A DNA stretch of 64,000 bases from the NCBI GenBank assembly GCA_027494135.1, contig JAOSJK010000012.1:1044795-1108794 (forward strand), in the 5' to 3' direction. This document shows positions 1 through 64,000 of this stretch, in pieces (within the stretch, counting starts at the first letter, position 1; each line of letters starts with the position of its first letter). Source of the stretch: Acidimicrobiia bacterium (GTDB lineage Bacteria; Actinomycetota; Acidimicrobiia; IMCC26256; PALSA-610). Below the pieces are notes generated by a model that was not told the DNA's origin, did not search any database, and saw only the letters and a program-made list of their open reading frames with translations. The position numbers and the translations under genes were made by a program.

Positions 1-895
1 TCCCCCTTCGTCATCCTCTCGAAGGGGTTCCGGATCACGGCATGCACGCCGATCTCGCCGAGAAGCTCGCTGAGCCCAGCCAGGAACGTGGGATGCGTTG
101 TGGCGTCGAGACGCTCCCGCGCTGGTCGGCACCGAGCGGGGGGTTGAGAGAGGCGAAGCCGTTCTCCGGTATCCAGAGCTCCACACCGTCAACGGACGCG
201 ACGGCGAGACCAAGAGACAGGAAGAGCAGCGATCGGCTGCGCGTCGTGAACTCGTTCGGGAACGGCCGTCCATCGACACGTCGACGTCCACGGCCGAGGC
301 GGATCTGGTGATGGAGCTGATCCCCGCCGGGCAGCAGCCGGTCAACTGCCTTCGCCACCGCGCCCTGGATGGGTGACAGGTTCGTGGCACTGACATGTGA
401 CACGAGTGCGTACGAGCCGCCGTCCAGCTCCTCGCGGCAGATCAGTGCACCGATCGCCGAGTCGGCGCCACCACTCAGGAGTACGACACGCTCGTTGTGC
501 TGAGCAACGGGCGCGACACGTTCCTTCGGTGATCGGCTCTTCAGGAACCGCAGCGTCCAGTCGTCGCCGCTGAGGAACCCGAGAAGCGACGCGAGCCGAT
601 CCCTGATCGAATCCCAGGGCGCCGCATCGACCACGGGAGTCGTGAGCTGGATCTCCCGACTTGACCAGTTCGAGCCTGCCAACCGGCGAGGCGTCGAGCG
701 GTCCGCCGCGAGCACACCGGCAGCAAGTCGCACCAGCTCGATGTTCAGTCTGGGAACCGGGCCGAGGTCGCCGAGTGAGGGTCCCAGCCGAGTTACGAAG
801 GTGTCACGGTCGTCCTTCGCCCATAGGAACGTCTCGGCCGCATCGGCCGCGGTCACTCGGGTACCCAGCGAGAGACGAAGGCGATACTGGGGCAC
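1..895 (-). CDS. qatC: QatC: QueC-like PP-loop protein of a Qat anti-phage system (3' end off window)
   Basis: The GTG start at 895 overlaps the qatB stop. The protein has an N-terminal beta-rich part and then the PP-loop motif LLSGGADSAIGAL, typical of QueC-like ATP pyrophosphatases. It continues through WIPENGFASLNPPL, the conserved region of QatC/QueC-like proteins. A one-base loss near 110 breaks the frame; in the next frame the protein continues as TTHPTFLAGLSELLGEIG and runs off the left edge. In known Qat systems QatC acts with QatA (ATPase), QatB and QatD (TatD-like nuclease) to block phage. QatD would lie to the left of base 1. The family is clear from the motif plus the neighbours; activity is inferred. 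Confidence 0.82.
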
Positions 896-1731
896 TACTC
901 GCTCTTCCAGATCGCTCGTAGCGTCTCGATGCCCTGCTCGATTGCTCGCTCGAGTTCCGCCGGTGTCGGTCCGGTTACCGTGAGTTCCGCTCGATCGGCG
1001 AGCACGTGAGCCGTGTTGCGCATCTGTCGTTCCGTCTCGAGGGTGATCGCGACCGAGTGGTCGGAGTTCCTGAGCGTGGCGGCGGTCTCGGTCGTGGCCG
1101 CCTCGAAGATGATCGTTGCGATCGCCTCGCGAACGATCTCCGATGGGTCCGGCGGTGCGCCACCTTCGTTGGCCTCGAGGACCCACTGCGCGATCTCGGC
1201 CGCGGCGCGCCGCTCCTCGTCGTCCTCGATCGTCCCGTCGGGAAGCGGCCCGCACACCGCGCTGACGATCTGGCGCGTCACGTCGATCGGGTCGTCCACC
1301 GCCCGCAGCCGGTCGTAGTCGAGCCCGAGCTCGGCGAGGACCGTGGCGTTTCCTGTCCGGAGCGCGTACGCGGCCGCGGCGGCCCGGCCGGCTCGTGACG
1401 ACGAGCGGGCTGTGCTGCGCTGCGCGCCGCCACCCCGCCCACCTCCGCCTGCCCCCGGACCAGCCCGTCCTCCGCCTCCGCCTCCGCCCATACCGCCTGG
1501 GCCGTCTCCGCCGCCACTGGGGCGCGGTCGAAAGAGGCCGATCGTGGGGAGCAGGGACTCGGGCGGGAGCGGCGGGCGATCGGGTCGATTCTCGGGCGGA
1601 GGGCGATCGGGCGGTTCTCGGTCGTCCCCAGGCGGCGATGGCGGGGGACTGTCAAGCCAGTTCGTGATCTCATGCCGGAGGTCACCGCCCGCCGCGCCAC
1701 CTCCCCCGGTGTAGGAACCCTTCGTGCCCAC
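895..1731 (-). CDS. qatB: QatB component of Qat anti-phage system
   Basis: Intact frame of 278 residues with a GTG start at 1731, one base after the qatA stop and preceded by GGAGG. The N-terminus MGTKGSYTGGGGAAGG matches the glycine-rich start typical of QatB. A proline/glycine-rich disordered stretch (about residues 30-110) follows, then an alpha-helical domain to the end. QatB has no known enzymatic motif and none is visible here. Identity rests on the N-terminal signature, the length and the position between a KAP NTPase and a QueC-like protein. Its stop overlaps the qatC start, so the three genes are translationally coupled. Confidence 0.8.
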   Translation of the reverse strand: MGTKGSYTGGGGAAGGDLRHEITNWLDSPPPSPPGDDREPPDRPPPENRPDRPPLPPESLLPTIGLFRPRPSGGGDGPGGMGGGGGGGRAGPGAGGGGRGGGAQRSTARSSSRAGRAAAAAYALRTGNATVLAELGLDYDRLRAVDDPIDVTRQIVSAVCGPLPDGTIEDDEERRAAAEIAQWVLEANEGGAPPDPSEIVREAIATIIFEAATTETAATLRNSDHSVAITLETERQMRNTAHVLADRAELTVTGPTPAELERAIEQGIETLRAIWKSE

Positions 1732-1732
1732 C

Positions 1733-3563
1733 TCAGGAGCCTCCGCCGAGCGTCTTCAATGCGTTTCGGATTGGCGCTTTGGTGGCCTCGCCCGTCCACT
1801 TCTCGATCACGGCGTCGAAGCCGCTGGTGCCCGCGAACAGCAGGATCGTCGCCGGCTCCAGGTCGTCGGCCGGCGTCGTTCGGAGCAGCCGCACGGCGGT
1901 CTCCGTGGCGTTCGGGTGAAGTCGACACACTCGAAGCAACCCAGTGATCGCGGCCACCTGTTCGGACGGGCGGTCGCGTCCGAGCGCGCCAGATGTTGGG
2001 TGAGGGTGACGGCGTCCGTCTCTGTCAGACCCTGCAGGTCGGCGTCGGCCACGGACTTCTGTTCGGCTCGGACGCTCGATGCCAGGTTCGCCGCGATGTC
2101 ACGGAGCCGTCCGGGCAGCCCGCTGTCCAGCAGTTCCACGCCTGTCACGGATGCCGCGAGATAGAGGTATGGCGCCAGGTCGACGTTGGACAGCTCGGGA
2201 GGGAGCTTCGCCCACCGAAGGAGGTCATCGGAGAACCCGCGCACCCCCTCCTCGGCGTCAGCATTCTCTCGGTCCGGTGTCGCAGAGTTCTCTTCGTCGT
2301 TGGAGTCCTGTGGTGCCGGTCGCCCGGCGGCAATCTCCAGGCGCTGCATCTCGGCACGCAGTGTTCCCGTCGCCAGCCAGTCGAGCACCTGCTTGAACTC
2401 GGTCTCGAGCAGCACCTCCAGAACCATGAGCTTCGCCACTACGTCGGGGGCGAGTTCGATCCCGCGGCGCTTGGCGATGGACTGCCTGACGCGCAGGTCG
2501 TTGAGGAACCGCTTGATCCGTCGAGGGTTGCCGCGCAGCTTTCTCGTACAGCATCGGTGTGAGCCGGGCCGCGAACGCCAGCTCGTCGGCGATGGCCACC
2601 CCGTCGACCTGGAGATCATCGAGCGCCCCGGACCGGAGGCGGAGTTCGCCGCACTGGTCGACGAATACGGATAGCTGTTCCTCGTCGAGGCGGTTCGCCA
2701 ACTGGAGAAGTAGGAGATACGCCTCGGTGTCGAAGCGACTCAGGCTCGGCAGGGGGATCGTCGTCTGAACGATCTTGTGCAGATAGAGCTTTGCCGGCTC
2801 CTCCGGGTCGTCGTTCGCCCCGCCCGGGTAGCGCTGCCGGATGGCCTCGGCGACGCGGTCCTCATCGGCCGCGATCACGAACGCCATCGTCGGAACGGCC
2901 AGGAACAGACGAATGGTCTCGAGCGTCTCGACCACAGTGTCGGGAAGGCAGCGGTCGAGATCGTCCACCAGGACGACCACACGTCGCACGTGCCCCAGAT
3001 CGTCCGACGCCATCAGCGTCGTGAACTCGTCGCGGAACGCCTCGAGGCCACGCGGTTCCGGTCTTGCCGTCGTCGCCGTCTGCATCGATCCGCACGAGGT
3101 CGGTCAGCTCGTCGACGCTCGGCAGCTGGAAGGCCAGTGACGCCTTCGCCGCGACCTTGAGCGCCTTGGACCAATCCACGCGGCGGGCCAGCCGTCTGAT
3201 GAGCCCGACAGCATCGGCTGCTGGCCCTCGCTTCCTGATGATCTCGGCCTCCAGCGCATCGAGGACCGCGCTGATCAGACTCTCCTTCGCACCAGCGGTC
3301 GGGTCGTAACGCCACGGATCGGTGGGGATGGCGAGCACGACCAGCTCGTCCTCGGCCGGGGTTCGGAGCGCCGACTCAACGAGGCGCAGCACGGTCGTCT
3401 TGCCGCTGCCCCAGGCTCCGGAGACCCCGAGCGCCACTGGGTCGAGCGCGTCATCGAGAACGGCATCCACCACGGTATCGGCGACGGCCGCAAAGGCAAG
3501 GAGATCCACCGCAGACGGTTCGTCCGACCACAGCCCCAGCGCAACGCGCTCACCTGCGCTCAC
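1733..3563 (-). CDS. qatA: QatA: KAP-family P-loop NTPase (frameshifted)
   Basis: About 610 residues read across three frameshifts (near 3065, 2540 and 1960). Walker A GAWGSGKTTVL lies near residue 50 and a Walker B-like VVVLVDDLDRC near residue 190. Downstream are the KAP features GNPRRIKRFLND and an alpha-helical C-terminus. KAP NTPases act in several phage-defence systems; next to QatB and QatC this is the ATPase QatA. GTG 3563 is chosen because GGAGG sits 7 bases upstream; the open frame extends to 3683 without another good ribosome site. Three frameshifts could mean decay, but each side stays well conserved, so indel errors are more likely. Confidence 0.8.
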
Positions 3564-3753
3564 CTGGCCACCTCCGTTGAGGAGCCATGCGCCGGCCGAC
3601 GTGGGAGCGCGGCGGTTGAGCAGGTCACCAGGGTTGTTGCTGCGACAGACGCGGGACGCATGGATCACACCTCCGATCACCACGCTACGAAGGGGGTGTG
3701 ACGATGTCGCGGATACCTGCTGTCAGGAACGATCAGGAACCGGCCCCGCCTGA

Positions 3754-3773
3754 GGTTTCCGCGTGCGGAAACC
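3754..3773. promoter_or_regulatory. Perfect 9+9 bp inverted repeat between qat operon and divergent RHH gene
   Basis: GGTTTCCGC and GCGGAAACC are separated by two bases, in the 266-bp gap between the qatA start and the ribbon-helix-helix gene. It has no trailing T run, so it is not a simple terminator. It lies 57 bp before the RHH start and 190 bp before qatA, a natural operator position for the RHH protein. This assignment is inference. Confidence 0.5.
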
Positions 3774-3829
3774 GCGCCGGTGCGCGCGATATCCACCACT
3801 CCCGTGTGCCATCTTCGTATGGTCACGGC

Positions 3830-4018
3830 ATGCCGCGACCAAAGACCCACCATGAGGAGCGGGTGACCACCGCGTTGCGTGTACCCAAACCCCTCCACGA
3901 GCGCCTGAAGGAAGCTGCAGCCGACCGCCAGGTCGGCGTCAACCTCCTCGCCGTGACGGCAATCGAGGACTACCTCAGCCGGCTGATCCCGGTTGAGGAG
4001 CTCAAGCTCACGAGGTAG
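3830..4018 (+). CDS. Small ribbon-helix-helix (CopG/Arc-like) protein
   Basis: A 62-residue protein starting at ATG 3830 (MPRPKTHHEERVTTALRVP). The pattern RVTTALRVPKPLHERLKEAAADR followed by a helix with NLLAVTAIEDYLSRL is a classic ribbon-helix-helix DNA-binding fold: a beta strand and two helices. Such proteins act as dimeric repressors or antitoxins. It is divergent from the Qat operon with a palindrome between, so it may regulate itself and qat. No toxin gene follows. The 104 bases after its stop hold no gene. Confidence 0.7.
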   Translation: MPRPKTHHEERVTTALRVPKPLHERLKEAAADRQVGVNLLAVTAIEDYLSRLIPVEELKLTR

Positions 4019-4122
4019 CGAGCAAGACGCGGCAGTGCGAAGCGAACGCGATTGGGGGGCGCGGGTGACGGACTCAACTCCCGGCCGCCGGCAGCGGCGA
4101 GTCCATATCGGCGGCCCCGACG

Positions 4123-4527
4123 TCACCCAGCCGGATGGGCGTAGGCGCTCAGCGTGATGTTCCAGCGTCCGCGGCTCGCGGCTTCGGCGGCTCCCGCAAG
4201 TCGGGTGATCTGCTCTTCGGCGTCGGCTCCCCGGACGGTGATCGTCACGTAGTCGCCGGTCCCGCGGACCCGCGCCCAGCTTGACCTGGCTGCGAGGTCG
4301 CGGATGGTGTCGTAGAAGCCGTCGAGGTCGCGGCTGTCCTCGAGCGTGTTCGCAGCGCCGTGGACGACCGTGAGGTGCCGGTGGCCGTGGGCGAGCTCGT
4401 GGGCTTCCCACACGAGCAGGTCGTCGTGGAGCTGGCGGCGTCGTTCGGCGTTGGTGGCGGGGTCGTCGAGGTCGGCGAGGCGCCAGCCGTAGGGGTTGTA
4501 GAAGGCCGGGTCGTCGAGTCTGGGCAT
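4123..4527 (-). CDS. Hypothetical protein of the conjugative element
   Basis: 134 residues, ATG 4527 preceded by GGAG. It begins MPRLDDPAFYNPYGWRLADL and contains an acidic/His-rich helix (WEAHELAHGHRHLTVVHGA) and a C-terminal ferredoxin-like alternation (GDYVTITVRGADAEEQITRL). I do not recognise the family. It lies just downstream of the wall-hydrolase gene in the same direction, at the end of the conjugation cluster. Confidence 0.6.
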   Translation of the reverse strand: MPRLDDPAFYNPYGWRLADLDDPATNAERRRQLHDDLLVWEAHELAHGHRHLTVVHGAANTLEDSRDLDGFYDTIRDLAARSSWARVRGTGDYVTITVRGADAEEQITRLAGAAEAASRGRWNITLSAYAHPAG

Positions 4528-4690
4528 GGTGGGCTCCGGTCGTGACGGGTGTCGTGGCTCCACGAACACGACCCGACCAGATGGTGGAGCGGTCCGATCC
4601 CACGGTACTGGGCCTGCTCTCTCGGGTTCGCCGCCGCACCCGCCATCCGTCCTTGGGTGACCCCGGGGGCCGAGGGCTTGTTGATCGGGG

Positions 4691-5725
4691 TCAGTACGAG
4701 CAGCCCGTGGTCGGCAGCTCGGTGGGGTCGATGCCGGTGGCGAGGTGGCGCAGGGACCGCAGGAGGGGTTGGGGGCAGCGGAGTCGGCCGTCGGGAGTTC
4801 GGATCTGGAGGTGGAGGTGGGGGCCGCTGGAGCGTCCGGTGTTCCCGCTGGAGAGGATTTGGGTGCCGGCGGTGACGGTGTCGCCGACTTGGACGTGGAC
4901 GGCGTTGCCGTGGCAGTAGTTCCATCGGTTGCCGGCGTCGTCGTCGATGGTGACGCCGATCCCGCAGGGCTGGCAGCCGTCGGGGTGTGTTCCGCAGCCG
5001 TGGTCCCACCAGTTGTCGGGCCAGTACGGGACGGCGGTGACGGTCCCGCCGCGCACGGCGTAGATCGGGGTGCCGGAGGGGAGGCCCCAGTCCCAGGCCG
5101 GGTAGTCGTGGTGGGCGGCGTCGACCGGCGCGGTGGCGAACAGCTCGAGTGGCGCCGGGTAGGCGTAGCCGTCGGCGAGCACCTCGATCGGGGTTCCGGG
5201 CAGGCACCCCCGCCACCACCCGTGCCGCTGATACCGGCTGGGGTGCGTTCGAGCTGCGTCTCGTAGTCGGTCATCCACCGCTGCTGGTACTGACGAGGGG
5301 TGAGGGTGTTGCCGCCGCCGGGGTTGGGGACTGTGTCCCACTCGGGGACCCGTCCGGGGGAGGTGACCGAGGAACCAGACGACGCCGATGGCGGACACGT
5401 CGCCGTCGTTGGCGTCGAGGATGGCTTGGACCTGCGCGATGGCCTTCTGGTCCTGGACGTAGGGCGGCGCCTGCCACGCGGTCGTGTAGCCACCCCAGCC
5501 GGCCCAGGTCGCGTCGGTGAACTGGTAGGCGCCCGAGGCGCTCGACCCGCTGGCGCGGGCGGTGTAGTCGGCGCCGGATTCCAGCGTGCGGATGGTGGCG
5601 AGGATGGCGTCGATCTCGCCGGAGGGCGCGCAGGCGAGGCGCGGGGTGTCGCCGGTGGCGAACAGCACGGGGAACGACAGCAGGCCGACGACGACGGCGA
5701 GGGCGGGAGCGGCGAGGAGCTTCAC
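4691..5725 (-). CDS. Bifunctional cell-wall hydrolase: SLT-like transglycosylase plus M23 peptidase
   Basis: Residues 1-25 form a signal peptide or membrane anchor (LLAAPALAVVVGLLSFPVLF). A lytic-transglycosylase-like domain follows (about 35-115) with TLESGADYTARASGSSASGAYQF; ES is the catalytic-glutamate region. The C-terminal half is a peptidase M23 domain ending with GNTGRSSGPHLHLQI, whose HLH is a zinc ligand. Such VirB1-type proteins open peptidoglycan for a type IV secretion channel. Between about 5365 and 5215 the frame is shifted and restored: the true linker (PGRVPEWDTVPNPGGGNTL) lies in another frame, so two compensating indels are likely. It is divergent from the pilin gene at 5860. 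Confidence 0.8.
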   Translation of the reverse strand: MKLLAAPALAVVVGLLSFPVLFATGDTPRLACAPSGEIDAILATIRTLESGADYTARASGSSASGAYQFTDATWAGWGGYTTAWQAPPYVQDQKAIAQVQAILDANDGDVSAIGVVWFLGHLPRTGPRVGHSPQPRRRQHPHPSSVPAAVDDRLRDAARTHPSRYQRHGWWRGCLPGTPIEVLADGYAYPAPLELFATAPVDAAHHDYPAWDWGLPSGTPIYAVRGGTVTAVPYWPDNWWDHGCGTHPDGCQPCGIGVTIDDDAGNRWNYCHGNAVHVQVGDTVTAGTQILSSGNTGRSSGPHLHLQIRTPDGRLRCPQPLLRSLRHLATGIDPTELPTTGCSY

Positions 5726-5859
5726 GTCTCCTGACCCACCCGTGAGCCGCGGCGGGTGTTACGCGGTGGCGCCTTCGGGGGTGGGTGTTGTGGTTCGAGC
5801 AGCGACGTCCGGCCAGTGCGGGCCGGATGCGCGGAGATTCTCGGAAGGGAGCGTGGGTC

Positions 5860-6207
5860 GTGAGGTGGCGAGTGGCGTTGCGTGTGTCGGTCGGGGCCAC
5901 GGTCACCACCGCGGCCCTGTGGGTGCTGGCGGGACCGGCGCTCGCGCAGGTGCCGGACCCGGCGCCGGATGCGTCGTTGCCGGGCGGCGCGTTGATCACC
6001 CAGGTGCTGGGGTGGTTGAAGTACGCGGCGATCGCCGCGGCGGTGGCGGGCTTGTTGATCGGTGGGGTCGCCACCGGGGTCGGCCACTTCGGGTCCAGCT
6101 ACTCGGCGTCCTCGGCAGGTCGGAAGTGGATCCTGGGTGGGATCGGCGCGGCGATGATCGCCGGGCTGGCGCACACGATCGCCACGACCGTCTACAACGC
6201 GACCTGA
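5860..6207 (+). CDS. VirB2/TrbC-like pilin subunit
   Basis: 115 residues starting at GTG 5860, with GGAAGGGAG 8 bases upstream. A signal peptide ends near ALAQ (about residue 30). Two hydrophobic segments follow (ALITQVLGWLKYAAIAAAVA and WILGGIGAAMIAGLAHTIAT) separated by a short polar loop, the layout of VirB2/TrbC pilins that are processed and assembled at the membrane. It is the first gene of the plus-strand operon running to 12083; spacing to the next gene is 2 bp. The family is assigned from size, topology and position. Confidence 0.7.
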   Translation: MRWRVALRVSVGATVTTAALWVLAGPALAQVPDPAPDASLPGGALITQVLGWLKYAAIAAAVAGLLIGGVATGVGHFGSSYSASSAGRKWILGGIGAAMIAGLAHTIATTVYNAT

Positions 6208-6209
6208 CC

Positions 6210-6898
6210 ATGAACCGGCGGCGCGTGGTGCTGGCGGTGGTGGCGACAATCGCCGTCCTGGGCGGGTTCCGGGCGTGTGCGGCGACCGCGGATCGGCCCG
6301 AAGGCGACCGGCCGCAGCCGGTGTCGTCGCCGTCGCAACCCACACCGACGTGGGCCCGGGACCCAGCACGGTCCGTTCTGGTGTCCCGGCCGGGTGGTCA
6401 CCAGATGATGCCGGGGCGCTGGCCGCGGCGGTCTCGGCGGTGCGCATGACCGGCCCGATCGCTCGGGCCGGGTTCATCACCCGCGCCGACATGATCGACG
6501 CGCTGGCCACCGCCGGCTACGGGCCGGTGTTGGCCGCCGAGTCGGCTGCCCAACTCGACGAGATGACTCGGGAGCTCGCTGCCGCCGGTGTGACGCTGCA
6601 GGCGGTCGCGCTGCACGAGCTGCCCCTGACCGCCCACCTCGTGAGCTCGAGTGACGGTGTGGCGACGGTCGAGGTGTGGTCGGTGACGGTGATCGTGGTC
6701 CCCGACGTGGCGGCGCCGCGCCAGATCTGGCGGACGGTCACCGTCGAGCTGGCCTGGGAGGGCGGCGACTGGCGCATCGACGGCTGGTCGACACAACCGG
6801 GGCCGACACCGGCGCTGGCGACCGGCGCGCCCATCGCCACCGACCGCGATGCGCTCGAGGTCCTCTCGTGGACCCCGGCGGGGATCGGGGGCCGGTGA
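6210..6898 (+). CDS. Membrane-anchored conjugation protein, VirB8/TcpC-like role possible (frameshifted)
   Basis: About 229 residues. ATG 6210 opens a short cytoplasmic tail and one transmembrane helix (VVLAVVATIAVLGGF). A frameshift near 6340 leads into the extracellular domain (MTGPIARAGFITRADMIDALATAGYG to the end), an alpha/beta fold ending WEGGDWRIDGWSTQPG. The single N-terminal anchor and a compact outer domain with a W-R-I-D-G-W ending resemble VirB8/TcpC-type NTF2-like channel proteins, but the match is only topological. The stop overlaps the next start (ATGA). Confidence 0.55.
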
Positions 6899-8174
6899 TG
6901 TTCGATTGGGCGATCCGGGGCTCGGCTCGCTGTTCGGGTTCGTGGGCGACGCGGTAGGCAGCGCGGTCGGGTGGGCGTGGGACAAGGTCATCCAGGGCAT
7001 CTACACGTGGCTGGCCAACGGGCTCGCTCTGCTGATCGAGTGGGTGTGGTCGGTGCTCGATTCGGGGACGACGCCGCGTGTGACCGCGGGCTGGTTCCGC
7101 AACGAGCTAGCGGCCCAGGTCGGTCTGCTCGCGTTGGCGGTGACGGTGGCGATGATGCTGGCCTCGGCGACCCAGGCGGCGCTGGCCGGGCGGCCCGAGC
7201 AGATCGGCGACGCGGTGCGCGAGGGGGTGCGGGCCATCGTCGCGTCGGCGCTGACCTTGACGGTGCTCGACGTGTTGATCGGGGTGGTCGACGAAGCGTC
7301 GACGATGGTGTGGCAGGTCGGCCGGGCCGATCTGGTGACGATGCTCGAAGGGATCGTCGTGGTTGCCACCACGACCGGGCCGCTGGGCGCGACTTTCGTC
7401 GGGCCGCTGTGCCTTCTGTTCGGGTTCCTCGGTCTGATCGGGCTCGTCGTTGCGTTGATGATGCGCTCGGCGCTCATCTACGTCGCCGCCGCGTTGGCGC
7501 CGATCGTGTGGTCGGCCAACGTGCTGCCGTTGTTTCGAGGTTCGGCGCGCAAGCTCGTGCACCTGATGGTGGCGCTGGTGGTGTCGAAGCTGGCCATCGT
7601 CATCACCCTGGTCGTGGCGGTGAAGCTGGTCGCCAACCCGGCCGGCGATCCGGGCTCCACCGCGGTGATCAACGACGGTGCCGCCGCGGTCGGCACCCTG
7701 ATGACCGGGTTCGTGTGCTTCTTGATCGCCGCGGTCACGCCGGTCGTGCTGTACAAGCTGATGCCGACCGTCGAGGGGGCGATGGTCGGCGCCGGCATCG
7801 CCGGGGGCTGGGCTCGGGGCGCGACCACCGCGGCTCACACCGCGCTGATGGTCAAGAGCCTCGGCGCGTCAGCGGCCGCGTCGGCGGCGACCCGGGGTGT
7901 CGCCGGGCAGGGCGGCGTGCCGGGCGCGGCGCCGCGTGGGGGCATCGCCGGGCTCACCGGTGACACACCCAGCACAACGCCCGGGGGCCCGGCGACGGCG
8001 CGCCAACCATCTGCGGCGGCACCGGGTGGTCACGGGCCGGTGCACGCGCCGGCGGAGTCCACCCCCACGCGGTCCACACGGAGCGAGCCGGCGACGTCGA
8101 GGACCCCGGTCGCGGGTGGGGGGCGCCGTCGCGTCCGCGATGGCGACGGTGAGGACGGGGAGTCCGGTTCGTGA
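6898..8174 (+). CDS. VirB6/TrbL-like polytopic channel protein (frameshift near start)
   Basis: ATG 6898 overlaps the previous stop. After MFDWAI a one-base shift near 6917 moves the protein into the frame PGLGSLFGFVGDAVGSAV. About 420 residues follow with roughly six hydrophobic segments (for example VGLLALAVTVAMMLASA, LCLLFGFLGLIGLVVALMM, LMVALVVSKLAIVITLVVAV). The last 110 residues are low-complexity, rich in proline, glycine and threonine. This is the VirB6/TrbL architecture: the inner-membrane core of the type IV channel, with a disordered cytoplasmic tail. It lies between the pilin region and the SCO6880 homologue, as in other actinobacterial clusters. Confidence 0.75.
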
Positions 8175-9640
8175 CCGAGTCCCGCGTCTACCGGTTCGCC
8201 GACGCCCACCGGCCTGGCCTGTTGCTGGGGCTGGGTCCGCGCCAGGCGGTGCCGGTCATCGGCGGGGTGCTGTTCCTGGCCCTGGTGCTGCAGACCGGGC
8301 TCCCGCCACTCGTTGGGCTGGCCGGCCCGATGCTGGGCGGCGCGGTGGCGTTCGGGCGGTGGCGGGGGGCGCCGCTGGCCGAGGTCATCGTCCCCGGTGC
8401 CGGGCTGGCGCTGCGACGCGTCTCGGGTCGGCGGCGGTGGGTGCGGCCACCCCTGGTGGGGGACAACACCGGCGCGGCGCTGCCCCGGATGCTGCGAGGC
8501 CTCGAGCTGCTCGAGGCCGACGACCTGGCCTTCGGGGTCGTGCACGACCGGGTGGCGGGCTGCGTGACCGGCGTGCTGCGCGTGTCGGGGCACGGGTTCC
8601 CGCTGGCGTCCGCGGCCGAGCAGGACGTCATGCTCGCCCGGTGGGGCGCGGCGCTGTCGCCCCTGGCTCGCGAGCGCTGCCCGGTACGCCAGGTGGTGTG
8701 GCAGGAGTGGGCCCACCCGGTCGGCGCCGATGCCCACTACGAGTTCCTCGCCTCCACCGGAATGGACACCCGGCAGGGCGATCCGGCGGTGGCGGACTAC
8801 GCGGCGCTGGTCGCCCAGCAGGCCCCGGTGACCGTCGCCCACGACGTGCTGGTCGCGCTGAGCGTGGATCAGCGCAAGGTCCGGGTCCGGCGCGGTGCCG
8901 CGTCGCGGCTCGCCGGCGCCGTCGACACGCTCGCCGAGGAGCTGCGCCTCTTCGGGGCCCGCCTCGACGCTGCCGGGCTCACCGTGGAGGGCCCGCTGTC
9001 GGGCGTGGAGCTGGCCGCTGCTGTGCGGGTCCGGTCCGATCCTGGCCGTAGCGCCCAGATCGCCGCGCTGGGCCGATCCTTGGCCGCCGCGGCCCGGCGG
9101 GGCGGCCTGGAGTGGGGGCCGATGGCGGTCGAGGCCGACTGGAGCCACGTCCACGTCGACGGCGCCTACCACCGCTCGTACCGGATCGCCGGCTGGCCCC
9201 AGCTGCCCGTGGGCGGCGACTGGATGTCCGGGTTGCTGGTCGACACCCGCTGCATACGGGCCGTGACGGTCGTGTTGGAGCCGGTGCCGATGGGCCGGGC
9301 GGCACGGGCCGCCGACCGTGAGGTCATGGCCCGCGAGGCCGACGCCGACATGAAGACCGAGAAGGGGTTCCGGGTCAACGCCCGGGAGCGCAAACGCCTC
9401 GCCGATGTCGAAGCCCGGGAGCGGGAGCTGTCCGAAGGCCACGCCGAGTTCGCGTTCGTCGGGCTCGTCACCGTCACCGCCGCGGACCTCGACCGCCTCG
9501 ACGACGACTGCGCCGATGTCGAGCAGGCCGCCGCCCAGTTGCTGCTCGACCTTCGTCCCCTCGACGCCCGCCACGACCTCGGCTGGGTCGCCGCCCTTCC
9601 CTTGGGCCGCGCCCTGGCCCCGACCGCCACCACCGCATGA
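8171..9640 (+). CDS. SCO6880-family (PrgI-like) conjugation protein
   Basis: 489 intact residues; the GTG start at 8171 overlaps the stop of the VirB6-like gene. A hydrophobic N-terminal hairpin (AVPVIGGVLFLALVLQTGLP ... LAGPMLGGAVAFGRW) is followed by a large soluble alpha/beta domain. This is the SCO6880 arrangement: a PrgI/VirB3-like membrane part fused to a VirB4 N-terminal-like domain. It most likely anchors the VirB4 ATPase to the channel. It is immediately followed, with overlap, by the VirB4 gene. Confidence 0.8.
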   Translation: MTESRVYRFADAHRPGLLLGLGPRQAVPVIGGVLFLALVLQTGLPPLVGLAGPMLGGAVAFGRWRGAPLAEVIVPGAGLALRRVSGRRRWVRPPLVGDNTGAALPRMLRGLELLEADDLAFGVVHDRVAGCVTGVLRVSGHGFPLASAAEQDVMLARWGAALSPLARERCPVRQVVWQEWAHPVGADAHYEFLASTGMDTRQGDPAVADYAALVAQQAPVTVAHDVLVALSVDQRKVRVRRGAASRLAGAVDTLAEELRLFGARLDAAGLTVEGPLSGVELAAAVRVRSDPGRSAQIAALGRSLAAAARRGGLEWGPMAVEADWSHVHVDGAYHRSYRIAGWPQLPVGGDWMSGLLVDTRCIRAVTVVLEPVPMGRAARAADREVMAREADADMKTEKGFRVNARERKRLADVEARERELSEGHAEFAFVGLVTVTAADLDRLDDDCADVEQAAAQLLLDLRPLDARHDLGWVAALPLGRALAPTATTA

Positions 9641-10950
9641 CAGGCCGCGCCCCGCCGGAGGCTTCCGGGACGCTCGCCGACGACGGGCGGCCGCCGTGGA
9701 GACGGCGCACGGGGCTGCGCATCGAACGGCACCGGGCCACCATGGCCCATCTCGCCTCCGTGTACCCGGCCCACACCGACACCGCCTTCGGCGAGCGAGG
9801 CCCCTACATCGGGGTCAACGTCACCGGGGGCGGGTCCGGGTTCTTCTTCGACCCGTTCGAGCTCTACCAGACGGGGCACCTGACCAACCCGAACGTGTTG
9901 GTGACGGGCGACATCGGCAGCGGCAAGTCCGCGCTGGTCAAGGCGTTCCTCGGCCGGGAGCTCGCCGTCTACGGGCCCCGGCGGGTGGTCACCATCCTGG
10001 ACCCCAAAGGCGAGTACGGACCCTTCGCCGCCGCCCGGGGCCTGCCAGTGGTTCGGCTGCACCCGGGCGGCGTCGACCGGCTCAACCCGATGGAGCACCG
10101 CGGCGACCCGACCGAGACGGTCAACCGCCAGTCCCTGGCCGCCGCGCTGGTCGCCGGGGTGCTGGGCCGGCCGCTGGATCCGACCGAGGACGCCGTCCTC
10201 GGCTGGGCGATCACCACGCTGGCCCGCCCCGGCCGGCCCTTCACACTCGCCGATGTCGCCGCCACCGTCGCGGAGCCCGCGGAGGAGCTCGTCGCGCTGT
10301 CCCGGCGCACCCCCCTCGAGCTGGCCCAAGCCGCCACACCGGTCGTGTTCGCCCTCGACAAGCTCCTCACCCGGACCCTGGCCGGCATGTTCGACGGGCC
10401 CACCTCCGTGCGCCTCGACTGGGACATCGGACCGGGGTTCGTCATCGACCTCTCCGCCGTGTACGGCGACGACGAAGCCCTCCCGCTCGTGATGTTGGCG
10501 GCGACCTCGTGGCTGGCCGCCGCCCACCAACGCGACTCGCCCCGCCGCGTCATCCAGGTCATCGACGAAGCGTGGGCCGCCGTCCGCCACGGCGCCCGCC
10601 ACTTCCAGGGATCCCTCAAGCTGTCCCGCACCTACGGCGTATCGACCTGGCTGATCTGCCACCGGCCCGCCGATCTCACCGCCCAAGCCGACGACGGGAC
10701 CGCCACCGCCAAGATCGCCGCCGGACTGCTCTCCGACATCCAGACCCGGGTGGTGTTCCGCCAACCCCCCGACCAGGTGCCCGTCGCCGCCGAGCTGTTC
10801 GCCCTGTCCGAACGGGAGCGCGCCTGGACCGGCCAGTTCCCCCGAGGTCGCGCCCTGTGGCGCCTCCAGCAGCGCGGCGCGGTCGTGCACACGGTGCTCA
10901 CCGACACCGAACAGGCCGTCGCCGACACCGACGCGGCCATGGCCACATGA
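9637..10950 (+). CDS. VirB4-like conjugation ATPase
   Basis: 437 intact residues; ATG 9637 overlaps the previous stop. Walker A GDIGSGKSALVKAFLGREL lies near residue 90, followed by ILDPKGEYGPFA. Walker B VIQVIDEAWAAVRHGA lies near residue 308 and is followed by a RecA-type sensor region (GVSTWLICHRPADLT). This is the ATPase half of VirB4; its usual N-terminal half is supplied by the SCO6880-like protein upstream, as in other actinobacterial elements. It powers pilus assembly and substrate transfer at the inner membrane. Confidence 0.88.
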   Translation: MTGRAPPEASGTLADDGRPPWRRRTGLRIERHRATMAHLASVYPAHTDTAFGERGPYIGVNVTGGGSGFFFDPFELYQTGHLTNPNVLVTGDIGSGKSALVKAFLGRELAVYGPRRVVTILDPKGEYGPFAAARGLPVVRLHPGGVDRLNPMEHRGDPTETVNRQSLAAALVAGVLGRPLDPTEDAVLGWAITTLARPGRPFTLADVAATVAEPAEELVALSRRTPLELAQAATPVVFALDKLLTRTLAGMFDGPTSVRLDWDIGPGFVIDLSAVYGDDEALPLVMLAATSWLAAAHQRDSPRRVIQVIDEAWAAVRHGARHFQGSLKLSRTYGVSTWLICHRPADLTAQADDGTATAKIAAGLLSDIQTRVVFRQPPDQVPVAAELFALSERERAWTGQFPRGRALWRLQQRGAVVHTVLTDTEQAVADTDAAMAT

Positions 10951-12083
10951 CCAGTCCCCGTCGCGGTCGGCCCCGGTGGGACATCGACGACGTCCTCGCC
11001 CGCACCGACCTCGCCGGCCTCCTCGACGAGCTCGCCGAACCCGCCACCCACGCAGTGCGAGGCCGACGCTGGCACTGCCCCATGCCCGGCCACGACGACC
11101 ACCACGCCTCGGTCACGATGCACACCGACCACCGGGGCCATGAGCGATGGCGGTGCTGGTCCGGCGACGACACCCACCGCGGCGACGCCATCGACCTCGC
11201 CGCCGCCACCCAGTCGCTCTCGCGGGGCGAGGCCATCGACTGGCTGGCCACCCGAGCTGGCATGACCCCCGATCAGCCGCTCCCGCCGCCCGCCCGCAAG
11301 CGACGACCGGCTCGACCCGCGGTCGTTCCCCTCGACCCCGCCGTGACCCGCTACGTGCAGGCCTGCGAACGAATCCTGTGGACCCCTACCGGCCAGCCGG
11401 TGCGCGCCTGGCTGCACCAGCGCGGCATCGACGACGCGACGATCCGCGCCAACCACGTCGGCGCCGACCCCGGCCGAGCGATGATGCGCCGGATTCGCGG
11501 TCTCCCCTACGGGGCCACCCCAGCCGCCACCTTCCCCGCCCTCGGTACCGACGGCACGGTCCGCTACGTGCAAGCCCGCTACCTCGAACCCGGTGACGGC
11601 CCCAAGTACGACAACCCCGCCACCGCGCTGGGCACCAACCCTCGCGTCGCCTGGACCCGCGCCCTCACCGGTGCGACCCAGCCGGGCGTCCTCGTCGTTT
11701 GCGAAGGGATCCCCGATGCGCTCACCGCCGCACAGGCCGGCTACCGGTCCGCCGGCATCCTCGGCTCCCAGGCCCCCGATCACCGCGTCGCTGCCCAGCT
11801 CGCCACCAGCGCCGATCGCCATGGCGAGCGAATCGTGGCCATTGTCGACGCCGACCCCGCCGGCCGCGCCGCGGGCCAGCACCTCGCCGACCTGTTGGCC
11901 GACCACGGCCACACACTCGAGGTGATCGAGCCGCCCGAGGGTCTCGACCTCAACGCCTGGGCGCAGGCGGATGACCGTTGGGCAGCTGCGCTTCCAGGCC
12001 TCGGGCCACGGGCCGGCGTCGTGGCACAAGCCGCTGGGTCGGATCACGGCCGTGCCGTCGACCTCGGGGTGGGCTGGCGGTAG
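10947..12083 (+). CDS. DNA primase-like protein (CHC2-type zinc finger, TOPRIM)
   Basis: 378 residues; ATG 10947 overlaps the VirB4 stop. A zinc-binding module near residues 40-85 (RWHCPMPGHDDHHASV ... RWRCWSGDDTHRGDAIDL) matches CHC2 primase fingers. A TOPRIM domain follows with LVVCEGIPDALTAAQ (catalytic E) and IVAIVDADPAG (DxD). Element-encoded primases prime complementary-strand synthesis on the transferred strand in the recipient. It is the last gene of the overlapping plus-strand operon; the type ISP gene ends 34 bp away on the opposite strand. Confidence 0.82.
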   Translation: MTSPRRGRPRWDIDDVLARTDLAGLLDELAEPATHAVRGRRWHCPMPGHDDHHASVTMHTDHRGHERWRCWSGDDTHRGDAIDLAAATQSLSRGEAIDWLATRAGMTPDQPLPPPARKRRPARPAVVPLDPAVTRYVQACERILWTPTGQPVRAWLHQRGIDDATIRANHVGADPGRAMMRRIRGLPYGATPAATFPALGTDGTVRYVQARYLEPGDGPKYDNPATALGTNPRVAWTRALTGATQPGVLVVCEGIPDALTAAQAGYRSAGILGSQAPDHRVAAQLATSADRHGERIVAIVDADPAGRAAGQHLADLLADHGHTLEVIEPPEGLDLNAWAQADDRWAAALPGLGPRAGVVAQAAGSDHGRAVDLGVGWR

Positions 12084-12116
12084 CGCCACCAGCGCAGAGG
12101 CGGCTGACAGGCCGGG

Positions 12117-15100
12117 TCAGAGCTGCAAGGCCGGCAGACCCTCGACGATGTCGAGCGTCCTCATCGACACCGTCACCACACGGCCGACCAGGTCGAGGAT
12201 GTAGGTCGGCTCCTCGTGCTCGACGGACCAGTCGTTCGGGTCGTTGACGATGCCCGACGCCTTGTCGGTACGGACCCGCCACGCCTCCATCACCCACCCG
12301 ATTGCGGAACGTGACCCGAGCTCGTAGTCGTATGCCCGCTCGGGCACGTTCTCGACGGTGATCCAGTCGTTGTAGACGATGCGAGTACGGTCCTCGACCT
12401 TCGCTCCGGTGGCCGGATCGGTGATCTTCGGGTGCTTCATCTTGAGCACCCGGTAGGCGTCGGGGTGGCCGGCGTCGAAGCCGGCGGCGTACACGTAGTT
12501 CAGGTCCGGCCAGCGATCCACAGACTCGTACTCCGTGTGCAGGCGCGCCAGCTCTCGACCGGCACCAGCGAAAGCCCAGAAGTCTTCCGCCGTGGACACC
12601 TGTGGGATGCGCGGCAGCGACTTCTTCAGGTCAGCCGCGAAGGCCGAGCGGTAGTCGGGCGAGTGCAGGATCCCGTAGACGTAGAAGAAGATGTCGTCCT
12701 TCTCGATCTTCGAGTCGAGCGACCGGTAGCGGATCAGGGCGTCGTCGGTGACGTTGTGGCCCTGGCCGTCGACGGGTTCCGCGTGGAACAGATCCAGGGA
12801 GTTGTCCTCTGTCGACTGGGCGCGGTCGAGGATTTTGAGTGAGAAGTACACGGTTCCGTCCGGCCACACATGGAGGTCAGGGACGTCCTTCGTGGTCAGA
12901 GTCGCGAAGGCGTTACGGGATCCGACGGTCGTGACAGTGATCGAGAGATTGTCGGTGTCAGGGGTCGGGAAGGCGCGTGGGATCTGCGACACGCTTCCGT
13001 TGAAGCGTCGTCCGAACTCGGCCCACCGACGATGAAACGGCCGGTACGTGGCGATCCTTGGGTCGCGGTCTGCGCTGGAGTACCTGATGCCTCGAGCGAC
13101 GTCTGCGAAGGCGTTCCGATTCCAGCTGAACTTCGTGGGGTCCTTGTCGACGAAGTCTGCAGCAGCCTTCGTGCGGTCTCTCAGCGAGCCGGATGCTGCG
13201 GGACGGGTCGACGCGTACGCCTCCGTTGAGCGATTGAAGAAGTCGATCATGCGGTCGATATTCGAGTCCAACGCTGATCGACTGCTGTTGTAGTTCCAGG
13301 CGTCTCGCCCGGTGGACAGCCCGAGCCCGCGCTCGGAGAACACCGAAGGGCCGTCGTCAGCGTGAGCGGGAAGATGGATCTCGAAGGAGTCCGACCTTTG
13401 ATTGATCCAGTCGCCGTGCTCGTTGGGCTCGATCTTCGTCCAGCCGAGATCATCGAGGGGCGCCGGACCGTTGAGCCCGATCGGAAGCCCCTCCGCGAGT
13501 CCCTCGAGCTTCTGGTCCCGCGTGAGGTAGTCGCCAACGTCGAGGTAGCGAATCGTCGCACCGTCCTCCGGGCTGATCCCCGGCCGTTTGACAAGCAGCA
13601 TGATCGCCACGCCGGCGCGACTCCCGGAGTCGAAGATCTTCCCGCCTTCTTGCCGGGAAACCTCTCCCGAAGTGCGCTGGTTGCCCCGAAGGTTGTAGAT
13701 GTACAGGTCGCTGAACTCTGCGTGAAGCGAGAGTCGGAGACCGTCGAGCGACCCGGAGTCGATGTAGCCGCTGTTGGTGACGAAGGCGACTACTCCGCCT
13801 TGGGGCGAGCGGAGTACCCGGTCGCTCGCCCAGCGAATGGCTCGGACGTATGAGTCGTAGAGCTTCCGCTTGAGAGTCGCGCTCGAGCGGGCGCCGTATG
13901 TGGTGGAGATCGAAGCGTCGAGGCGCGGATAGTCGATATTGGCGTTGTCTTCGTTTGCGGTGTCTTGGCCGCCGGAGTAGGGCGGGTTGCCGAGGATGAC
14001 TCGGATGTCGAGTCCCTTCTGGCGAGTGGCGCGCTCGTTGTTGATGGGGAACACGTCCCATGCACCGGTGCCCTCTCCGGCTTCGCCGAGCTGGAACGTG
14101 TCGGTGAGCACGACGCCCGGGAACGGCTCGTAGCCAGGGTCGGCGCCTTCGAGCCGCGCTCGCTCCTGGCGGTACGTGGCCTCGATGTTGACGGCCGCGA
14201 TGTAGTAGGCGAGCAGCAGGATCTCGTTGGCGTGCAGCTCCTCGCCGAACTTGCGGGCGAGGTCAGCCGGTCGGAGGAAGCCGGATTGCAGGAGCCGGGT
14301 GATGAAGGTACCGGTGCCGGTGAAGGGGTCGAGGATGTGGACGCCCTCGTCGGAGAGACTGGCGCCGTCGAAGTGCTCGGCGAGGGCGGCTTCGGTGGCT
14401 CGGATGATGAAGTCGACGACCTCGATGGGTGTGTAGACGATCCCGAGGGAGTCGGCCACCTTCGGGAAGGCGATCTTGAAAAACCGTCCGTAGAGGTCCT
14501 TGATGATCCGTTGGCGGGCTTCGCCGTCGTCGGGGTGGATGCCTTCGACGCGGCGGCGAATGGAGGCGTAGAAGGCGTCGAGCTTGTCGGTCTCGGTGTC
14601 GAGGTTGTGTGCGTCGAGGACGCCGACGATGCCGGTCATGGCCTGCGATACCGGGTTGGCTGCGCTGAAGGCGTCGTCCCCGAAGAGCGCTTCGAAGATC
14701 GGCCGGGTGATGAGGTGCTGGGACACCATCGAGACGGCGTCGTCTCGGCTGATGCTGTCGTTGAGGGTGGCGTGGAGCTCGGCGAGGAACTCGTCGAAGG
14801 CGCTGGCGGCATCGGGTTGGGCTGCGAGGATGGCGTCGATGCGTGCCTCGTGGCGGGCCGCGATGGCGGCAACGTCGCGGGCCCAGTCCTCCCAGTAGGT
14901 GCGGGTGCCGACCTTCTGGACGATCTTGGTGTAGATCGCGGAGGTCCACTCCTCGTACTCGAACAGTCGGCCCTGCAGTCCGCCGGGATCGTCGGGGTTG
15001 TCGATGTCGACGGGGATGACCTTGATCGGGTCGTCAGGTCCTTCGCCGGGCTTGGTCGAGCCGAGGGCGATGCGGTTGACGTAGGCGTTGAATCGTTCGT

Positions 15101-16974
15101 CGTGGGCGCGGAGGGCCTGGAGGACTTCCCAGACGGCGTCGTAGTCGCGGTTCTTGTCGAGCGCGGCGGCGGGGTCGAGGCCAGCGGTGATGGCGACGGG
15201 CAGGATGATGTAGCCGAGCTGCTTGCCGGGCGGCTTGCGCATGACCCGTCCGACGGCCTGGACGATGTCGATCTTCGACCGGCGGGGCGTGAGGAACATC
15301 ACGGCGTCGAGCGCGGGGACGTCGACACCTTCGGTGAGGCAGCGGGCGTTGGTGAGCACCCGGCATTCGCCTTCGGGTGGTTGCTCCTTGAGCCAGCGGA
15401 TGTCGGCGCGGCGGCTGCTGATCTTGGTGGCGCCGTCGACGTGGCGGGTGGGTACCGCCAGGGGTCACGTCGTCGCCGGCGGGTCCTGCCTCGAGGTGGT
15501 CGAAGTAGGCCTCGGCAACCTGGCCGAACTGGATGGCGAACCGCTCCGAGTCGGCGATGGTCGACCAGAACGCGACGGCGTTGCATGGGCGGCTCGCCGC
15601 CATCGAAGCCGGCACCGGTGGCGCCGGGCAGCTTGGCGAGCCCCGAGAGGCAACCGACGAAGCGGGCGACGTCGGGCAGGCTGAGGGCGCCATCGGTGGA
15701 CAGCAGGTGCTGAAAGGACTCGCTCACGGCTTGCTCGGCGACGGTGAGGATCAGGACCCGGTAGTCGGCGAGCAGGCCCTGCTCGACTGCTTCGCCGAAG
15801 CCAAGTCGGTGGAACTCGGGTCCGTAGAGGGCTTCGTCGTCCATCGATGCGAGGACGGCATCGGCCTCCTTGGCCGCGTCGGCGGCCAGGGGTTTGAACA
15901 GCCGGGGGGTGGCGGTCATGTACAGCCGCTTGGCGGCGGGGATCACGTCGTTGTCGTGGACGAGTCCGAAGGCGCTGTCCTTGTCGCCGACGCTGGACAC
16001 GCCCGCGGTCCGGTGGGCTTCGTCACAGACCACGAGGTCGAACACGAGGCCGGTCTTGACCTGCATGGCGGCGACGACCTCGATCGACTGGTAGGTGGAG
16101 AACACCACCGTCATCGCGTCGGCCGGCAGCTCGTGGGCCTTGGCCTCGACGAGTGCTGCCGGGTCGGTGGTCGGCGGGACGACGAGATCGTGTGGGGTGG
16201 CGTTCTCACCCTCGAGCGTCTTGCCAGCGGTGACGTCCGAGCAGACCGCGTAAGGCCGGATGGGCACGTCGCACTCCGCAGTCCACTCCTTGAGGGACTG
16301 CGCGACGAGAGCGATCGAGGGGCGAGGAACAGCACGGATCGGCCTGCTCCGGCCTGCTCTTCAGCGATGCGCAGCGCGGTGAAGGTCTTGCCGGTTCCGC
16401 ACGCCATGATGAGCTTGCCTCGGTCGCTCTCACCGAACCCGGCGCGCACCTTCTCCACCGCGACGACTTGGTGGGGCCGAAGGACGAGGCGGTCGGTGGG
16501 CCTGAGGCCGGTTGGGTTGGCGACGTCGTAGCTCGACCAGTCGACGGTCATGGCGTCGAGGTCGTCGATGCCGATCCGTTCGATCGGCACGGCGTGACCT
16601 TCGAGCGACTTCTCCGCGTTGGTCGCCCAGTGGTCGGTGGTGGCGACGATGATCCGTCGCGCCCACTGCTGTTGGCCCGAGAGAGCGACGAACGAATCAA
16701 TGTCGTGCTTAGTGACCGTTGATTGCGGGTCGTAGCACTTGCACTGGATCGCGATCAGGCGTCCGTCGGTGTCGCGGGCCACGAGGTCGATGCCGATGTC
16801 CGCTCCGCTGCGGCCCGGCCAGTCCATCCACCGCCACACGTCGGTGAACTGCTGCCGGAAGGTCCGGTCGGTCCTGAATGCGTGCAGCATGAGCCGCTCG
16901 AACCGGTCGCCCTTGTCGTGCTCGTCGGTCGCGACGGCACGGATGGCGGCGAGCACTGACTCAACTGGGGTCAA
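12117..16974 (-). CDS. Type ISP restriction-modification enzyme (single-polypeptide nuclease-helicase-methyltransferase), frameshifted
   Basis: About 1,619 residues, the size of LlaGI/LlaBIII-type enzymes. In order: an Mrr-like nuclease (GIDLVARDTDG ... IAIQCKCYD, the D-QxK site, residues 60-80); an SF2 translocase with Walker A MACGTGKTFTA and DEAH (VVCDEAHRTAG), then ECRVLTNARCLTEGVDVP and QAVGRVMR; an N6-adenine methyltransferase with motif I DPFTGTGTF and motif IV GNPPYSGG; and a C-terminal target-recognition domain. Frameshifts lie near 16321, 15588 and 15443; the last 1,080 residues are in one frame. TTG 16974 is preceded by GGAG at 7 bases. Such enzymes methylate one strand of their site and cut after head-on translocation. 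It is cargo inside the transfer genes. Confidence 0.86.
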
Positions 16975-17095
16975 CGTTCAACTCCGTTGGTCGGCAGCAT
17001 CCGACCAGTCTCGCATCGGGGTGCGATGGGTTCGTGCCTCCTGCTGCTGCGTTCGGTGCAGGCGGGCGTGGCGCCGCCGGCGCGTCGGGGGTGGG

Positions 17096-17805
17096 TTACG
17101 CGGCGTGCAGGAAGTTGTCGACGAAGGGTTGGAGCTTGCGCACGGCGCGCGATGCGGTGGTGCGCTGGTGGCTGCTGCAGACAGGGGCGTCGGGTTCGAC
17201 AGCGCGGCGGAGCCGGTGGTCGCGGTAGGCGACCCAGGACGCCTCGGACAGCTCCCCGGCGTGCACTGCGGCGGCGACGGCGGCGTGGAAGCGCAGCAGG
17301 TCGACGCGGCGGGCGACGACGGTGGCGATGTCCTCGTGGTCATCGCGCCGGCGGACGAAGTGCTCGGGGTCCTGCGGGCTGATGGTGGTGATGTTGACGA
17401 CGCCGCGGGTGTGGACGCGCTGGGCGGCCTTGTGGGCGCGGTTGTGGGCTCGGTTGACGAGCCGGGCGGCCAGGCGGGGTCCGTCGAGGGGGCTGTCGGC
17501 GAGGACGCAGACCAGTTCGGTGAGGGCGTCGTCGCGGTAGTCGCCGGTGACCGAGCGGGCCAAGCGGGCGCGCAGTCGTGGCGCGAGCGCGTAGAGGGCC
17601 GCGGTCATGGCGCTGGGTTCGTTGCGGGCCACCTCGACGAGGGCGCGCAGCGCTGTGTCGGAGAGAGTCGGGTCGGGGCGGTCGCTGCGGATGGTGGTGA
17701 CGAGGTCGTCGAGACCGCCGGGCGGATGCCGGCCAACCACGCGGGTGGGCGGCGGCGTGCGGCGAGGCGTTGGTAGGTGATGTCGAGTTGCCGGAAGAGG
17801 TTCAT
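17096..17805 (-). CDS. Hypothetical helical protein, sigma-factor-like layout possible (frameshifted)
   Basis: About 236 residues. ATG 17805 has AAGGAG 6 bases upstream and begins MNLFRQLDITYQRLAARRRP. A shift near 17730 leads to a helical domain (DALTELVCVLADSPLDGPRLAARLVNRAHNRA). It ends with an HTH-like segment (ELSEASWVAYRDHRLRRA). The two-part helical layout with a C-terminal HTH recalls sigma-70-like proteins of mobile elements, but no region 2 signature is clear, so no function is assigned. It is divergent from virD4 across a repeat array. Confidence 0.55.
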
Positions 17806-17854
17806 CGGTTGCTCCTTGCATCTGTGGGGATGCGTGCAGCGTCGAGAACCCCCG

Positions 17855-17914
17855 TCCCGGAGTTGGTCCCGGGATCACTCCCGGAGTTCGTCCCAGTTCT
17901 GGTCCCGATCCGGG
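17855..17914. repeat. Array A: five tandem 12-bp TCCC repeats
   Basis: Five consecutive 12-mers start with TCCC: TCCCGGAGTTGG, TCCCGGGATCAC, TCCCGGAGTTCG, TCCCAGTTCTGG and TCCCGATCCGGG. They fill the gap between the minus-strand gene starting at 17805 and virD4 at 17991. The same 12-bp period recurs at 20238, 30122 and 34450. They probably bind a regulator or partition protein encoded by the element. Confidence 0.75.
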
Positions 17915-17990
17915 GCGAGGCCCAGGCATCGGGTGGGCGTGATGCAGCCGGGTCAGCGCTCTGCGGAGCCGCCCGGGTGGGGGCGGCGAC

Positions 17991-20192
17991 GTGGTCCTCG
18001 TGGCCCTCGGCGGCATCGCCACCGGTGTCGGTGTCGTCGTGTGGGCGGGAGCGTGGCTCGCCGCATTGCTGGTCGGGGGCCGGGTGCGGGGCGGACTGGG
18101 CGACTGGTTAGCGGCGGCCGGCCGGTTGGCGTCGGACCCGGCCAATCCGACCGCGGCGTGGGGCCAACAGGCGACGGGTCTGCCCGGCCCGGTGCTGTAC
18201 TGGGCGTGCACGACGGCGGTCGCGGTCACGGCCGGCGCGGCGGTGGCCGGGTTGGTGTGGGTCTGGCGTCGCTGGTCGGTGCCGTCACGGTCACGGTTCG
18301 GGGTGCCTGCCGATGCCCGGGTGGCGCGGGCCCGGGACGTGCGCCCGTTGACGGTCCCGGCTTCGGTCCCGCCGTCGGGCCGGTTCCTGTTGGGGCGGAT
18401 GGCGCCCCGTGGCCCGCTGCTGGCCACCGAGGACCGCGAGCGTCACCCGATGTCGGGTCGGCGTGCGGCGCACACCCAGGGCGACCGGGGGTCAGTGGCG
18501 TTGATCGGGCCGACCCGGTCGGGCAAGACGGTATTGGCCTCGGCGGGCATCGTCGGCTGGGACGGGCCGGTGGTGGCCCTGTCGGTGAAGCGGGACCTGT
18601 ATGACACGACCGCGGCGGCTCGGGCCCGTCGGGGTGAGCTGGCGGTGTTCGACCCGTCGGGGGTCACCGGGTTGCCGACGGCGCGGTGGACGCCGCTGCG
18701 CGACGTGACGACGACGTCGGGGGCGTTGCGGGCCGGTCGGGCGTTGGCCCAGGCGATCCCCCGTAACGGGGTGACCGGCGGGGACTTCTGGGCGTCGCAC
18801 GGCGAGACGCTGACGTCGGCGTACATGTCGCTGGCGGGTCTGTCCCAGCTGCTGCCGGGCGACGGCGGCCAGGTGAGGGAGCCGTTGACGATCGGACGGT
18901 TGGCGAGCTGGGCGTACATGCACGTCGGCATCACCGACCCGGTCGTCAACGAGCTGGTCCGCCTCGGCCTCGACGAGCGCCGGCCCCTGGAGGTCCGCCT
19001 GCTGGCCAAGGACGCCATGACCAAGCTGATGGCCTTCGAGGGCGAGGACCCCAGGATCCGAGCCAGCATCTATGCCACCGCCCGGCTGGCGTTCGAGGCG
19101 TGGACCGAACCGTCGGTGGCGCATTCGGCGTCGCTGGACCCGCGGGCCAGCTACTCCGCCGACGAGATCTGGGAGCGCACGCCCCGCTTCGTCGATCTCG
19201 AGTGGCTGATGGACGGCGACGCACCGCAGGCCAACACCTTGTATCTGACGGCGCCGGCAACCGAGTTCGCCCGCCTCGCCCCCGTGCTGGGTGGGCTGCT
19301 CGGTGATCTGCGCGAGCAGATCCACGCCTGGGACATCGCCGGGCGCCGGCTCACAAAGCCGCTCCTGGTGGTGATCGACGAGGCGGGTCAGCTCGAGCTG
19401 CAGTGGCTGCCCGAGGAGGTGTCCACGATCGCCGGGCTCGGCGGCCTGTTCGTGACCGGCTGGCAGTCCCGGGCCCAGATCAACCACCGCTACGGCGGTC
19501 TCGCCGACGCGGTGCTGGGCGGGCACCGGTCCAAGATCATCTTCAACGGCACCGACGATCCCTCGACCCTCGACTACCTGTCGCGGGTGGCGGGCACCGA
19601 GCACGTGGCCCAGCGGGGCTGGTCGGCCGACACCGGCAGCGGCCGCAAGACGGTCTCCGAGCACGCCCAGCGTGAGGACCTGCTCCCTGCGCATGTGATC
19701 CGCCAGATGCGCCGCCAGGAGGCGGTCCTGTTGCACGGCACCCTGCCGCCGGTGCACCTGCGGATGGTGCGCTGGTGGGAGGACCGCCACCTCGCCGCCC
19801 TGGTTCCGACCGGCCCCGACGGCAAGCCCGCCCCGCCACCGGCGGACGGGACCTGCCCGCTGCGGGAGGGTCGGCGGGGCGAGGTCAGCCCGGTGCTGGA
19901 GCCGACCGTCATCACCGAGTCCGTCGGGCACCTCCCCAACCCGCGGTTCCAGCGCAGCGAACCTCCCACCTCCCGACCCGCCGGTGCTCGACGCCCCGCC
20001 ATGAGGCCGAGCGGGCAGACCACGCTCGACTTCACCACCGCTCCCGTGGCCCCGCGGGAGGCCGCCAACCGCGTTGCCGGCACCTGCGAGCGCTGCGGGA
20101 CACGCCTCGGGGTGGGCGCGGGCACCGTCTCACGCTTCGGTGGCCGGGACGTGCTGCGCTGCCACCCCGGCTGCCCGCCGATCTCGCCCTGA
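17991..20192 (+). CDS. VirD4/TraG-type coupling protein
   Basis: 733 residues, uninterrupted. Two N-terminal transmembrane segments (ALGGIATGVGVVVWAGAWLA and AVAVTAGAAVAGLVWVW) precede Walker A LIGPTRSGKTVLASAG (near residue 170). Walker B LLVVIDEAGQLELQWLPEE is near residue 465, and a TraG-type all-alpha region lies between. A C-terminal CxxC-x-CxxxC-like stretch (CERCGTRLGVG ... CHPGCPP) may bind zinc. Coupling proteins bring the relaxase-DNA complex to the VirB4-type channel. The GTG start lacks a strong ribosome site; a slightly different start is possible. It is transcribed from the repeat-array intergenic region. Confidence 0.87.
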   Translation: MVLVALGGIATGVGVVVWAGAWLAALLVGGRVRGGLGDWLAAAGRLASDPANPTAAWGQQATGLPGPVLYWACTTAVAVTAGAAVAGLVWVWRRWSVPSRSRFGVPADARVARARDVRPLTVPASVPPSGRFLLGRMAPRGPLLATEDRERHPMSGRRAAHTQGDRGSVALIGPTRSGKTVLASAGIVGWDGPVVALSVKRDLYDTTAAARARRGELAVFDPSGVTGLPTARWTPLRDVTTTSGALRAGRALAQAIPRNGVTGGDFWASHGETLTSAYMSLAGLSQLLPGDGGQVREPLTIGRLASWAYMHVGITDPVVNELVRLGLDERRPLEVRLLAKDAMTKLMAFEGEDPRIRASIYATARLAFEAWTEPSVAHSASLDPRASYSADEIWERTPRFVDLEWLMDGDAPQANTLYLTAPATEFARLAPVLGGLLGDLREQIHAWDIAGRRLTKPLLVVIDEAGQLELQWLPEEVSTIAGLGGLFVTGWQSRAQINHRYGGLADAVLGGHRSKIIFNGTDDPSTLDYLSRVAGTEHVAQRGWSADTGSGRKTVSEHAQREDLLPAHVIRQMRRQEAVLLHGTLPPVHLRMVRWWEDRHLAALVPTGPDGKPAPPPADGTCPLREGRRGEVSPVLEPTVITESVGHLPNPRFQRSEPPTSRPAGARRPAMRPSGQTTLDFTTAPVAPREAANRVAGTCERCGTRLGVGAGTVSRFGGRDVLRCHPGCPPISP

Positions 20193-20237
20193 GCCGGGAC
20201 CCGGGAGAAGCTTGCCCACAGGCAGCTGTGAGACGAA

Positions 20238-20285
20238 GCGCGTTCGGGAGTGAGATCGGGAGCGCGGCCGGGACCAAGTCCGGGA
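20238..20285. repeat. Array B: four 12-bp TCCC repeats, inverted orientation
   Basis: Read on the minus strand the units are TCCCGGACTTGG, TCCCGGCCGCGC, TCCCGATCTCAC and TCCCGAACGCGC, with exact 12-bp spacing. They sit between the virD4 stop (20192) and the start of the ArdC-N-like gene (20310), where an operator would act on the latter. Confidence 0.7.
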
Positions 20286-20309
20286 CCTGCGGTCGTCACC
20301 GTGGCCCCC

Positions 20310-22719
20310 ATGGCCATCAACGGGGAACGGATCGCCTTCGCCACCTTCCAGGCCATGGCCGCCCACCTCGACGCCTGGGCGGCCACGACCCTGGCCGACC
20401 CCGATGGCTGGTCCCAGGCGCTGGTCGACTCGCAGTCGTGGCTCGACTATTCGGCCCGCAACCAGATCCTGCTGGCTTCCTACGGGGCGGACGGCCCGGT
20501 CGCAGGGACCGAGACCTGGCGGCTGGTGCCATCGACCACAGAGGGGCGGGGCTGCGCCGTGCGGGCCGGCGAGCATGGCTACCCGGTGCGGGTGCCGGTC
20601 ACCACCGGCGGCACCGAACCTGACCCGTACCTGGGCGGGCACCGCTCCACCCGGGCCGCGGTCGAGCGGTGGGAGTGGCGGCCCGTGTTCTCCATCGCCC
20701 AGCTCGCCCGTCGACCAGCTCCCGACAGCCTCATCCCCGCCGAGCTCCCCGCCACCCTCACTGGCCCCGACGCCGAGGCCGAGTTCCTGGCCGCGGTGCG
20801 CAGGGTTGCCACGGCCACGGTCCGGGGCCGGCTCCCCCGCTCCGACGCTGCTCACCAGGTCCTCACCGAAGCCGCGGGGCGGCTGCGCCGCTCGGCGAAG
20901 CGGCCCGAGCTGGAGCCGGTGCTGCGCGACCAGGTGGCGTGGCTGGTCGCCGGCCGAGTCGGGATGGCCGCCACGGATCGGCCGCCGCGGTTCGATCCGG
21001 CCGGGCTGGCACCCAGGGAGCGGTGGGAGCGGCTCGCCGACGTATTGGAGCCGGCCCGCAAGCTCACCGCCGCGCTCGGTGTCGCGGTCGGGGTCGACCT
21101 GGTCGCCTCGCCGCTGCCGCGCATGGAGATCGTCGACGACCGGGTCGTGCCCGCCGGTCGACGCCATCGGCTCCCGGCGGCGTCGCTCGAACAGCTCCCG
21201 ATCGGCCGGTGGGTCACCGTCGGGCCCTACACGCCAGCGGAGTGGGCCGCCCGTGGCGAGCACGCGGCCGGCGCGGGCGCCTACCTGCGGTTGAACAAGA
21301 CCGCGTACCTGGTCGCGGTCGAGACCGGTGACGGGGCCGCGTGGCGGCTCGAGGATGTCGCCAGCCGCACCGGGCACGGCCTGCTCGCAACCGGGACCGC
21401 GGCCGACCTCGACGACGCCCGCGCCGCCGCCGTCGCCACCGTCCGCTCCCGGTACCCCGCGCTCGCCGCCCCGTCGACCGAACCCACCGCGGCCGCCGCC
21501 GAGTCGGGGGTCGGGCCGGCGGGGACCGGCGGGGTGTGGGAGCAGATGCCCGGCGCCGGTCGCACGCCAGCCGAGATGCGCCGCCTCGACGACGACGTGA
21601 CCCTGTACGTGATGGCCGGGCCCGGAGGCCGCTGGCAACCGGCCATCCACACCGCGGCCACCGGTGTGCTCGAACGCCTCCCCCTCCAAGCCAGCATCGA
21701 CGAGGCACGAGACGCCGCCGAGCTCGCCGGACGCAACACCCGCCGGGCCGCCGCCATCGCGGATCCCGCCCGGGCCGACACCGCGCTGGCCGCCTACGCC
21801 GACAGCGGCGCCTACGACCGTCGCGAGCTGGCGGCCTTGATCGGACACCGTCTCGACACCGACGACCGCCAGCACGTCGAGAAGGCAACGCCCGCGGAGC
21901 TGGTCGAGCTGCTCGGCACCGCCGGGTTCAGCCCCGCCACCACCGTCGCCGTCCTCGCCGCCGAGGACCTACACGCCCACACCGTCGCCGGGCTGCTCCC
22001 CACCATCGGAGTTCCCATGCCCGACGCCATCCGCGTCCTGCACGACCGATGGGACCTTCCCCGGTCGCCGCCGCCGAAGCGCTCGGCGCCTCCGCGACTG
22101 AGATGCGCGAAGCGGGCTGCACCCCTGTCGAGATCATGGCGGCCCGGCCCCGGGACGTCCTGCGTACCTTGCCCGAGGACCCCCACCTGTGGGTACTGGC
22201 CGCCGGGACCATGGCCGTCGCCGGGCACCCCACCAGCACGGTCGTTCGGCACCTCGTCGCCCACGCCCCCTCCCCGGACGCGTTCGCGGCCGGACTCTCG
22301 GCTGTCGCCGACGCCGATGATGGCTTGGCAATCGCCGCCCGCGAGCACGCCCACCCCGACCAGCTCGCCGCCGCGTCGGAGGTCTACGGGCTCTCCCCAC
22401 CGACACCGGCGCGTTGCTCGCTGGCGTCGCTCCCGCCGGTGTCGTGCTCGACACGCTCACGGCTCGCTGCGGCGGCGACACCGCCACGACCACTCGGATC
22501 GCCACCGACACAGGGATCAGCCAGGCCGACATCGACAACTGGACTCAGCCCGCCGCACCCGCGTCGGTCACCGCCATCCGCGTCGGCGTCGACGCCGACA
22601 CTGCCAGCCTCCTCGCCTCGCTCCCACCGCCGGGACCGGCGACCGAGAACGACCCGGTCCGGCTCCTCGACGCCCTCGAGCCCGGCATCGAACCGACCGT
22701 TCTGGAGCCAGCCCCATGA
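20310..22719 (+). CDS. Large protein with ArdC-like ssDNA-binding N-terminus (frameshifted)
   Basis: About 800 residues with shifts near 22060 and 22395. Residues 5-95 (FATFQAMAAHLDAWAATTLA ... WLDYSARNQILLASYG ... TWRLVPSTTEGRGCAVRAGE) follow the pattern of the ArdC N-terminal ssDNA-binding domain. No HExxH is visible later. The rest is helical and repetitive in alanine, and the C-terminus has HTH-like segments (TATTTRIATDTGISQADIDNW). ArdC-type proteins protect incoming single-stranded DNA from restriction. ATG 20310 is chosen; GTG 20301 is an alternative. The stop overlaps the next start (ATGA). Confidence 0.6.
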
Positions 22720-23114
22720 CCACCCATCCGTTCACCAGCCAGGACGAGCCCGGCGAGCCGCTGGCGGAGGGCGGCAACTGGCTGCTCGATCTCGTGGCCG
22801 CCGTCGACCATCTCCGTCGAGGCCACCGGCCCGGCCTCACCGTGTGGGACGCCCTCGAAGAAGCCCTGCGGTGGCGACTGCCACGGGCTGACACCGAGGC
22901 CCCATGGGACGAGCCCGACCCGCTGGCCGACACCCTGCGTTCCTTCCTCGACCACGGCGGCACCCCGGTCGCCCAAGAGGTGCAAGCCGCGGTCCGCGAC
23001 TGGGTCACGGCCGCAGCCGACCGTTACAACCGAGGATGCTGCTGGCCCCACCCGCAGCCTCGGCGAGGGTTCCCACCTCCGCTGCTGTCCGCAGCCGACC
23101 ACGAGGACAGCTGA
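22716..23114 (+). CDS. Hypothetical protein of the conjugative element
   Basis: 132 residues, coupled by ATGA to the ArdC-N-like gene. It is acidic and helical (LAEGGNWLLDLVAAVDHLRR, LTVWDALEEALRWRLP) and ends in a Pro/His-rich tail with two cysteines (RGCCWPHPQP). No family is recognised. Co-translation with the upstream gene suggests a shared role in transfer or establishment. Confidence 0.6.
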   Translation: MTTHPFTSQDEPGEPLAEGGNWLLDLVAAVDHLRRGHRPGLTVWDALEEALRWRLPRADTEAPWDEPDPLADTLRSFLDHGGTPVAQEVQAAVRDWVTAAADRYNRGCCWPHPQPRRGFPPPLLSAADHEDS

Positions 23115-23184
23115 ACACGGATCGACTCCACCGGAGCGTGCTGCGAAAAGCGCGACGGTCTGGATCAGGGGGCACCATGGGATC

Positions 23185-23579
23185 GTGGCTTGGTGGAGCT
23201 GGCTCGTCATCGGCGTCGCCGCGATCGCGGCGTCGTGGGCTGCGCTCGTCGTCCTGGCGGCACGGCTCCCTGACGGAACACTCAAAGACCTGTCCGCGTT
23301 CCTGCCCGCGGCGCGACGACGGTTCGCCGGCTCCGAGCGGATCCGAGAGTGCCCCGGCGCGCCAGGATCGCCGTGGGAATCGCGCTCATCTGGGTGCTGT
23401 CGCCCATCGACCTGATCCCCGAGTTCCTCCCCGTCATCGGACCACTCGACGACGTCGTGGTCGTCGCGCTCGCGTTGCGCTACGCAGCCCGCCAGGTCCC
23501 CCGATCGGTGCTCCTCGAGGCGTGGCCCGCCAACCCCTCCATCATCGAGCGCCTCCTTGGACCAGAGTTGGCCGCCTGA
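23185..23579 (+). CDS. DUF1232 (YkvA-like) membrane protein (frameshifted)
   Basis: GTG 23185 follows a G-rich ribosome site. It has an N-terminal membrane helix (SWLVIGVAAIAASWAALVVLAA) and a short linker (LKDLSAFLPAARRRFAG). A one-base shift near 23345 leads into the DUF1232 core ALIWVLSPIDLIPEFLPVIG then PLDDVVVVALALRYAAR. The SPIDLIPEFLPVIGPLDD signature is unmistakable. About 131 residues in all. The function of the family is unknown; it lies between transfer genes and the metal/redox operon. Confidence 0.8.
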
Positions 23580-23650
23580 CAGGAACGTGTTCGGTGCGAG
23601 ACACGAGCGGCGGGTCGCTGTGTGCCAGTGCCCGTCGGGTGCAGCGGCGA

Positions 23651-25003
23651 TCAGAGCATCGAACCGAGGTCGGATCCGACCGTGGGGTAGGCGGCGGTCA
23701 TCGATTTCAGCTGTCGGGTGGTGAGGCCGAGCTTGATCGCGAGCCCGAAGAAGTTGATGAGCTCGCCGTACTCGGGGCCGAGCAGGTGGGCGCCGACGAC
23801 CGTGTCGTTGGCAGTGTCGACGAGGATCTTGGTGGCGGCGGTTGTCTCACCGACCCGGTAGTTCGAGTACCAGCCGCTGGTGTCGTTGTAGCGGACATCC
23901 ACGTTGATGCCGGCTGCTGCAGCTTGGTCTTCGAGGAGGCCGACGCGGGCCAGCTCGGGGATGGTGAACACTGCCGTGGGGACACCGGCGTAGTCGGGCA
24001 CCGTGGTTGTGCCCTTGAGCATGTTCGATGCGGCGACCTTGCCCTCGAAGACCGCTACCGGTGTCAGTGGCCTGCCGGCGGAGTTGGCAGCGTCACCTGC
24101 GGCGTACACCGCTGGGTTGGTAGTGCTCTGAAGGTGGCCGGCGACGGTCACCCCTGCGGCGGTGTGGGCGACGTTGGCGGCGTCCAGGTCGAGCTTGGAC
24201 AGCTGGGGAACGCGCCCCGCCCCGTGGACGACGAGATCGGTCTCGATGTGGGCAGGGGTGCCGGCGGTGTCAAGGGTGACTCGGTAGCCGGGTCCGGCTG
24301 GCTCGACGGCGGTGATGGTCGTGCCCGGCCGCACGTCGACGCCGGTGTCGGCACTTCGGGTCACCAAGAGGTCGACCAGGTCAGGGTCGAACCCCTTGAG
24401 CGGGCGGACGCCGCGGTCGATGATCACCGGTCGGGCTCCGGCCCGGGCAGCGATGTGGGCGAACTCGAAGGACACGAACCCGCCGCCGACGAAGAGCACG
24501 CGGCTCGGGAGTTCTTCGAGCTCGAGGAAGGCGGTGCTGTCGATGAGGTGCTCGTGGCCGGGGAACTCCAAGGGGCGGGGCCGAGCGCCGGTGGCGATCA
24601 GAAAGTGGGCCGACTCGTAGGCAACATCGTCGACGGCGAGTCGGTGCTCGGCCTCGAAGCGGGCGGTGCCGTGCAACGTCTGGACACCGTTGCGGGTGAG
24701 ACCAGCCTCCATGTTCTGGGGAACCGGGTCGGTGAAGCCGCGCTTGTGCTTCATCAGGTCGGCCCAGTTGATCGTCATGCCGTTGGCGTCGATGCCCTTG
24801 CCGGCCATGAGACGGGCGCTGTCGATGATCTCGGCCCCGCGGCGCAGGATCTTCTTCGGGTCACAACCCCGCAATGCGCAGGTGCCCCCATAGGGAAGTT
24901 CGTCGACGATGGCGACTCTCCGTCCTTGCGAAGCGCACTTGTTCGCGGCCGCGGCGCCGGCCATGCCTGCGCCGATGACGATGAGGTCGAAGGTCTCGGT
25001 CAT
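23651..25003 (-). CDS. FAD/NAD(P)-dependent disulfide oxidoreductase (glutathione/mercuric reductase superfamily)
   Basis: 450 intact residues from ATG 25003. FAD-binding LIVIGAGMAGAAAANKC is at the N-terminus, with the redox-active pair C42-xxxx-C47 in GGTCALRGCDPKK. An NAD(P)-binding RVLFVGGGFVSFEF lies mid-protein, the second FAD motif is AVYAAGDAANS, and a dimerisation domain ends the chain. There is no N-terminal heavy-metal domain and no C-terminal Cys pair, so it is not a standard MerA. It is the third gene of a MerR-controlled operon (thioredoxin-like, membrane protein, reductase) and may regenerate a low-molecular-weight or protein thiol under metal stress. Confidence 0.82.
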   Translation of the reverse strand: MTETFDLIVIGAGMAGAAAANKCASQGRRVAIVDELPYGGTCALRGCDPKKILRRGAEIIDSARLMAGKGIDANGMTINWADLMKHKRGFTDPVPQNMEAGLTRNGVQTLHGTARFEAEHRLAVDDVAYESAHFLIATGARPRPLEFPGHEHLIDSTAFLELEELPSRVLFVGGGFVSFEFAHIAARAGARPVIIDRGVRPLKGFDPDLVDLLVTRSADTGVDVRPGTTITAVEPAGPGYRVTLDTAGTPAHIETDLVVHGAGRVPQLSKLDLDAANVAHTAAGVTVAGHLQSTTNPAVYAAGDAANSAGRPLTPVAVFEGKVAASNMLKGTTTVPDYAGVPTAVFTIPELARVGLLEDQAAAAGINVDVRYNDTSGWYSNYRVGETTAATKILVDTANDTVVGAHLLGPEYGELINFFGLAIKLGLTTRQLKSMTAAYPTVGSDLGSML

Positions 25004-25248
25004 CACGTCATTCCGTCGCGGCGGATCGGTCGATCGCTCGTATCGCACGTGCGGTCGTGGCGGTGGCGACGCCGATCGAGCTGCCACGCGACAGCCACGA
25101 CGACGCACAGACCGGCGGCGGAGACCACCGTCAACGGGCCAGCCGCTGCCAGGGCCACACCCCCGACCAGGCCGGCGATGAGGGTCATCGCGCCGCAGCA
25201 CACGATCGCGGCGATCAGGGCGGCCGGCGCGAGATCCCGTTCACGCAT
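25003..25248 (-). CDS. Small two-helix membrane protein of the MerR-regulated operon
   Basis: 81 residues. Two hydrophobic helices follow: one with an embedded Cys-Cys (LIAAIVCCGAMTLIAGLVGG), then LTVVSAAGLCVVVAVAW. The tail is Arg/His/Cys-rich (RRRHRHDRTCDTSDRP). The CC within the first helix recalls small mercury-transport proteins (MerF/MerT type), but length and sequence do not let me name one. ATG 25248 overlaps the end of the upstream gene, and its stop overlaps the reductase start (TGATG), so all three are coupled. Confidence 0.65.
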   Translation of the reverse strand: MRERDLAPAALIAAIVCCGAMTLIAGLVGGVALAAAGPLTVVSAAGLCVVVAVAWQLDRRRHRHDRTCDTSDRPIRRDGMT

Positions 25249-25534
25249 CGAGGATCGCTTCGAGCTGCTCAGTGGTGGGCGAGCCGGCGGGGCCGTCGGG
25301 GGACTGATACACGCGACACGCCAGCCCAAAGGTTTCGTCCCCCGTCGCAAACGGATCATTGCCATTCACCAGGATCGTCGGTGACCCGCGGAACCGGGCC
25401 GCTTCGGCCTCAGCCGGCGTGGAAACGACCCGCCGCTCGACGTGCAGGCCACGGCGGTACGCGATCGCGTCGAGCCGTTCGGCAGCGATCCTCCAGTTCG
25501 GGCAATCGTCGAAGTACAGCAACTCAACCCTCAT
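25241..25534 (-). CDS. Thioredoxin-like small protein of the MerR-regulated operon
   Basis: 97 residues from ATG 25534. LLYFDDCPNWRIAAERLDAI is the N-terminal signature of a thioredoxin-fold family often found in actinobacterial mercury operons; it has a single cysteine (C11) rather than CxxC. The cis-Pro region is RGSPTILVNGNDPF, and a further cysteine appears in FGLACRVY. It is first in the operon and directly downstream of the MerR-type promoter. Confidence 0.75.
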   Translation of the reverse strand: MRVELLYFDDCPNWRIAAERLDAIAYRRGLHVERRVVSTPAEAEAARFRGSPTILVNGNDPFATGDETFGLACRVYQSPDGPAGSPTTEQLEAILDA

Positions 25535-25575
25535 GGTTCGTTCCCTTCTCAGGCGTGGAATGCCACCCGCGCGCT

Positions 25576-25607
25576 ACCGTAAACCTTCCATTGAGATGGA
25601 AGGTCAA
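25576..25607 (-). promoter_or_regulatory. MerR-type promoter and operator
   Basis: A perfect dyad (arms ACCTTCCAT at 25583-25591 and ATGGAAGGT at 25596-25604, four bases between) lies within a minus-strand promoter. The -35 is TTGACC (25607-25602) and the -10 is TTACGG or TACGGT (25582-25576). The spacer is 19-20 bp, the over-long spacer that MerR proteins correct by twisting DNA. It faces the thioredoxin-like/membrane/reductase operon. Confidence 0.85.
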
Positions 25608-25619
25608 GGGAACTCGAGC

Positions 25620-26027
25620 ATGCGCATCGGGGAACTCGCCGCCCGGAGCGGTGTCACCGCCAAGACCATCCGATTCTGGGAATCGGCTGGGCTCGTTGCC
25701 GATCCGGGCCGGACCCATTCGGGCTACCGCGACTACGACCCCAAGGTCATCGACCGTCTGCACTTCATCCGCCACGCCCAGGCTGCCGGACTGACCCTTG
25801 CCGAGATCCGCCAGGTCCTGGTCATTTCCGACGACGGCGAGCCGCCCTGCGAACACGTCGCCGATCTCATCAACCAGCGTCTCCTCGACGTTGACGACCG
25901 CATCCAGGAGCTCACCGAGGCTCGCTTCCTTCTTGACCGCCTGGCTCAGCGGGCCGCCAGGCAGGACCCAGACGAGTGCGAGGGCTACTGCGTCATCCTG
26001 CAACCCCACCACTCTGCCGACGGGTGA
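25620..26027 (+). CDS. MerR-family metal-responsive regulator
   Basis: 135 residues from ATG 25620. Winged-HTH motif MRIGELAARSGVTAKTIRFW opens the protein, followed by the ESAGLVADPGRTHSGYRDYD wing and a dimerisation helix. Cysteines C77, C120 and C124 sit where MerR/ZntR-type proteins bind metal (EPPCEHV and DECEGYCVIL). Divergent from its target operon, it binds the dyad between them, represses without inducer and activates when metal binds. Hg, Zn, Cd or a related ion is likely; the sequence alone does not decide. Confidence 0.87.
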   Translation: MRIGELAARSGVTAKTIRFWESAGLVADPGRTHSGYRDYDPKVIDRLHFIRHAQAAGLTLAEIRQVLVISDDGEPPCEHVADLINQRLLDVDDRIQELTEARFLLDRLAQRAARQDPDECEGYCVILQPHHSADG

Positions 26028-26077
26028 AGCGCGGGCCAGCCCATCGTTGAAGATGATGGCCTCCACTTCGGGGATTG

Positions 26078-29000
26078 TCAGAGGCCGAAGGCGTCATCGA
26101 GTGTGAGCTGTCGGGTTCCGGATCCTGTCTCGAAGGTCCACCGTTCGTCGTCTATCGCCTGCGCATGCTGGACGGCTTCGTCGATGGCGCCCATGAGCGC
26201 GGCGCGCTCGACGGCCTGGCCGGCGTCGGTAGCGCCGGCGCCGAGCGGCGTGCGCTCGGTGATTGCCCATCGTGCACGGTGGTCGGCGATGTCGGCGACG
26301 AGCTGTTCGATGGCCTGGTCGACATGGGAGTCGCCCGGCGGGTGCAGCTGGGCGGCGAGCGTGAGGAGCCACGGCTCGCGTCCTGCGGCGGCGGTGGCGA
26401 GCGCTGGGCGGGACGCGCCGGCGAGCTGGTCGAGGAGCGGTTCGGGGTCAGGGCCGACGGGCCCGGTGGAGAGGGTGTGGTTGATCTGGGCGTACTCGAC
26501 GACGTGGGGCCAGTGCTCGAGGATCCAGCGGCGCCGATCGCCCTGGGTGGCGAGCGCGTCTTCGAGGAGCCGGGAGGTTTCGTCGGGGTCGAGGGTGCCG
26601 CCACGGCGGAGCCGGTCGATGAGCTTGCGGTGGTCCGCCGGCGCGGTGGCGAGCATGCCGTCGAGGTCGTCCCGGCGGGCGTGGAGCTCTTGGCGGGAGC
26701 GGGTCCGAGTGGTGGGCACGCTCGGCGCGCTGGTGTGGGTGTCGAGCCATATCCGAGCGGATGCCAGCGAACCTGAGGCCTGATCCCACACCGCTCGGTC
26801 GACCGGGTCGGTGTGGTCGGGGCCGGTCGGCCGGTCGGGGTCGTCGATGCCGTGTCGGAGCCGGTGGGCGGCGAGGTCGCGGACGGCGTCGTCCCAGACC
26901 TGCACGGCTGCTGGCCGTTCCGTGGGACGGGGACCGAGGAGCGTGATGAGCCATTCGGGCTGGTCGGCGGCGAGGCGGTGGCGGGCGCGATCGACGGCCA
27001 GTCGGGCGGCGTGTCCGTAGATGTGGCGGTCGGCGGGTTGGACGCCGTGGTCGGCGAGGTGCTGGTTCCACGCTTCGAGCTGTTGGTGGGCGTCGGTGGT
27101 GAGCCGGTCGAGGGTGGCGGTGGCGGTCGGGGTGAGGGGCGGGGTTCGGGGTGGCGGGGCTCGACGATCTGGGTGTCGCCCCAGCCGAGGCTGCGGGTGG
27201 CGGTGCGCCCGTCGGCGGCCACGAAGGTGACCTGCACGGTGCCGGCAGTGTCGTCGAGGGCGGTGATGGTGCCGATGTTGCGTCGGTCGAAGGCCTTGAC
27301 GGTGTGGCCGATGGCGACGTGGCGGGCGGTGTGCTCGGTTCGGGCGAGGCGGTCGCGGAGGACCTGGGGGTGGTGGCCGACGAGGTGGGTGGCGTGAGCT
27401 TCGACGGTGCGGGAGTGGACGGCCCAGCCTTCGAGGGTGACCAGGTCGAGGGTCGTCGCCGCCTGCTGGATGGCCTGGGCGTGGGGGTCCTGGGTGAGGG
27501 CGAGGTCCTTGCGGCGGGAGGTGGTGAGTCGCCCGAGCAGCTCGTGGTCGGTGTCGGGTTGCTCGCCGGGGAGCGGGATGAGGCTGTCGTGGCGGACCAG
27601 ATCCTGGTCGAGGGCGTCGAGTTCGGGGGCGGTGACGATGAGCCAGTTCGAGGCCCGGCCGCGGGAGAGGACGAGGTAGCCGGCTTCGCGGTAGAGCCCG
27701 TCGAGGCCGACGGTGATGGCGAGGTCCCAGGTGCCGCCTTGGGCGCGGTGGGCGGTGGAGGCGTAGGCGTGTCCGATGGCGTCGGCGGCGAGGTGGTCGG
27801 GGGTGAGGACGACGTCGAGGTTGTCGTGGTCCATGCGTAGGACCAGGCCGGCGTCGCATGTGCCGGTGAGGGTTCCGGTCTGGCCGTTCAGTACCGCGAC
27901 CTGGTGCCCGGTCGGGGTGGTGGCGCGGTAGTCGTTGGCGCGGATCACGAGCCGCTCACCGACCGCGAGGGTGCCGTTCGAGCCGTCGATGGCCGGGCCG
28001 AGCACCCCGTGGTCGAGGAGCGCGCGGCGGACGGCGGTGTTGAGGGCGTCGACGGTCTGGTTGGTGCCGGCGAGAAGCACCGGGACGGTGCCGGCGTGGT
28101 GGGCGGCCAGCCACCGGTCCACGGCCTCGCCGATCATGGCCGGTCGGTCGCCAGCGACGATGACCCGGCCGTGGGTCTGGTAGGCGGCGACGGCGCGGGC
28201 GACGTGGCCGTCACGCAGCTCGGCCAGGGCCACGCGTTCCCAGCTGTGGTCCTGGCGGCGGTTGACGGACAGTTCGGCGACGGTGGCGGCGGGGTCGGTG
28301 GCGAGGGCGGCGAACCCGCCGCCAGCGGTGACCTCGGGGAGCTGGTGGTGGTCGCCGACGAGAAGCACCCGGCCGCCGGCTTCGACCACGGTGGCGGTGA
28401 GGCGGTCGAGGTCACGGAGCCCGGCCATTGCGGCCTCGTCGACCACGAGCAGGGTGCGGGCGTCGGGGCGGTCGTAGCCGCGGGCCCAGGAGCCGAGCCG
28501 GCGGTGAATGGTGGCCGAGGCGATGTGGGCGTCGGCTTGGAGCTCGTGGGCAGCCTTGGCCGAGGGCGGCCCCAAGGACCTGGTAGCCGGCGGCGGCGTA
28601 GACCTGTCGGACGGCGTCGAGGGTGAAGGTCTTGCCGGTGCCGGCGGGGCCGACCATGACGCTGATGGCGTCGAGGGCGCGCCCAGCATGCGGACTGCGG
28701 TCTCCTGGTCGGCGCCCAAGGTTGGGAGCCGCTCGAGCACGCCCTCGACGTGTCGGGCGTCGATGGCGCTGCGGGTATGGCGTGTCGGCGCGGCCCGGTC
28801 GAGGAATCGGCGCTCGACCTCGAGCAGCTCAGTGGTCGTCCATCGTGGCGGGCCGTCGCCGGCGACGGGAACCAGTTGGGTGGAGGCGAGCACGCGGGCG
28901 GTCATGCGGTCGACGGTGTGGGCGGTGGCACCTTCCCGATGCGTGCGGCGACGGCTTGGACGAGGTCGGGTCGGGTGAAGGTCGAGTCGTGCTCGGTCAG

Positions 29001-30098
29001 GGCTCGAGCGACCGCGGCGATCCACTCCTCGGGGCAGACGGCCCGGTCGGCTACGGCGCCGGTGTGGGGATCGCGGCTGGGGAGCCGCCAGATCTCGTCG
29101 ATGCCAGGCGCGTGCCGGTCGGTGGTGGAGGCGATGAGGGCATCGGCGTGCTCGGGTCCCCAGCCGACGGCGTGGGCTGCGGCCTTCCAGGCGGCGTCGA
29201 AGCGTTCGTGTTCAGCCTCGGGCTTGTCGCGGCGGGTGGCGAGCACGGCGGCTTGGCGGCCGGCCGCGTCGTCAGGGGTGCCGGTGGCGGCCAGCCAGGC
29301 ATCGACCTCGGCGGCGCGTTTGGAGAACTGGTCACACAGGGTCTGGGGGACGCCGGCGATCTCGGGGACGTGGCGTCCGGCTCGCCACTGGAGGCCGAGG
29401 CGTTCGGTGAGCTCGCCCCGCAGCACGGTCTGGAACAGCTCGCCGGCGGCCCGCACGGCCCGGTACAGCTCGGGATGCACGAACGCGCCCCACCGGCCGT
29501 CGGGGCCTTCGACCAGGTTGGCGACCAGGGTGTGCCAGTGCAGCAGCGGGTCACCAGCGCGGGAGGTGCGATGCCGGAACGTGGCGGCCACCACGCCGCG
29601 GCCGGGCAGGACCCTGATGCGGGCGGCGTCGGCGGCTGCGGGGTCGCGGGCGGCGAGGTCGTTGAGGTAGGCGACGTCGCCCGAGCCGCGCCGGACCCGG
29701 ATCACTTCGCGCTCCAGCCACGACACGGCCTCACGCACGGCGATCTCGCCGGCCTCGATGATGGCGCCCTGGACCCGGGGGTCGTCGGAGACGGCATAGA
29801 GGACACTGACCGACTTCGGGGTCTTGAAGGTGAGGTCGAACCCGGGGACCCGGCGGACATGGGTTCGGACGGTGGACCCGTCCGGGGTCAGGCCGCCCGA
29901 GCCGGGGGCGAGGCCGGCGAGCACGGCGCGCAGGTCGTCGGGGTCGACCTCGCCGGCCAAGCCGAGCCGTTCGGCTCCCGCGCCGATCCACAGGCCGGCG
30001 GCCTCGCCGGCGCCGGTGTAGTAGTCGTCGAGGGACTGGGCGACGCCGGAGAGCTGGTAGGCCTCCTGGCCGACCCGGAGCTTGGCGATCGACAGCAC
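26078..30098 (-). CDS. MobF-family conjugative relaxase with C-terminal RecD-like helicase (frameshifted)
   Basis: About 1,340 residues. The N-terminal TrwC/MobF domain has tyrosines in LDDYYTGAGE (Y26/Y27) and the metal site H176 with HWH 187-189 in LLHWHTLVANL. The helicase part has Walker A VGPAGTGKTFTLDAV, Walker B TLLVVDEAAMAG, GDHHQLPEV and the motif VI-like STAHRAQGGTWD. The tail is helical and ends RQLTLDDAFGL. Frame changes lie near 28925, 28680, 28580 and 27150; each side matches the family. GTG 30098 sits at the edge of repeat array C. The enzyme nicks at oriT, stays bound to the 5' end and unwinds the transferred strand. Confidence 0.88.
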
Positions 30099-30121
30099 CC
30101 GGCCAGCGAACGGGACCGGGG

Positions 30122-30157
30122 TCCCGGAGTTGGTCCCGGCCCCGGTCCCGGCGCCGC
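30122..30157. repeat. Array C: three 12-bp TCCC repeats upstream of the relaxase
   Basis: TCCCGGAGTTGG, TCCCGGCCCCGG and TCCCGGCGCCGC are in exact 12-bp register, 24 bp upstream of the relaxase start. Two further TCCCG units lie at 30211 and 30222 with an 11-bp step. They are in front of both the relaxase and the divergent small gene. Confidence 0.7.
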
Positions 30158-30235
30158 GAAATCCTCGTGCACCACCGCCGGTGATTATCTGTGTGCGCGA
30201 TCCGGTTCAGTCCCGGCTCGGTCCCGATCGCAGCG
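30158..30235. other. Candidate oriT region
   Basis: This short stretch lies between the relaxase start and the divergent gene. It holds a local inverted repeat (CACCACCGCCGGTG), then the only AT-rich patch nearby (GTGATTATCTGTGTGCG), flanked by TCCC repeats. MobF oriT sites usually lie next to the relaxase gene with an inverted repeat before nic. No nic consensus can be proven from sequence; assignment is by position. Confidence 0.4.
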
Positions 30236-30276
30236 AGGCCCTATCCGGGCGGGCTCGGGGGCGCGACACTGCGGAG

Positions 30277-30651
30277 GTGGAGTCGGGGACAGCGCTCGAC
30301 GCGGGTGGGGTGGACGGTCGGTTCCTCGCGGTGGACGAGCAGGGCGTCGGGTTGCGGGCGACGTGGCGTCCCGAGCGGGGGTTCGTGAACGTGAGCCTGT
30401 GGCGGGGCGATCAGTGTGTCGAGACGTTCCATCTCACGCCCGCCGACATCAGCGCCTTGGTGGGCTTTCTGGTGTCTCGGCTGGCGACGCTGGCCCCGGC
30501 GGCTGGTGCCAGGCTGCGGGTCGTCGAGGACCCGCCCGCTGTCCCGCCCAGCGGGCGGGACCCGACCGAGCCCCGGCGTGACACGGTGGCCGTGCTCCGC
30601 TCGGGCGTGGCGGCGCAGCTTCGGCGGGCCGCGCAGCGCATCGCGCCGTAG
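30277..30651 (+). CDS. Hypothetical protein next to oriT
   Basis: About 124 residues from GTG 30277 (alternative GTG 30181 would extend through the TCCC repeats). The N-terminal half is a beta-rich domain (FLAVDEQGVGLRATWRPERG, FVNVSLWRGDQCVETFHL). A helix follows (ADISALVGFLVSRLATLAP), then an Arg-rich tail. The family is unknown. It is divergent from the relaxase, close to the putative oriT. Confidence 0.5.
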   Translation: MESGTALDAGGVDGRFLAVDEQGVGLRATWRPERGFVNVSLWRGDQCVETFHLTPADISALVGFLVSRLATLAPAAGARLRVVEDPPAVPPSGRDPTEPRRDTVAVLRSGVAAQLRRAAQRIAP

Positions 30652-30729
30652 ACGGCAGGGTTCGGCTCTACCTGGCCTGCGGGGCGGGCCGAGCCGCCTC
30701 GGGTTGTCACGGCCCCGGCGGCGCAGGGG

Positions 30730-30915
30730 CTACCCGGTGGCGAGGGCTTCGACCTCGGCGACGGGTACGTGGAGGTAGGAGCGGTCGTCGCGGAAGGCGT
30801 GGAGCTCGCCCCGGTCGATGAGCCGGTAGAGCTGGGCGAGGGTGAGCTCGAGCCGTTCGGCGGCCTCGGCGGCGGGCATGAGGGGCTGGTCGGTGGCCGT
30901 AGCCATGGGGGTCAT
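30730..30915 (-). CDS. Small MerR/excisionase-like helix-turn-helix protein
   Basis: 61 residues, ATG 30915 (ATG 30906 also possible). LMPAAEAAERLELTLAQLYRLIDRGELHAFRDDRSYLHV is the helix_turn_helix_17 excisionase/AlpA-type fold: a winged HTH recognising DNA with the wing RDDRSYLHVP. It starts 9 bases after the stop of the 30925-31101 gene, so the two are co-transcribed. Probably a small regulator of the element. Confidence 0.7.
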   Translation of the reverse strand: MTPMATATDQPLMPAAEAAERLELTLAQLYRLIDRGELHAFRDDRSYLHVPVAEVEALATG

Positions 30916-30924
30916 GGTAGTGGT

Positions 30925-31101
30925 TCAGATCTCGGGGAGGTCGGGCCAGATTCGGCGCAGGAGGGCGTCGTGGAGGTCTTCCCAGGCGATCTGTTCGGCG
31001 TAGTGGTCGTGCTCCGCGGCCAGGGCGGCGGCGCTGATGAGTGCGGCGGCGATGTCGAGGGCGTCGTCCCGGCTGAGCGTGATCCCGTCGTCATCGGGCA
31101 T
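30925..31101 (-). CDS. Small acidic hypothetical protein, leaderless
   Basis: 58 residues from ATG 31101: MPDDDGITLSRDDALDIAAA followed by a helix with AAEHDHYAEQIAWEDLHDALL. The family is not recognised. A strong promoter (-35 TTTACA, 17 bp, -10 TACAAT) ends only 6 bases before the ATG, so its mRNA should start at or next to the start codon. Confidence 0.6.
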   Translation of the reverse strand: MPDDDGITLSRDDALDIAAALISAAALAAEHDHYAEQIAWEDLHDALLRRIWPDLPEI

Positions 31102-31157
31102 GTAGAGATTGTATCGACACCCTTGCCGTCTGTAAAGACTTTCTATACAGTAGCGGT
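31102..31157. promoter_or_regulatory. Divergent promoters with leaderless starts
   Basis: Minus strand: TTTACA, 17 bp, TACAAT, then CTCTAC and the ATG of the 31101 gene. Plus strand: -10-like TATACA followed by GTAGCG and the GTG at 31158; its -35 (TTGCCG) is weak with a short spacer. An inverted repeat (CTGTA ... TACAG) spans the centre. This 56-bp gap is far more AT-rich than the rest of the window and looks like a control switch for the small HTH genes on both sides. Confidence 0.65.
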
Positions 31158-31373
31158 GTGGCGTTGCCCGAGCATGACGAGGTGGTGGGCGCGGTGGAGG
31201 TGGCGCGCCGGCTCGGGGTGGCACGGGCGACGGTGGACCAGTGGCGCCAGCGATCGGTGCTGCCCGATCCGCGGTGGCAGGTGGGGGGCCGGCCGGCATG
31301 GTCGTGGGCCGAGGTGCGGGCGTGGGCCGAGCGCACGGGCAGGCTGGACTCATCAAAGGCGCCTCCGCCGTAG
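31158..31373 (+). CDS. Small HTH regulator (AlpA/MerR-like)
   Basis: 71 residues from GTG 31158, immediately after a -10-like TATACA. VVGAVEVARRLGVARATVDQW with RWQVGGRPAWSWAEVRAWAE forms a compact winged HTH of the AlpA/excisionase type. It is divergent from a second small HTH gene set and probably binds the intergenic inverted repeat. Confidence 0.65.
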   Translation: MALPEHDEVVGAVEVARRLGVARATVDQWRQRSVLPDPRWQVGGRPAWSWAEVRAWAERTGRLDSSKAPPP

Positions 31374-31414
31374 GCATCTCGAGACCGTCCCGTCGGAGGT
31401 GTTGTTCCTACGGG

Positions 31415-31949
31415 TCAGCGGGGCCGGTGGTGGCGGGGTCGCCGCTGGCGTGGACTGTGGCGGCACGGGTTGGGGGTCGGATCGGGTTCGAGGGGCGGGA
31501 CGTAGCGCTCGAGGGCGAGGAGCTGCTGGGCGGCGTCGTGGGCGGCGGCGGGGTGGGGGTAGGGGCCTTGGAGGGTTGCCCACCGGTCGACTTCGTAGCT
31601 GTCCATGATCCCGTACCAGCGGATCGGTCCGGTGGGGCTGTCGGCGCCGAACTCGACGATGTCGCCGGCAGCGAGCTGGTGCGGGAGCCGCCACCCTCGG
31701 CCCGAGGCGGGATCGGCCGCCCACAGTTGGCGGGCCCAGCCGCCGGGGGGCGGTGGGGTCGGGCCAGGTGGTGGCGACCCACACGGTGTGGCCGGGGCCG
31801 GTCGGGACGGGGAGGTCGATGATGGCGCCGTCGGGGGCGCGGAGACGGTGTCGTCCGTACCGGTTCCAGTCGTAGGCCGGTTCGCCGGGTCCGTCGGGTT
31901 GGCGGGCGGTTGGGGGCGTGGGGTCGGGTTGGTGGCGTCGTCTGAGCAT
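31415..31949 (-). CDS. Hypothetical protein of the leading region (frameshifted)
   Basis: About 178 residues; ATG 31949 has AGGAGG upstream. The N-terminal part (MLRRRHQPDPTPPTARQPDG ... GAIIDLPVPTGPGHTVWVAT) and the C-terminal part (AAGDIVEFGADSPTGPIRWYG ... AQQLLALERYVPPLEPDP) are in different frames. They join near 31745 in a six-G run. The family is not recognised. Its leader carries a partial copy of the CACGGCAC-hairpin repeat (32013-32044). Confidence 0.55.
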
Positions 31950-32012
31950 CGGGTGAGCCTCCTGGTCAGATGGCTCGCGACGCTACGAAGCCGGTTGTCT
32001 CGGGTTGCCTGG

Positions 32013-32044
32013 AACGGCACCCGCCCGCAGGGCGGCCACGGCAC
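32013..32044 (-). repeat. Leader repeat IV (partial): two CACGGCAC-type boxes around a hairpin
   Basis: AACGGCAC and CACGGCAC, 24 bp apart, flank the hairpin CCGCCC-GCA-GGGCGG. Same layout as the fuller copies at 33077, 34248 and 36366; located 64-95 bp upstream of the 31949 start. Confidence 0.6.
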
Positions 32045-32130
32045 GCCCGCCGGCCGACCGGCACCGCGGACGCCACCCGGCGGCCTGCCACGTGGCGCCC
32101 GGCGCGTGCCGGGGGTCGGGTCTGGCGGCG

Positions 32131-33047
32131 TCAGGCGGCGGCCTCGTCGTCGGCGCTGGTGTGGTGGCCGGCGAGGGTGTTGAGGTGGTCGACGGCGGCT
32201 TGGGCGCGGCTGGCCACGGTGATCAGGGCGCGGGCGTCGGTGCGCAGGACGCGAAGCCAGCCGGCGAGGTAAGCGGCGTGGTCGGTGCGGGTGACGGCGG
32301 AGAGGCCGGCTTGGGCGCACCACATGGCGGCGCCGAGCTCGGCGACGAGCTCTTCGGCGGCGTAGCTGTCGGTGCCGAAACGGCCGGTGAGGTCGCGGGC
32401 GAGGCGGCTGTAGTGGCCGGTCCAGTGGACGGTTTCGTGGGCGCGGGTGCCGTAGTAGTGGGCGGCGGTGTCGAAGGCGTCGAGGGCGGGGAGGTGGATG
32501 GTGTCGGTGGCGGGCTGGTAGCAGGCCCGGTTGCCGCCTTCGATGACGGTGGCGGCGATGGCGGCGAAGTAGTCCTCGGCGGCGCCGATCCGCTCGGGGG
32601 TGTCGCGCTCGGCGAGGTGGTGGGCGCGTCGGGCGATGACCTCCTCGGCGCCGTCGCACTGCTCGGCGGCGAACACGGCATAGGCGCGGGCCAGCAGCCG
32701 GGGGCGGCGTGCCCGGTCGCCGCCGGTGTCGTCGTTGTCGTCGCTGGGCTTGGGGGTGACGGGCTTCCAGAGGATGACCTGGGTGGCCTTCTCGCCGCGG
32801 CGGACCTGGGCGCCGTGGCGTTGCCAGGCCCGGTAGGTGGCCCAGGTGCCCGAGGTCAGTCGCGGGCGGTGGCGACCATGGCCAGCCACAGGGCGTTGGC
32901 GCCGCGGTAGGGGCGGCCGTCGACGCTGGTGGGGGTGCCGGCATCGGCGAGGGTGTGCCAGGGCATGCGCCACGCTCCGGCGGCGCCGGTCTCGATGTCG
33001 GCGATGAGTTGGTCGGTGATCTGGGCGAACAGGTCCTCGGCGTGCAT
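32131..33047 (-). CDS. ardC: ArdC-family antirestriction protein (frameshifted)
   Basis: About 305 residues. The N-terminal ssDNA-binding domain starts MHAEDLFAQITDQLIADIET and includes WRMPWHTLADAGTPTSVDGR and YRGANALWLAMVA. One missing base near 32858 joins it to TSGTWATYRAWQRHGAQVRRGEKAT. The C-terminal domain carries the zinc metalloprotease motif HETVHWTGHYSRLARD. ArdC proteins bind single-stranded DNA and protect an incoming element from host restriction. ATG 33047 has GAAGGGA upstream. It lies in the leading region, oriented toward the putative oriT, behind a long hairpin-rich leader. Confidence 0.87.
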
Positions 33048-33076
33048 GGCGGGTTCCCTTCGGGTCGGGTCCGGTT

Positions 33077-33228
33077 GGGGCTTCGCCCCTACGGGGCGTC
33101 CTGGCCCGCCGCCCTGAGCGCCGCTGTCAACCCGAAGGGCTTGGCCCCGGAGCTTGCGGAGGGGCTTGACAGCGGCGCGGCGGCGGGCGACACGGCACCA
33201 CCGGCCCACCGGGCCGGTGCCACGGCAC
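33077..33228 (-). repeat. Leader repeat I upstream of ardC
   Basis: Three modules. (a) GC hairpin GGGGCTTCGCCCC with CTACGGGGCG (33077-33098). (b) Long stem with TGTCAACCC (33125-33133) and GGGGCTTGACA (33161-33171), enclosing CGAAGGGCTTGGCCCCGGAG. (c) CACGGCAC boxes at 33191 and 33221 around a perfect hairpin CACCGGCCC-ACC-GGGCCGGTG. The element sits between the WhiB stop and the ardC start. It has no T run, so it is not a typical intrinsic terminator. Confidence 0.75.
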
Positions 33229-33256
33229 ACCCGCCCAGCCCCGCGAGCCGGTGGGG

Positions 33257-33688
33257 TCAGTGCCGGGTGGGAAACAGGGCTCGGCCGCGGCGTTCGACGA
33301 CGCCGAGGCGCACGGCTCGTTCGAGGGTCTTGTAGGCGGTGGCGGTGGGGAGCCAGATATGGTCGAGGAGCTGGTCGAGGGCGGGCCGGTCGGGGTCGGC
33401 GTCGATGAGCAGGTCGTAGAGCTCGTCGTCGCTGATGCGGGACGCCGGTCCCGGTGCGGGGTCTGGCCGTGGTGGTGGCGTGGGGCGTTCGTCGGCGGCG
33501 AGCCCGCCCCAGACGCCGTACTCCTCCCCGGTCGCGACCGCGTGGGCGGCGCAGGCGGCCCGGACCGGGCAGGCGGCGCAGGTGGTCTTGGCGGCGGCGA
33601 CCGCGGCTGGGTGGGCGTCATAGAACAGGGCCGGGTCGGTGCCGCGGCAGGCGGCCTGGGTGCGCCAGGCCGCCGGGCCGGCGGTCAT
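33257..33688 (-). CDS. WhiB-family iron-sulfur transcription factor
   Basis: 143 residues, intact. Cysteines C14, C37, C40 and C46 (ACRGTDPALFYD ... TTCAACPVRAACAAHA) would hold a [4Fe-4S] cluster, followed by the GVWGG turn (58-62). The C-terminal extension (ISDDELYDLLIDADPDRPAL ... TAYKTLERAVRLGVVERRG) looks like an added winged helix. WhiB proteins are actinobacteria-specific redox-sensing regulators that bind the main sigma factor; element-borne copies may switch transfer genes. It starts 5 bases after the stop of the upstream HTH gene. Confidence 0.88.
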   Translation of the reverse strand: MTAGPAAWRTQAACRGTDPALFYDAHPAAVAAAKTTCAACPVRAACAAHAVATGEEYGVWGGLAADERPTPPPRPDPAPGPASRISDDELYDLLIDADPDRPALDQLLDHIWLPTATAYKTLERAVRLGVVERRGRALFPTRH

Positions 33689-33693
33689 GGCGG

Positions 33694-34148
33694 TCAGGGG
33701 GCGTCGTAGGCGGCGGCCAGGTAGGCGGGGAGCCCGCAGCGCTGCCGGTAGGTGAGCGGTGCCAGCCAGAGGCGCACGGCGATGGTGGTGCCGTGGCGGC
33801 GGATGATCCCAAACCGCTCCAGGCGGTCCAGGCTGCGCAACACTCGGGGGCGGAGGGGCCGAGGCCGAAGGTGCGGGCGATGTCGTCGATGGTCCAGGTG
33901 GAGGGGCCGTCGGCGGCGTGGCGGGCGAAGCGGTGGGCCATGGCCATGCCGATGGTGCCGATCGAGGGCGTGTACCAGACGAGAGCGTCGTCGCTGTCGG
34001 TGGCGATCGCGCCGGGTGCGCTCTCGACGATGGGGTCGCGCCAGGCGATCACCGTCACGGTGTCGCCCGCGCTGCGCAGCGGCTCGCCGTCGCCGTCGTG
34101 GGCGGGGTCGGTGGCGGTGTGCTCGGTGGTGGGGGTGGTGGTGGTCAT
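33694..34148 (-). CDS. Winged-helix protein of the leading region (frameshifted)
   Basis: 151 residues from ATG 34148. The protein opens with a Thr-rich disordered segment, then GDTVTVIAWRDPIVESAPGA and a helix pair (TIGMAMAHRFARHAA; STWTIDDIARTFGLG). Past a shift near 33850 it continues RVLRSLDRLERFGIIRRHGT and TIAVRLWLAPLTYRQRCG to TGA 33694. The middle is a winged HTH (IDDIARTFGLG ... VLRSLDRLERFGII). Probably a transcription regulator, in an operon with whiB. Confidence 0.65.
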
Positions 34149-34247
34149 CGGGGCTCCTTGGGGGTCGGGTGACCCAGCCCCAGGGGTCCGGCGGCTTCCC
34201 CGACCGACCTCGCCCCGGGGGCTGGTGTCGTGCCCGACCGGGTGGCC

Positions 34248-34409
34248 GGGCTTCGCCCTACGGGCGCCCGGGCCGGCGGCGACGCCGTGTCAACCCGAAG
34301 GGCTTGGCCCCGAGCTCGCGAGGGGCTTGACACGAGCGGCGGCGACGGCCCACACGGCACCCCCGCCGCAGGCGGGTCACGGCACCCGTCCGCAGGGCGG
34401 CCACGGCAC
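34248..34409 (-). repeat. Leader repeat II upstream of the winged-helix/whiB operon
   Basis: (a) Hairpin GGGCTTCGCCCTACGGGCG (34248-34266). (b) GTGTCAACCC (34287-34296) pairs with GGGGCTTGACAC (34322-34333) around CGAAGGGCTTGG. (c) Three CACGGCAC boxes at 34353, 34378 and 34402, separated by hairpins CCCGCC-GCA-GGCGGG and CCGTCC-GCA-GGGCGG. This is the most complete copy. Confidence 0.78.
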
Positions 34410-34449
34410 CGGCGGCCCCGACGAAACGGCCCGCCCAACCACAGGGAGG

Positions 34450-34485
34450 TCCCGGAGTTCGTCCCGAGATCACTCCTGACCGCTG
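34450..34485. repeat. Array D: three 12-bp TCCC-type repeats
   Basis: TCCCGGAGTTCG, TCCCGAGATCAC and the degenerate TCCTGACCGCTG. The first two match units of array A almost exactly. The array lies between the parB stop and the leader of the winged-helix/whiB operon. Confidence 0.7.
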
Positions 34486-34559
34486 CGAATCCTCCTCAGG
34501 TCGAACGCGAGACGGCCCGGCCGTCCCGTCAGGGATGGCCGGGCCGTCGCTCGCGCGGG

Positions 34560-35995
34560 TCAGCTGGCGAGGTCGACGTCCCCGTCGTCGCTCTCGTCCT
34601 CGGTGTCGGCCTCGTCGTCGGGGTCCGTCGCGGGTGCGGCGAGGGCGGCGGCGGTCCAGTCGTCGAGGGTCCAGCCCGACCCGGTGAGCAGCCCGAGGTA
34701 GTCGCGGCACTGGGCGCTGGTGGCGGACCAGTACATGCGGGACTCGGCCTGGCCGAGGGCGACGGCTCCGGCGACCCTGGTCAGCGCGGTGGGGCTGTCG
34801 ACGCCGTCGAGCAGCGTGGCGGCGGTGACGTCGCGGGGGTCGTCGTGGCCGAGCATGGTGGCCGCGAACACGACGGCGTCGCGTCCGGCCTCGAGGATCA
34901 GGCCGCGCAGCGCGACGCGGGTGAGGTCGGTCTGGTTGAACCCTCCCCTGGCCTTGGCGAAGGTGTCGGTGGCGTGGGCGAGGCGGGCGAGGCGGCTGGC
35001 GCGCTTGGCGTGGGAGTCGTCGCCGCTGCCGGGCCGGTGACGGCTGGGGGGTGCGGTCGGTGGCCAGGTCGCTGCCGGTGGCGGTGCCGACCCGGTTGGG
35101 GGCGTGGCGGCGGGGGTCGGTGCACACCTCGGCGCGCTCGTACCCGTCGCCCCAGCCGATGCGGCGCACGACCACGGCGTGGCACGGCTCGTCGCGGTGG
35201 GCGGTGCAGCCGTCGGGGTCGAAGAGCTCGCCGAGCCGCGTGGCCTTGTCGGGGGCGGGGTCCTCGCTGGTGAAGACCCGACCGTCGGTGGCCTGGGCCT
35301 TGTCGACGGCCCGCTGGTAGGCCTCGTCGCGGCGCAGGTCGTCGCGGTAGTTGACCACGATCCGGGCGGGGTCGCCCCAGCGGCTCTGGGCGAGTTGTTC
35401 GCAGACGGCGTCGAGGTGGTCGGGGCCGAGGTCGGCGGCGGTGGCGGCGGCTTCGCCGGCGGCGAGGGTGAGGTCGCCGGTGTCGAGCGCGGTGCGCCAG
35501 CGGGCCGGGAGGATGGTGACGGCCATGCGGGACCGCACCCAGGCTTGGGAGCGGCCGATGCGCTTGCACAGCTTGGCCGGGGGTGAGGCCGTCGTCGAGG
35601 GACATGAGGCGTTCGATGGCCCGGACCTCTTCGGCGACGGTGAGGTCGGAGCGGTTGACGTTCTCGCTGAGCATGGCCTCGATGACCTCGGCTGGGCTCA
35701 TGTGGCGCACGACGGCGGGGACGTCGCTCACGCCCGCTTTGAGGCCGGCCGCGTGGCGGCGGTGCCCGGCGATGATCCGGTAGACGCCGTCGGTGTCGGC
35801 GGGGAGGACGACGAGGGGTTCGAGGATGCCGTGGGCGCGGATCGAGCGGACCAGTTCGGTCAGGTCCCCGAGCGAGGTGCGCGGGTTGTCTGGGTGGGCG
35901 GCGAGGTCGGCGAGGTTGAGCCAGCACAGCTCCGGTTCGCCCGACATCGTGTCGTCGCCGGTGTCGATGCTGGTGGTGGGGTCGGTGGTGGTCAT
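34560..35995 (-). CDS. ParB-like partition/regulatory protein (frameshifted)
   Basis: About 478 residues. The N-terminal ParB domain shows LCWLNLADLAAHPDNPRTSL, then GILEPLVVLPADTDGVYRII with AGHRRHAAGLKAG (Box II). ENVNRSDLTVAEEVRAIERL leads into the HTH, which continues after a shift near 35580 (VRSRMAVTILPARWRTALDT, GDLTLAAGEAAATAADLG). A second shift near 35040 joins a C-terminal helical and acidic part (DEADTEDESDDGDVDLAS). ParB-type proteins bind repeated sites for partition or gene control, so this is a good candidate reader of the TCCC arrays. Its ATG overlaps the stop of the upstream small gene. Confidence 0.82.
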
Positions 35996-36300
35996 GACGG
36001 TGCTACCTCCAAGGTCGCAGCGATGGTCTGGATCCACGGGCACGACGGCGTGTCCGTGGCGACCCGGTGCGGGTCGATGTGGGCACAGGTGGCGTCCGAC
36101 GCTCGGACCCACACCTCGCCCTGTTCGGCCAGCACCCGGCGAGCGGCGGTCACCGCCACCCCCAGCGACGACGTGCACACCTGCTCGCGGCCGTGCCGGT
36201 CGATCACCACGTAGCTGGGGACACGCCCGGAGGGCAGATGGAACAGGACGGGCTGCGTGCCTGGCGGCACACACGTCGCCACAGGTTCAGGACGGTTCAC
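35992..36300 (-). CDS. Small hypothetical protein upstream of parB
   Basis: 102 residues from GTG 36300 (TTG 36303 adds one residue). It reads VNRPEPVATCVPPGTQPVLF, HLPSGRVPSYVVIDRHGREQ and GVAVTAARRVLAEQGEVWVR: a small alpha/beta fold with no recognised family. It ends in an ATGA overlap with parB, so the two are coupled; leader repeat III lies just upstream. Confidence 0.6.
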   Translation of the reverse strand: MNRPEPVATCVPPGTQPVLFHLPSGRVPSYVVIDRHGREQVCTSSLGVAVTAARRVLAEQGEVWVRASDATCAHIDPHRVATDTPSCPWIQTIAATLEVAPS

Positions 36301-36365
36301 CAACAGATGGGGCCTCTCGTTCGGATGCCGGGTGCGGTGGTCCCTGCCGGTCGGCCGGGACTCCG

Positions 36366-36522
36366 CCCTACGGGCGGGCTGGGCCGCCGGCCCGGCGCCG
36401 TGTCAACCCGAAGGGCTCGGCCCCGGAGCTTGCGGAGGGGCTTGACACGGCGACGGCGGCGGCCCACACGTCACCCCGCCGCAGGCGGGACACGGCACCC
36501 TCCCGCAGGGCGGCCACGGCAC
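36366..36522 (-). repeat. Leader repeat III upstream of the parB operon
   Basis: (a) CGCCCTACGGGCGGG hairpin (36365-36379). (b) GTGTCAACCC (36400-36409) pairs with GGGGCTTGACAC (36437-36448). (c) CACGTCAC (36467) and CACGGCAC (36491, 36515) at a 24-bp period, with hairpins CCCGCC-GCA-GGCGGG and CTCCC-GCA-GGGCG between them. Confidence 0.76.
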
Positions 36523-36574
36523 CGGCGCCTGCAGCCCCTCATCGCGGTCGAGCGCGGCGGACGAGAATGGGACG

Positions 36575-37249
36575 GTGTTGATCGCGCGGGGCCAGATGAT
36601 CGGCGACCTCGAGGCCGTCGAGGTGCGTGACCTGCTGCGCCGCCTCGCCGGCAAGGTGTTCACCACGGAAGGGTTCGCCGCAGTGCTCGACGGCACCGAC
36701 CGCGACCCGGCCGAGATCTTGGGGATGCTCGAGCGACACGGGCTGGTCGAGTCCGGCGCCGAGCGGCACACCGCGCCGCTCGTGCACGGCGACGGCGAGC
36801 TCCTCAACGACGCCGTGCTGTGGCAGAACACGATCGCCGGCAGCGCCCTGGCCAAGGCCCGGATCGGCACGCCCATGCCGCGTGCGCGAGCCGAGGCGCT
36901 GCTCGCCGGCGTCATCGAACGCGCCAGGGAGGTGAACGGCGATCCGGACCAGCTGTTCTGGGTCGAGTCGATCGAGCTGTTCGGCAGCCTCAGCCGGCCC
37001 GACACCACGACGGTCGGCGATGTCGACCTGCGCGTGCTCATCGCCCACCGCTACGCGGGCGATGCGCTCCTCGAGGAGTTCGCTCGGCGCTGGCCGGGGA
37101 ACGCCATCGACGCGCTCAACGCCGCCACCCGCGAGCTGCACCGCTGTCTGACCAGCGGCTCCCGCAAGATCGACCTCCAGCTGGACGAGACGATCAGCCT
37201 CCCGCTACCCGACGGCGCCCAACCGATCACCGTTTACAGCCGCCAGTAG
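36575..37249 (+). CDS. Winged-helix plus nucleotidyltransferase-domain protein
   Basis: 224 intact residues from GTG 36575. The N-terminal half is a winged-helix-like domain (LEAVEVRDLLRRLAGKVFTT ... ILGMLERHGLVESG). The C-terminal half holds the polymerase-beta nucleotidyltransferase signature ELFGSLSRPDTTTVGDVDLR: the GS motif followed by DxD-type acidic residues (residues 137-156). Such minimal nucleotidyltransferases act in toxin-antitoxin and defence modules, or modify tRNA ends or small molecules. No partner gene is adjacent. It lies between the leading region and the integrase module. Confidence 0.7.
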   Translation: MLIARGQMIGDLEAVEVRDLLRRLAGKVFTTEGFAAVLDGTDRDPAEILGMLERHGLVESGAERHTAPLVHGDGELLNDAVLWQNTIAGSALAKARIGTPMPRARAEALLAGVIERAREVNGDPDQLFWVESIELFGSLSRPDTTTVGDVDLRVLIAHRYAGDALLEEFARRWPGNAIDALNAATRELHRCLTSGSRKIDLQLDETISLPLPDGAQPITVYSRQ

Positions 37250-37308
37250 ACGACCACCGGCGCGTGCTGGACGCGCGGGTTGTGGCGGCAGGTGGTGGTC
37301 GGCGGTGA

Positions 37309-37713
37309 GTGAGTCGGCATGCAAGCAGCGCGACCGACCGCCGGCCCGCCGCCGGCCCGTCCGGAGCCGGGTTGGTGATCCCGGACCCGTCGACCCGGGC
37401 CTGTGTCACCGCCGATGAGGCCTTCGCGGAGCTCGGCATCGACCGCACCACCGGCTACCGGGCCATCAAAGAAGGCACCTTCCCGGTGCCGGTCATCCGC
37501 GTCGGTCGCCTCATCCGCGTCCCGACCGCTGCGCTGCGGCGGCTCCTCGACCCCGGCGCGCAGGATTCTGGACTCGACGACCTCTACGGTGATGACCCCA
37601 CCGCCGACGGCACCTACGAGAGCCCGACGCTTCGGCTGGTGGCTCGGCCCGAGTCGGCCCACGACAGCAGGCAGGCCGCGTCGCGGCCGAACCGCACCGG
37701 GGGCCGATCATGA
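37309..37713 (+). CDS. xis: Excisionase-like HTH protein upstream of integrase
   Basis: 134 residues from GTG 37309; the first ~25 are low-complexity, so a later start is possible. The core ACVTADEAFAELGIDRTTGY with RAIKEGTFPVPVIRVGRLIR is a winged MerR/AlpA-type HTH. Position (ATGA overlap with the integrase) and fold make it the recombination directionality factor or a regulator of integration. The C-terminal tail is disordered. Confidence 0.78.
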   Translation: MSRHASSATDRRPAAGPSGAGLVIPDPSTRACVTADEAFAELGIDRTTGYRAIKEGTFPVPVIRVGRLIRVPTAALRRLLDPGAQDSGLDDLYGDDPTADGTYESPTLRLVARPESAHDSRQAASRPNRTGGRS

Positions 37714-38903
37714 GCCAACGAGGATCCATTCACCGGCGAGGCGACACGTGGACGGTCCGGTGGCGGACCGACACCGCCGAGGGCCGCAAGCACCACTCCA
37801 AGGGCGGGTTCCGCACCAAGAAGGAAGCCCAGGACTTCCTCACCGACGTCATGGCCGCCCTGCGCGGCGGCGTGTTCGCGGAGCCCACGAAGGTCACCGT
37901 CGGCGACTTCCTCACCGAGCGGTGGCTGCCCGCACGCCAGCTGTCGCTGCGGCCCAGCACCTACGCCAGCTACCAGACCGCGATCAACTGCCACGTCGTA
38001 CCGGAGCTCGGTCACATCCAGATCCAGCAGCTCTCCCCTGACCGCCTCGACCGCTTCTACGCCGATCTCGTCGCGTCAGGCTTGTCGGCCAAGACGGTCC
38101 GCAACATCCACGCCCTGCTCCACAAGGCGCTGCGCGACGCCGTGCGCAAGAACCTCGTGCCCCGCAACGCCGCCGACGCGGCCGACCCGCCCAAGCTGGC
38201 CCGGGCCAACGGCGAGGAGATGAAGACCTGGACCCCGGCCCAGCTGCGCGTGTTCTTCGACGGCATCGCCGGGCACCGCCTGGCCCCCGCCTACCTGCTG
38301 GCGGCCACCACCGGGATGCGCCGCGGCGAGGTGCTCGGCGTGCGCTGGCGCGACATCAGCTTCCCGGCCCGCCGGCTGCACGTCCGCCAGACCATCCTGT
38401 CGGTCAACTACCAGGTGACCGTCGGCCAACCCAAGACCCGCCGGGGGGAACGCAAGATCTCCCTCGACGCCGCCACCATCGAGGTGCTGCGCGCCCACCG
38501 GACCGCGCAGCGACGCGAACGACACCTGCTCGGCGACGGCTACCGGGACCAGGACCTCGTGTTCGCCCGCCCCGACGGCAGCCCGATCCACCCCGACTAC
38601 TTCTCCCAGACCTTCGACCGCACCGTGAAGCGCCTCGAGCTGCCCAAGATCCGCCTGCACGATCTTCGCCATACGCACGCCACGTTGGGCCTGGGCGCCG
38701 GGGTGCCGGTCAAGATCATCTCGGACCGGCTGGGCCACGCCACGACCTCGTTCACCATGGACGTCTACATGCACGCCATCCCCGCCGCCGAGGACGACGC
38801 CGCCGACCAGATCGCCGACCTCATGTTCGGCCGCGACGACGAGGCAGAGTCGGACGACTCGGATGCCGACGAGGGACCCGTTGGCCAGGGAGGTGACGCG
38901 TGA
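37710..38903 (+). CDS. int: Tyrosine site-specific integrase of the conjugative element
   Basis: 397 intact residues. The N-terminal arm-binding domain is SIHRRGDTWTVRWRTDTAEG with GGFRTKKEAQDFL. The SAM-like core-binding domain begins VTVGDFLTERWLPARQLSLR. The catalytic domain has R in TTGMRRGEVLGVRW, HxxR in HDLRHTHATLGLG and the nucleophile Y in TSFTMDVYMHAIP. It joins circular attP to chromosomal attB. No tRNA gene or obvious att repeat was found beside the gene, so the element ends are not defined here. Confidence 0.93.
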   Translation: MSQRGSIHRRGDTWTVRWRTDTAEGRKHHSKGGFRTKKEAQDFLTDVMAALRGGVFAEPTKVTVGDFLTERWLPARQLSLRPSTYASYQTAINCHVVPELGHIQIQQLSPDRLDRFYADLVASGLSAKTVRNIHALLHKALRDAVRKNLVPRNAADAADPPKLARANGEEMKTWTPAQLRVFFDGIAGHRLAPAYLLAATTGMRRGEVLGVRWRDISFPARRLHVRQTILSVNYQVTVGQPKTRRGERKISLDAATIEVLRAHRTAQRRERHLLGDGYRDQDLVFARPDGSPIHPDYFSQTFDRTVKRLELPKIRLHDLRHTHATLGLGAGVPVKIISDRLGHATTSFTMDVYMHAIPAAEDDAADQIADLMFGRDDEAESDDSDADEGPVGQGGDA

Positions 38904-38979
38904 CGCCACGAGCGTCGCGTCGGCGGGGTTGCGCGCGGGTCCGCGTCGCGGGTCGGGCCCGACGCCAGACTGCTGTGAG

Positions 38980-39963
38980 ATGAGCCGCCTTCCCGACCCG
39001 AGTCCGGTGTTCGAGTCGTTTTGGCGGTTCGCGGCCGAGCGGCACGCGATGTACCAACGGCGCTTGGCCGGCCTGCCCGCACCATGGACCGACGATCCGG
39101 TCCTCGGCGAGTACCGGTTCACGAACGCGTTCCGTGCCTCGGACCGCGTCAGCCAGTACCTCATCCGCGACGTGATCTACGCCGGCGACGCCGACGACGA
39201 TGTCGCCGAGGTCGTCTTCCGGGTCGTGTTGTTCCGGCTGTTCAACAAGATCGACACCTGGGAGCTGCTCGCCGGTGAGGTGGGGCCACCGTCGCTGGGA
39301 TCGTTCGATCCCGTCGCCGCCGACCGAGTGTTGGCGCGCGCCCGGTCCGAGGGTCGCCGCGTCTACTCCAGCGCCTACATCATCCCGCCGCGACCCGGCT
39401 GGCCGGCCCCCAAGCACGCCGGCCACCTCCAGCTCGCCGTCGACCTCGTTGAGGACGGCCTCACCGAGCGGATCGAGTCGACCGCCGATCTCCGGGACCT
39501 CTTCGGGTTGTTGCACCGCGTGCCGGGACTAGGTGACTTCCTCGCGTATCAGCTGGCCATCGACCTCTGCTACAGCCCCGTTGTGGATCACGACGAGGAC
39601 GAGTTCGTCGTCGCCGGTCCCGGTGCGCTCGACGGGTTGTCGAAGGTGTTCCCGGGCATGGACCTTCGCCAGGCGGCCGAGGTGATCCAGGCGCTCACCG
39701 AGGACCAGGACCGCTGGTTCGAGCACTTCGGGCTGGCGTTCTCGGGGCTGTTCGGGCGACGTCTGCACCTGATCGATGTGCAGAACCTGTTCTGCGAGAT
39801 CAGCAAGTACGCCCGCGTCGCCCACCCCGAGGTGGCGGGCGTGGCCGGCCGCACCCGCATCAAGCAGACCTTTCGGCCCCTCGGTGCGCTGCCCGAGCCG
39901 TTCTTCCCGCCGAAGTGGGGTCTGCCGACGAACACGGCTGCCCCGGCGCTCGAGGCCGTCTAG
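38980..39963 (+). CDS. Alpha-glutamyl/putrescinyl-thymine pyrophosphorylase clade 2 / hmdU-kinase helical-domain protein
   Basis: 327 intact residues from ATG 38980. FESFWRFAAERHAMYQRRLA, then PAPWTDDPVLGEYRFTNAFR with ASDRVSQYLIRDVIY, is the signature of the 5-hmdU DNA kinase helical / aGPT-Pplase2 family, found in phage pathways that build hypermodified thymine. The C-terminal half (LDGLSKVFPGMDLRQAAEVI, HLIDVQNLFCEISKYARV) contains the glycosylase-like HhH region of that family. It is convergent with the MazG-like gene; the stop codons share CTAG. A role in thymine-derived base or nucleotide chemistry is inferred from the family. Confidence 0.72.
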   Translation: MSRLPDPSPVFESFWRFAAERHAMYQRRLAGLPAPWTDDPVLGEYRFTNAFRASDRVSQYLIRDVIYAGDADDDVAEVVFRVVLFRLFNKIDTWELLAGEVGPPSLGSFDPVAADRVLARARSEGRRVYSSAYIIPPRPGWPAPKHAGHLQLAVDLVEDGLTERIESTADLRDLFGLLHRVPGLGDFLAYQLAIDLCYSPVVDHDEDEFVVAGPGALDGLSKVFPGMDLRQAAEVIQALTEDQDRWFEHFGLAFSGLFGRRLHLIDVQNLFCEISKYARVAHPEVAGVAGRTRIKQTFRPLGALPEPFFPPKWGLPTNTAAPALEAV

Positions 39964-40895
39964 CGATCCGATGCGCTGGGCGGCCCGTCGTAGGTGAGGG
40001 TGCGGCGGTTCAGGTCAGCGGTGAGAATGCCGCCCCGGTGAGCGACCACGTTGCGGAAGGCGTCATAGCCAGCGATCACGGCCTGGTGCCAGTCGGCCAG
40101 GGAGCGAGCGGAGACCTCGAGGTGGGCGGTCATCTTGGCGCAGGTCTTGATGATGCTGGGCGGCACGTGTTGCAGGTTGGCGAAGTAGGAGTGGGCGCCG
40201 GCCATGGTGAACACGTACGCGGTCAAGCCCTCTTCGATGGCGGCGGCGCGGCCGCCGTCTTGGATCCGGTCGACCGACGGTTGGTTCGATCGCTTGCGGT
40301 CCAGCAGGCGTCGCATGACCGGCGACCAGCCGAGCACGGCCATGTGCGCGAGGTGGAACACGTCGTGGTAGCGGTAGTCGTCGTCGTGTTCGCTGTTGTC
40401 GTCGAGGGGGTCGCCGACGGGCGAGTCGCCCGCGTACATCCGCACCCGTTGGAGGCGTTCGCCGTGCTTGGAGGTCTCCTCCGTCTCGACGAGGGTGACC
40501 GTGAGCTGGTCGGGGAATCGCTGCCCATCGGGTAGGCCGGCATCGAAGGGGTCCTGGGGTGGGAGCTCGGTGCCGGAGCGGAACAGGTCGTGAGTCTTGG
40601 CCAGGTTGGCGCGGGCGATCTCGCCGAGGTCGAGGCCGTTGTGGCGAGCCAAGGCTGCGGCGTACCAGAGGATGTCGCCGAGCTCTTCGCTGACCTCGTC
40701 CTCGAAGGCCCGGTAGCCCTGCCGGTCGCGTTGGCGTTTCTTGTACTCGGCGACGAGCTGGCCGACCTCGCCGGCGAGGCCGAGCAGCGGCATCAGCGGG
40801 TCATCGGCGGTGAGGATGTCGGTGCGGGCGGACAGCTCCTGGTAGGTGGTCAGGTCCATGGGTTCGTCCTCGGATTGCGGCTCGAGCGTGGTCAT
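39960..40895 (-). CDS. MazG-like nucleoside-triphosphate pyrophosphohydrolase with C-terminal extension
   Basis: 311 intact residues. The MazG all-alpha domain (residues 15-90) shows LGLAGEVGQLVAEYKKR and EDEVSEELGDILWYAAALAR, the ExxE/ExxD metal-binding pattern. The long C-terminal part (YRYHDVFHLAHMAVLGWSPV, MRRLLDRKRSN ... IIKTCAKMTAHLEVSARSLA) is a helical domain with HD-like residues and unknown role. MazG enzymes hydrolyse NTPs or dNTPs, including non-canonical ones. ATG 40895 overlaps the peptidase stop: it is the last gene of the 45.2-40.0 kb operon. Confidence 0.78.
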   Translation of the reverse strand: MTTLEPQSEDEPMDLTTYQELSARTDILTADDPLMPLLGLAGEVGQLVAEYKKRQRDRQGYRAFEDEVSEELGDILWYAAALARHNGLDLGEIARANLAKTHDLFRSGTELPPQDPFDAGLPDGQRFPDQLTVTLVETEETSKHGERLQRVRMYAGDSPVGDPLDDNSEHDDDYRYHDVFHLAHMAVLGWSPVMRRLLDRKRSNQPSVDRIQDGGRAAAIEEGLTAYVFTMAGAHSYFANLQHVPPSIIKTCAKMTAHLEVSARSLADWHQAVIAGYDAFRNVVAHRGGILTADLNRRTLTYDGPPSASDR

Positions 40896-41617
40896 CGGGT
40901 TGCGAGGGTGCTGGGGTCGGCGACGCCAGCCTGGACGGCGAAGGCGACGAGGTAGTCGTAGGGCAGCCAGCCGTAGCCGCCGGCTCCCCAGCCCGGTCCC
41001 CACGAGTTGCGGATGAGCAGCCGTCGGGTCGTGCCAGCAGGGTTGGTGGCGGCGCCGACGGCGAGCACTGCGTGGTAGTCGCTGACCGGCGCGGTGAGCG
41101 GTGGGAGATCGATCTCGCCGTCGGCGGCGGGGTGGTCGAACTGGTCGGTGAGCTCGACGACGAGGACCACTGGGAGTCCGATGGCGAGGGCCGCTTCGAT
41201 GGGGGCTTCGATGCCGTCGTGGACGAGGGGGACCTCGATCCCGTCGACGGTCATGAAGTTCGCGGTGGCGGCGGTGACGGGGATCGGTTCGGTGCCGGCG
41301 CCGAGCGTGTTGTTGTACGGCCAGACGGCGTCGGTGGGCTGGCCGGTCGAGGAGACGGCGTCGGTGACGGCGTGCAGGGTGGTGCCGCTGTGGCTGGCCA
41401 CGCCGGCCTGCACGCAGTGTCGCCAGAGCGGCTCGACGGCCAGCATCTCAGCGCCTGCGGCGAGCTGGGCGCGGGCGGCTTCGTGGGCGGCCGAGACCGT
41501 GAATGGCAGGCACAGCGGTCGCGGGCCCTGGTCGCGCACCCCGGGTGGCAGCAGGTGGCGGAGGTCGATGGGCCCGAGCGCGAGGCTGGTGGCGCGGCGC
41601 GTCGAATGGGGGGTCAT
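40892..41617 (-). CDS. Papain-like (C1 family) cysteine peptidase
   Basis: 241 intact residues. The catalytic Cys is in VRDQGPRPLCLPFTVSAAHE, the His in VSDYHAVLAVGAATN, and the Asn in RLLIRNSWGPGWGAGGYGWL, all in papain order. No signal peptide is visible, so it should act in the cytoplasm. It is encoded 19 bp after the ImmA/IrrE-chagasin gene; chagasin-type domains inhibit exactly this peptidase family, so the neighbour may be its inhibitor. Confidence 0.82.
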   Translation of the reverse strand: MTPHSTRRATSLALGPIDLRHLLPPGVRDQGPRPLCLPFTVSAAHEAARAQLAAGAEMLAVEPLWRHCVQAGVASHSGTTLHAVTDAVSSTGQPTDAVWPYNNTLGAGTEPIPVTAATANFMTVDGIEVPLVHDGIEAPIEAALAIGLPVVLVVELTDQFDHPAADGEIDLPPLTAPVSDYHAVLAVGAATNPAGTTRRLLIRNSWGPGWGAGGYGWLPYDYLVAFAVQAGVADPSTLATR

Positions 41618-41636
41618 CGCGGGTGTGCCTCGGTGC

Positions 41637-42986
41637 TCAGACCGAGCTGTCCTCGTCGCCCGGGGTCTCCGCCTCGTCGGGGACGTCGTCGATGGGGTCC
41701 GGTGGTCGTTCGAGCTCTCGCTGGCGGGCCTGTGCGATCCAGGGTTCGTCGACGTCCTCGGCCAGTTGGTCGATGGAGAACCCGACGTGTCGGGGTTCGA
41801 CCAGGGCGTGCAGGACATAGTCGCTGGCGGGTTCGGTGTCGCTGTACGGGCTCCGGTATTGCAGCCGCAGCGTTGCGGGTCCGGGCCGGGGGAACCGCAC
41901 GCTGAGGACCCGCCGACCGGTGCCCGCCACGACCGGCGCGCTGGTGATCTCGTCCGGTGGGGTCGGGGCGTGCCGGGCGAGTCGCTGCCGGCGCGCCGCT
42001 CGGGCGGGCAGCCATCCGGTGCGGGCCGGGACGTACTCGTCGCCCACGACATCGGCGCCGGCTGCTGATGGGAGCTGGCGGGGGCGGGGCCGGCGATGGT
42101 GCGGAGCCGGTCGAGCACCACGCCGGGGGCGCGGGCCGGACGTCCCGGTGTTGACGCGGCCGCGAACTGGTCGCGCAGGGGCGGCGTCGGGCGGCTGGTC
42201 CTGGTGCGTGTGCAGGGCCGGGGGTGGTGCGGTGACCTGGGGCGGCGAGTGCTCGCCGGGGAACATCCAGCGATACCCGGTGCTGCGGTTCTCGGGCAGC
42301 GAGATCACGACCTCGTCCTCGACCCGAACGGCCAGGAGCTGGTCGTCCCAGTGCTCGTTCACCGGCCACACATCCGCGTAGCCATTGACCGGTCGCCGGC
42401 CCAGCGCGAGCTCAGCCTTGATCTGTAACGGGCGGCGTCGGCGCAGCTCGACGGCGTGGTCCGGGGTGATCACCTCGAGGTGGGTGAGCTGGCGCACGGC
42501 AGCCTCGTAGCTGACGCCCGCCTCCCGTGCCACGGCATAGGCCTGGTGGGGATCGAGGCTGGTGCCGGTGGCGTCGAGCCGGTCGAGCACCCCGAACACC
42601 AGCGGCGGTGGCATGAGCAGGCTGGCGGCGAAGATCTGGGCGAGCTGCTCGCGCTCCACCGGTGTGGCGCCGAGCACGTGCTCCTCGCCGTCGAGGGCGA
42701 TCCCGTGGCCATGGTCGAGGCGCCAGTGGCCGATCTCGTGGGCGGCGGTATAGCGCTGGATCGGAATGGGCCGCTGGGTGGTGACCAGGACACCACCCGC
42801 GCCCTCAGGGATGAAGGCCCCGAGCAGCTTGTCCATCGGCAGGAACGCCAGCCACAACCCGAGGTCCTCGCACATCCCGAACACGTCGACCTGGCGTGCG
42901 GGGTCGACATTGAACTCGGCGAGGAGCCGCCCGGCCGACTCTGCGGCCTGGATGCGACGACTCCAACGCCCTCCGCCGGCTGCCAT
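41637..42986 (-). CDS. ImmA/IrrE metallopeptidase fused to a chagasin-like cysteine-peptidase inhibitor domain
   Basis: 449 residues. The N-terminal ImmA/IrrE domain has the zinc motif HEIGHWRLDHGHG (83-87) with the acidic EREQLAQIFAASLLMPPPLV helix. The C-terminal half has VVISLPENRSTGYRWMFPGE, the chagasin loop (consensus N-P-T-T-G-Y). Later come VVAGTGRRVLSVRFPRPGPA and TLRLQYRSPY, matching other chagasin strands. The middle (about 42170-42070) probably carries two compensating indels. ImmA-type peptidases cleave XRE repressors on stress; an XRE gene sits 5 bp upstream. The fused inhibitor faces a papain-like peptidase encoded next. Confidence 0.8.
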   Translation of the reverse strand: MAAGGGRWSRRIQAAESAGRLLAEFNVDPARQVDVFGMCEDLGLWLAFLPMDKLLGAFIPEGAGGVLVTTQRPIPIQRYTAAHEIGHWRLDHGHGIALDGEEHVLGATPVEREQLAQIFAASLLMPPPLVFGVLDRLDATGTSLDPHQAYAVAREAGVSYEAAVRQLTHLEVITPDHAVELRRRRPLQIKAELALGRRPVNGYADVWPVNEHWDDQLLAVRVEDEVVISLPENRSTGYRWMFPGEHSPPQVTAPPPALHTHQDQPPDAAPARPVRGRVNTGTSGPRPRRGARPAPHHRRPRPRQLPSAAGADVVGDEYVPARTGWLPARAARRQRLARHAPTPPDEITSAPVVAGTGRRVLSVRFPRPGPATLRLQYRSPYSDTEPASDYVLHALVEPRHVGFSIDQLAEDVDEPWIAQARQRELERPPDPIDDVPDEAETPGDEDSSV

Positions 42987-42991
42987 CAGCT

Positions 42992-43426
42992 CTAGGTGCC
43001 TTCCGTCGCCGTAACGCCGCGTCGGGCCTGTCGCCCCGCGGTGCCTGGCTTGCCGGCGGCGGCGAGGAACTCAGCGAAGCGCAGCACCTGCTCCTTGTCC
43101 TCCTCCGACAGCGCGGCGGTGGCCCGGAACAGCGGTTCGGCGTCGTTGAGCTCGATCTCCTCGTCGCCGAGCAGCCAGCCGACCGGTCGCCGGTAGAGGC
43201 GCGCCAGGCGGCGGAGCTCGAGACCGGTGACCTTGCGCTTGCCTGCCTCGATGGCGTGCACGCTGGTGCGGGGGATGCCGAGCGCGCCGGCGACGTCCTC
43301 TTGGAGGAGGCCGACGTACTCGCGTGCCTCCTTGAGTCGTGCGCCGAGCTGTGCCTGCTCGGCGTCGTCGGTGTCGCGTTCTCGGGTCGGGTCGCGGCTG
43401 TCGCCGGCGTGGGCCTGGTCAGTCAT
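42992..43426 (-). CDS. XRE-family repressor
   Basis: 144 intact residues from ATG 43426, overlapping the AcpS-like gene. The HTH domain is LGARLKEAREYVGLLQEDVA, then GALGIPRTSVHAIEAGKRKV with the following helix LELRRLARLYRRPVGWLLG. The C-terminal helix (LSEEDKEQVLRFAEFLAAAG) probably dimerises. Such repressors are cleaved by a partner ImmA/IrrE peptidase, encoded immediately downstream. The likely target is the palindrome at the operon start (45139-45155). Confidence 0.85.
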   Translation of the reverse strand: MTDQAHAGDSRDPTRERDTDDAEQAQLGARLKEAREYVGLLQEDVAGALGIPRTSVHAIEAGKRKVTGLELRRLARLYRRPVGWLLGDEEIELNDAEPLFRATAALSEEDKEQVLRFAEFLAAAGKPGTAGRQARRGVTATEGT

Positions 43427-43891
43427 GGTCGGTCCCTTCGCGTGGGTGTCGGGGGTCGGTGAGGGTGCGCTCGGCGATGGCGATCGCGACGGCCCAACCC
43501 TGTTCGTGGCACATCGAGATGTGCCAGTGTGCAGGCCGCGTGTTGTTGCTGCGTGTCGGGCGTTGCCGTGGAGGACGACGTCGGGTGCACCGTCGGTGCC
43601 GGTGTGGATCTCGATGTCGAGTGGTTCGAGGTCGCCGAGCCCGCATCGCAGTGCCTTCATGACCGCTTCCTTGGCTGCCCATCGGGTGGCGAGCCGTTCG
43701 ATGCTTCCCTCAGCGTCGTGCTGTTCGGTTGTGGACCAGGCCGAGTCGACGAACGCCGGGCCACCGGCCACGATCAGTTCCTCAAGCGCCTTCGTCTCGA
43801 CGACATCGATGCCGACGCCGCCGGTCGTCCCCTCGCCGCCCGCAATGGCGCTCCAGGCGGAGCAGATGGCGGCCACCGGCGAACTGGTCAT
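43419..43891 (-). CDS. AcpS-like 4'-phosphopantetheinyl transferase (frameshifted)
   Basis: About 157 residues. GVGIDVVETKALEELIVAGG (Mg-binding D) and ERLATRWAAKEAVMKALRCG (the AKEA signature) identify the AcpS family; LGDLEPLDIEIHTGTDGAP follows. A shift near 43540 restores HWHISMCHEQGWAVAIAIAE, the C-terminal H-S-H-E-like strand. AcpS transfers phosphopantetheine from CoA to a carrier protein. No carrier gene with a DSL motif is evident nearby; the small 45.1-kb protein is a candidate substrate only by position. It overlaps both neighbours. Confidence 0.78.
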
Positions 43892-44764
43892 GTCGACCTC
43901 GCCTGCGACTCGGCGGGGGCGGAAGCATCGTCGAGGGCCGAACGGGCGGCGGCAGCGAGCTGTGCCCCGGCCGGGAAGTCTCGGCGTTGGGCGTCGGCCA
44001 TGGTGGCGTGCACCACCAGCTCGCCGGGTGCATACCCGGTCTGTTGGCACAAGAAGGCGAGCAGGCGGGACAGGCCCACCATGTTCCCATACGCCTTGTC
44101 GATCAGGTACTGGTGGCGGTAGACCGCCAGCAGGTTGAGACGACCGTCGTGCAAGGTGAGATCGACGTGGGTGAGACACGGGGGCCCCGCCGGCGGGGGT
44201 CGCGGGGGCCACAAAACCCCCCCCCCCACGGCGCGGCATCAGCGTCGCAGGCCGCGTCGGCGGCGACGTCGATGTCGATGGTGTGTTGTTCCGCCGCCGA
44301 CCGGCGGTGTGCTCGCTTCGCAGCGCGGTCACCCGCGACGCCAGTTGGTTGACGCCGCCGGCGGTCTTGCCCGGCCAGGTGACCATGCGGGCGAAGTAGG
44401 TGCCTCGGCTGTTCCCCGAGGCGGTAAGCAGCAGAGGCAGCATGTCGACGTAGCTGACGTAGAGCGCGTCGGCGGCCGCGTCGAGCTCGGCTTCCTTGTC
44501 CGGGGAGATCCCCGGCAACCAGTCATAGCCGGGGTCGGGGTACAGCGACGACGGGAAGATCGTCTCCGCGACCGTGTCGACGCTCTGCGAGCCGGCCTGT
44601 TCGAGTGCGTCATCGAGCACACGCCGGATCGCGGGATCCTCGGCGCCCGGATCGCTGACCGTGACCACCAGATGTACGAGCCGACCGCCCGCTTCCCCAA
44701 CGACACGTTCAAGGGCCAGCACCCAGGCCTCGCCCACCGACGCAGCAGCGGGCAGCGCAATCAC
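43888..44764 (-). CDS. Thymidylate-synthase-like enzyme (divergent; frameshifted around a C11 run)
   Basis: About 290 residues. The N-terminal part runs from IALPAAASVGEAWVLALERV to FARMVTWPGKTAGGVNQLAS. The C-terminal part carries PPCLTHVDLTLHDGRLNLLA, then VYRHQYLIDKAYGNMVGLSR and LLAFLCQQTGYAPGEL. This matches the thymidylate-synthase core: catalytic Cys in P-C, the strand after it, a degenerate R-S-x-D (RHQY) and the N-x-x-x-x-x-x-L-L helix. The usual Arg-Ser-x-Asp and Tyr motifs are altered, so the substrate or product may differ (for example hydroxymethylation). Two shifts near 44285 and 44195 flank an 11-C run. The GTG start overlaps the upstream stop. Confidence 0.65.
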
Positions 44765-45156
44765 GACGCCTTCGCTTCCGATGACACCGGGTGCAGGGCC
44801 CGGTGAACGACACGGGCGACACCGGCGAGACTGCGCAGATCGTCTCGCCGCACCTTGGACAGATTGACGAGCTTCGGACGGCCGACCGCCCTACCCACCT
44901 GGCTAATCAACCACACCGACACCAGGCTCGGCACCCGCGGGCTCCCATCCGGGGCCTTCTCCTCCAGAGGACACGTCGGCCGCGCCGATCGCAGCAGGCT
45001 GCCCAAGTCAGCCTCGAGCTCAGCCACCGAGTGGCTGCCCACCGCGGCAAGCGGGTCGGCAGCCGGCGCCGAAGGACCTGCAGGCCTCGGCGGTGCAATC
45101 GCACCCCTGGCAGCAATGTCACTCTTCACGACATCTAGTGTCGGATATTCCGACAT
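44761..45156 (-). CDS. Small hypothetical protein heading the 45-40 kb operon
   Basis: 131 residues from ATG 45156, or 122 from GTG 45129. A Pro/Ala-rich N-terminus (IAPPRPAGPSAPAADPLAAV) precedes HSVAELEADLGSLLRSARPT and a helical C-terminus (VWLISQVGRAVGRPKLVNLS, VRRDDLRSLAGVARVVHRAL). No family is recognised. The first possible ATG lies between the -35 and -10 of the apparent promoter, so the GTG start is more plausible. It is coupled to the thymidylate-synthase-like gene. Confidence 0.55.
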   Translation of the reverse strand: MSEYPTLDVVKSDIAARGAIAPPRPAGPSAPAADPLAAVGSHSVAELEADLGSLLRSARPTCPLEEKAPDGSPRVPSLVSVWLISQVGRAVGRPKLVNLSKVRRDDLRSLAGVARVVHRALHPVSSEAKAS

Positions 45157-45165
45157 CTTTGTCAA
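45135..45165 (-). promoter_or_regulatory. Operon promoter with palindromic operator
   Basis: The -35 is TTGACA (45165-45160); a weak -10 (ACACTA or CACTAG) lies 18-19 bp on. Between them is the perfect dyad TGTCGGA-TAT-TCCGACA (45139-45155), and a second imperfect dyad GACATCTAGTGTC (45130-45142) overlaps it. A repressor site inside the promoter spacer fits control by the operon's own XRE protein. Confidence 0.65.
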
Positions 45166-45480
45166 GGGCAATCCGGGCGCCCCAGGCCCGGCGGATGGCC
45201 TCGGACTCCTACTTCCGACATGCGAGATCCCGCGTCATGCTCGTCGATCTTGGATCGCTACCGTGGAGGCTGTCGGGATCCCGCCCCGACCAACGGGGAC
45301 ACGACTGCGCCGCGCCGACCGGCGATTAGGGACACCTTCGAGCTGTCCGCCTCGTCGCCGACCCGGCGGTAGGTGCTACCGGCAGGCGACGGTTCGGACG
45401 CGTTCTGGGGCGCTTCGGTGCTCAGGCGCTCTCCGAGCAGATCGCCACCTGGTCGGCGCACGTCCGGGGCAGACGTGGAG
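45166..45480. other. Intergenic stretch without a supported gene
   Basis: 315 bases between the 45-kb operon promoter and the next gene's end. Open frames here are short and show no conserved motif or ribosome site. I see no hairpin terminator with a T run. Confidence 0.5.
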
Positions 45481-46369
45481 CTAGTTCGGTGTTGTCCGGC
45501 TGCGGAGCCGCTGCAGCGTGTTGACGGTGGTGTAGGCGCGCCATTCGAGTGCCGCTGCGGGTGACGCCGGTTCGAACTCGACGGTCCATCCGCCGTCTGC
45601 TTGTTGTTCGTTGGCGAGGCGGGTGAGCTCGCGGTCGATGAGCTCTGGGGTGAAGAGGCGTCGGGTCGCTCCGTTGGCGGATGGGGCCATGTCAAGGGGA
45701 CGGATGGCTTCGCCTTCGAGGCCGCCGCGTACGGGGACGACTCCGTCGGGAGGGATGTGGCGCCCGAGGGTGTCGAGCAGGCTGGCTGGGACGGCGCTGG
45801 TCTGGATGGCGGCGTCGACGAACCGGATGGCGAACAGGAGCGTGTACGCGTTGGGGGTGTCGTCGAGGTTTGCGATGGTCGACGCGCACCATTGGGTCGC
45901 CGTCGCGAGCCAGGGATGGTTGCGCACGGCCTGGTCGTGTCGGGCGACGAGGTGCGCGTTGGCCGCTACCTTGTGAGGTCATCTGCAGGCTCGAGGTGGT
46001 GGCGTCGGCTTCGAGCCACAAGGCCAGGCATGCGGTGCCGTCGGTGACGGAAGGGCGAGTGGCAGGCCGCCGTCGGCGAGTGTGTGGGCCTGCAGCCAGT
46101 CGCAGAGCTCGACTGCCCGGGGAGAGGTGGGGGGCGCGACCTCGGCGAGGACCTCGAGGGCGTGCATCGCGGCCACGGGTTGGCTCTCGGGGGCGCGAAG
46201 GTCGGGCTCGAGGCCCCACCCGTAGCCGCCATCGGGTTGCGGTAGCCGTCGAGGCGGCGAGACCCCGTCGGGGCTGGCGTTGTCGGAGGAGTAGCTCGAG
46301 GCGCCGCCGGTCGAGCAGCCGGCCATGGGTTGTGACGAAGTTCCGGGCGGCGCTGATGTCGGGGGTCAT
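45481..46369 (-). CDS. Terpene-cyclase/prenyltransferase-like repeat protein (frameshifted)
   Basis: About 296 residues pieced from three or four frames (shifts near 46300, 46050 and 45935). It starts MTPDISAARNFVTTHGRLLD and contains two QW-like repeats (QPDGGYGWGLEPDLRAPESQ; EQQADGGWTVEFEPASPAAA). Helical hairpins lie between (VAAMHALEVLAEVAPPTSPR; TLADGGLPLALPSVTDGT). The alpha/alpha-barrel repeats with DGG turns belong to the squalene-hopene cyclase/prenyltransferase fold, although it is short and lacks DxDD, so it is probably not a full cyclase. It overlaps the LLM monooxygenase by ATGA. Confidence 0.6.
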
Positions 46370-47251
46370 GCGGCCTTCTCGGCCGGTAGGGCGGCGCCGA
46401 CGCGCGCAGCGCATGGGCGAGTTGGCCGACTTGGTCACGGTCGGGGGTGCAGGGCAGGAAGATGACGTCGTCGCAGCCGGCGTCGCCGAGGCGTTGCAGT
46501 TGCTGATCGAGGAGGTCGGGGTTGGTCACGGTGTCGGCCATCACCTGGTCGGCGTAGTCGGTTCCGTAGTAGTGGGAGATGTAGCGCCGGGCGTGGGACG
46601 TCGCATCGGCGCCGAGGCAGAAGTAGCGCTCGACGACCACGCGTGGCCGATCGTCGCGCCCGGCATCCTTCCAGGCGGCCCGTACCCCGGCGACGCCCGC
46701 CACCAGTTGGTCGTGCCCGAACGACGGTGCGACCCAGCCGGTGCCGAACCGGGCAGCGCGGGCGAACGCGGCGGGAACGAACCCGCCGAACAGCAGCTGC
46801 GGCCGGCCGCGCGGCATCGCGGGCATAGGTCCGCTCGCACCCCGAGAGCGTGCCGCGCCACGTGTCCTGCATCGTCGCCAGCATGTGGTCCATCGCCGCG
46901 CCCAAACCTTCGCGGGCGGGGCCGACCGCCTCGTGGTCCTCGGGCCAGCCGCCGATGCCTAGTCCGGCGGTCAGGCGTCCCCGGCGATGGCGTCGAGCGA
47001 AGCGAGTTGCTTGGCCAGGACGAGCCCGTTGGTCCGGTACGGGACGTTCAAGACCGTGGTGAGTAGCTCAACACGTTCGGTCACCGCTGCCGCCGCCGCC
47101 AGCGCGACGATCGGGTCGAGGTTGTCATAGACGAGACGGTCGATGACGCTGACCGACTGGAAGCCGCTCTGTTCAGCTGCCTGCGCCCACGCCCCAACGC
47201 TCGGCGCGGGCGCGGCGGGAATGGCGGCGGTAGTCCGATACCGATCCGCAT
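46366..47251 (-). CDS. LLM-class flavin/F420-dependent oxidoreductase (frameshifted)
   Basis: About 293 residues with shifts near 47190, 46975, 46830 and 46408. It begins MRIGIGLP, continues WAQAAEQSGFQSVSVIDRLV and DNLDPIVALAAAAAVTERVE then LLTTVLNVPYRTNGLVLAKQ (the LLM barrel start). Next come GLGAAMDHMLATMQDTWRG, RPQLLFGGFVPAAFARAARF and ADTVTNPDLLDQQLQRLGDA to RVGAALPAEKAA. This is the luciferase-like monooxygenase fold that binds FMN or F420; the substrate is unknown. It forms an operon with the cyclase-like gene and is divergent from an AraC regulator. Confidence 0.75.
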
Positions 47252-47309
47252 GGTCAGTCCTCCCTTGTCGTTGTCCACCGCGAGCGTCCCGCGCGAGACT
47301 GGTGAGGTC

Positions 47310-47992
47310 TTGAACGAACCGGACATCTACCGTGAGTGGCCGCCCTCGCCGGCGTGGCGCGCCGTGGCCTGCTGTTGGGAGCAGCGAGTGGGCTCCGAGC
47401 GAGTCCAGCGAGTTGTCCTCGACGGCCACGCCGATGTGTTGATCTACGACAGCGGCGCCATCGACGTCGTCGGGTTGCACGACCGCGTGACGTTGCCGCT
47501 CCTGCCCGCCAGGACGCGGATCCGCGGCATTCGACTGCGACCAGCGGCGGTCGCCACGGCCTTCCGTATGCCGGCGTCGGCGCTGCGCAACGAGACGGTT
47601 TCCGCCGACGCGGTGCTCGGCGCACAGACGGCACGACTGCTGCAGGACCCTGCACGGCTCGACGCATGGCTGCGGGAGGTCGAGCCCGACGAGCGCGTCG
47701 AACGAGCGGTGCGGCTCCTGGAATCGCGCCCGGTCGCAGCAACCGCCGACGCGCTTGGGATCACCGAGCGTCACCTGCGGCGCCTGCTGCTCGAACACAC
47801 CGGTCTGGCACCCAAGACGTTGCAGCGGGTCCAGCGGTTCCAGAGGTTCGTGCGCGCCGCCGACTCCGGCAGTGCGCTGGCGCGGCCGCGGCCGACGCCG
47901 GCTACGCCGACCAGTCCCACCTGTCCCGAGACGTGCTCGACCTAGCCGGTGTGACCCCCGCGGTTCTCACCGCTGCGCGCCAGGCCAGCTGA
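47310..47992 (+). CDS. AraC-family regulator (frameshifted near the HTH)
   Basis: About 228 residues from TTG 47310 with GGTGAGG upstream. The N-terminal cupin-like domain (EWPPSPAWRAVACCWEQRVG ... HADVLIYDSGAIDVVGLHDR) is of the DUF6597/AraC type. The C-terminal double HTH runs ADALGITERHLRRLLLEHTG and LAPKTLQRVQRFQRFVRA. A shift near 47880 leads to GAAAADAGYADQSHLSRDVL, the second HTH. It is divergent from the LLM/cyclase operon, which it probably regulates. Confidence 0.78.
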
Positions 47993-48071
47993 CCGGTACG
48001 GGCTCGGTCCGTCGCGGTCGCGTGGACCGGCGTCCGCACGTCGGTGCAGGAGTACTGAAAGGCGCGCAGCT

Positions 48072-48631
48072 CTACGATCGGTGAAGCACTGAGTACCGGA
48101 CAATGACGATGCCGTTGCTGAGGGTCTGTGCCCCCTGTGCCTCGAAGAACGTGGATCGGGTGTAATGCCCGATCATGTCCTGGGGCGATGGCTCGCCGAC
48201 GGTGAGCGGGAAGAGCCACAGGTGCAGCTCGTCGAGGAGGTCGTGCTCGAGCAGCAGCATCGCGTCACCGCTCCGAAGCCGTACTGGACGATGTCGAGTC
48301 CCTTTTCCTGCTTCATGGCGGCGACCTGCGCAGCGACATCGCCGCTGACCACGGTGGCGGGACCCCAGGCCGGATCGGTGATCGTGGACGAGACAATGAC
48401 CTTCTTCGCCGCGTTCATGCGGTCGGCGACTACGCCCTCATAAGTGGGCCACACCGGTGCGAACACCTCACAGGTACGTCGACCGATGAGCACGGTGTCG
48501 CACTCTCCCAGCAGCTCGGCTTGGACGGCATCGGACTCGGCGGCCTGGCCGCCTGGCAGCGCAGGCCAGTTATGCGGTTCCTCGACGACGCCGTCGAGGG
48601 TGATGTATGTCGAGTTCACGATCCTGCGCAT
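48072..48631 (-). CDS. Dihydrofolate-reductase-fold (RibD C-terminal family) protein (frameshifted)
   Basis: 186 residues from ATG 48631. It begins MRRIVNSTYITLDGVVEEPH, then CDTVLIGRRTCEVFAPVWPT and AAKKVIVSSTITDPAWGPAT; past a shift near 48262 it ends DELHLWLFPLTVGE. This is the RibD-C/yyaP-type dihydrofolate-reductase fold that binds NADPH. These proteins are not classical folate DHFRs, and the substrate is unknown. A second homologue lies at 50.6-51.3 kb. Confidence 0.75.
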
Positions 48632-48911
48632 CTGAATCTCCTGTTGGTTGGTGGCAGCGCTCACGGGCGACGGCGCCCTCGACGTGGGCGCATCCGAGCC
48701 GCCGACTTGCGTGACATCCGCAGGTCGTGGCCAGCCGAGCGCAGCCCGTCGTGCCCGCCGTCGCCAGCCTCATCGCCATGTCCTCATCGTCGAACGAACC
48801 CGCAGCACCGTCTTGGACGATTCGGACACGAACGCACTCCTTCTTCACCAGTGCTCGACCCGCTATCGCGGGGCCGCGACGCACAATGTCTGAACAGCGG
48901 CGGCACTGTTG
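48632..48911. other. Gap without a supported gene
   Basis: About 280 bases between the reductase start and the hydrolase fragment. It may hold remnants of sequence lost when the IS256 element recombined, but no frame here shows a recognisable domain. Confidence 0.4.
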
Positions 48912-49040
48912 CTATGACGGGTCGAGGAAGGAAGGACTCGATGAGCGCGAGCACTTCGTTCGCCCGCCGTGTCATACCGACGTGGGTGGTTCCAGCGAGC
49001 ACCCTGAGCTGCGCATCGGGCAAGAGCTCGAAAGGCTCGA
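48912..49040 (-). pseudogene. 3' fragment of an alpha/beta hydrolase
   Basis: VEPFELLPDAQLRVLAGTTH then VGMTRRANEVLALIESFL (shifted near the end to LDPS and TAG) is the C-terminal signature of alpha/beta hydrolases, with the catalytic His in GTTHVG. The nucleophile half is absent: upstream the sequence switches directly into IS256 transposase at about 49040. Confidence 0.7.
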
Positions 49041-49622
49041 CGCTCCCTGGAGACCTCGGCGCCGTAGACGTCGTAGAGATGCTCGACGATGTCGCCGGGC
49101 CGATGAACCCCTTGGCGTAGAGCGAGATCACGTTCTCGTCGAAGCCGGCCAGTCGCCGCTTGTGCTTGGGCACGATCGTCGGTTCGAACGTGCCCGCCCG
49201 GTCTCGAGGCACATCGATCCGCACGTCGCCGACGTCGGTCCGGACCGTCTTCGACGACACGCCGTTGCGCGAGTTCCCGGTCCCGTAGCCTTGCGGGGTC
49301 GTGGAGCCTCGTAGCCGAGGTGGTCGGTCAGCTCGGCCGACAACGCGACCTCGATCACCTGCTTGGCCAGCCCGGCCAGCAGCCCGTTCGGGCCAACGAG
49401 ATCGAGACCCTCGATTCGGGCCCGCTCGACCAGATGCTCAGCCAGCGCCTGATCGATCGCCGGTCGCGGCAACACCAAGTCGCCCGAGCGTGCCGGCACC
49501 ACCTTCCCCGCCCGCAGCGAGGTTCGTTTCGTGTGTCATCAGTTGATCCAATCCGGCCCACCCCGCAGGTGGCGGACCATCACGGCTCAACCGCTTACAC
49601 AGAATTCCTGACAGACCCTACG
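49041..49622 (-). mobile_element. IS256-family insertion sequence remnant (left end and transposase N-terminus)
   Basis: The transposase starts at ATG 49539 (MTHETNLAAGGEG). It contains LVGPNGLLAGLAKQVIEVAL, SAELTDHLGYE, then SSKTVRTDVGDVRIDVPRDR and PKHKRRLAGFDENVISLYAK, all conserved in Mutator/IS256 transposases. GDIVEHLYDVYGAEVSRE is the last recognisable piece before the junction. The DDE catalytic core is missing. The outer end near 49596-49622 carries TTACACAGAATTCCTGACAG, which reads outward as the IS256-type terminal repeat. Confidence 0.8.
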
Positions 49623-49814
49623 AGCGCGTTCAGTGAGGGGTTGCAGGACTGCAAGCCCTGGCGGCGGTGCCATTGATGAGCGACCCCTCAGCGTGACGGC
49701 CCAGTCGGGTTGACGGCCCGGTCGCGGTGGGCGCGCTGATCCTCGACCTGAGTCCCAAGGTGGCATCGCGGGTGCGCGTCGCCATCGCCATCTTGGTACT
49801 TCAGCGCACTTCCG
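49623..49814. other. Gap between IS end and sul-like gene
   Basis: 192 bases. No open frame with a recognisable domain and no clear terminator. Confidence 0.4.
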
Positions 49815-50674
49815 TCACCCACTGTCGATGGTGCGCGGTGGTCGTCGAGGCGCGTGGGCGGCAGTGTTGGCGGGTTCGGGGTACTCCTGCGAGCGCAGCA
49901 CTTCTGCGACCTTCAAGGCGTCTCCGAGGGCGCGGACGTCATGGGTGCGGATGAAGTCGACACCGCTGCGCGCTGCGTGGAGCTCGGCGGCGAGTGTCGC
50001 CGGGCTGATGTCAGCGAGATCGCGACCGGTCAAGGCGCGCAGAAATGACTTGCGCGACGGTGAGACCATCACGGGCAGGCCGAAGCGCGGGTGTAGCCGG
50101 GCGATTCCGGCCGAGAACGGCAACCGACGGCTCGGGTTGGCACCAGGAAGAACCCGAGGCCTGGGTCCAGGACTAGCCGTTGGATCGACACGCCGGCTGC
50201 TACGAGCGCCGCGATCCGTTGTGAGAAGAACCGGTCGATGGCCGTCCAGATGGCCGGATCGCTCACGACTCGGGCAGCCTTCTCGCCAGGTGTCACGGAG
50301 TGCATTACTACGAGGCGGCAGTCGCTCGCCGCGAGCTCCTCGTAAGATCGAGGGATCGGGAACCCGCGCACGTCGTTGAGGAGCCGAGCGCCATGGGCGA
50401 TCGCCAGCCGCTGGATAGACGCACGGGTCGAGTCGACCGACACTGGGACGCAGGAGGCCGCGAGTGCCTCAAGAACCGGCACGAGCCGGCGCTGCTCGTC
50501 GCCGACGCTGACGGATCGGGCGTCGGGGTGGCTGGAGGCGGCACCGAGCTCGACGAGGTCGGCTCCGTCAGCTCGAAGGCGGGACGCGTGCGCAATCGCG
50601 CGGTCCGGATCCAGGTAGCGGCCTCCATCTGAGAAGGAGTCCTCGGTCACGTTGACGATGCCGACCAGCTCCAT
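49815..50674 (-). CDS. Sulfonamide-resistance-type dihydropteroate synthase (Sul-like; frameshifted)
   Basis: About 286 residues from ATG 50674. It shows GIVNVTEDSFSDGGRYLDPD, then LVELGAASSHPDARSVSVGD and DVRGFPIPRSYEELAASDCR; LVVMHSVTP and LVLDPGLGFFL follow. After a shift near 50115 come PVMVSPSRKSFLRALTGRDL and TLAAELHAARSGVDFIRTHD. This is FolP, but the ASSHPDA, GFP, LVVMHS and GFFL motifs follow the mobile Sul1/Sul2 enzymes rather than chromosomal FolP, which usually reads GGESTRPG. Sul enzymes make dihydropteroate but refuse sulfonamides. It overlaps the DHFR-fold gene by 28 bases. Confidence 0.78.
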
Positions 50675-51289
50675 CCGGTGCGACCCCTTACGCTCAGCGG
50701 GCTGACGTCGTAGACGAGGTGGGTGACCCGGTCGCCGACCACGATCGTGGAGGGTTCTCCATGCGGAGTGGCTCGGCTAGGCGGTCGGTGGCGAAGAACG
50801 GACGGCCGGAACCGAGGATCACCGGAACTTGGCTCATCACCACTTGGTCGATCTGCCCAAGCTCGAGTGCCTGGCTACCGATCTGGCCGGCAGCGACATC
50901 GATGAGGCGGTCGCCCGCGATCGTCTGCGCGATCGCCATCGCCTTCTGAACGGATTCGGCGAAGGTGAACGGCGCGCGATCGAGGTGCTCCCAGTCCGTC
51001 GGGGGTGCGTGGGTCACTACGATGACGTGCTCGCCGGCGGCCGGCTCGCCGTCCCAACCGTTCGTGAGGTCGAACAGGCGCCGCCCGATGACCTCTACGG
51101 CCACGTCACGGTAAAAGGCTTGCATGAAGTCGGCTGACGACTTGGTGGTCCGAAACTCTCGATCGTTGCCGGGAATGACCAGCGAACGTTGCCGTTGCCG
51201 TACCACTCGAACAGCGGTCCGACTTCGTCGTCGTCGGCGGCGATGAAGCCGTCCATCGAGACAACCGCTGCCATCACCGACTTGCCCAT
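50647..51289 (-). CDS. DHFR-fold (RibD C-terminal family) reductase overlapping the sul-like gene (frameshifted)
   Basis: About 214 residues from ATG 51289. MAAVVSMDGFIAADDDEVGP and LFEWYGNGNVRWSFP open it. A shift near 51175 joins GNDREFRTTKSSADFMQAFY, then VEVIGRRLFDLTNGWDGEPA and VVMSQVPVILGSGRPFFATD; a second shift near 50755 ends it TIVVGDRVTHLVYDVSPLSV to TGA 50647. This is the dihydrofolate-reductase superfamily, RibD-C branch. The 28-base overlap with the Sul-like gene couples their translation. Confidence 0.75.
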
Positions 51290-51329
51290 GATCCTCCCAT
51301 CCGTGCATCTCTACAGGCCGTCGGCGTCG

Positions 51330-52195
51330 TCAGCCCGCCAGCACGTCGCGCAAGCGCGCCGCGAAGGCGGCGGGCTCGCCGACCTGTCCGTATTCGCCTC
51401 CGAGGAAGCCGCCGTGTGCTCCCGGGAAGATGACCGGGCTCTGGCCGAGCCGCTCGGCGATCGCCTCGCCTCCACGATGGGCGATCTCGCCGCTGGAGCC
51501 TGATCCGACTCCGATCACGATTCGGGTCGACACGCGACGCAGCCGCTCGAGGTCGGGCCGGTAATGGGTGACGGCCACGACGTTCGAACCAAGCATCGGG
51601 TCGTCGCGACGTCCGTCGTCCGTTGCGGACATGCCGAACGCCGACGGATCGGGCACCGACTGCGACGCGAAATCGGTCGGCACGGGTCCTCGCAGCGAGA
51701 TCAACGCGAGGAAGTGCGCCATCCCATACCCGCTGCCGCGCTGCAGGTAGGTCTCGTGAACGGCCCGGCATGCGGCGAGCGCGTTGGCCGAGTCGGGCAG
51801 GAGGCTGGCCAGTGGGGGCTCATGGGCGACGAGCGTCCGGACCAGTTCTGGCTGTGCCGTCACCAGCGCCAGCGCATTGACCCGCCGCCGCTGCTGCCGA
51901 ACAGGTCGACAGGAGACCCGGCGACTTGTTCGATCACCGCCTTTACGTCGGCTGCATGCACCTCTGGCGAGACGATGGCCCGAGGATCGGCGCGCTCGCT
52001 GCGCTCGACCCTCGAGGGTCGTACGTCACGATCGTGCGATCGGTGAAGTACGTCGCCAACGTTCCGAAGCCGGCGGCGCCCATGGGTGACCCGATCACGA
52101 CGAGCACCGGGCCGCCCGCAGGGGTCGCTTTGGCGCACGTCATAGCGCAGGACGGTACCAGGGACCTCGAGCGTTTGCGTGGCGGGTTCGATCAC
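51330..52195 (-). CDS. Alpha/beta hydrolase (frameshifted)
   Basis: About 288 residues from GTG 52195 (VIEPATQTLEVPGTVLRYDV). GPVLVVIGSPMGAAGFGTLA with YDPRG gives the oxyanion region, and VDLFGSSGGG is the nucleophile elbow. ELVRTLVAHEPPLASLLPDS, RIVIGVGSGSSGEIAHRGGE and PVIFPGAHGGFLGG (catalytic His) follow. Frames change near 52110, 51990 and 51870. It resembles actinobacterial hydrolases co-encoded with regulators; the substrate is unknown. Confidence 0.75.
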
Positions 52196-52306
52196 GTGTC
52201 CTCCCCGGGCTGGCTCCGTCTAGCTATTCGACGGAGCTCATGGTTCGAATTCATCGCGTCGTAGGCAGGGTCGGCCCGACAGGCGCGCCGGGCGCGAACG
52301 GCTGCG

Positions 52307-52616
52307 TCAGACGATGATGCCCTTGCCGATGCGGTGCTGACCCACGAGGACATCGGCGTCATCGATCAGCTCGGCGAATATCGCCGTCGCCGCGGCGTGG
52401 ACCTCGCTGCCACGGTGAACGGCGAACGCGGCCTCGTCGGCGTAGATCTCCGAGGTCCAGAAAACATCGGGATCACTGCTCGACTGTTGCACGATGTGAG
52501 AGAACCGTCCCGGGTTCCTTATGGGCCTCGTTGAGCAATGGTGCGAACGCGGCGAGGTAGTCGTCGCCCATTCCGTGCTTGACGCGTACCCGTGCCATCA
52601 CTGCGACGGTCGTCAT
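52307..52616 (-). CDS. Antibiotic-biosynthesis-monooxygenase (ABM) domain protein (frameshifted)
   Basis: About 103 residues from ATG 52616. MTTVAVMARVRVKHGMGDDY then LAAFAPLLNEAHKEPGTVLS, a shift near 52496, and DVFWTSEIYADEAAFAVHRG form the dimeric ferredoxin-like ABM fold (strand-helix-strand with the H-R-G loop). Family members are quinol monooxygenases or small heme/aromatic-handling proteins. Confidence 0.72.
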
Positions 52617-52638
52617 CGTCCACCTGCGTCGCGGAACG

Positions 52639-53518
52639 TCATCGGATCGCGATCGGCGTGATCACGTGGTCCAACTTGTCTGGGTTGTGAACGAGCCAGA
52701 TCGCGGCGATCGCACCGTTCGCGATGTCGAACGCGGCGACGAAGTCGATGCGGTCACCGACGTAGGTGATGATCCCAGGGTCGCCATTGATCAGGGCCGG
52801 AACAACGCGAGCATGGGCGTAAGACCGTCGGGCGAAGGTGACGAGGAAGGTGGCGACCCGAGCGGCCCCGACGAGCGGCCTGCGGGCCGCCGGGCGCGTC
52901 GCGCCGCCGTCAGTCACGAGCACGACGTCGGGGGCCAATCGTTCGAGCGCAGCCTGGAGGTCGCCGCGGGCGACCGCCGAGATCAGCTCGTCGACCAGTC
53001 GTCGTTCCTCGCCCACGGGCCGTCGCGACGAGGCGCCGCGGAGGCGACGTCGGGCACGGCTTGCGATCTGCCGGCAGGCGCCTTCGGACTTGCCGACACC
53101 TCGGGCGACGTCCTCGTAGGCGACGCCGAACACGTCCACGAGGAGGAACACAGCGCGTTCGACGGCATTGAGGGTGTCGAGCAACTGGAGGAATCCGAGC
53201 GTGAGGGAGTCGGAAAGCTCAGCCGTCTCTTCCGGACCATGGTCGACAACAAGCGGGTCGGGCAACCAGGGTCCGAGATATTCCTCGCGTCGACGGCTGC
53301 TGGCCCGGCTGAAGTCGATGGCGATTCGCGCGGTCACGGTCGTCAGCCATGCCCTCAGGGCGATGGATCGACACTTGATCGGCGTGATGCCATCGCATCC
53401 AGGCTTCCTGCACGATGTCGTCTGCATCGGCCACGGTCCCCACCATCCGGTAGGCGATGCCGAGGAGCCGCGGTCTGGACTGCTCGAACACGTCGAGGTC
53501 GTCGGCGGTGCGGGTCAC
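52639..53518 (-). CDS. ECF41-type RNA polymerase sigma factor with C-terminal SnoaL-like domain (frameshifted)
   Basis: About 293 residues from GTG 53518, overlapping the stop of the FAD oxidoreductase. Region 2 is RPRLLGIAYRMVGTVADADD with IVQEAWMRWHHAD. After a shift near 53372, region 4 is LNAVERAVFLLVDVFGVAYE with DVARGVGKSEGACRQIASRA. The C-terminal SnoaL-like extension has DVVLVTDGGATRPAARRPLV and PDKLDHVITPIAI. This two-part layout defines the ECF41 group, whose own promoter is found 1.3 kb upstream. Confidence 0.85.
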
Positions 53519-54769
53519 GTGATCATCCTTGCGGCGTGGTCGGCTGCCCGCACTGCGGTCCGGGCAGCGGCGTACCCGCTGGCGAACGAAGCATCCGCGA
53601 GGAAGCCGCTGGGCCCGACCCAGTCGCCGGCCAGGAAGACGTTCGGCATCGCGGTGGCGTCGATGGAGGGGCGGCCCGGGAGGCCCCCGTTCCGGGCCCG
53701 CGGGATGGCACCGACGACGTTCAGGCGGGCCAGAAACCGGCTGCGCACGACCTGCTCGGGGTCGACGCCGACGAGCGACAGCCACCCTTCGAGTAGGGGG
53801 CGGTCCTCATCAGCGGACCGGGCGCCATCGCGGTGGACGGCGACAACCGACCCGCCCTCCGGCGACTGGCGAGCGGGCGGCGACTGCGTCGACCCATAGA
53901 CCGGTTCGTCGACACCGAGTACGTAGCCGGGCGACGGCACGCCCCGAAGCGCAACGTCGAGGCAGGCGGCCGTGAGAGGTTCGCCCACTTCGCCCCAGCC
54001 GGGGTCCGTCGGAAGCACAGCACGTACCGACCCTGGAGTACCGGTCGCGACAATTGCGGTTCGGCCCACAACTACACCGTCGCCGGTTTCCACCTCGACG
54101 GACCGTGCATCGCCACGAACCTGACGGACCGCAGCGTGACCGTGGATCTCCAAGTCGCGACTCAGCGCGTCGACGAGTTGCTGCCAACCTCCATCCAGGT
54201 AGAGCACGCCCTTGGTGAAGCCGCGCTGGAGCTGGACCAACGCGGCGTCCGCACTCAGGTCATCGAAGTCCGACGCAAACGTACCGATGCGGATCAGCGC
54301 GCGCAGCACCGCGCCGGCGTCCGGTTGGATGCCGACGTCGGCGATGAGCTCGCCGATGCTCTTGCTCTCGTGATCAGCTGGGCTCGTGCGGAGGAAACGT
54401 GCCAGTGCCCCGGACAGCGCTGCGTTGCCCCGCCTGCCGAGCGCGGACGTCTCGACCGGCGAGCCGGCTCCGGCCGGGAAGGTGTGCAACTCCCCACCGG
54501 CGTACAGCTTGTAGCTACTGGAACGGCGGTCGAGCCCCGCGGGGCTCGACCCCGAGCTCGGCGAGGATCTCGGCGCCCTCACCGCCCAGGTAGAAGGCGT
54601 GGCCGCCCCGGTTGAACAAGAAGCCATCGCGCTCTGTCGACCGAGCCCGACCACCAGGCTGAGCGGCCTCCAGCACGAGCGTCGACGCCCCGGCTTGCCG
54701 AGCGGTTGCCGCCGCCGTGAGCCCAGCCAAACCTCCGCCGATCACAATCACATCCCACATCTCCGTCAT
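53515..54769 (-). CDS. FAD-dependent oxidoreductase (amine-oxidase/phytoene-desaturase-like) in ECF41 operon
   Basis: About 419 residues. ATG 54769 begins MTEMWDVIVIGGGLAGLTAA, an FAD-binding dinucleotide motif, followed by ARQAGASTLVLEAAQPGGRA. Past a shift near 54540 come the substrate domain and SIDATAMPNVFLAGDWVGPS (second FAD contact). NAD(P)/FAD oxidoreductases of this type are part of the conserved neighbourhood of ECF41 sigma genes. It is translated just before the sigma factor, and both are read from the TGTCACA promoter. Confidence 0.8.
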
Positions 54770-54778
54770 ACAAGGTTT

Positions 54779-54805
54779 GACGTATACCGAGGGTGCGTTG
54801 TGACA
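54779..54805 (-). promoter_or_regulatory. ECF41-type promoter
   Basis: TGTCACA (54805-54799), a 16-bp spacer and CGTC (54782-54779), the published ECF41 consensus, 10 bp before the oxidoreductase start. It makes the operon self-activating by its own sigma factor. The very short leader fits near-leaderless mRNA. Confidence 0.82.
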
Positions 54806-55123
54806 CCGAGCGCCTCCTGCGACACCCACGGGCTCGGTGCCGGGATCGCCCGAAGGCACCAGCCCCGCCGCCGGGAAGCGCCATCAGCGCAGCGGGCTCA
54901 CGCCAGGAAGGCGGTCGAGACCGCCAACGGCTTGACCGGGCCGACGGGCCGGCACGCGCCTTCGTGAAGCGGCATTGGGCTTCTTCGGCGGGATGATCTT
55001 CGCCACCGTGATCCCCGGACACAGGAAGACCACGCGAACCTCCCGGAACGCCATGCCGCCTCCGGTGGTTCCATCGCCGGCGACGAGGTAATCCCATCCC
55101 ACTGGCGCGCGCCAGGCCATCGC
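54806..55123. other. Gap without a supported gene
   Basis: 318 bases upstream of the ECF41 promoter. Overlapping short frames (for example one at 54884-55120) have no conserved domain; no repeat or terminator stands out. Confidence 0.4.
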
Positions 55124-55429
55124 TCATATGCGGAGGCGAGCGGGGCGAGCGTACGCGACGACGATCGCACGGGGCCCAAGGCTGCATTCGAGCGCGGCCA
55201 CCTCGTGTAGTTCCGATGACGACAGGTCCGCCGCTTCTATGAGTTGACACAGTGCCGACTCCGTCGAGGCACGGAGCGCGTCGTACACCAAGAGATGGAC
55301 CCGAAGGCGGTCCGCCAAGGCGATCACCTCGCCGCTGCGGACGATACCGAGGGAGAGGTAGTGGCGATGATCGAGCCGTTGGCGCGTCGCCTCGTCGAGC
55401 TCCAGACGTTCAAGGAGCCGAGACGACAC
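55124..55429 (-). CDS. Hypothetical protein
   Basis: 101 residues from GTG 55429, intact. It reads LLERLELDEATRQRLDHRHY and LSLGIVRSGEVIALADRLRV, then LVYDALRASTESALCQLIEA. Helical, with good actinobacterial codon use. No family is recognised. Confidence 0.45.
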   Translation of the reverse strand: MSSRLLERLELDEATRQRLDHRHYLSLGIVRSGEVIALADRLRVHLLVYDALRASTESALCQLIEAADLSSSELHEVAALECSLGPRAIVVAYARPARLRI

Positions 55430-55528
55430 TTATCACCCGAGCGGGGTGGCGTCGGTCCGGCAACTAGCACGGGCGTCAGTCAGCGCGCCCGGGATCAATC
55501 TGATCATGTTCGTACACCGGGTAGGTCG

Positions 55529-55536
55529 ACAATTGC
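55529..55536. repeat. Left target-site duplication of the ISL3 element
   Basis: ACAATTGC, repeated exactly at 56917-56924 beyond the other end of the IS. Confidence 0.88.
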
Positions 55537-56916
55537 GGCTCTCCTGCCCGATCCGTGGGTCGCATCTGACCGGGTGAAGTAGCGCACGCCGCTTCCTGCT
55601 TGGCTTTCCGGCTGTTCGAAGGCCCGTTGGCGAAGCGAGGAGAACGGCGTGCAATACAGAAGGCTATGGGCGCGCGCGATCGGCGTCGACCGGCGGGTGG
55701 TGATCGAGGCCGTTGACGTCGACGAGAGCGACGAGTCGATCGTTGTGGGATGCCGGCTCCGGGTCAACGCGAAGCTGCGCTGCGGCATCTGTCAACGCCG
55801 CTCGGGCCGCTACGACGGTGGCGAAGGTCGTCGGCGTTGGCGGGCCCTCGATGCGGGCACGACCAAGGTGTTCGTTGAGGCCGACGCGCCGCGAGTGAAC
55901 TGCCGGGACCATGGGGTGACGGTGGCGTGGGTGCCCTGGGCCCGCCACGGCGCGGGCCACACCCGCGACTTCGACGACCAGGTCGCGTGGCTGGTCACGC
56001 ACACGTCGAAGACCGCGGTGGTCGAGTTGATGCGCATCGCCTGGCGGACCGTCGGCGCGATCGCCGCTCGGGTCGTCGCAGACGCTCGCGTGTTGCGCGA
56101 TCCCTTCGATGGGCTCGAGCGGATCGGGATCGACGAGATCTCCTACCGGCGCGGCCACAGGTATCTGATGGTCGTGGTCGATCACGACACCGGCCGGCTC
56201 GTGTGGGCCAAAGCCGGTCACGACCGCGCCACCCTCCAGTGCTTCTTCGACCTCCTCGGACCGGAACGAGCGGCCAAGATCGGGCTGATCAGCGCTGATG
56301 CGGCCGAGTGGATCGGCGAGTGCGCCACCACCAACTGCTCGAACGCCACCCTGTGCCTTGACCCGTTCCACATCGTGCGTTGGGCCACCCAGGCCCTCGA
56401 CGTCGTGCGCCGCTGGGTGTGGAACACACTGCGCCGCATGGGCCTGGGCGACCGGGCCAAACAGCTGAAGAACTGCCGCTACGCGCTCTGGAAGAACCCC
56501 GAGGACCTCACCGACCGGCAAGCGAACAAGCTCGCCTGGATCGCCCGCCACAACCACCGCCTCTACCGCGCCTACCTCCTGAAGGAGCAGCTCCGCCTGG
56601 TGTTCCAACACCGCGGTGACGAGGCCATCGCGATGCTCGACGCCTGGCTCCAGTGGGCTCGCCGCTGCCAGATCCCCGCTTTCGTCGAGCTCTACCACCG
56701 GATCAAGAAGAACCGGGCCGGGATCATCGCCAGCGTCACCCACGGCCTGTCGAACGGGCTCACCGAGAGCGTGAACACCAAGCTCCGGCTCCTCACCCGC
56801 ATGGCCTACGGGTTCCGCTCCACCGACAACCTCATCGACCTGTGCCTCCTCGACCGAGGCGGCCACTGCCCACCCCTACCCGGCCGACCATGACCCACGG
56901 ATCTGCTCGGAGAGCC
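55537..56916 (+). mobile_element. Complete ISL3-family insertion sequence
   Basis: 1,380 bp. The terminal inverted repeats begin GGCTCTCC at both ends and share GATCCGTGGGTC after a 5-8 bp variable stretch. The 8-bp flanking repeat ACAATTGC is typical for ISL3. It contains one intact transposase gene. The perfect target duplication suggests recent insertion. Confidence 0.9.
55649..56893 (+). CDS. tnpA: ISL3-family transposase
   Basis: 414 intact residues from GTG 55649 with GAGGAG upstream. The N-terminal zinc-ribbon has CGICQRRSGRYDGG and RVNCRDHGV. The DDE transposase core shows IGIDEISYRRGHRYLMVVVD, GLISADAAEWIGECATTNC and LCLDPFHIVRWA. The C-terminus HGLSNGLTESVNTKLRLLTR then RMAYGFRSTDNLIDLCLL is typical of ISL3, with N/E for the last catalytic position. 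Unlike most neighbours it has no frameshift. Confidence 0.92.
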   Translation: MQYRRLWARAIGVDRRVVIEAVDVDESDESIVVGCRLRVNAKLRCGICQRRSGRYDGGEGRRRWRALDAGTTKVFVEADAPRVNCRDHGVTVAWVPWARHGAGHTRDFDDQVAWLVTHTSKTAVVELMRIAWRTVGAIAARVVADARVLRDPFDGLERIGIDEISYRRGHRYLMVVVDHDTGRLVWAKAGHDRATLQCFFDLLGPERAAKIGLISADAAEWIGECATTNCSNATLCLDPFHIVRWATQALDVVRRWVWNTLRRMGLGDRAKQLKNCRYALWKNPEDLTDRQANKLAWIARHNHRLYRAYLLKEQLRLVFQHRGDEAIAMLDAWLQWARRCQIPAFVELYHRIKKNRAGIIASVTHGLSNGLTESVNTKLRLLTRMAYGFRSTDNLIDLCLLDRGGHCPPLPGRP

Positions 56917-56924
56917 ACAATTGC
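56917..56924. repeat. Right target-site duplication of the ISL3 element
   Basis: ACAATTGC, identical to 55529-55536. Confidence 0.88.
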
Positions 56925-57260
56925 TCGCCAGGCTTCCACGATCTTGTGGTTCTCGTACCGATCGATGGTTATGCCCGAGACGCGATGACCATCGGCGAGC
57001 TGACCGATCCAGCGCGTCGCAACCCGGTCGCCGTCAGCCAGTTGATCCTCGACAGTGAGGTGAACAGCGGGAAATCGCCTTCGCACCGCGGCGATCGTGC
57101 GCTTCATCCCTCCAAGACCGTCGGCGGCGTTGGGATCGAGCGGATCGTGGTGCACAACGTCGACCGAGACCAGCTCGTCGAGTAAGTCCAAGGCTCCGGT
57201 GTTCCAGACATCGAACACCGCGCGTGCTATCGCCTTGTGGCGCTCGGACCGTGTCGTCAC

Positions 57261-57958
57261 CGGACCTCCAGTAAAACGGGTCCCTGCACCCTAGACATGG
57301 CACCTGCGTACCCTGCGGACCTGCGCCGCAGATCCTGCCGAATTCCTCAAGCCAGCCCATGATCCGAGGCCGCGACGTCCTGCTGCGACCTGATCAGGAC
57401 CAGTCGATCTCCACAGGCGATCAACAATATGGACTGCATGGTCGTCAGGCGCAGATGAAGGCAATGTCAGTTGATTGGTCGGTGCGGAACCCGGGCGGTG
57501 TTCACCCTGGAGCGGTCGCGAGGAGACAGCGGAGCAGCCCGACTGGCGTGGCAACCAGGTCGTGCTCGGGGTCAGCCCTCTGAGTATTCGCGTCTGGGAT
57601 CGCCTTCTACTCGTCGACGACCGGATCGAGACGGGTAACCAGGCCCGAAACGACCCGGCAGCTCGTTGAGGGGCTTGGAGCATCCCGTGTGGGAGTGTCC
57701 TGCATGATCGACCACACGAGTGACGACACTCGCGACGAGCTCAACCTCGTTGGACTACTCCCGACAACGGAGCTTCCTCCGTGGTCCGGCGAGTCGCGCC
57801 CGTCTTGTGCCATCGAGGAGACGCTGGAGAGGTGCCGCTCGGGACGCTCGCGGACCTTCCCGCGTCGAGAGGGGTCACGGCTCCGAAGATCCGTTCTTCG
57901 TTGACGGCGGCGCGACATCACCGGCAGTATCCAACGCCCGAGCGACGAGGAGATGCAG
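57261..57958. other. Region without a recognisable gene
   Basis: About 700 bases. Frames on both strands are short or have no family signature (for example 57291-57683 minus, 57689-57904 plus). A decayed gene is possible; I cannot support one. Confidence 0.4.
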
Positions 57959-58213
57959 ATGTTCGCAATCCGAGGTAGCTGGCCCGTCGACGGGGAACTC
58001 GACGAGGAGCAGCTCGCTCACATCGCCGACACCGTGAGCAGTCAACCTGGGTTCGTGTCTGGGTTCTGGGGCCAAGACATCGGTGACGGTGCAGCTGCGC
58101 AGGCGTTCGTCGTCTTCGCGGACGAGGCGTCGGCCTCGGCGATGGCTGACGGGGTGCGGAGCGCCATCCCGGGTGCTGACGTAGCGGTCGAGCGGATCCT
58201 CGCCCATGCCTGA
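57959..58213 (+). CDS. Small ferredoxin-fold (ABM-like) hypothetical protein
   Basis: 84 residues from ATG 57959, with GACGAGGAG upstream (ATG 57953 adds two residues). It reads MFAIRGSWPVDGELDEEQLA then FVSGFWGQDIGDGAAAQAFV and VFADEASASAMADGVRSAIP. The beta-alpha-beta pattern is like antibiotic-monooxygenase (ABM) proteins. Function unknown. Confidence 0.6.
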   Translation: MFAIRGSWPVDGELDEEQLAHIADTVSSQPGFVSGFWGQDIGDGAAAQAFVVFADEASASAMADGVRSAIPGADVAVERILAHA

Positions 58214-58409
58214 GCCGTCCCGACGTGCCGATCGCGCGGCGGTCGACCGTCACCTAACGCGAGCCGATATCGCTCATGGGCGATGCCCCGGAAGTGCCGT
58301 TGGGGGCGAGGACTCGCTGGTGTCCCAAACGAGCGACCTCCGATCGCAGAGGGCAACGAGGGAGTTGGCCTGGTGGCGTCGCAGCGGAGCGTTCGCGCGC
58401 CGTGTTCGC

Positions 58410-58560
58410 AACCGGGACAGCACACCGGTACAGCACAACCGGAACAGCACACCGCCGTGTTCTGTCAAGCCCCGGTACCCGTGTGACGTTCTGGCTCCGG
58501 TAGTGCGCCGTGTTCGCCGTGTTCGCACGTCGCCGTGTTCGCGTTCTGTTCGCGCTCGGC
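58410..58560. repeat. Short direct repeats beside the tRNA junction
   Basis: Tandem units ACAGCACACCGGT / ACAGCACAACCGGA / ACAGCACACCG near 58417-58450, then four CGTGTTCGC-type units at 58507-58555 facing the other way (GTGTTCGCCGTGTTCGC). Repeated short boxes beside a tRNA-type junction resemble integrase arm sites, but no integrase gene is near, so this is a suggestion. Confidence 0.4.
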
Positions 58561-58575
58561 GCCTCAGACAACGAA

Positions 58576-58609
58576 AGAGGCCCTTCCCGATCTCTCGGAA
58601 AGGGCCTCT
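58576..58609 (-). terminator. Intrinsic terminator of the tRNA-Met gene
   Basis: AGAGGCCCTT (58576-58585) pairs with AAGGGCCTCT (58600-58609), and CCGA/TCGG continues the stem to a four-base loop. On the minus strand it is followed by TTTCGTT. It lies 16 bases past the tRNA 3' end. Confidence 0.85.
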
Positions 58610-58624
58610 GAGCTGGGCTTTCGT

Positions 58625-58671
58625 TGGTGGCGGGGGGCAGGATTTGAACCTGCGACCTTCGGGTTATGAGC
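58625..58671 (-). other. 3' fragment of a tRNA-Met(CAT) gene: integration junction
   Basis: Read on the minus strand: CTCATAA anticodon loop, 3' anticodon stem CCCGA, GCAGG-TTCAAAT-CCTGC T arm, CCCCGCC acceptor 3' strand, A and encoded CCA. The T arm and acceptor are complete (one extra C in the G/C run). The 5' half is absent: upstream of the anticodon the sequence no longer pairs. Integrative elements recombine in tRNA 3' ends and leave such a fragment at one junction. Confidence 0.75.
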
Positions 58672-58679
58672 CTTCGGAT

Positions 58680-59231
58680 CGCTGTGTTTTCCCATGTGGA
58701 TCCGTACCGATCTCTCCCTCTGAGCTTGACTTTCGCCCCTACGGATGTGCCGGACCGTACCGCCGCATCGCGTCCGATCCCGTCCCGCCCGGTAGAAGAT
58801 CCGGTAGAAGAGTCCTTGTCGGGGAGGCCGTCGCCGTCGGCCGAATCGATGTCCGCTGCTGCCACGACGAACCGGATCTCTGCGGCGAGGGCCCTGATGA
58901 AGTCGAGTTCGTCGGGCTGATCGTCGGGTTGGGACGCGATTCTCAGCCTCTCCTGGCGTCCCGTTCCGTACCTTCCAACCTCTGAGGTGGGGTTTCGCGC
59001 ATACGACGTCCAGTCCGTACCACTGCGGACCAAGCGATCCCAGCCCGCGGTGTAGAAGAGAGTTGTAGAAGCGCTGCCCGCTCGGCGCAGCTCCCATCAC
59101 GCGACTCGGACAGCGTCCTTCAGCTTGGCGGTGCCGACGGAGGCCGACGGAGGTTGACGAGCCCGGCTCCATTGATCGGCGGCGACGAAAGCCCGTCCTT
59201 CGGCGGGTCGGAGCCCGCCCTGGCGAGCGGG
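58680..59231. other. Region right of the tRNA junction without a supported gene
   Basis: A long minus-strand frame crosses here (58254-59033), but it reads straight through the tRNA fragment (RRLITRRSQVQILPP is the familiar mistranslation of a tRNA), so it is not accepted. The part right of 58690 could be the tail of a lost integrase gene; no catalytic motif remains. Confidence 0.4.
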
Positions 59232-59687
59232 TCAGCTGCCGAGTTCGCCGCGCAGGTGGCGGTTGCCTCTGCGTATGACGTCGTTGAGGAGCCTGACGAC
59301 CGCGGGCGGGGTCCGTAGCGGGAGGTCGACGTGTGTCCAGACCTCGGTGCCGAAGCCAACCGCGGCCCCGTCGGGATCGGCCTCGGTCCGTTGGTAGGCG
59401 ACCGACCGCAGTGTCACGTAGCTGCGGACCGGGCCGGGAGCGATGACGCCGGTGAGGGTGAGACAGCGGCCGTGGTCGATGAGATCGGTGGTGATCCACC
59501 CGACGGTGAGCACGTCCGGGACGCGAGCGATCGTGAGCGTCGCATCGTCAGCATCGAAGGTGGCGCCGAACCAGGCGGCCAGCTTGACGGGGGTGTCGAC
59601 GAAGGCTCGTACTTCGTCGATGGGGGTGTTGGGGACGATGACGGCGTCGTCGATGATGGGCCCGGCGCCTTCGAGCTTGTGGTGCAC
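59232..59687 (-). CDS. SRPBCC (polyketide-cyclase/START-like) protein
   Basis: 151 intact residues from GTG 59687. IIDDAVIVPNTPIDEVRAFV with KLAAWFGATFDADDATLTIA, then SYVTLRSVAYQRTEADPDGA and PPAVVRLLNDVIRRGNRHLR. This is the helix-grip fold for small hydrophobic ligands. It lies just downstream of the efflux pump, in the same direction. Confidence 0.72.
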   Translation of the reverse strand: MHHKLEGAGPIIDDAVIVPNTPIDEVRAFVDTPVKLAAWFGATFDADDATLTIARVPDVLTVGWITTDLIDHGRCLTLTGVIAPGPVRSYVTLRSVAYQRTEADPDGAAVGFGTEVWTHVDLPLRTPPAVVRLLNDVIRRGNRHLRGELGS

Positions 59688-59714
59688 CCAAAGGCCACAC
59701 GAAGCGCCGGAGGG

Positions 59715-61346
59715 TCACGGTTCCCCGCTGTTGTCCTGTGGTTCGGGCGTGTGGAGACGGGGCTCGGCTTCGGCGGCAGTCTTGGGTCCGCGGATGGCGG
59801 TGAAGAGCGCGGCGGCGGCGCAGACCGCGGCGGCGAGGAGCAGGGCGGGCATCATGGCATCGACGAAGGATTGGCGGGCGGCATCGATGAGGGTTGCGCC
59901 GTTGGGGCCCATCTGACCGGCGGCGGCGAGGGCGCCGCCGATGCCTTCGGTGACGGGGGTGGGCGACCTCGGGCGGGAGGCCGGCGGTGGCTGGTTCGAC
60001 GTTGGCTTGGTAGGCGGCGTTGAGGACCGATCCGATGAGGGCGATGCCGACGGCGCCGCCCATCTCGCGGACTGTGTCGTTGAGCGATGAGGCGACGCCT
60101 TGCTTCTCCTCGGGTAGTGACGAGGTGATCGCCGCGGTGGACGGGCTCATCGCGAGGCCGACGCCGGCGCCGAGGATGAGGGTGCCGGGGAGCACAGTGA
60201 GGTAGCCGCCCTGGGGGTCGGCGAGTACGGCGAACACGACCAGGCCCGTGGCCATCGCGAGCATGCCCGTCACGAGGGTTCGGCGGAACCCGAACCGCTC
60301 GGCGATGGTCGGGGCGATGGTGGAGAGGGGCATCATCATGACCGCCATCGGCAGGAGTCCCGATGCTGCTTTGAGGGCGGAGTAGCCGAGGATGGCCTGG
60401 AGGTACTGCACGAGCACCAGGAACAGGGAGAACATCACGGCGAAGACCACGAAGAGGTTCACCGAGCCCGCGGCGAGCCCCCGGAGGGCGAAGATCCGCA
60501 CGTCGAGCAGCGGGTGGTCGCGGCGGAGCTCGACGGCGACGAACGCGACGGTCGCGGCGAGACCGGCGACGATCGCTGCGAGGGTGATCGTGGCGGTCCA
60601 GCCTTTTTCGGGTCCTTCGTGGAAGGCGAGCACGAGCCCGCCGACGGCGACGACCGAGAGCAGCGATCCGGCGACGTCGAAGCCGGCTTCGGTGTGTTCG
60701 ACGGAGTGCGGGACGAATGAGGCGGTGAGGGCGAAGGAGACGGCGGCGAGCGCGATCGGGAGCGCGAAGACCCACGGCCAGGTGGCGTTGTCGATGATGG
60801 CGGCAGAGACGAACAGCCCGATGATGCCGCCCGCGCCGGCGAAGCCCGCCCAGGTGCCGATGGCTTTGGCTTGTTCTTCTCGCGGAAGCTGGTGGTGATG
60901 ACCGAGAGGGTCACGGGCATGACCATGGCGGCAGCCACACCCGCGAGGACCCGCAATCCGATGAGCATTGTTGGCTCTGTCGCGAACGCGGAGGCGAGAT
61001 TGGTGGCCGCGAATGCGACCAGTCCGATCATCAGGATGGGCTTGCGACCCCACCGGTCACCGATGGCCCCGACCGGCAGGAGCAGCGCGGCCAGCGCGAG
61101 CGTGTAGCCGTTGATGATCCACAGCAACTGGCTCTGGGTGGCCCCCAGGTCCTGGGCGAGGGCCTGCTGTGCGACGTTGAGGCCCGAGACCGAGGCGACG
61201 ACGGCGACGAGCGCGACACACATGGCAGCGAGGATGAGCCTGCGCCGACCGGCGTTCTCGACCACGACGTCGTGTTCGACCGGATCGTGCTGGCCCTCCG
61301 GCAGGTCACCTACCGGTCCGGACGGATCCGCCGTCTGGGTGGTCAT
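59715..61346 (-). CDS. DHA2-family (EmrB/QacA-type) MFS drug efflux transporter (frameshifted)
   Basis: About 543 residues, 14 predicted membrane helices. The N-terminal half has LGATQSQLLWIINGYTLALA, LLLPVGAIGDRWGRKPILMI (MFS motif A) and LRVLAGVAAAMVMPVTLSVI (motif C region). Past a shift near 60885 come the central and C-terminal helices (AAIIDNATWPWVFALPIALA ... GTLILGAGVGLAMSPSTAAI). A second shift near 59960 ends the protein MGPNGATLIDAARQSFVDAM. It exports drugs against the proton gradient; the specificity is unknown. Divergent from a TetR gene with a palindrome between. Confidence 0.83.
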
Positions 61347-61379
61347 GAGGTCCCCTCTCGCTGAAGTCGACCCGTGGAC

Positions 61380-61402
61380 TCTAGGACATGTTGTGTTCTA
61401 GA
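61380..61402. promoter_or_regulatory. TetR-type operator between efflux pump and regulator
   Basis: TCTAG at 61380-61384 and CTAGA at 61398-61402, with inner GAC ... GTT pairing partly: a 23-bp dyad in the 96-bp divergent gap. A further CTCTAGAG lies at 61415-61422. Confidence 0.6.
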
Positions 61403-61442
61403 CGACGTTCCGTCCTCTAGAGCGCTGAGAGTAGGGTTCGAG

Positions 61443-62065
61443 AGTGGCCCCAGCGCCGAGATCGACCCCGCGCCGCCCGGACCCGTCGCGATGTGCTCGC
61501 GGCGGCCCGTGAGGTGATGCTGGAGGAGGGGTGGGAGCGGGTCACCCTGGCTCGGGTGGCTGAGCGCAGTGGGTATGCGCGCACGACGCTGTATCGGCAC
61601 TGGCCCCAACGACTCGACCTGCTGCGTGACCTGATCGGCGAGGAGGTGCGGCTGCTGCACACCACCCCGGCGGGCGACCTGCGTGAGGACCTGATCGCCG
61701 AGATGGAAGCGTTCCAGGCTGCGCTGACGACCTCGGGACTCGGGCGCATGATGATCGCGATCGGCCAGCAGGCTCGCGACGACGCAGAGCTGGCTGACCT
61801 GAGCTCGTCGGTTCGGGCGGACGGCTCGAAGGTGTTGCGCGACATCATCGCCGCGGGCGTCGAGCGCCGGGAGCTGCCATCGGACCTCGATCCTGATGTC
61901 GCCGTTGCTCAGCTGGTCGGTCCGGTTCTGTTCCGGTTCCTGTTCGAGAGCGAGGACGACTTCAGCATCGCCTCGGTCCCGTCGGTGGTCGACTGGTTCC
62001 TTGCCGGCACCAACGCCGCTCGAGGTGGCGGTGCTCGGGTTAGGACCTACGGGGCTCGACGATGA
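61443..62065 (+). CDS. TetR-family repressor (frameshift near start)
   Basis: About 207 residues. GTG 61443 (VAPAPRSTPRR) is in another frame from the main body, so a shift near 61480 is likely; the body has no earlier start than GTG 61493. The HTH is VLAAAREVMLEEGWERVTLA, RVAERSGYARTTLYRHWPQR. The C-terminal helical domain (LIAEMEAFQAALTTSGLGRM ... LVGPVLFRFLFE) binds the ligand. Divergent from the MFS pump; it should repress it until an export substrate binds. Confidence 0.85.
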
Positions 62066-62482
62066 GCACGGTGCCTTGCGCGAGGGCGCAGGGCCGGCCG
62101 TCGTTGTCGACCTCGACCTGGACGACCGCGGTGCGGCGCGTGAGCGACACGATGGTGGACCGTGCCCGCACGGTGCCAGCGCGCACCGCGGTGGAGGAGG
62201 TTGAGCTTGAACTCGGTGGTGGCGGCCCAGTGGCCGCGCTTGATGACGGGGGTAGAGCACCGCGCCGAGGACGTGATCGACGAGGGCGGATACGACACCT
62301 CCGTGGAGGGTGCCGAAGGGGTTGAGGAGTTCGGGCCGCACGTCGAGCTCGGCGAGCATCGTGGCGGGCCCCACTTCGACGGTTCGGATGCCGAGGTAGG
62401 ACGGCAGGCCATCGATGCTGCCAGCGGTCATGGCGGCGGCGGTGTCGGCGTCGTACCGGTCGGGGGTGATGGCTGCGGGCAT
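62040..62482 (-). CDS. PaaI-like hotdog-fold thioesterase (frameshifted)
   Basis: 147 residues. MPAAITPDRYDADTAAAMTA, GLPSYLGIRTVEVGPATMLA and ELLNPFGTLHGGVVSALVDH hold the hotdog motif with the catalytic G-T-L-H-G-G helix. Shifts near 62255 and 62200 lead to RSTIVSLTRRTAVVQVEVDN and the end LAQGTVLIVEPRRS. It hydrolyses acyl-CoA-type thioesters. Its 3' end overlaps the TetR gene by 26 bases, convergent. Confidence 0.75.
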
Positions 62483-62494
62483 GGGGCCTCCGGT

Positions 62495-63165
62495 TCAGCT
62501 TGCGTCGTTGGCGAACTTGGTCAGGTCGACGGTGAGGAACAGCGCCTCGGCCCGGACGAAGATCCCGTCGTTGGACTCGCCGTGGGCCTGGAGCCAGAGC
62601 TTTCGGTCGGCGCGGTCGCGCAACGACGCGGTGACGCGCAGCTCCTGGTGAAGGGGTGCGGGAACGACGAAGTCGAGGTTGAGGTTCGCGGTGTAGGCCA
62701 GCTCGCCGAGGATGGGCAGGACGTACCCGATGGTCTCGTCGACGATCGCGGCGACGACGCCGCCGTGGGCTCGTCCGGGGGCCCCTTCGAACGCTGGGCC
62801 GAGCGCCGTGGTCGCGACCACCGAGTCGCCATGGCGGCGCACCTCGAGTCCGATGCCCATCGGGTTGGTCCGCCCTGAGACGACCGAGAGTCGCGGAACA
62901 AATCCATCGGCTCGCCGTCGAGGCCGATCGGCTCGAGGGCGTCGCCACCGAGCCAGCGGGCGAAGCGGGGGCTGGTGGCGATCTCTGCGGTCCGGTCGCG
63001 CGGCCGGGCCGAGACCTCCTCGGTGCGGCGGCGGCCAGGTCGGCGATGCGACCCGCGAGGTCGGCGTCGACGCGATGGCCGACGAGACTGTGGCCGAGTC
63101 GCTGGAGCGCGGTGGCCATGCGGGCGCAGGGCTTCGAGCTCTTCGGGGGTTTCGTCGAGGTTCAC
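62495..63165 (-). CDS. Second PaaI/hotdog thioesterase (frameshifted)
   Basis: About 224 residues from GTG 63165, overlapping the MMPL stop (GTGA). Helical N-terminus MATALQRLGHSLVGHRVDAD, then IATSPRFARWLGGDALEPIG; shifts near 63120, 63010 and 62890. The hotdog core is MGIGLEVRRHGDSVVATTAL with GAPGRAHGGVVAAIVDETIG (the catalytic H-G-G) and LAYTANLNLDFVVPAPLHQE. An extra N-terminal helical domain sets it apart from the first thioesterase. Confidence 0.72.
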
Positions 63166-64000
63166 GGTGCAGGTTCCTTGGGGTGGGTGGGAATCGGGCG
63201 GTCGGGGTGCGCGGCGTCGCGTCCCGCAACGGCGGGGTTGGGTCCGAGTGTGCCGGTGCCCTCGATGTCGAGGTTGGGCAGGGTCCGGTCGAGCCATCCG
63301 GGTAGCCACCAGTTGCGTGAGCCGAGCAGTGTCATGGTGGCGGGGACGACGACCATGCGGATGACGGTGGCGTCGAGGGCGACGGCGACGGCGAGACCGA
63401 AGCCGAACATCTTGATCTCGGGGGTGTCGCCGAGCACGAAGGATGCGAAGACGCTGATCATGATGAGCGCGGCGGCGGTGATCACGCGGGCCGAAGTGGC
63501 GATGCCTCCGACCACGCTTCCGGTGGGGTCGCCGGTGGCGACCCACCCTCGCGGACACGGGAGAGGATGAAGACCTCGTAGTCCATGGAGAGGCCGAAGA
63601 GGATGGCGAACATCATCATCGGCAGGAACGACACGATGGGCACGGTCTCGTCGAGGCCGACGGCGTCGAGGCCCCATCCCCACTGGAAGACCGCGACGAG
63701 CGCACCGTAGGCAGCGGCGATCCCCAGCAGGTTGACGAGGGCGGCCTTGAGCGCGACCAGCGGTGAGCGGAACACCGCGGTGAGGAGGAGGAACGACAGC
63801 AGGACCACCGCTCCGATGAAGACGGCGAGCCGGTCGGCCAAGCGTTTGGAGATGTCGATGAACGCGGCGGTCGTGCCGGTGACCTCGATGACGGTGCGGG
63901 TGTCTGCCTCGAGGGTGGGGACCGTTTCGCCGCGGAGGCGGTCGACGAGGTCCTCGGTGGCTGGGTCTTGGGGGGCTGGTGGTGGGAACGACCTGGATGA
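63162..64000 (-). CDS. MMPL/RND-family transporter, C-terminal part (runs off window)
   Basis: At least 278 residues; the 5' end lies beyond the window. Membrane segments include LAVFIGAVVLLSFLLLTAVF, ALVNLLGIAAAYGALVAVF and SFLPMMMFAILFGLSMDYEV, which contains the GLSMDYEVF motif of MMPL proteins (proton-relay Asp/Tyr). After a shift near 63545 come VVGGIATSARVITAAALIMI, MFGFGLAVAVALDATVIRMV and the Pro-rich tail. MMPL proteins export lipids or drugs in actinobacteria. Confidence 0.83.
   Translation of the reverse strand, partial: IQVVPTTSPPRPSHRGPRRPPPRRNGPHPRGRHPHRHRGHRHDRRVHRHLQTLGRPARRLHRSGGPAVVPPPHRGVPLTAGRAQGRPRQPAGDRRCLRCARRGLPVGMGPRRRRPRRDRAHRVVPADDDVRHPLRPLHGLRGLHPLPCPRGWVATGDPTGSVVGGIATSARVITAAALIMISVFASFVLGDTPEIKMFGFGLAVAVALDATVIRMVVVPATMTLLGSRNWWLPGWLDRTLPNLDIEGTGTLGPNPAVAGRDAAHPDRPIPTHPKEPAP

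Follow-up and report, generated by a model that had tools for sequence, protein, structure and literature searches.

The four arrays of 12-bp repeats in the 64,000-nucleotide stretch of Acidimicrobiia DNA analyzed here (the window) are probably iterated operators of a sigma-like protein encoded by the same element, which is predicted to bind them and so coordinate the transfer and establishment genes. The arrays are conserved in related elements, they co-occur with genes of one sigma-like protein family, and within an element their repeat word matches the word at the promoter of the sigma-like gene. The window belongs to contig C12 of a 3.93-Mb genome made up of 80 contigs. It appears to contain an integrated conjugative element, with genes for a tyrosine integrase, ParB, a TrwC relaxase, a helicase and VirD4, along with a WhiB operon and an ArdC/zincin gene. 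The features on which the argument turns are collected in Table 1.

Table 1. Repeat arrays and associated features of the element in the window.
Feature	Position	Strand	Remarks
Array A	17855..17914	+	five 12-bp units: TCCCGGAGTTGG TCCCGGGATCAC TCCCGGAGTTCG TCCCAGTTCTGG TCCCGATCCGGG; lies between the divergent sigma-like gene (-) and virD4 (+)
Array B	20238..20285	-	four 12-bp units (minus-strand reading): TCCCGGACTTGG TCCCGGCCGCGC TCCCGATCTCAC TCCCGAACGCGC; upstream of gene 20301
Array C	30122..30157	+	three 12-bp units; relaxase start 24 bp past array end
Array D	34450..34485	+	two TCCC units and a third unit TCCT; upstream of the minus-strand operon
Sigma-like gene, predicted reader	17096..17805	-	in two frames, 17096-17740 and 17736-17805
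VirD4/TraG-type coupling protein	17991..20192	+	Pfam T4SS-DNA_transf 1.1e-25
Conserved transfer-region gene (gene 20301)	20301..23114	+	downstream of array B; without a Pfam match; homologs in G259 and G112
TrwC-type (MobF) relaxase	28902..30098	-	Pfam TrwC 9.4e-69; downstream of array C
Candidate nick region, GGTGATTATCTGTGTGC	30180..30196	+	upstream of relaxase
Operon downstream of array D	33257..34148	-	gene 33618-34148 and WhiB 33257-33688 (Pfam Whib 8.8e-22)
Tyrosine integrase	37710-38903		

The initial annotation had described four arrays of TCCC units. Their coordinates and units were confirmed with the exception of the third unit of array D, which is TCCT and not TCCC, and the runs of TCCC at a strict 12-bp step therefore comprise 5, 4, 3 and 2 (+1 TCCT) units for arrays A, B, C and D, respectively; in the closely related G345 element (locus L083) the third unit of array D is TCCC. 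All 15 units have TCC at positions 1-3, 14 have C at position 4 and 14 have G at position 5, position 6 is G or A, and the remaining six positions are variable. The pattern TCCCN8TCCC occurs 17 times in the window versus an expected 5.3 +/- 2.5. Three runs of at least three units were found at lag 12 (shuffle mean 0.05, maximum 1), with none at the other lags between 6 and 30 except for one at lag 24, a multiple of 12, and there are two runs of at least four units in the window versus none in 300 shuffles. Some whole units do recur between arrays, as had been noted, and the two-unit word TCCCGNNNTNNNTCCCRRNNT was found in arrays A and D only in a search of the genome itself. The initial annotation had also named an equal frequency of such arrays elsewhere in the chromosome as a counter-argument, and no such equality is evident in any simple form. 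A degenerate 28-mer gave 22 matches in the 3.93-Mb genome, six of which are arrays A-C, and of the 16 others those on C16, C34, C56 and C1 (at 1313k) are within or next to the relaxase genes of different elements.

The arrays are conserved in position among related elements, which supports the earlier proposal that they represent a shared operator. At the relaxase locus of G345 (93% identical) arrays C and D are kept. The G345 element breaks off within the helicase gene, and searches of the G345 genome found no virD4 and no sigma-like gene, based on which the G345 arrays are probably relics. In G259 (relaxase 61% and VirD4 about 60% identical) there are arrays at the A and B positions, and none were found at the C and D positions. 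Searching genome contigs with VirD4 yielded 16 loci, of which seven have arrays. The array A position is kept in G259 (L091/L118), L104, L105, L108, L110 and L117, an array at the 3' end of virD4 is also present in G259, L103, L105 and L108, and the base preceding TCCC is mostly G, T or C, depending on the element.

With a profile of the divergent sigma-like gene, the gene and the array were found together in all seven array-bearing virD4 loci with upstream sequence (the window, L104, L105, L108, L110, L117 and L118/G259), and the nine virD4 loci that have no adjacent sigma-like gene have no arrays, save a two-unit remnant in L111, although the loci are mutually related and these counts are not independent. 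Three of these nine loci (L107, L109 and L111, from the sister clade) have a distant sigma-like homolog elsewhere in the locus, and directly upstream of each of these genes is a 12-bp array whose word, GGTCGGGTGTGC, differs from that of the window. Outside the genome contigs, virD4 had no relatives in viral contigs and only distant matches in plasmids (the best, an Iamia plasmid, at 42%); among plasmids the sigma-like protein was found only in the Iamia plasmid (Iamia sp. SCSIO 61187, protein WP_219945825.1), and searches of phages found none.

The sigma-like gene of the window was missing from the gene list of the initial annotation, and it is this gene that tracks the arrays. It is divergent from virD4, begins with an ATG at 17805 with a good ribosome site, and its product is ~55% identical to the intact L104 homolog. 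The window copy is split over two frames and so is frameshifted or mis-assembled. Since the ParB gene of the window is also frameshifted, as are others, while the G345 ParB matches in a single frame, both sequencing indels and decay of this copy are possible.

The association of the 12-bp step with the protein family was evident in a blind test in which homologs were picked by protein profile alone and the 200 bp before the start codon were then checked for a period. Lag 12 was the strongest period for L128, L129 (with the Iamia plasmid) and L130, whose words are GGTGTGNGGTCC, CACGAC and CGGTGAG, and it was not the strongest for the fourth profile-only homolog, L131. Upstream of 13 non-redundant family members the mean z value reached 3.64 at lag 12 and 2.04 at lag 24 and stayed below 0.9 in magnitude at every other lag. 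A phylum-wide search added 16 further homologs. Seven of these had z12 of at least 2.5 and eight had lag 12 as the top period; in 150 control upstream regions the corresponding counts were 8 (Fisher p 8e-5) and 12 (p about 8e-5). The comparison against controls is the fair one, because multiples of 3 bp are slightly over-represented in the control upstream regions themselves, a codon-related effect. No clear array precedes the L131, L143, L148 and L150 homologs.

The reverse, array-first test succeeded once. G144 was flagged by a GGGGAAC array near a relaxase, and a subsequent profile search revealed, at a distance of 1.5 kb, a sigma-like gene whose own promoter also has GGGGAAC units. There are also orphan arrays (G085, G023 and, in the genome of the window, C16, C34 and C1 at 1313k) that have no sigma-like gene in the stretches read; their reader could be encoded elsewhere, as parts of those genomes were read. 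A sigma-like gene was sought in other relatives with tandem TCCC units and none was found, and many of these are therefore probably plain tandem repeats.

The family is very diverged, and a 12-bp array is often present immediately before the sigma-like gene; across these arrays the step is fixed and the word is not. The word in the sigma-like gene's own promoter is GGGAC or GGGAG in the window, L104 and L117; GGGAAC in L105, L108 and L172; GGGAGG in L146, L147 and L149; GGTGAG in several members of family f20; CCGTGAGG in L137; GGTGTGCGG-like in L107, L109, L111 and L128; and CACGAC in L129 and the Iamia plasmid. Where an element has extra arrays, these repeat the promoter word (GGGAGGTC in L154 and L156, GGGGAAC in L172, CACGAC in L129 and the Iamia plasmid, and GGGAA in L105/L108). 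Most units end at a distance of 20-50 bp from the start codon, and in the GGGA-type members the sense of the array relative to the sigma-like gene is constant.

The arrays of L154, L156, L167, L129 and the Iamia plasmid at the relaxase were considered as relaxase-promoter arrays, an assignment that we rejected on their positions inside the relaxase ORF. In L154, L156 and L167 the extra array encodes a Gly/Pro/Val linker, and in L129 and Iamia, whose relaxase is related, the array at this linker encodes an Arg/Ala/Asp stretch, such that the linker peptides of the two relaxase groups differ (GPPVGPPA versus RAEDRAHSRARDRA). In L154, L156, L129 and Iamia the DNA word inside the relaxase gene is that of the cognate sigma-like promoter; no sigma-like gene was found near the L167 array. 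Because the peptide is not conserved while the 12-bp step is kept and the word matches the promoter, selection appears to act on the DNA itself; no other single argument for such selection is as strong, although this one draws on two relaxase groups.

The assignment of the family as sigma-like comes from predicted structures. The models for L104 (pLDDT 80) and L147 (pLDDT 89) retrieved sigma factors almost exclusively. Residues 45-138 of the L147 model superimpose on region 2 of RpoS (Z 9.6, 2.0 A, 89 residues) and residues 41-136 of the L104 model on domain 2 of sigmaE (Z 8.5, 2.7 A, 93 residues), and residues 161-223 of the L147 model match the -35-binding domain of SigD (Z 8.4, 1.8 A, 61 residues). 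A region-4, -35-binding fold is less certain for the TCCC clade itself. Foldseek alone returned no match at E<=0.001, and a PDB sequence search with query A2 returned no significant match. Sequence profiles gave sub-threshold sigma matches in distant members and none in the near (TCCC) clade: scores for TIGR02937 (sigma70-ECF) were 21.7 and 25.1 bits versus a cut-off of 42.9, with no match for L104 or L109, and Pfam Sigma70_r2 scored 21.7 versus a cut-off of 24 in L130 only. The link of the TCCC clade to sigma factors is thus by modeled fold and through intermediate relatives, and we refer to the family as sigma-like, with region-2-like and region-4-like domains, and do not call its members sigma factors.

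From these observations we infer physical binding, cooperativity and the sign of regulation as follows. Each 12-bp unit, whose core reads CGGGA[C/G] in the orientation of the sigma-like gene, would be one predicted site for the protein encoded at 17096-17805. The protein would bind head to tail through its region-4-like domain, one protomer per 12 bp, and more strongly to arrays with more units. The 12-bp step is a plausible basis for such cooperative binding: neighboring protomers would touch, and occupancy would climb steeply with the protein level. The predicted targets are the sigma-like gene itself, virD4, gene 20301, the relaxase and the WhiB operon, by which the transfer and establishment genes would be kept in step. 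The sign is most likely autogenous and coordinate repression, which is the simplest reading of units placed where they would cover a promoter and of an array at the gene's own promoter.

The main rival, which we consider unlikely, treats the protein as a functional sigma factor and the arrays as clustered -35 elements (GGGAAC/GGGAC) of its own promoters, in which case the effect would be activation and not repression. GGAAC is the -35 word of ECF sigma factors. The GGGAAC arrays of L105, L108 and L172 resemble it, and both the region 2 and region 4 folds and the constant sense of the GGGA-type arrays also count in favor of this rival. However, in L107, L109, L111, L128, L139, L145 and arrays B and C of the window only ~20-28 bp separate the proximal unit from the start codon, which is too close for a -35 element plus its own -10 and disfavors the -35 role. 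By eye, there is also no common -10 word, a single -35 requires no 12-bp tandem, and some arrays are inside the relaxase ORF. The family further differs from the ECF (group 4) sigma factors, with which it shares the two folds and some -35-like words, in its very low sequence similarity, below the curated cut-offs, in an N-terminal extension, and in having predicted tandem 12-bp sites as opposed to one -35/-10 pair.

The initial annotation proposed ParB, WhiB or small HTH proteins as readers and a partition or transfer site as one possible role. We rejected these readers on their co-occurrence with arrays. Among the array-bearing elements tested, homologs of ParB, WhiB and the HTH_17 protein are present only in G345; none were found in G259, L104, L105, L108, L110, L117, L154, L156, L172 or L129, several of which are partial contigs. 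A partition site or oriT accessory site bound by ParB or a StbA-like protein is accordingly improbable, even though there is a precedent in the IncW plasmid R388, in which StbA binds the stbDRs, 9-bp repeats spaced by 2 bp next to oriT, acts on them in trans and restrains transfer, and in which further maintenance promoters also contain the 9-bp word (PMC3098194). The sequence GGTGATTATCTGTGTGC is a candidate nick region, separate from array C, and its closeness to that array favors such a site. It is kept in four elements, one of which (G112) has no TCCC array there, and this makes the partition or transfer site less likely. Moreover, the arrays track the regulator gene even in loci with no relaxase in reach.

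It is, if anything, slightly less probable that a small MerR-like/HTH_17 protein, such as that encoded at 30730-30915 close to array C, coats the arrays. BldC forms head-to-tail oligomers on direct repeats (PMC5859096), RdfS-type excisionases form filaments on ICE DNA (PMC11963761), and in G014 an array immediately precedes an ORF whose product resembles an HTH_17 protein. Against this, 30730-30915 has homologs at no array-bearing locus tested other than G345, the BldC repeat is an A+T-rich 9-bp AATTXXXX(C) (PMC5859096) and RdfS showed no consensus motif (PMC11963761). That the arrays are functionless G+C-rich tandem repeats of low information, or coding four-residue repeats, is very improbable: multiples of 3 bp are indeed mildly enriched in control genes and some arrays are within ORFs, but the peak is sharp, at 12 and 24 bp only and at the promoter of one gene family, the reversed word and other lags yield no arrays in 29 relaxase loci, and the peptide changes while the DNA word tracks the promoter.

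Returning to operators read by the sigma-like protein, the closest known system in design is StbA and the stbDRs of R388, which also has a TrwC relaxase and in which short direct repeats are likewise located at the promoter of the binder's own operon and at several other promoters of the element (PMC3098194). It differs in the step of the repeats, 11 bp (TTGCATCAT, 9 bp + 2 bp) versus 12 bp with a TCCCG core here. The words are unrelated and here change between elements, and our candidate reader is sigma-fold. BldC and RdfS appear closest in the presumed geometry of binding; both are small MerR-like proteins, in contrast to the two-domain sigma-like protein, and the A+T-rich 9-bp repeat of BldC contrasts with the G+C-rich 12-bp unit. 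StbA, BldC and RdfS all lack both a sigma fold and a 12-bp G+C-rich unit.

The balance is about even, in our estimation, for a broader proposal: that a sigma-derived family in actinobacterial mobile elements and chromosomes became, or doubles as, a set of oligomerizing operator proteins whose -35-reading domain reads tandem 12-bp sites, with the period fixed by the protein and the word drifting with it, even inside the relaxase coding sequence. The iterated-operator design is known. To our knowledge the class of reader and a word that drifts at a fixed step are new, as our limited literature search found no paper in which a sigma-like protein and direct repeats are linked in a conjugative element of actinobacteria. 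If the proposed regulation is correct, it would provide a first regulatory handle on conjugation in uncultured Acidimicrobiia-type Actinobacteria. It would also supply a simple rule, in which a 12-bp array gives the word, and the word leads to the regulator and the genes it controls. If a sigma-type -35 domain does read tandem sites, this would show one way in which a sigma factor can become an operator protein, and the family would offer a natural series of co-diverged pairs of protein and DNA word for the study of region-4 specificity.

Further genes of the window encode a HerA-like protein, a Toprim protein and a type ISP restriction enzyme. In addition, a MerR regulator gene adjoins one for a pyridine nucleotide-disulphide oxidoreductase, an arrangement that is mercury-resistance-like.

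Arrays of 12-bp units lie within the relaxase ORFs of five loci from other genomes, and all five are placed at one linker; the linker peptides they encode vary from group to group. In L154, L156, L129, and L119, the word repeated within the relaxase ORF is the same as that at the sigma-like promoter of the respective element. The Iamia plasmid carrying L119 and L120 (NZ_CP050949.1) is typed as "non-mobilizable," yet its annotation includes a MobF relaxase. Its sigma-like gene product (WP_219945825.1) is annotated as hypothetical.

Ahead of the window relaxase, GGTGATTATCTGTGTGC is kept in the related genomes G345 and G112, and with two changes in G259, while the flanking DNA is not conserved. 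It is a candidate for the site where oriT is nicked in these MobF elements.

Positions of sequence features in the window and in loci from other genomes
Feature	Position	Context
GGTGATTATCTGTGTGC	window 30180-30196	Upstream of relaxase; conserved in G345, G112, and (two changes) G259
Repeat of ~160 bp, three copies	window 33077-33236, 34244-34409, 36347-36523	Ahead of successive minus-strand genes
12-bp arrays	L154:8590; L156:8237-8327; L167:10040; L129:8041; L119:24759	In relaxase ORFs

The G345 element is probably a deletion derivative, based on the fact that its match to the closely related element of the window ends within the helicase gene (C1, ~536132) and that virD4 was not found in the G345 genome. 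The ~160 bp repeats, each with a TGTCAACCCGAAGGGCTTGGCCCC...GGGGCTTGACA hairpin, were detected as cross-matches with G345. Several window genes have split reading frames (17096-17805, 32131-33230, and 34560-36274), in contrast to the single-frame ParB match in G345, and these splits may reflect either long-read indels or decay.

Cargo of the window element includes a Type ISP restriction-modification enzyme in two overlapping frames (12117-16267). Next to the integrase (39007-40895), a gene for a MazG_C protein adjoins one for a protein with a 5-hmdU DNA kinase helical domain, a base-modification-like pair within the integrated element.

Outside the window, L026 (G014:C22) has a GGGAGTARTTCC array at ~1500-1560, immediately 5' of an ORF resembling an HTH_17/excisionase protein; a sigma-like gene was not found within the 3 kb of sequence examined. 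The sigma-like homologs L146, L147, and L149 have a common CTGGTG...CACCAGGAGG hairpin upstream of the sigma-like start, which would cover the ribosome site of that gene.

Follow-up and report, generated by a model that had tools for sequence, protein, structure and literature searches.

The window analysed here, a 64-kb stretch of DNA, comes from a 1.19-Mb contig in an incomplete genome and carries three complete leaders (33073-33236, 34243-34409 and 36353-36522), together with one reduced leader that consists of boxes only. The genes and features of this region are as follows.

28902..30098, minus strand: MOBF (TrwC) relaxase (PF08751, E 9e-69; TrwC structure 1omh, E 9e-33)
30173..30193, plus strand: candidate oriT/nic upstream of the relaxase, CACC-GCC-GGTG-ATTATC^TGTG, also written CACCGCCGGTGATTATCTGTG
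31980..31985, minus strand: TAGCGT, candidate ordinary -10 of the 31353-31949 gene, read by eye
32014..32044, plus strand: leader 1, reduced, assigned from sequence; two boxes flank one cGCAg hairpin and the core stem is absent
32131..33047, minus strand: ardC anti-restriction gene (ArdcN and MPTase-PolyVal), frame split near 32.86 kb
33073..33236, plus strand: full leader 2, in front of ardC (covariance model R1, 104.6 bits, E 5e-16; DNA fold z -4.5), comprising a gene-proximal hairpin, an outer stem, an inner stem carrying GTCAA/TTGAC, a cGAAg hairpin, another hairpin, and CACGGCAC boxes at 33191 and 33221
33257..33688, minus strand: whiB (PF02467, E 9e-22)
33618..34148, minus strand: winged-helix-like gene under leader 3; the listed ORF overlaps the whiB ORF start
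34243..34409, plus strand: leader 3, full, upstream of the winged-helix/whiB operon (R1 126.6 bits, E 8e-20), boxes at 34353, 34378 and 34402
34560..36303, minus strand: orf36 and parB under leader 4 (ParB_N, E 2e-17; parB frame-split)
36353..36522, plus strand: leader 4, full, upstream of the orf36/parB operon (R1 117.9 bits, E 2.5e-18; DNA fold z -3.8), boxes at 36467 (CACGTCAC), 36491 and 36515

The leading region of an apparently integrated element

The gene identities given in a first-pass annotation of this DNA proved correct for ArdcN/MPTase, Whib, ParB_N and the TrwC relaxase, and no Pfam family was found for the gene at 31353-31949. The element also encodes a T4SS coupling protein, a HerA/VirB4-like ATPase and a tyrosine integrase. 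A relative in genome G345 shares 90-94% DNA identity across most of 27.8-45.2 kb and, because it sits in a 3.7-Mb single contig, the element appears to be integrated (ICE). The relaxase-helicase (26152-30098), ardC (32131-33047) and parB (34560-35996) are broken over frames here, and the ardC ORF is whole in G345; these frame breaks look like indel errors of the assembly.

The motif GGTG..-TCTGTG is conserved upstream of 8/8 homologous, divergent relaxases (60-100% identical to that of the window). Positions 30173-30193 resemble the R388 hairpin and nic region, and we have placed the nic position and its polarity by this analogy. The plus strand would then be the T-strand, transferred rightwards across the leaders with the relaxase last, and the leader fold would thus lie on the incoming strand, as had been proposed at first pass. 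Leaders are separated from the relaxase by oriT and, where the genes are identifiable, lie on the strand opposite to ardC, winged helix, parB and relaxase. Copies are antisense to, and directly upstream of, one of the following: ardC, the winged-helix/whiB operon, parB, or a gene of ParA-like type. In the window, G345 and L093 alike, the relaxase is followed by a hypothetical gene, ardC, a leader, whiB, the winged-helix gene, a second leader, parB, orf36 and a third leader. Winged-helix homologues adjoin leaders in L090, L092, L093, L095, L089 and L098 (PF09107 was weakly matched in the L093 homologue), and elsewhere leaders precede ParA-like ATPase genes, in L095 (weak Pfam CbiA match) and in L092 (by P-loop sequence alone). 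The place of the leaders, confined to the leading region, is well supported, and the layout claimed earlier, with leaders upstream of operons that point towards oriT, stands.

In addition, a conserved GGGGAAG(T)CCCC-like element was seen between leader and winged-helix gene, e.g., at 34190-34240 of the window and 2340-2400 of L092. It also occurs in leaderless sister elements (L144, 11410-11440; L145, 2440-2475).

Fold, covariation and distribution of the leaders

Read on the plus strand, a full leader consists of the gene-proximal hairpin, an outer stem of 8 bp, an internal loop and an inner stem ending in GTCAA/TTGAC, followed by a three-way junction with hairpins H1 (CCC-GNA-GGG) and H2 (CCCC...GGGG). 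Beyond the junction come single-stranded CACNGCAC boxes with GC hairpins in between. The cores TGTCAACCC...GGGGCTTGACA were located at 33125-33171, 34288-34332 and 36401-36447. Four modular leaders had been described at first; this holds for the three full ones and fails for 32013-32044, where two boxes and one GCA-loop hairpin stand and the core stem is absent. The spacing of the CACGGCAC boxes, with a period of 24-30 bp and GC hairpins between them, reads as claimed. The box module of leader 1 recurs upstream of the homologous gene in G345, L153, L152 and L090, and its presence without the core implies that part of the leader has another use.

Folded as DNA on the strand that would enter first, the three full leaders gave z = -4.5, -3.2 and -3.8, with 0/200 shuffles as stable for each leader; for leader 3, the plus-strand value of -3.2 compares with -0.55 on the minus strand.

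A pattern scan of 84,980 species genomes, combined with the covariance models R1 and R2, led to 33 leader copies in 11 Acidimicrobiia-type genomes. Stem covariation among homologues, which the first-pass annotation had proposed to look for, was found: the model alignment of the 33 copies (A4) has 94.9% of its pair cells formed and two-sided changes at 18/29 pairs, with a covariation score of 0.378 against 0.106 +/- 0.010 in shuffled alignments and 0.026-0.088 with the partner slid. None of the fold measures was attained in 500 shuffles (0/500, 33 copies). These numbers are biased in that A4 was fitted to the structure, but its stems are nearly gap-free, and a first MAFFT alignment of 14 copies already held 10 two-sided pairs. 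The covariation of 33 homologous copies places the fold beyond chance, and the conserved fold of the leaders is well supported. As the copies are kin and counts from them are not independent, they were grouped into 21 clusters by a simple k-mer rule for the comparisons below.

The named carriers are Acidimicrobiaceae, Ilumatobacteraceae, Acidimicrobiia and other Actinomycetota MAGs. Five of the 395 genomes in the class search have copies (G000, G112, G259, G345 and G365), and those in G395-G400 came from a search around named loci. Outside the Acidimicrobiia-type class, no leader was found among 396 genomes drawn across the phylum, which returned only two already known genomes; the large searches used stricter filters, so weak relatives may be missed. 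Within the 395 class genomes, a MOBF relaxase at least 61% identical to that of the window is accompanied by leaders in 4/4 genomes, and genomes with only more distant relaxases have them in 0/82. Similarly, core-like leaders were sought and not found in the L144-L146 elements (relaxases 46-54% identical) and in the L154, L156 and L157 elements (about 40% identical). The leaders track one relaxase clade. Scatter over non-mobile genes, named earlier as evidence against the proposal, was not seen: the sole solitary copy (G365; L088, 9808-9949) precedes an ardC-like start in a genome with no relaxase match and is probably a relic. The G399 bin (L093, L094, L095) holds three different elements of the leader-bearing family with three leaders each.

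Several candidates were dropped from these searches. Non-actinobacterial genome matches (L025, L029, L032, L033 and L034) have the look of ordinary TTGACA promoters with unrelated inner sequence. Viral-contig matches of the first pattern likewise resemble ordinary TTGACA promoters around unrelated inner sequence, and the stricter core pattern gives none. The plasmid matches of one leader (those in M. poriferae, M. paragordonae, M. vanbaalenii and Embleya were inspected) are GC-rich chance matches.

Strand of the fold

Paired arms fold alike on both strands, so that the loops and mismatches decide the strand. In helices 2 and 3 of the 21 clusters, 18 G.T mismatches are found on the T-strand against 5 A.C. 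The loop of the core hairpin H1 is GNA or GNNA on the T-strand in 19/21 clusters, the other two being without recognisable H1, and the box-hairpin loops are GNA/GNNA in 20/33 cases on the T-strand and in none on the sense strand. With DNA parameters and the whole leader, the T-strand folds better than its complement in 18/21 clusters (mean -2.65 kcal/mol; shuffles -0.59 +/- 0.31). RNA parameters show no clear preference (T-strand against complement 12 to 9, or 7 to 13 when the gene-proximal hairpin is left out). Triloops of the d(GNA) type closed by C-G are known as stable DNA loops (PMC5815330). The GNA/GNNA loops, the excess of G.T over A.C and the better folding as DNA assign the selected fold to the T-strand, and point to a fold of DNA in the template strand of the genes.

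An exception is the gene-proximal hairpin, whose GNA loops sit on the sense strand, so that this hairpin may act in the transcript. Together with leader ends that lie 14-29 nt before many start codons and with a cUNCg-like H1 on the sense strand, it would suit a structured RNA, placed in the 5' UTR or between genes of the sense transcript and controlling translation, stability or attenuation of each operon. We consider this reading unlikely, as the template-strand mismatches and box loops speak against it, the GNNA variants (GTCA, GCGA and GCCA) suit template-strand DNA, folding with RNA parameters does not clearly favour the sense strand, and TAnnnT is absent within 130 nt upstream. The STAXI motif (RF01728; PMC2864571) also forms repeated structures close to genes for anti-restriction and SSB proteins, and a role in single-stranded DNA was considered for it; unlike the leaders, it consists of tandem pseudoknots, judged to be RNA for their UUCG loops. 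The window gives no match to the RF01728 model up to E = 1, and a scan with Rfam 15 returned two weak matches below the gathering score, none on a leader.

The promoters of the phage N4 virion RNA polymerase are also DNA hairpins of the template strand whose G...A loops have a closing C-G pair, and such a hairpin withstands SSB (PMC4496689). The N4 promoters are small hairpins with a 3-nt loop, served by the phage's own single-subunit polymerase, whereas the leaders are about 150 nt long. The leader could similarly be an N4-like promoter or a regulatory cruciform that extrudes from supercoiled double-stranded DNA and acts in the donor or in the settled element. Loops of the 5'G..A3' kind closed by C-G do extrude at physiological supercoiling, with the N4 template-strand hairpin resisting SSB (PMC4496689). 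However, stems that are long and imperfect are expected to extrude poorly, neither the confinement to the leading region nor the constant orientation would be explained, and a Pfam scan of 30 window proteins showed no RNA polymerase of phage type; we regard this reading as very improbable.

Three further readings were set aside. A plain double-stranded operator (inverted GTCAA/TTGAC) is out since free covariation of the stems is seen even among the leaders within a single element, a double-stranded promoter read on the sense strand from TTGACA has no -10 and variable spacing, and UNCG tetraloops on the sense strand are not formed because the perfect stems of 5-9 bp leave triloops only.

Promoter-like features and a possible role at entry

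TTGAC is present on the 3' arm in 33/33 copies and GTCAA on the 5' arm in 32/33 (GTCAC in L096_24), a box that the search pattern demanded for the first copies only, the model-found copies being free of that demand; the sixth position covaries (A20/C7/G5). The distance between the TTGAC box and the base of the outer stem is 17 nt in 12 copies and 18 nt in 21 (sd 0.48), while the opposite 5' arm measures 17-22 nt (sd 1.81). An arm of 17-18 nt is the spacer length of a sigma-70-type promoter, on the would-be non-template strand.

On their sense strand, 32 leaders contain no TAnnnT, against 6.1 expected (P 0.003); it is likewise absent within 110 nt towards the gene, within 130 nt upstream and on the leader T-strand. 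At the right spacing on the folded T-strand there is no recognisable -10 consensus, and CACACG/CACCAC stands there. The missing -10 is a real gap in the promoter reading. One of the two leaderless sisters inspected, L144, has TTGACG-18-TGTATT at the corresponding place before the winged-helix gene; in the other, L145, no clear ordinary promoter was scored. The reduced leader 1 lies beside the TAnnnT at 31980..31985, and a TAnnnT recurs at the matching place in G345, L153 and L093. The promoter of L144 and the TAnnnT beside leader 1 indicate that the core occupies the place expected of a promoter.

As far as the literature cited here shows, F-type plasmids alone have proven single-stranded promoters. 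The Frpo/ssi sequences of F and ColIb-P9 type plasmids (PMC9849209, PMC11541004) resemble the leaders in being intergenic T-strand folds of a MOBF leading region, present in several copies, one per operon, with genes directed towards oriT, a -35-like TTGAC in the stem and anti-restriction or establishment genes downstream. Unlike the leaders, whose -10 is not recognisable, the Frpo/ssi stem recreates canonical -35 and -10 boxes. The leaders differ further in their three-way junction, GNA hairpins and CACNGCAC boxes, in their occurrence in Acidimicrobiia-type genomes only, and in preceding ardC, winged helix, WhiB and ParB/ParA, with an activity that we infer, where Frpo/ssi precedes SSB/PsiB. 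No sequence similarity to Frpo/ssi came up when one leader was searched against 72,556 plasmids, including those of Enterobacteriaceae: the best places cover no more than 35% of the query, with E values no better than 0.004. Judged by sequence or by a canonical -10, the leader is not a Frpo member.

Fold, strand and place together are best explained by a promoter role. We therefore lean, by a little, towards the full leader being a single-stranded-DNA promoter, Frpo-like in its working but unrelated, which probably allows the genes for anti-defence and partition to come on ahead of second-strand synthesis. The plus strand would enter the recipient with its 5' end at about 30190 and fold into the long stem with its internal loop, the three-way junction and the small GNA-loop hairpins. 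In the stem, TTGAC of the 3' arm would pair with GTCAA to give a double-stranded -35-like box; this box would lie 17-18 nt from the stem foot, where the single-stranded CACNGCAC boxes start. RNA polymerase, perhaps joined by another protein at the boxes, would begin at the stem foot and copy the T-strand towards oriT, giving early mRNA for ArdC, the regulators (winged helix and WhiB) and ParA/ParB; the transcript might also prime synthesis of the second strand. Conversion to double-stranded DNA would abolish the fold, and the genes under leader control would fall quiet. The transcription start, the polymerase, the boxes as a protein site and the timing are all putative elements of this scheme.

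Alternatively, the leader might serve only as a single-strand initiation site, priming complementary-strand synthesis in the recipient with no promoter for a gene. Such a site shares the T-strand evidence, and Frpo has been described for primer RNA synthesis too, to go by the title of Masai and Arai (1997) as cited in PMC11541004. However, the copies precede separate leading-region operons in constant orientation, where sister L144 has a conventional promoter, and priming alone requires neither repetition per operon nor such placement; we find this quite unlikely.

Within the reading as a single-stranded-DNA promoter, a narrower proposal is tentative and in our view falls short of even chances: the leaders may form a -10-less promoter class outside Enterobacteria-type plasmids, unrelated to Frpo, in which the structured T-strand would provide the paired TTGAC and a 17-18 nt arm that terminates at a single-stranded fork, and the CACNGCAC boxes would recruit either polymerase or a factor encoded by the element, limiting expression of the entry genes to the single-stranded phase. 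If true, a distant lineage would hold a second, unrelated solution, expression from entering single-stranded DNA would be a general, convergent strategy of conjugation, and ArdC, WhiB and ParA/ParB would come under entry control. Moreover, the template-strand test (GNA loops, G.T versus A.C) allows such elements to be recognised from sequence in further leading regions.

Finally, other genes of the window were noted. At 38863-41003, next to the integrase, a gene whose product has the helical domain of a 5-hmdU DNA kinase (PF18723) adjoins a MazG_C gene, placing hypermodification-type genes on the ICE. A large type ISP restriction-modification enzyme (12117-15359) lies within the transfer region, and the likely cargo at 23651-26027 is a mercuric reductase-like pyridine nucleotide-disulphide oxidoreductase together with a MerR regulator.
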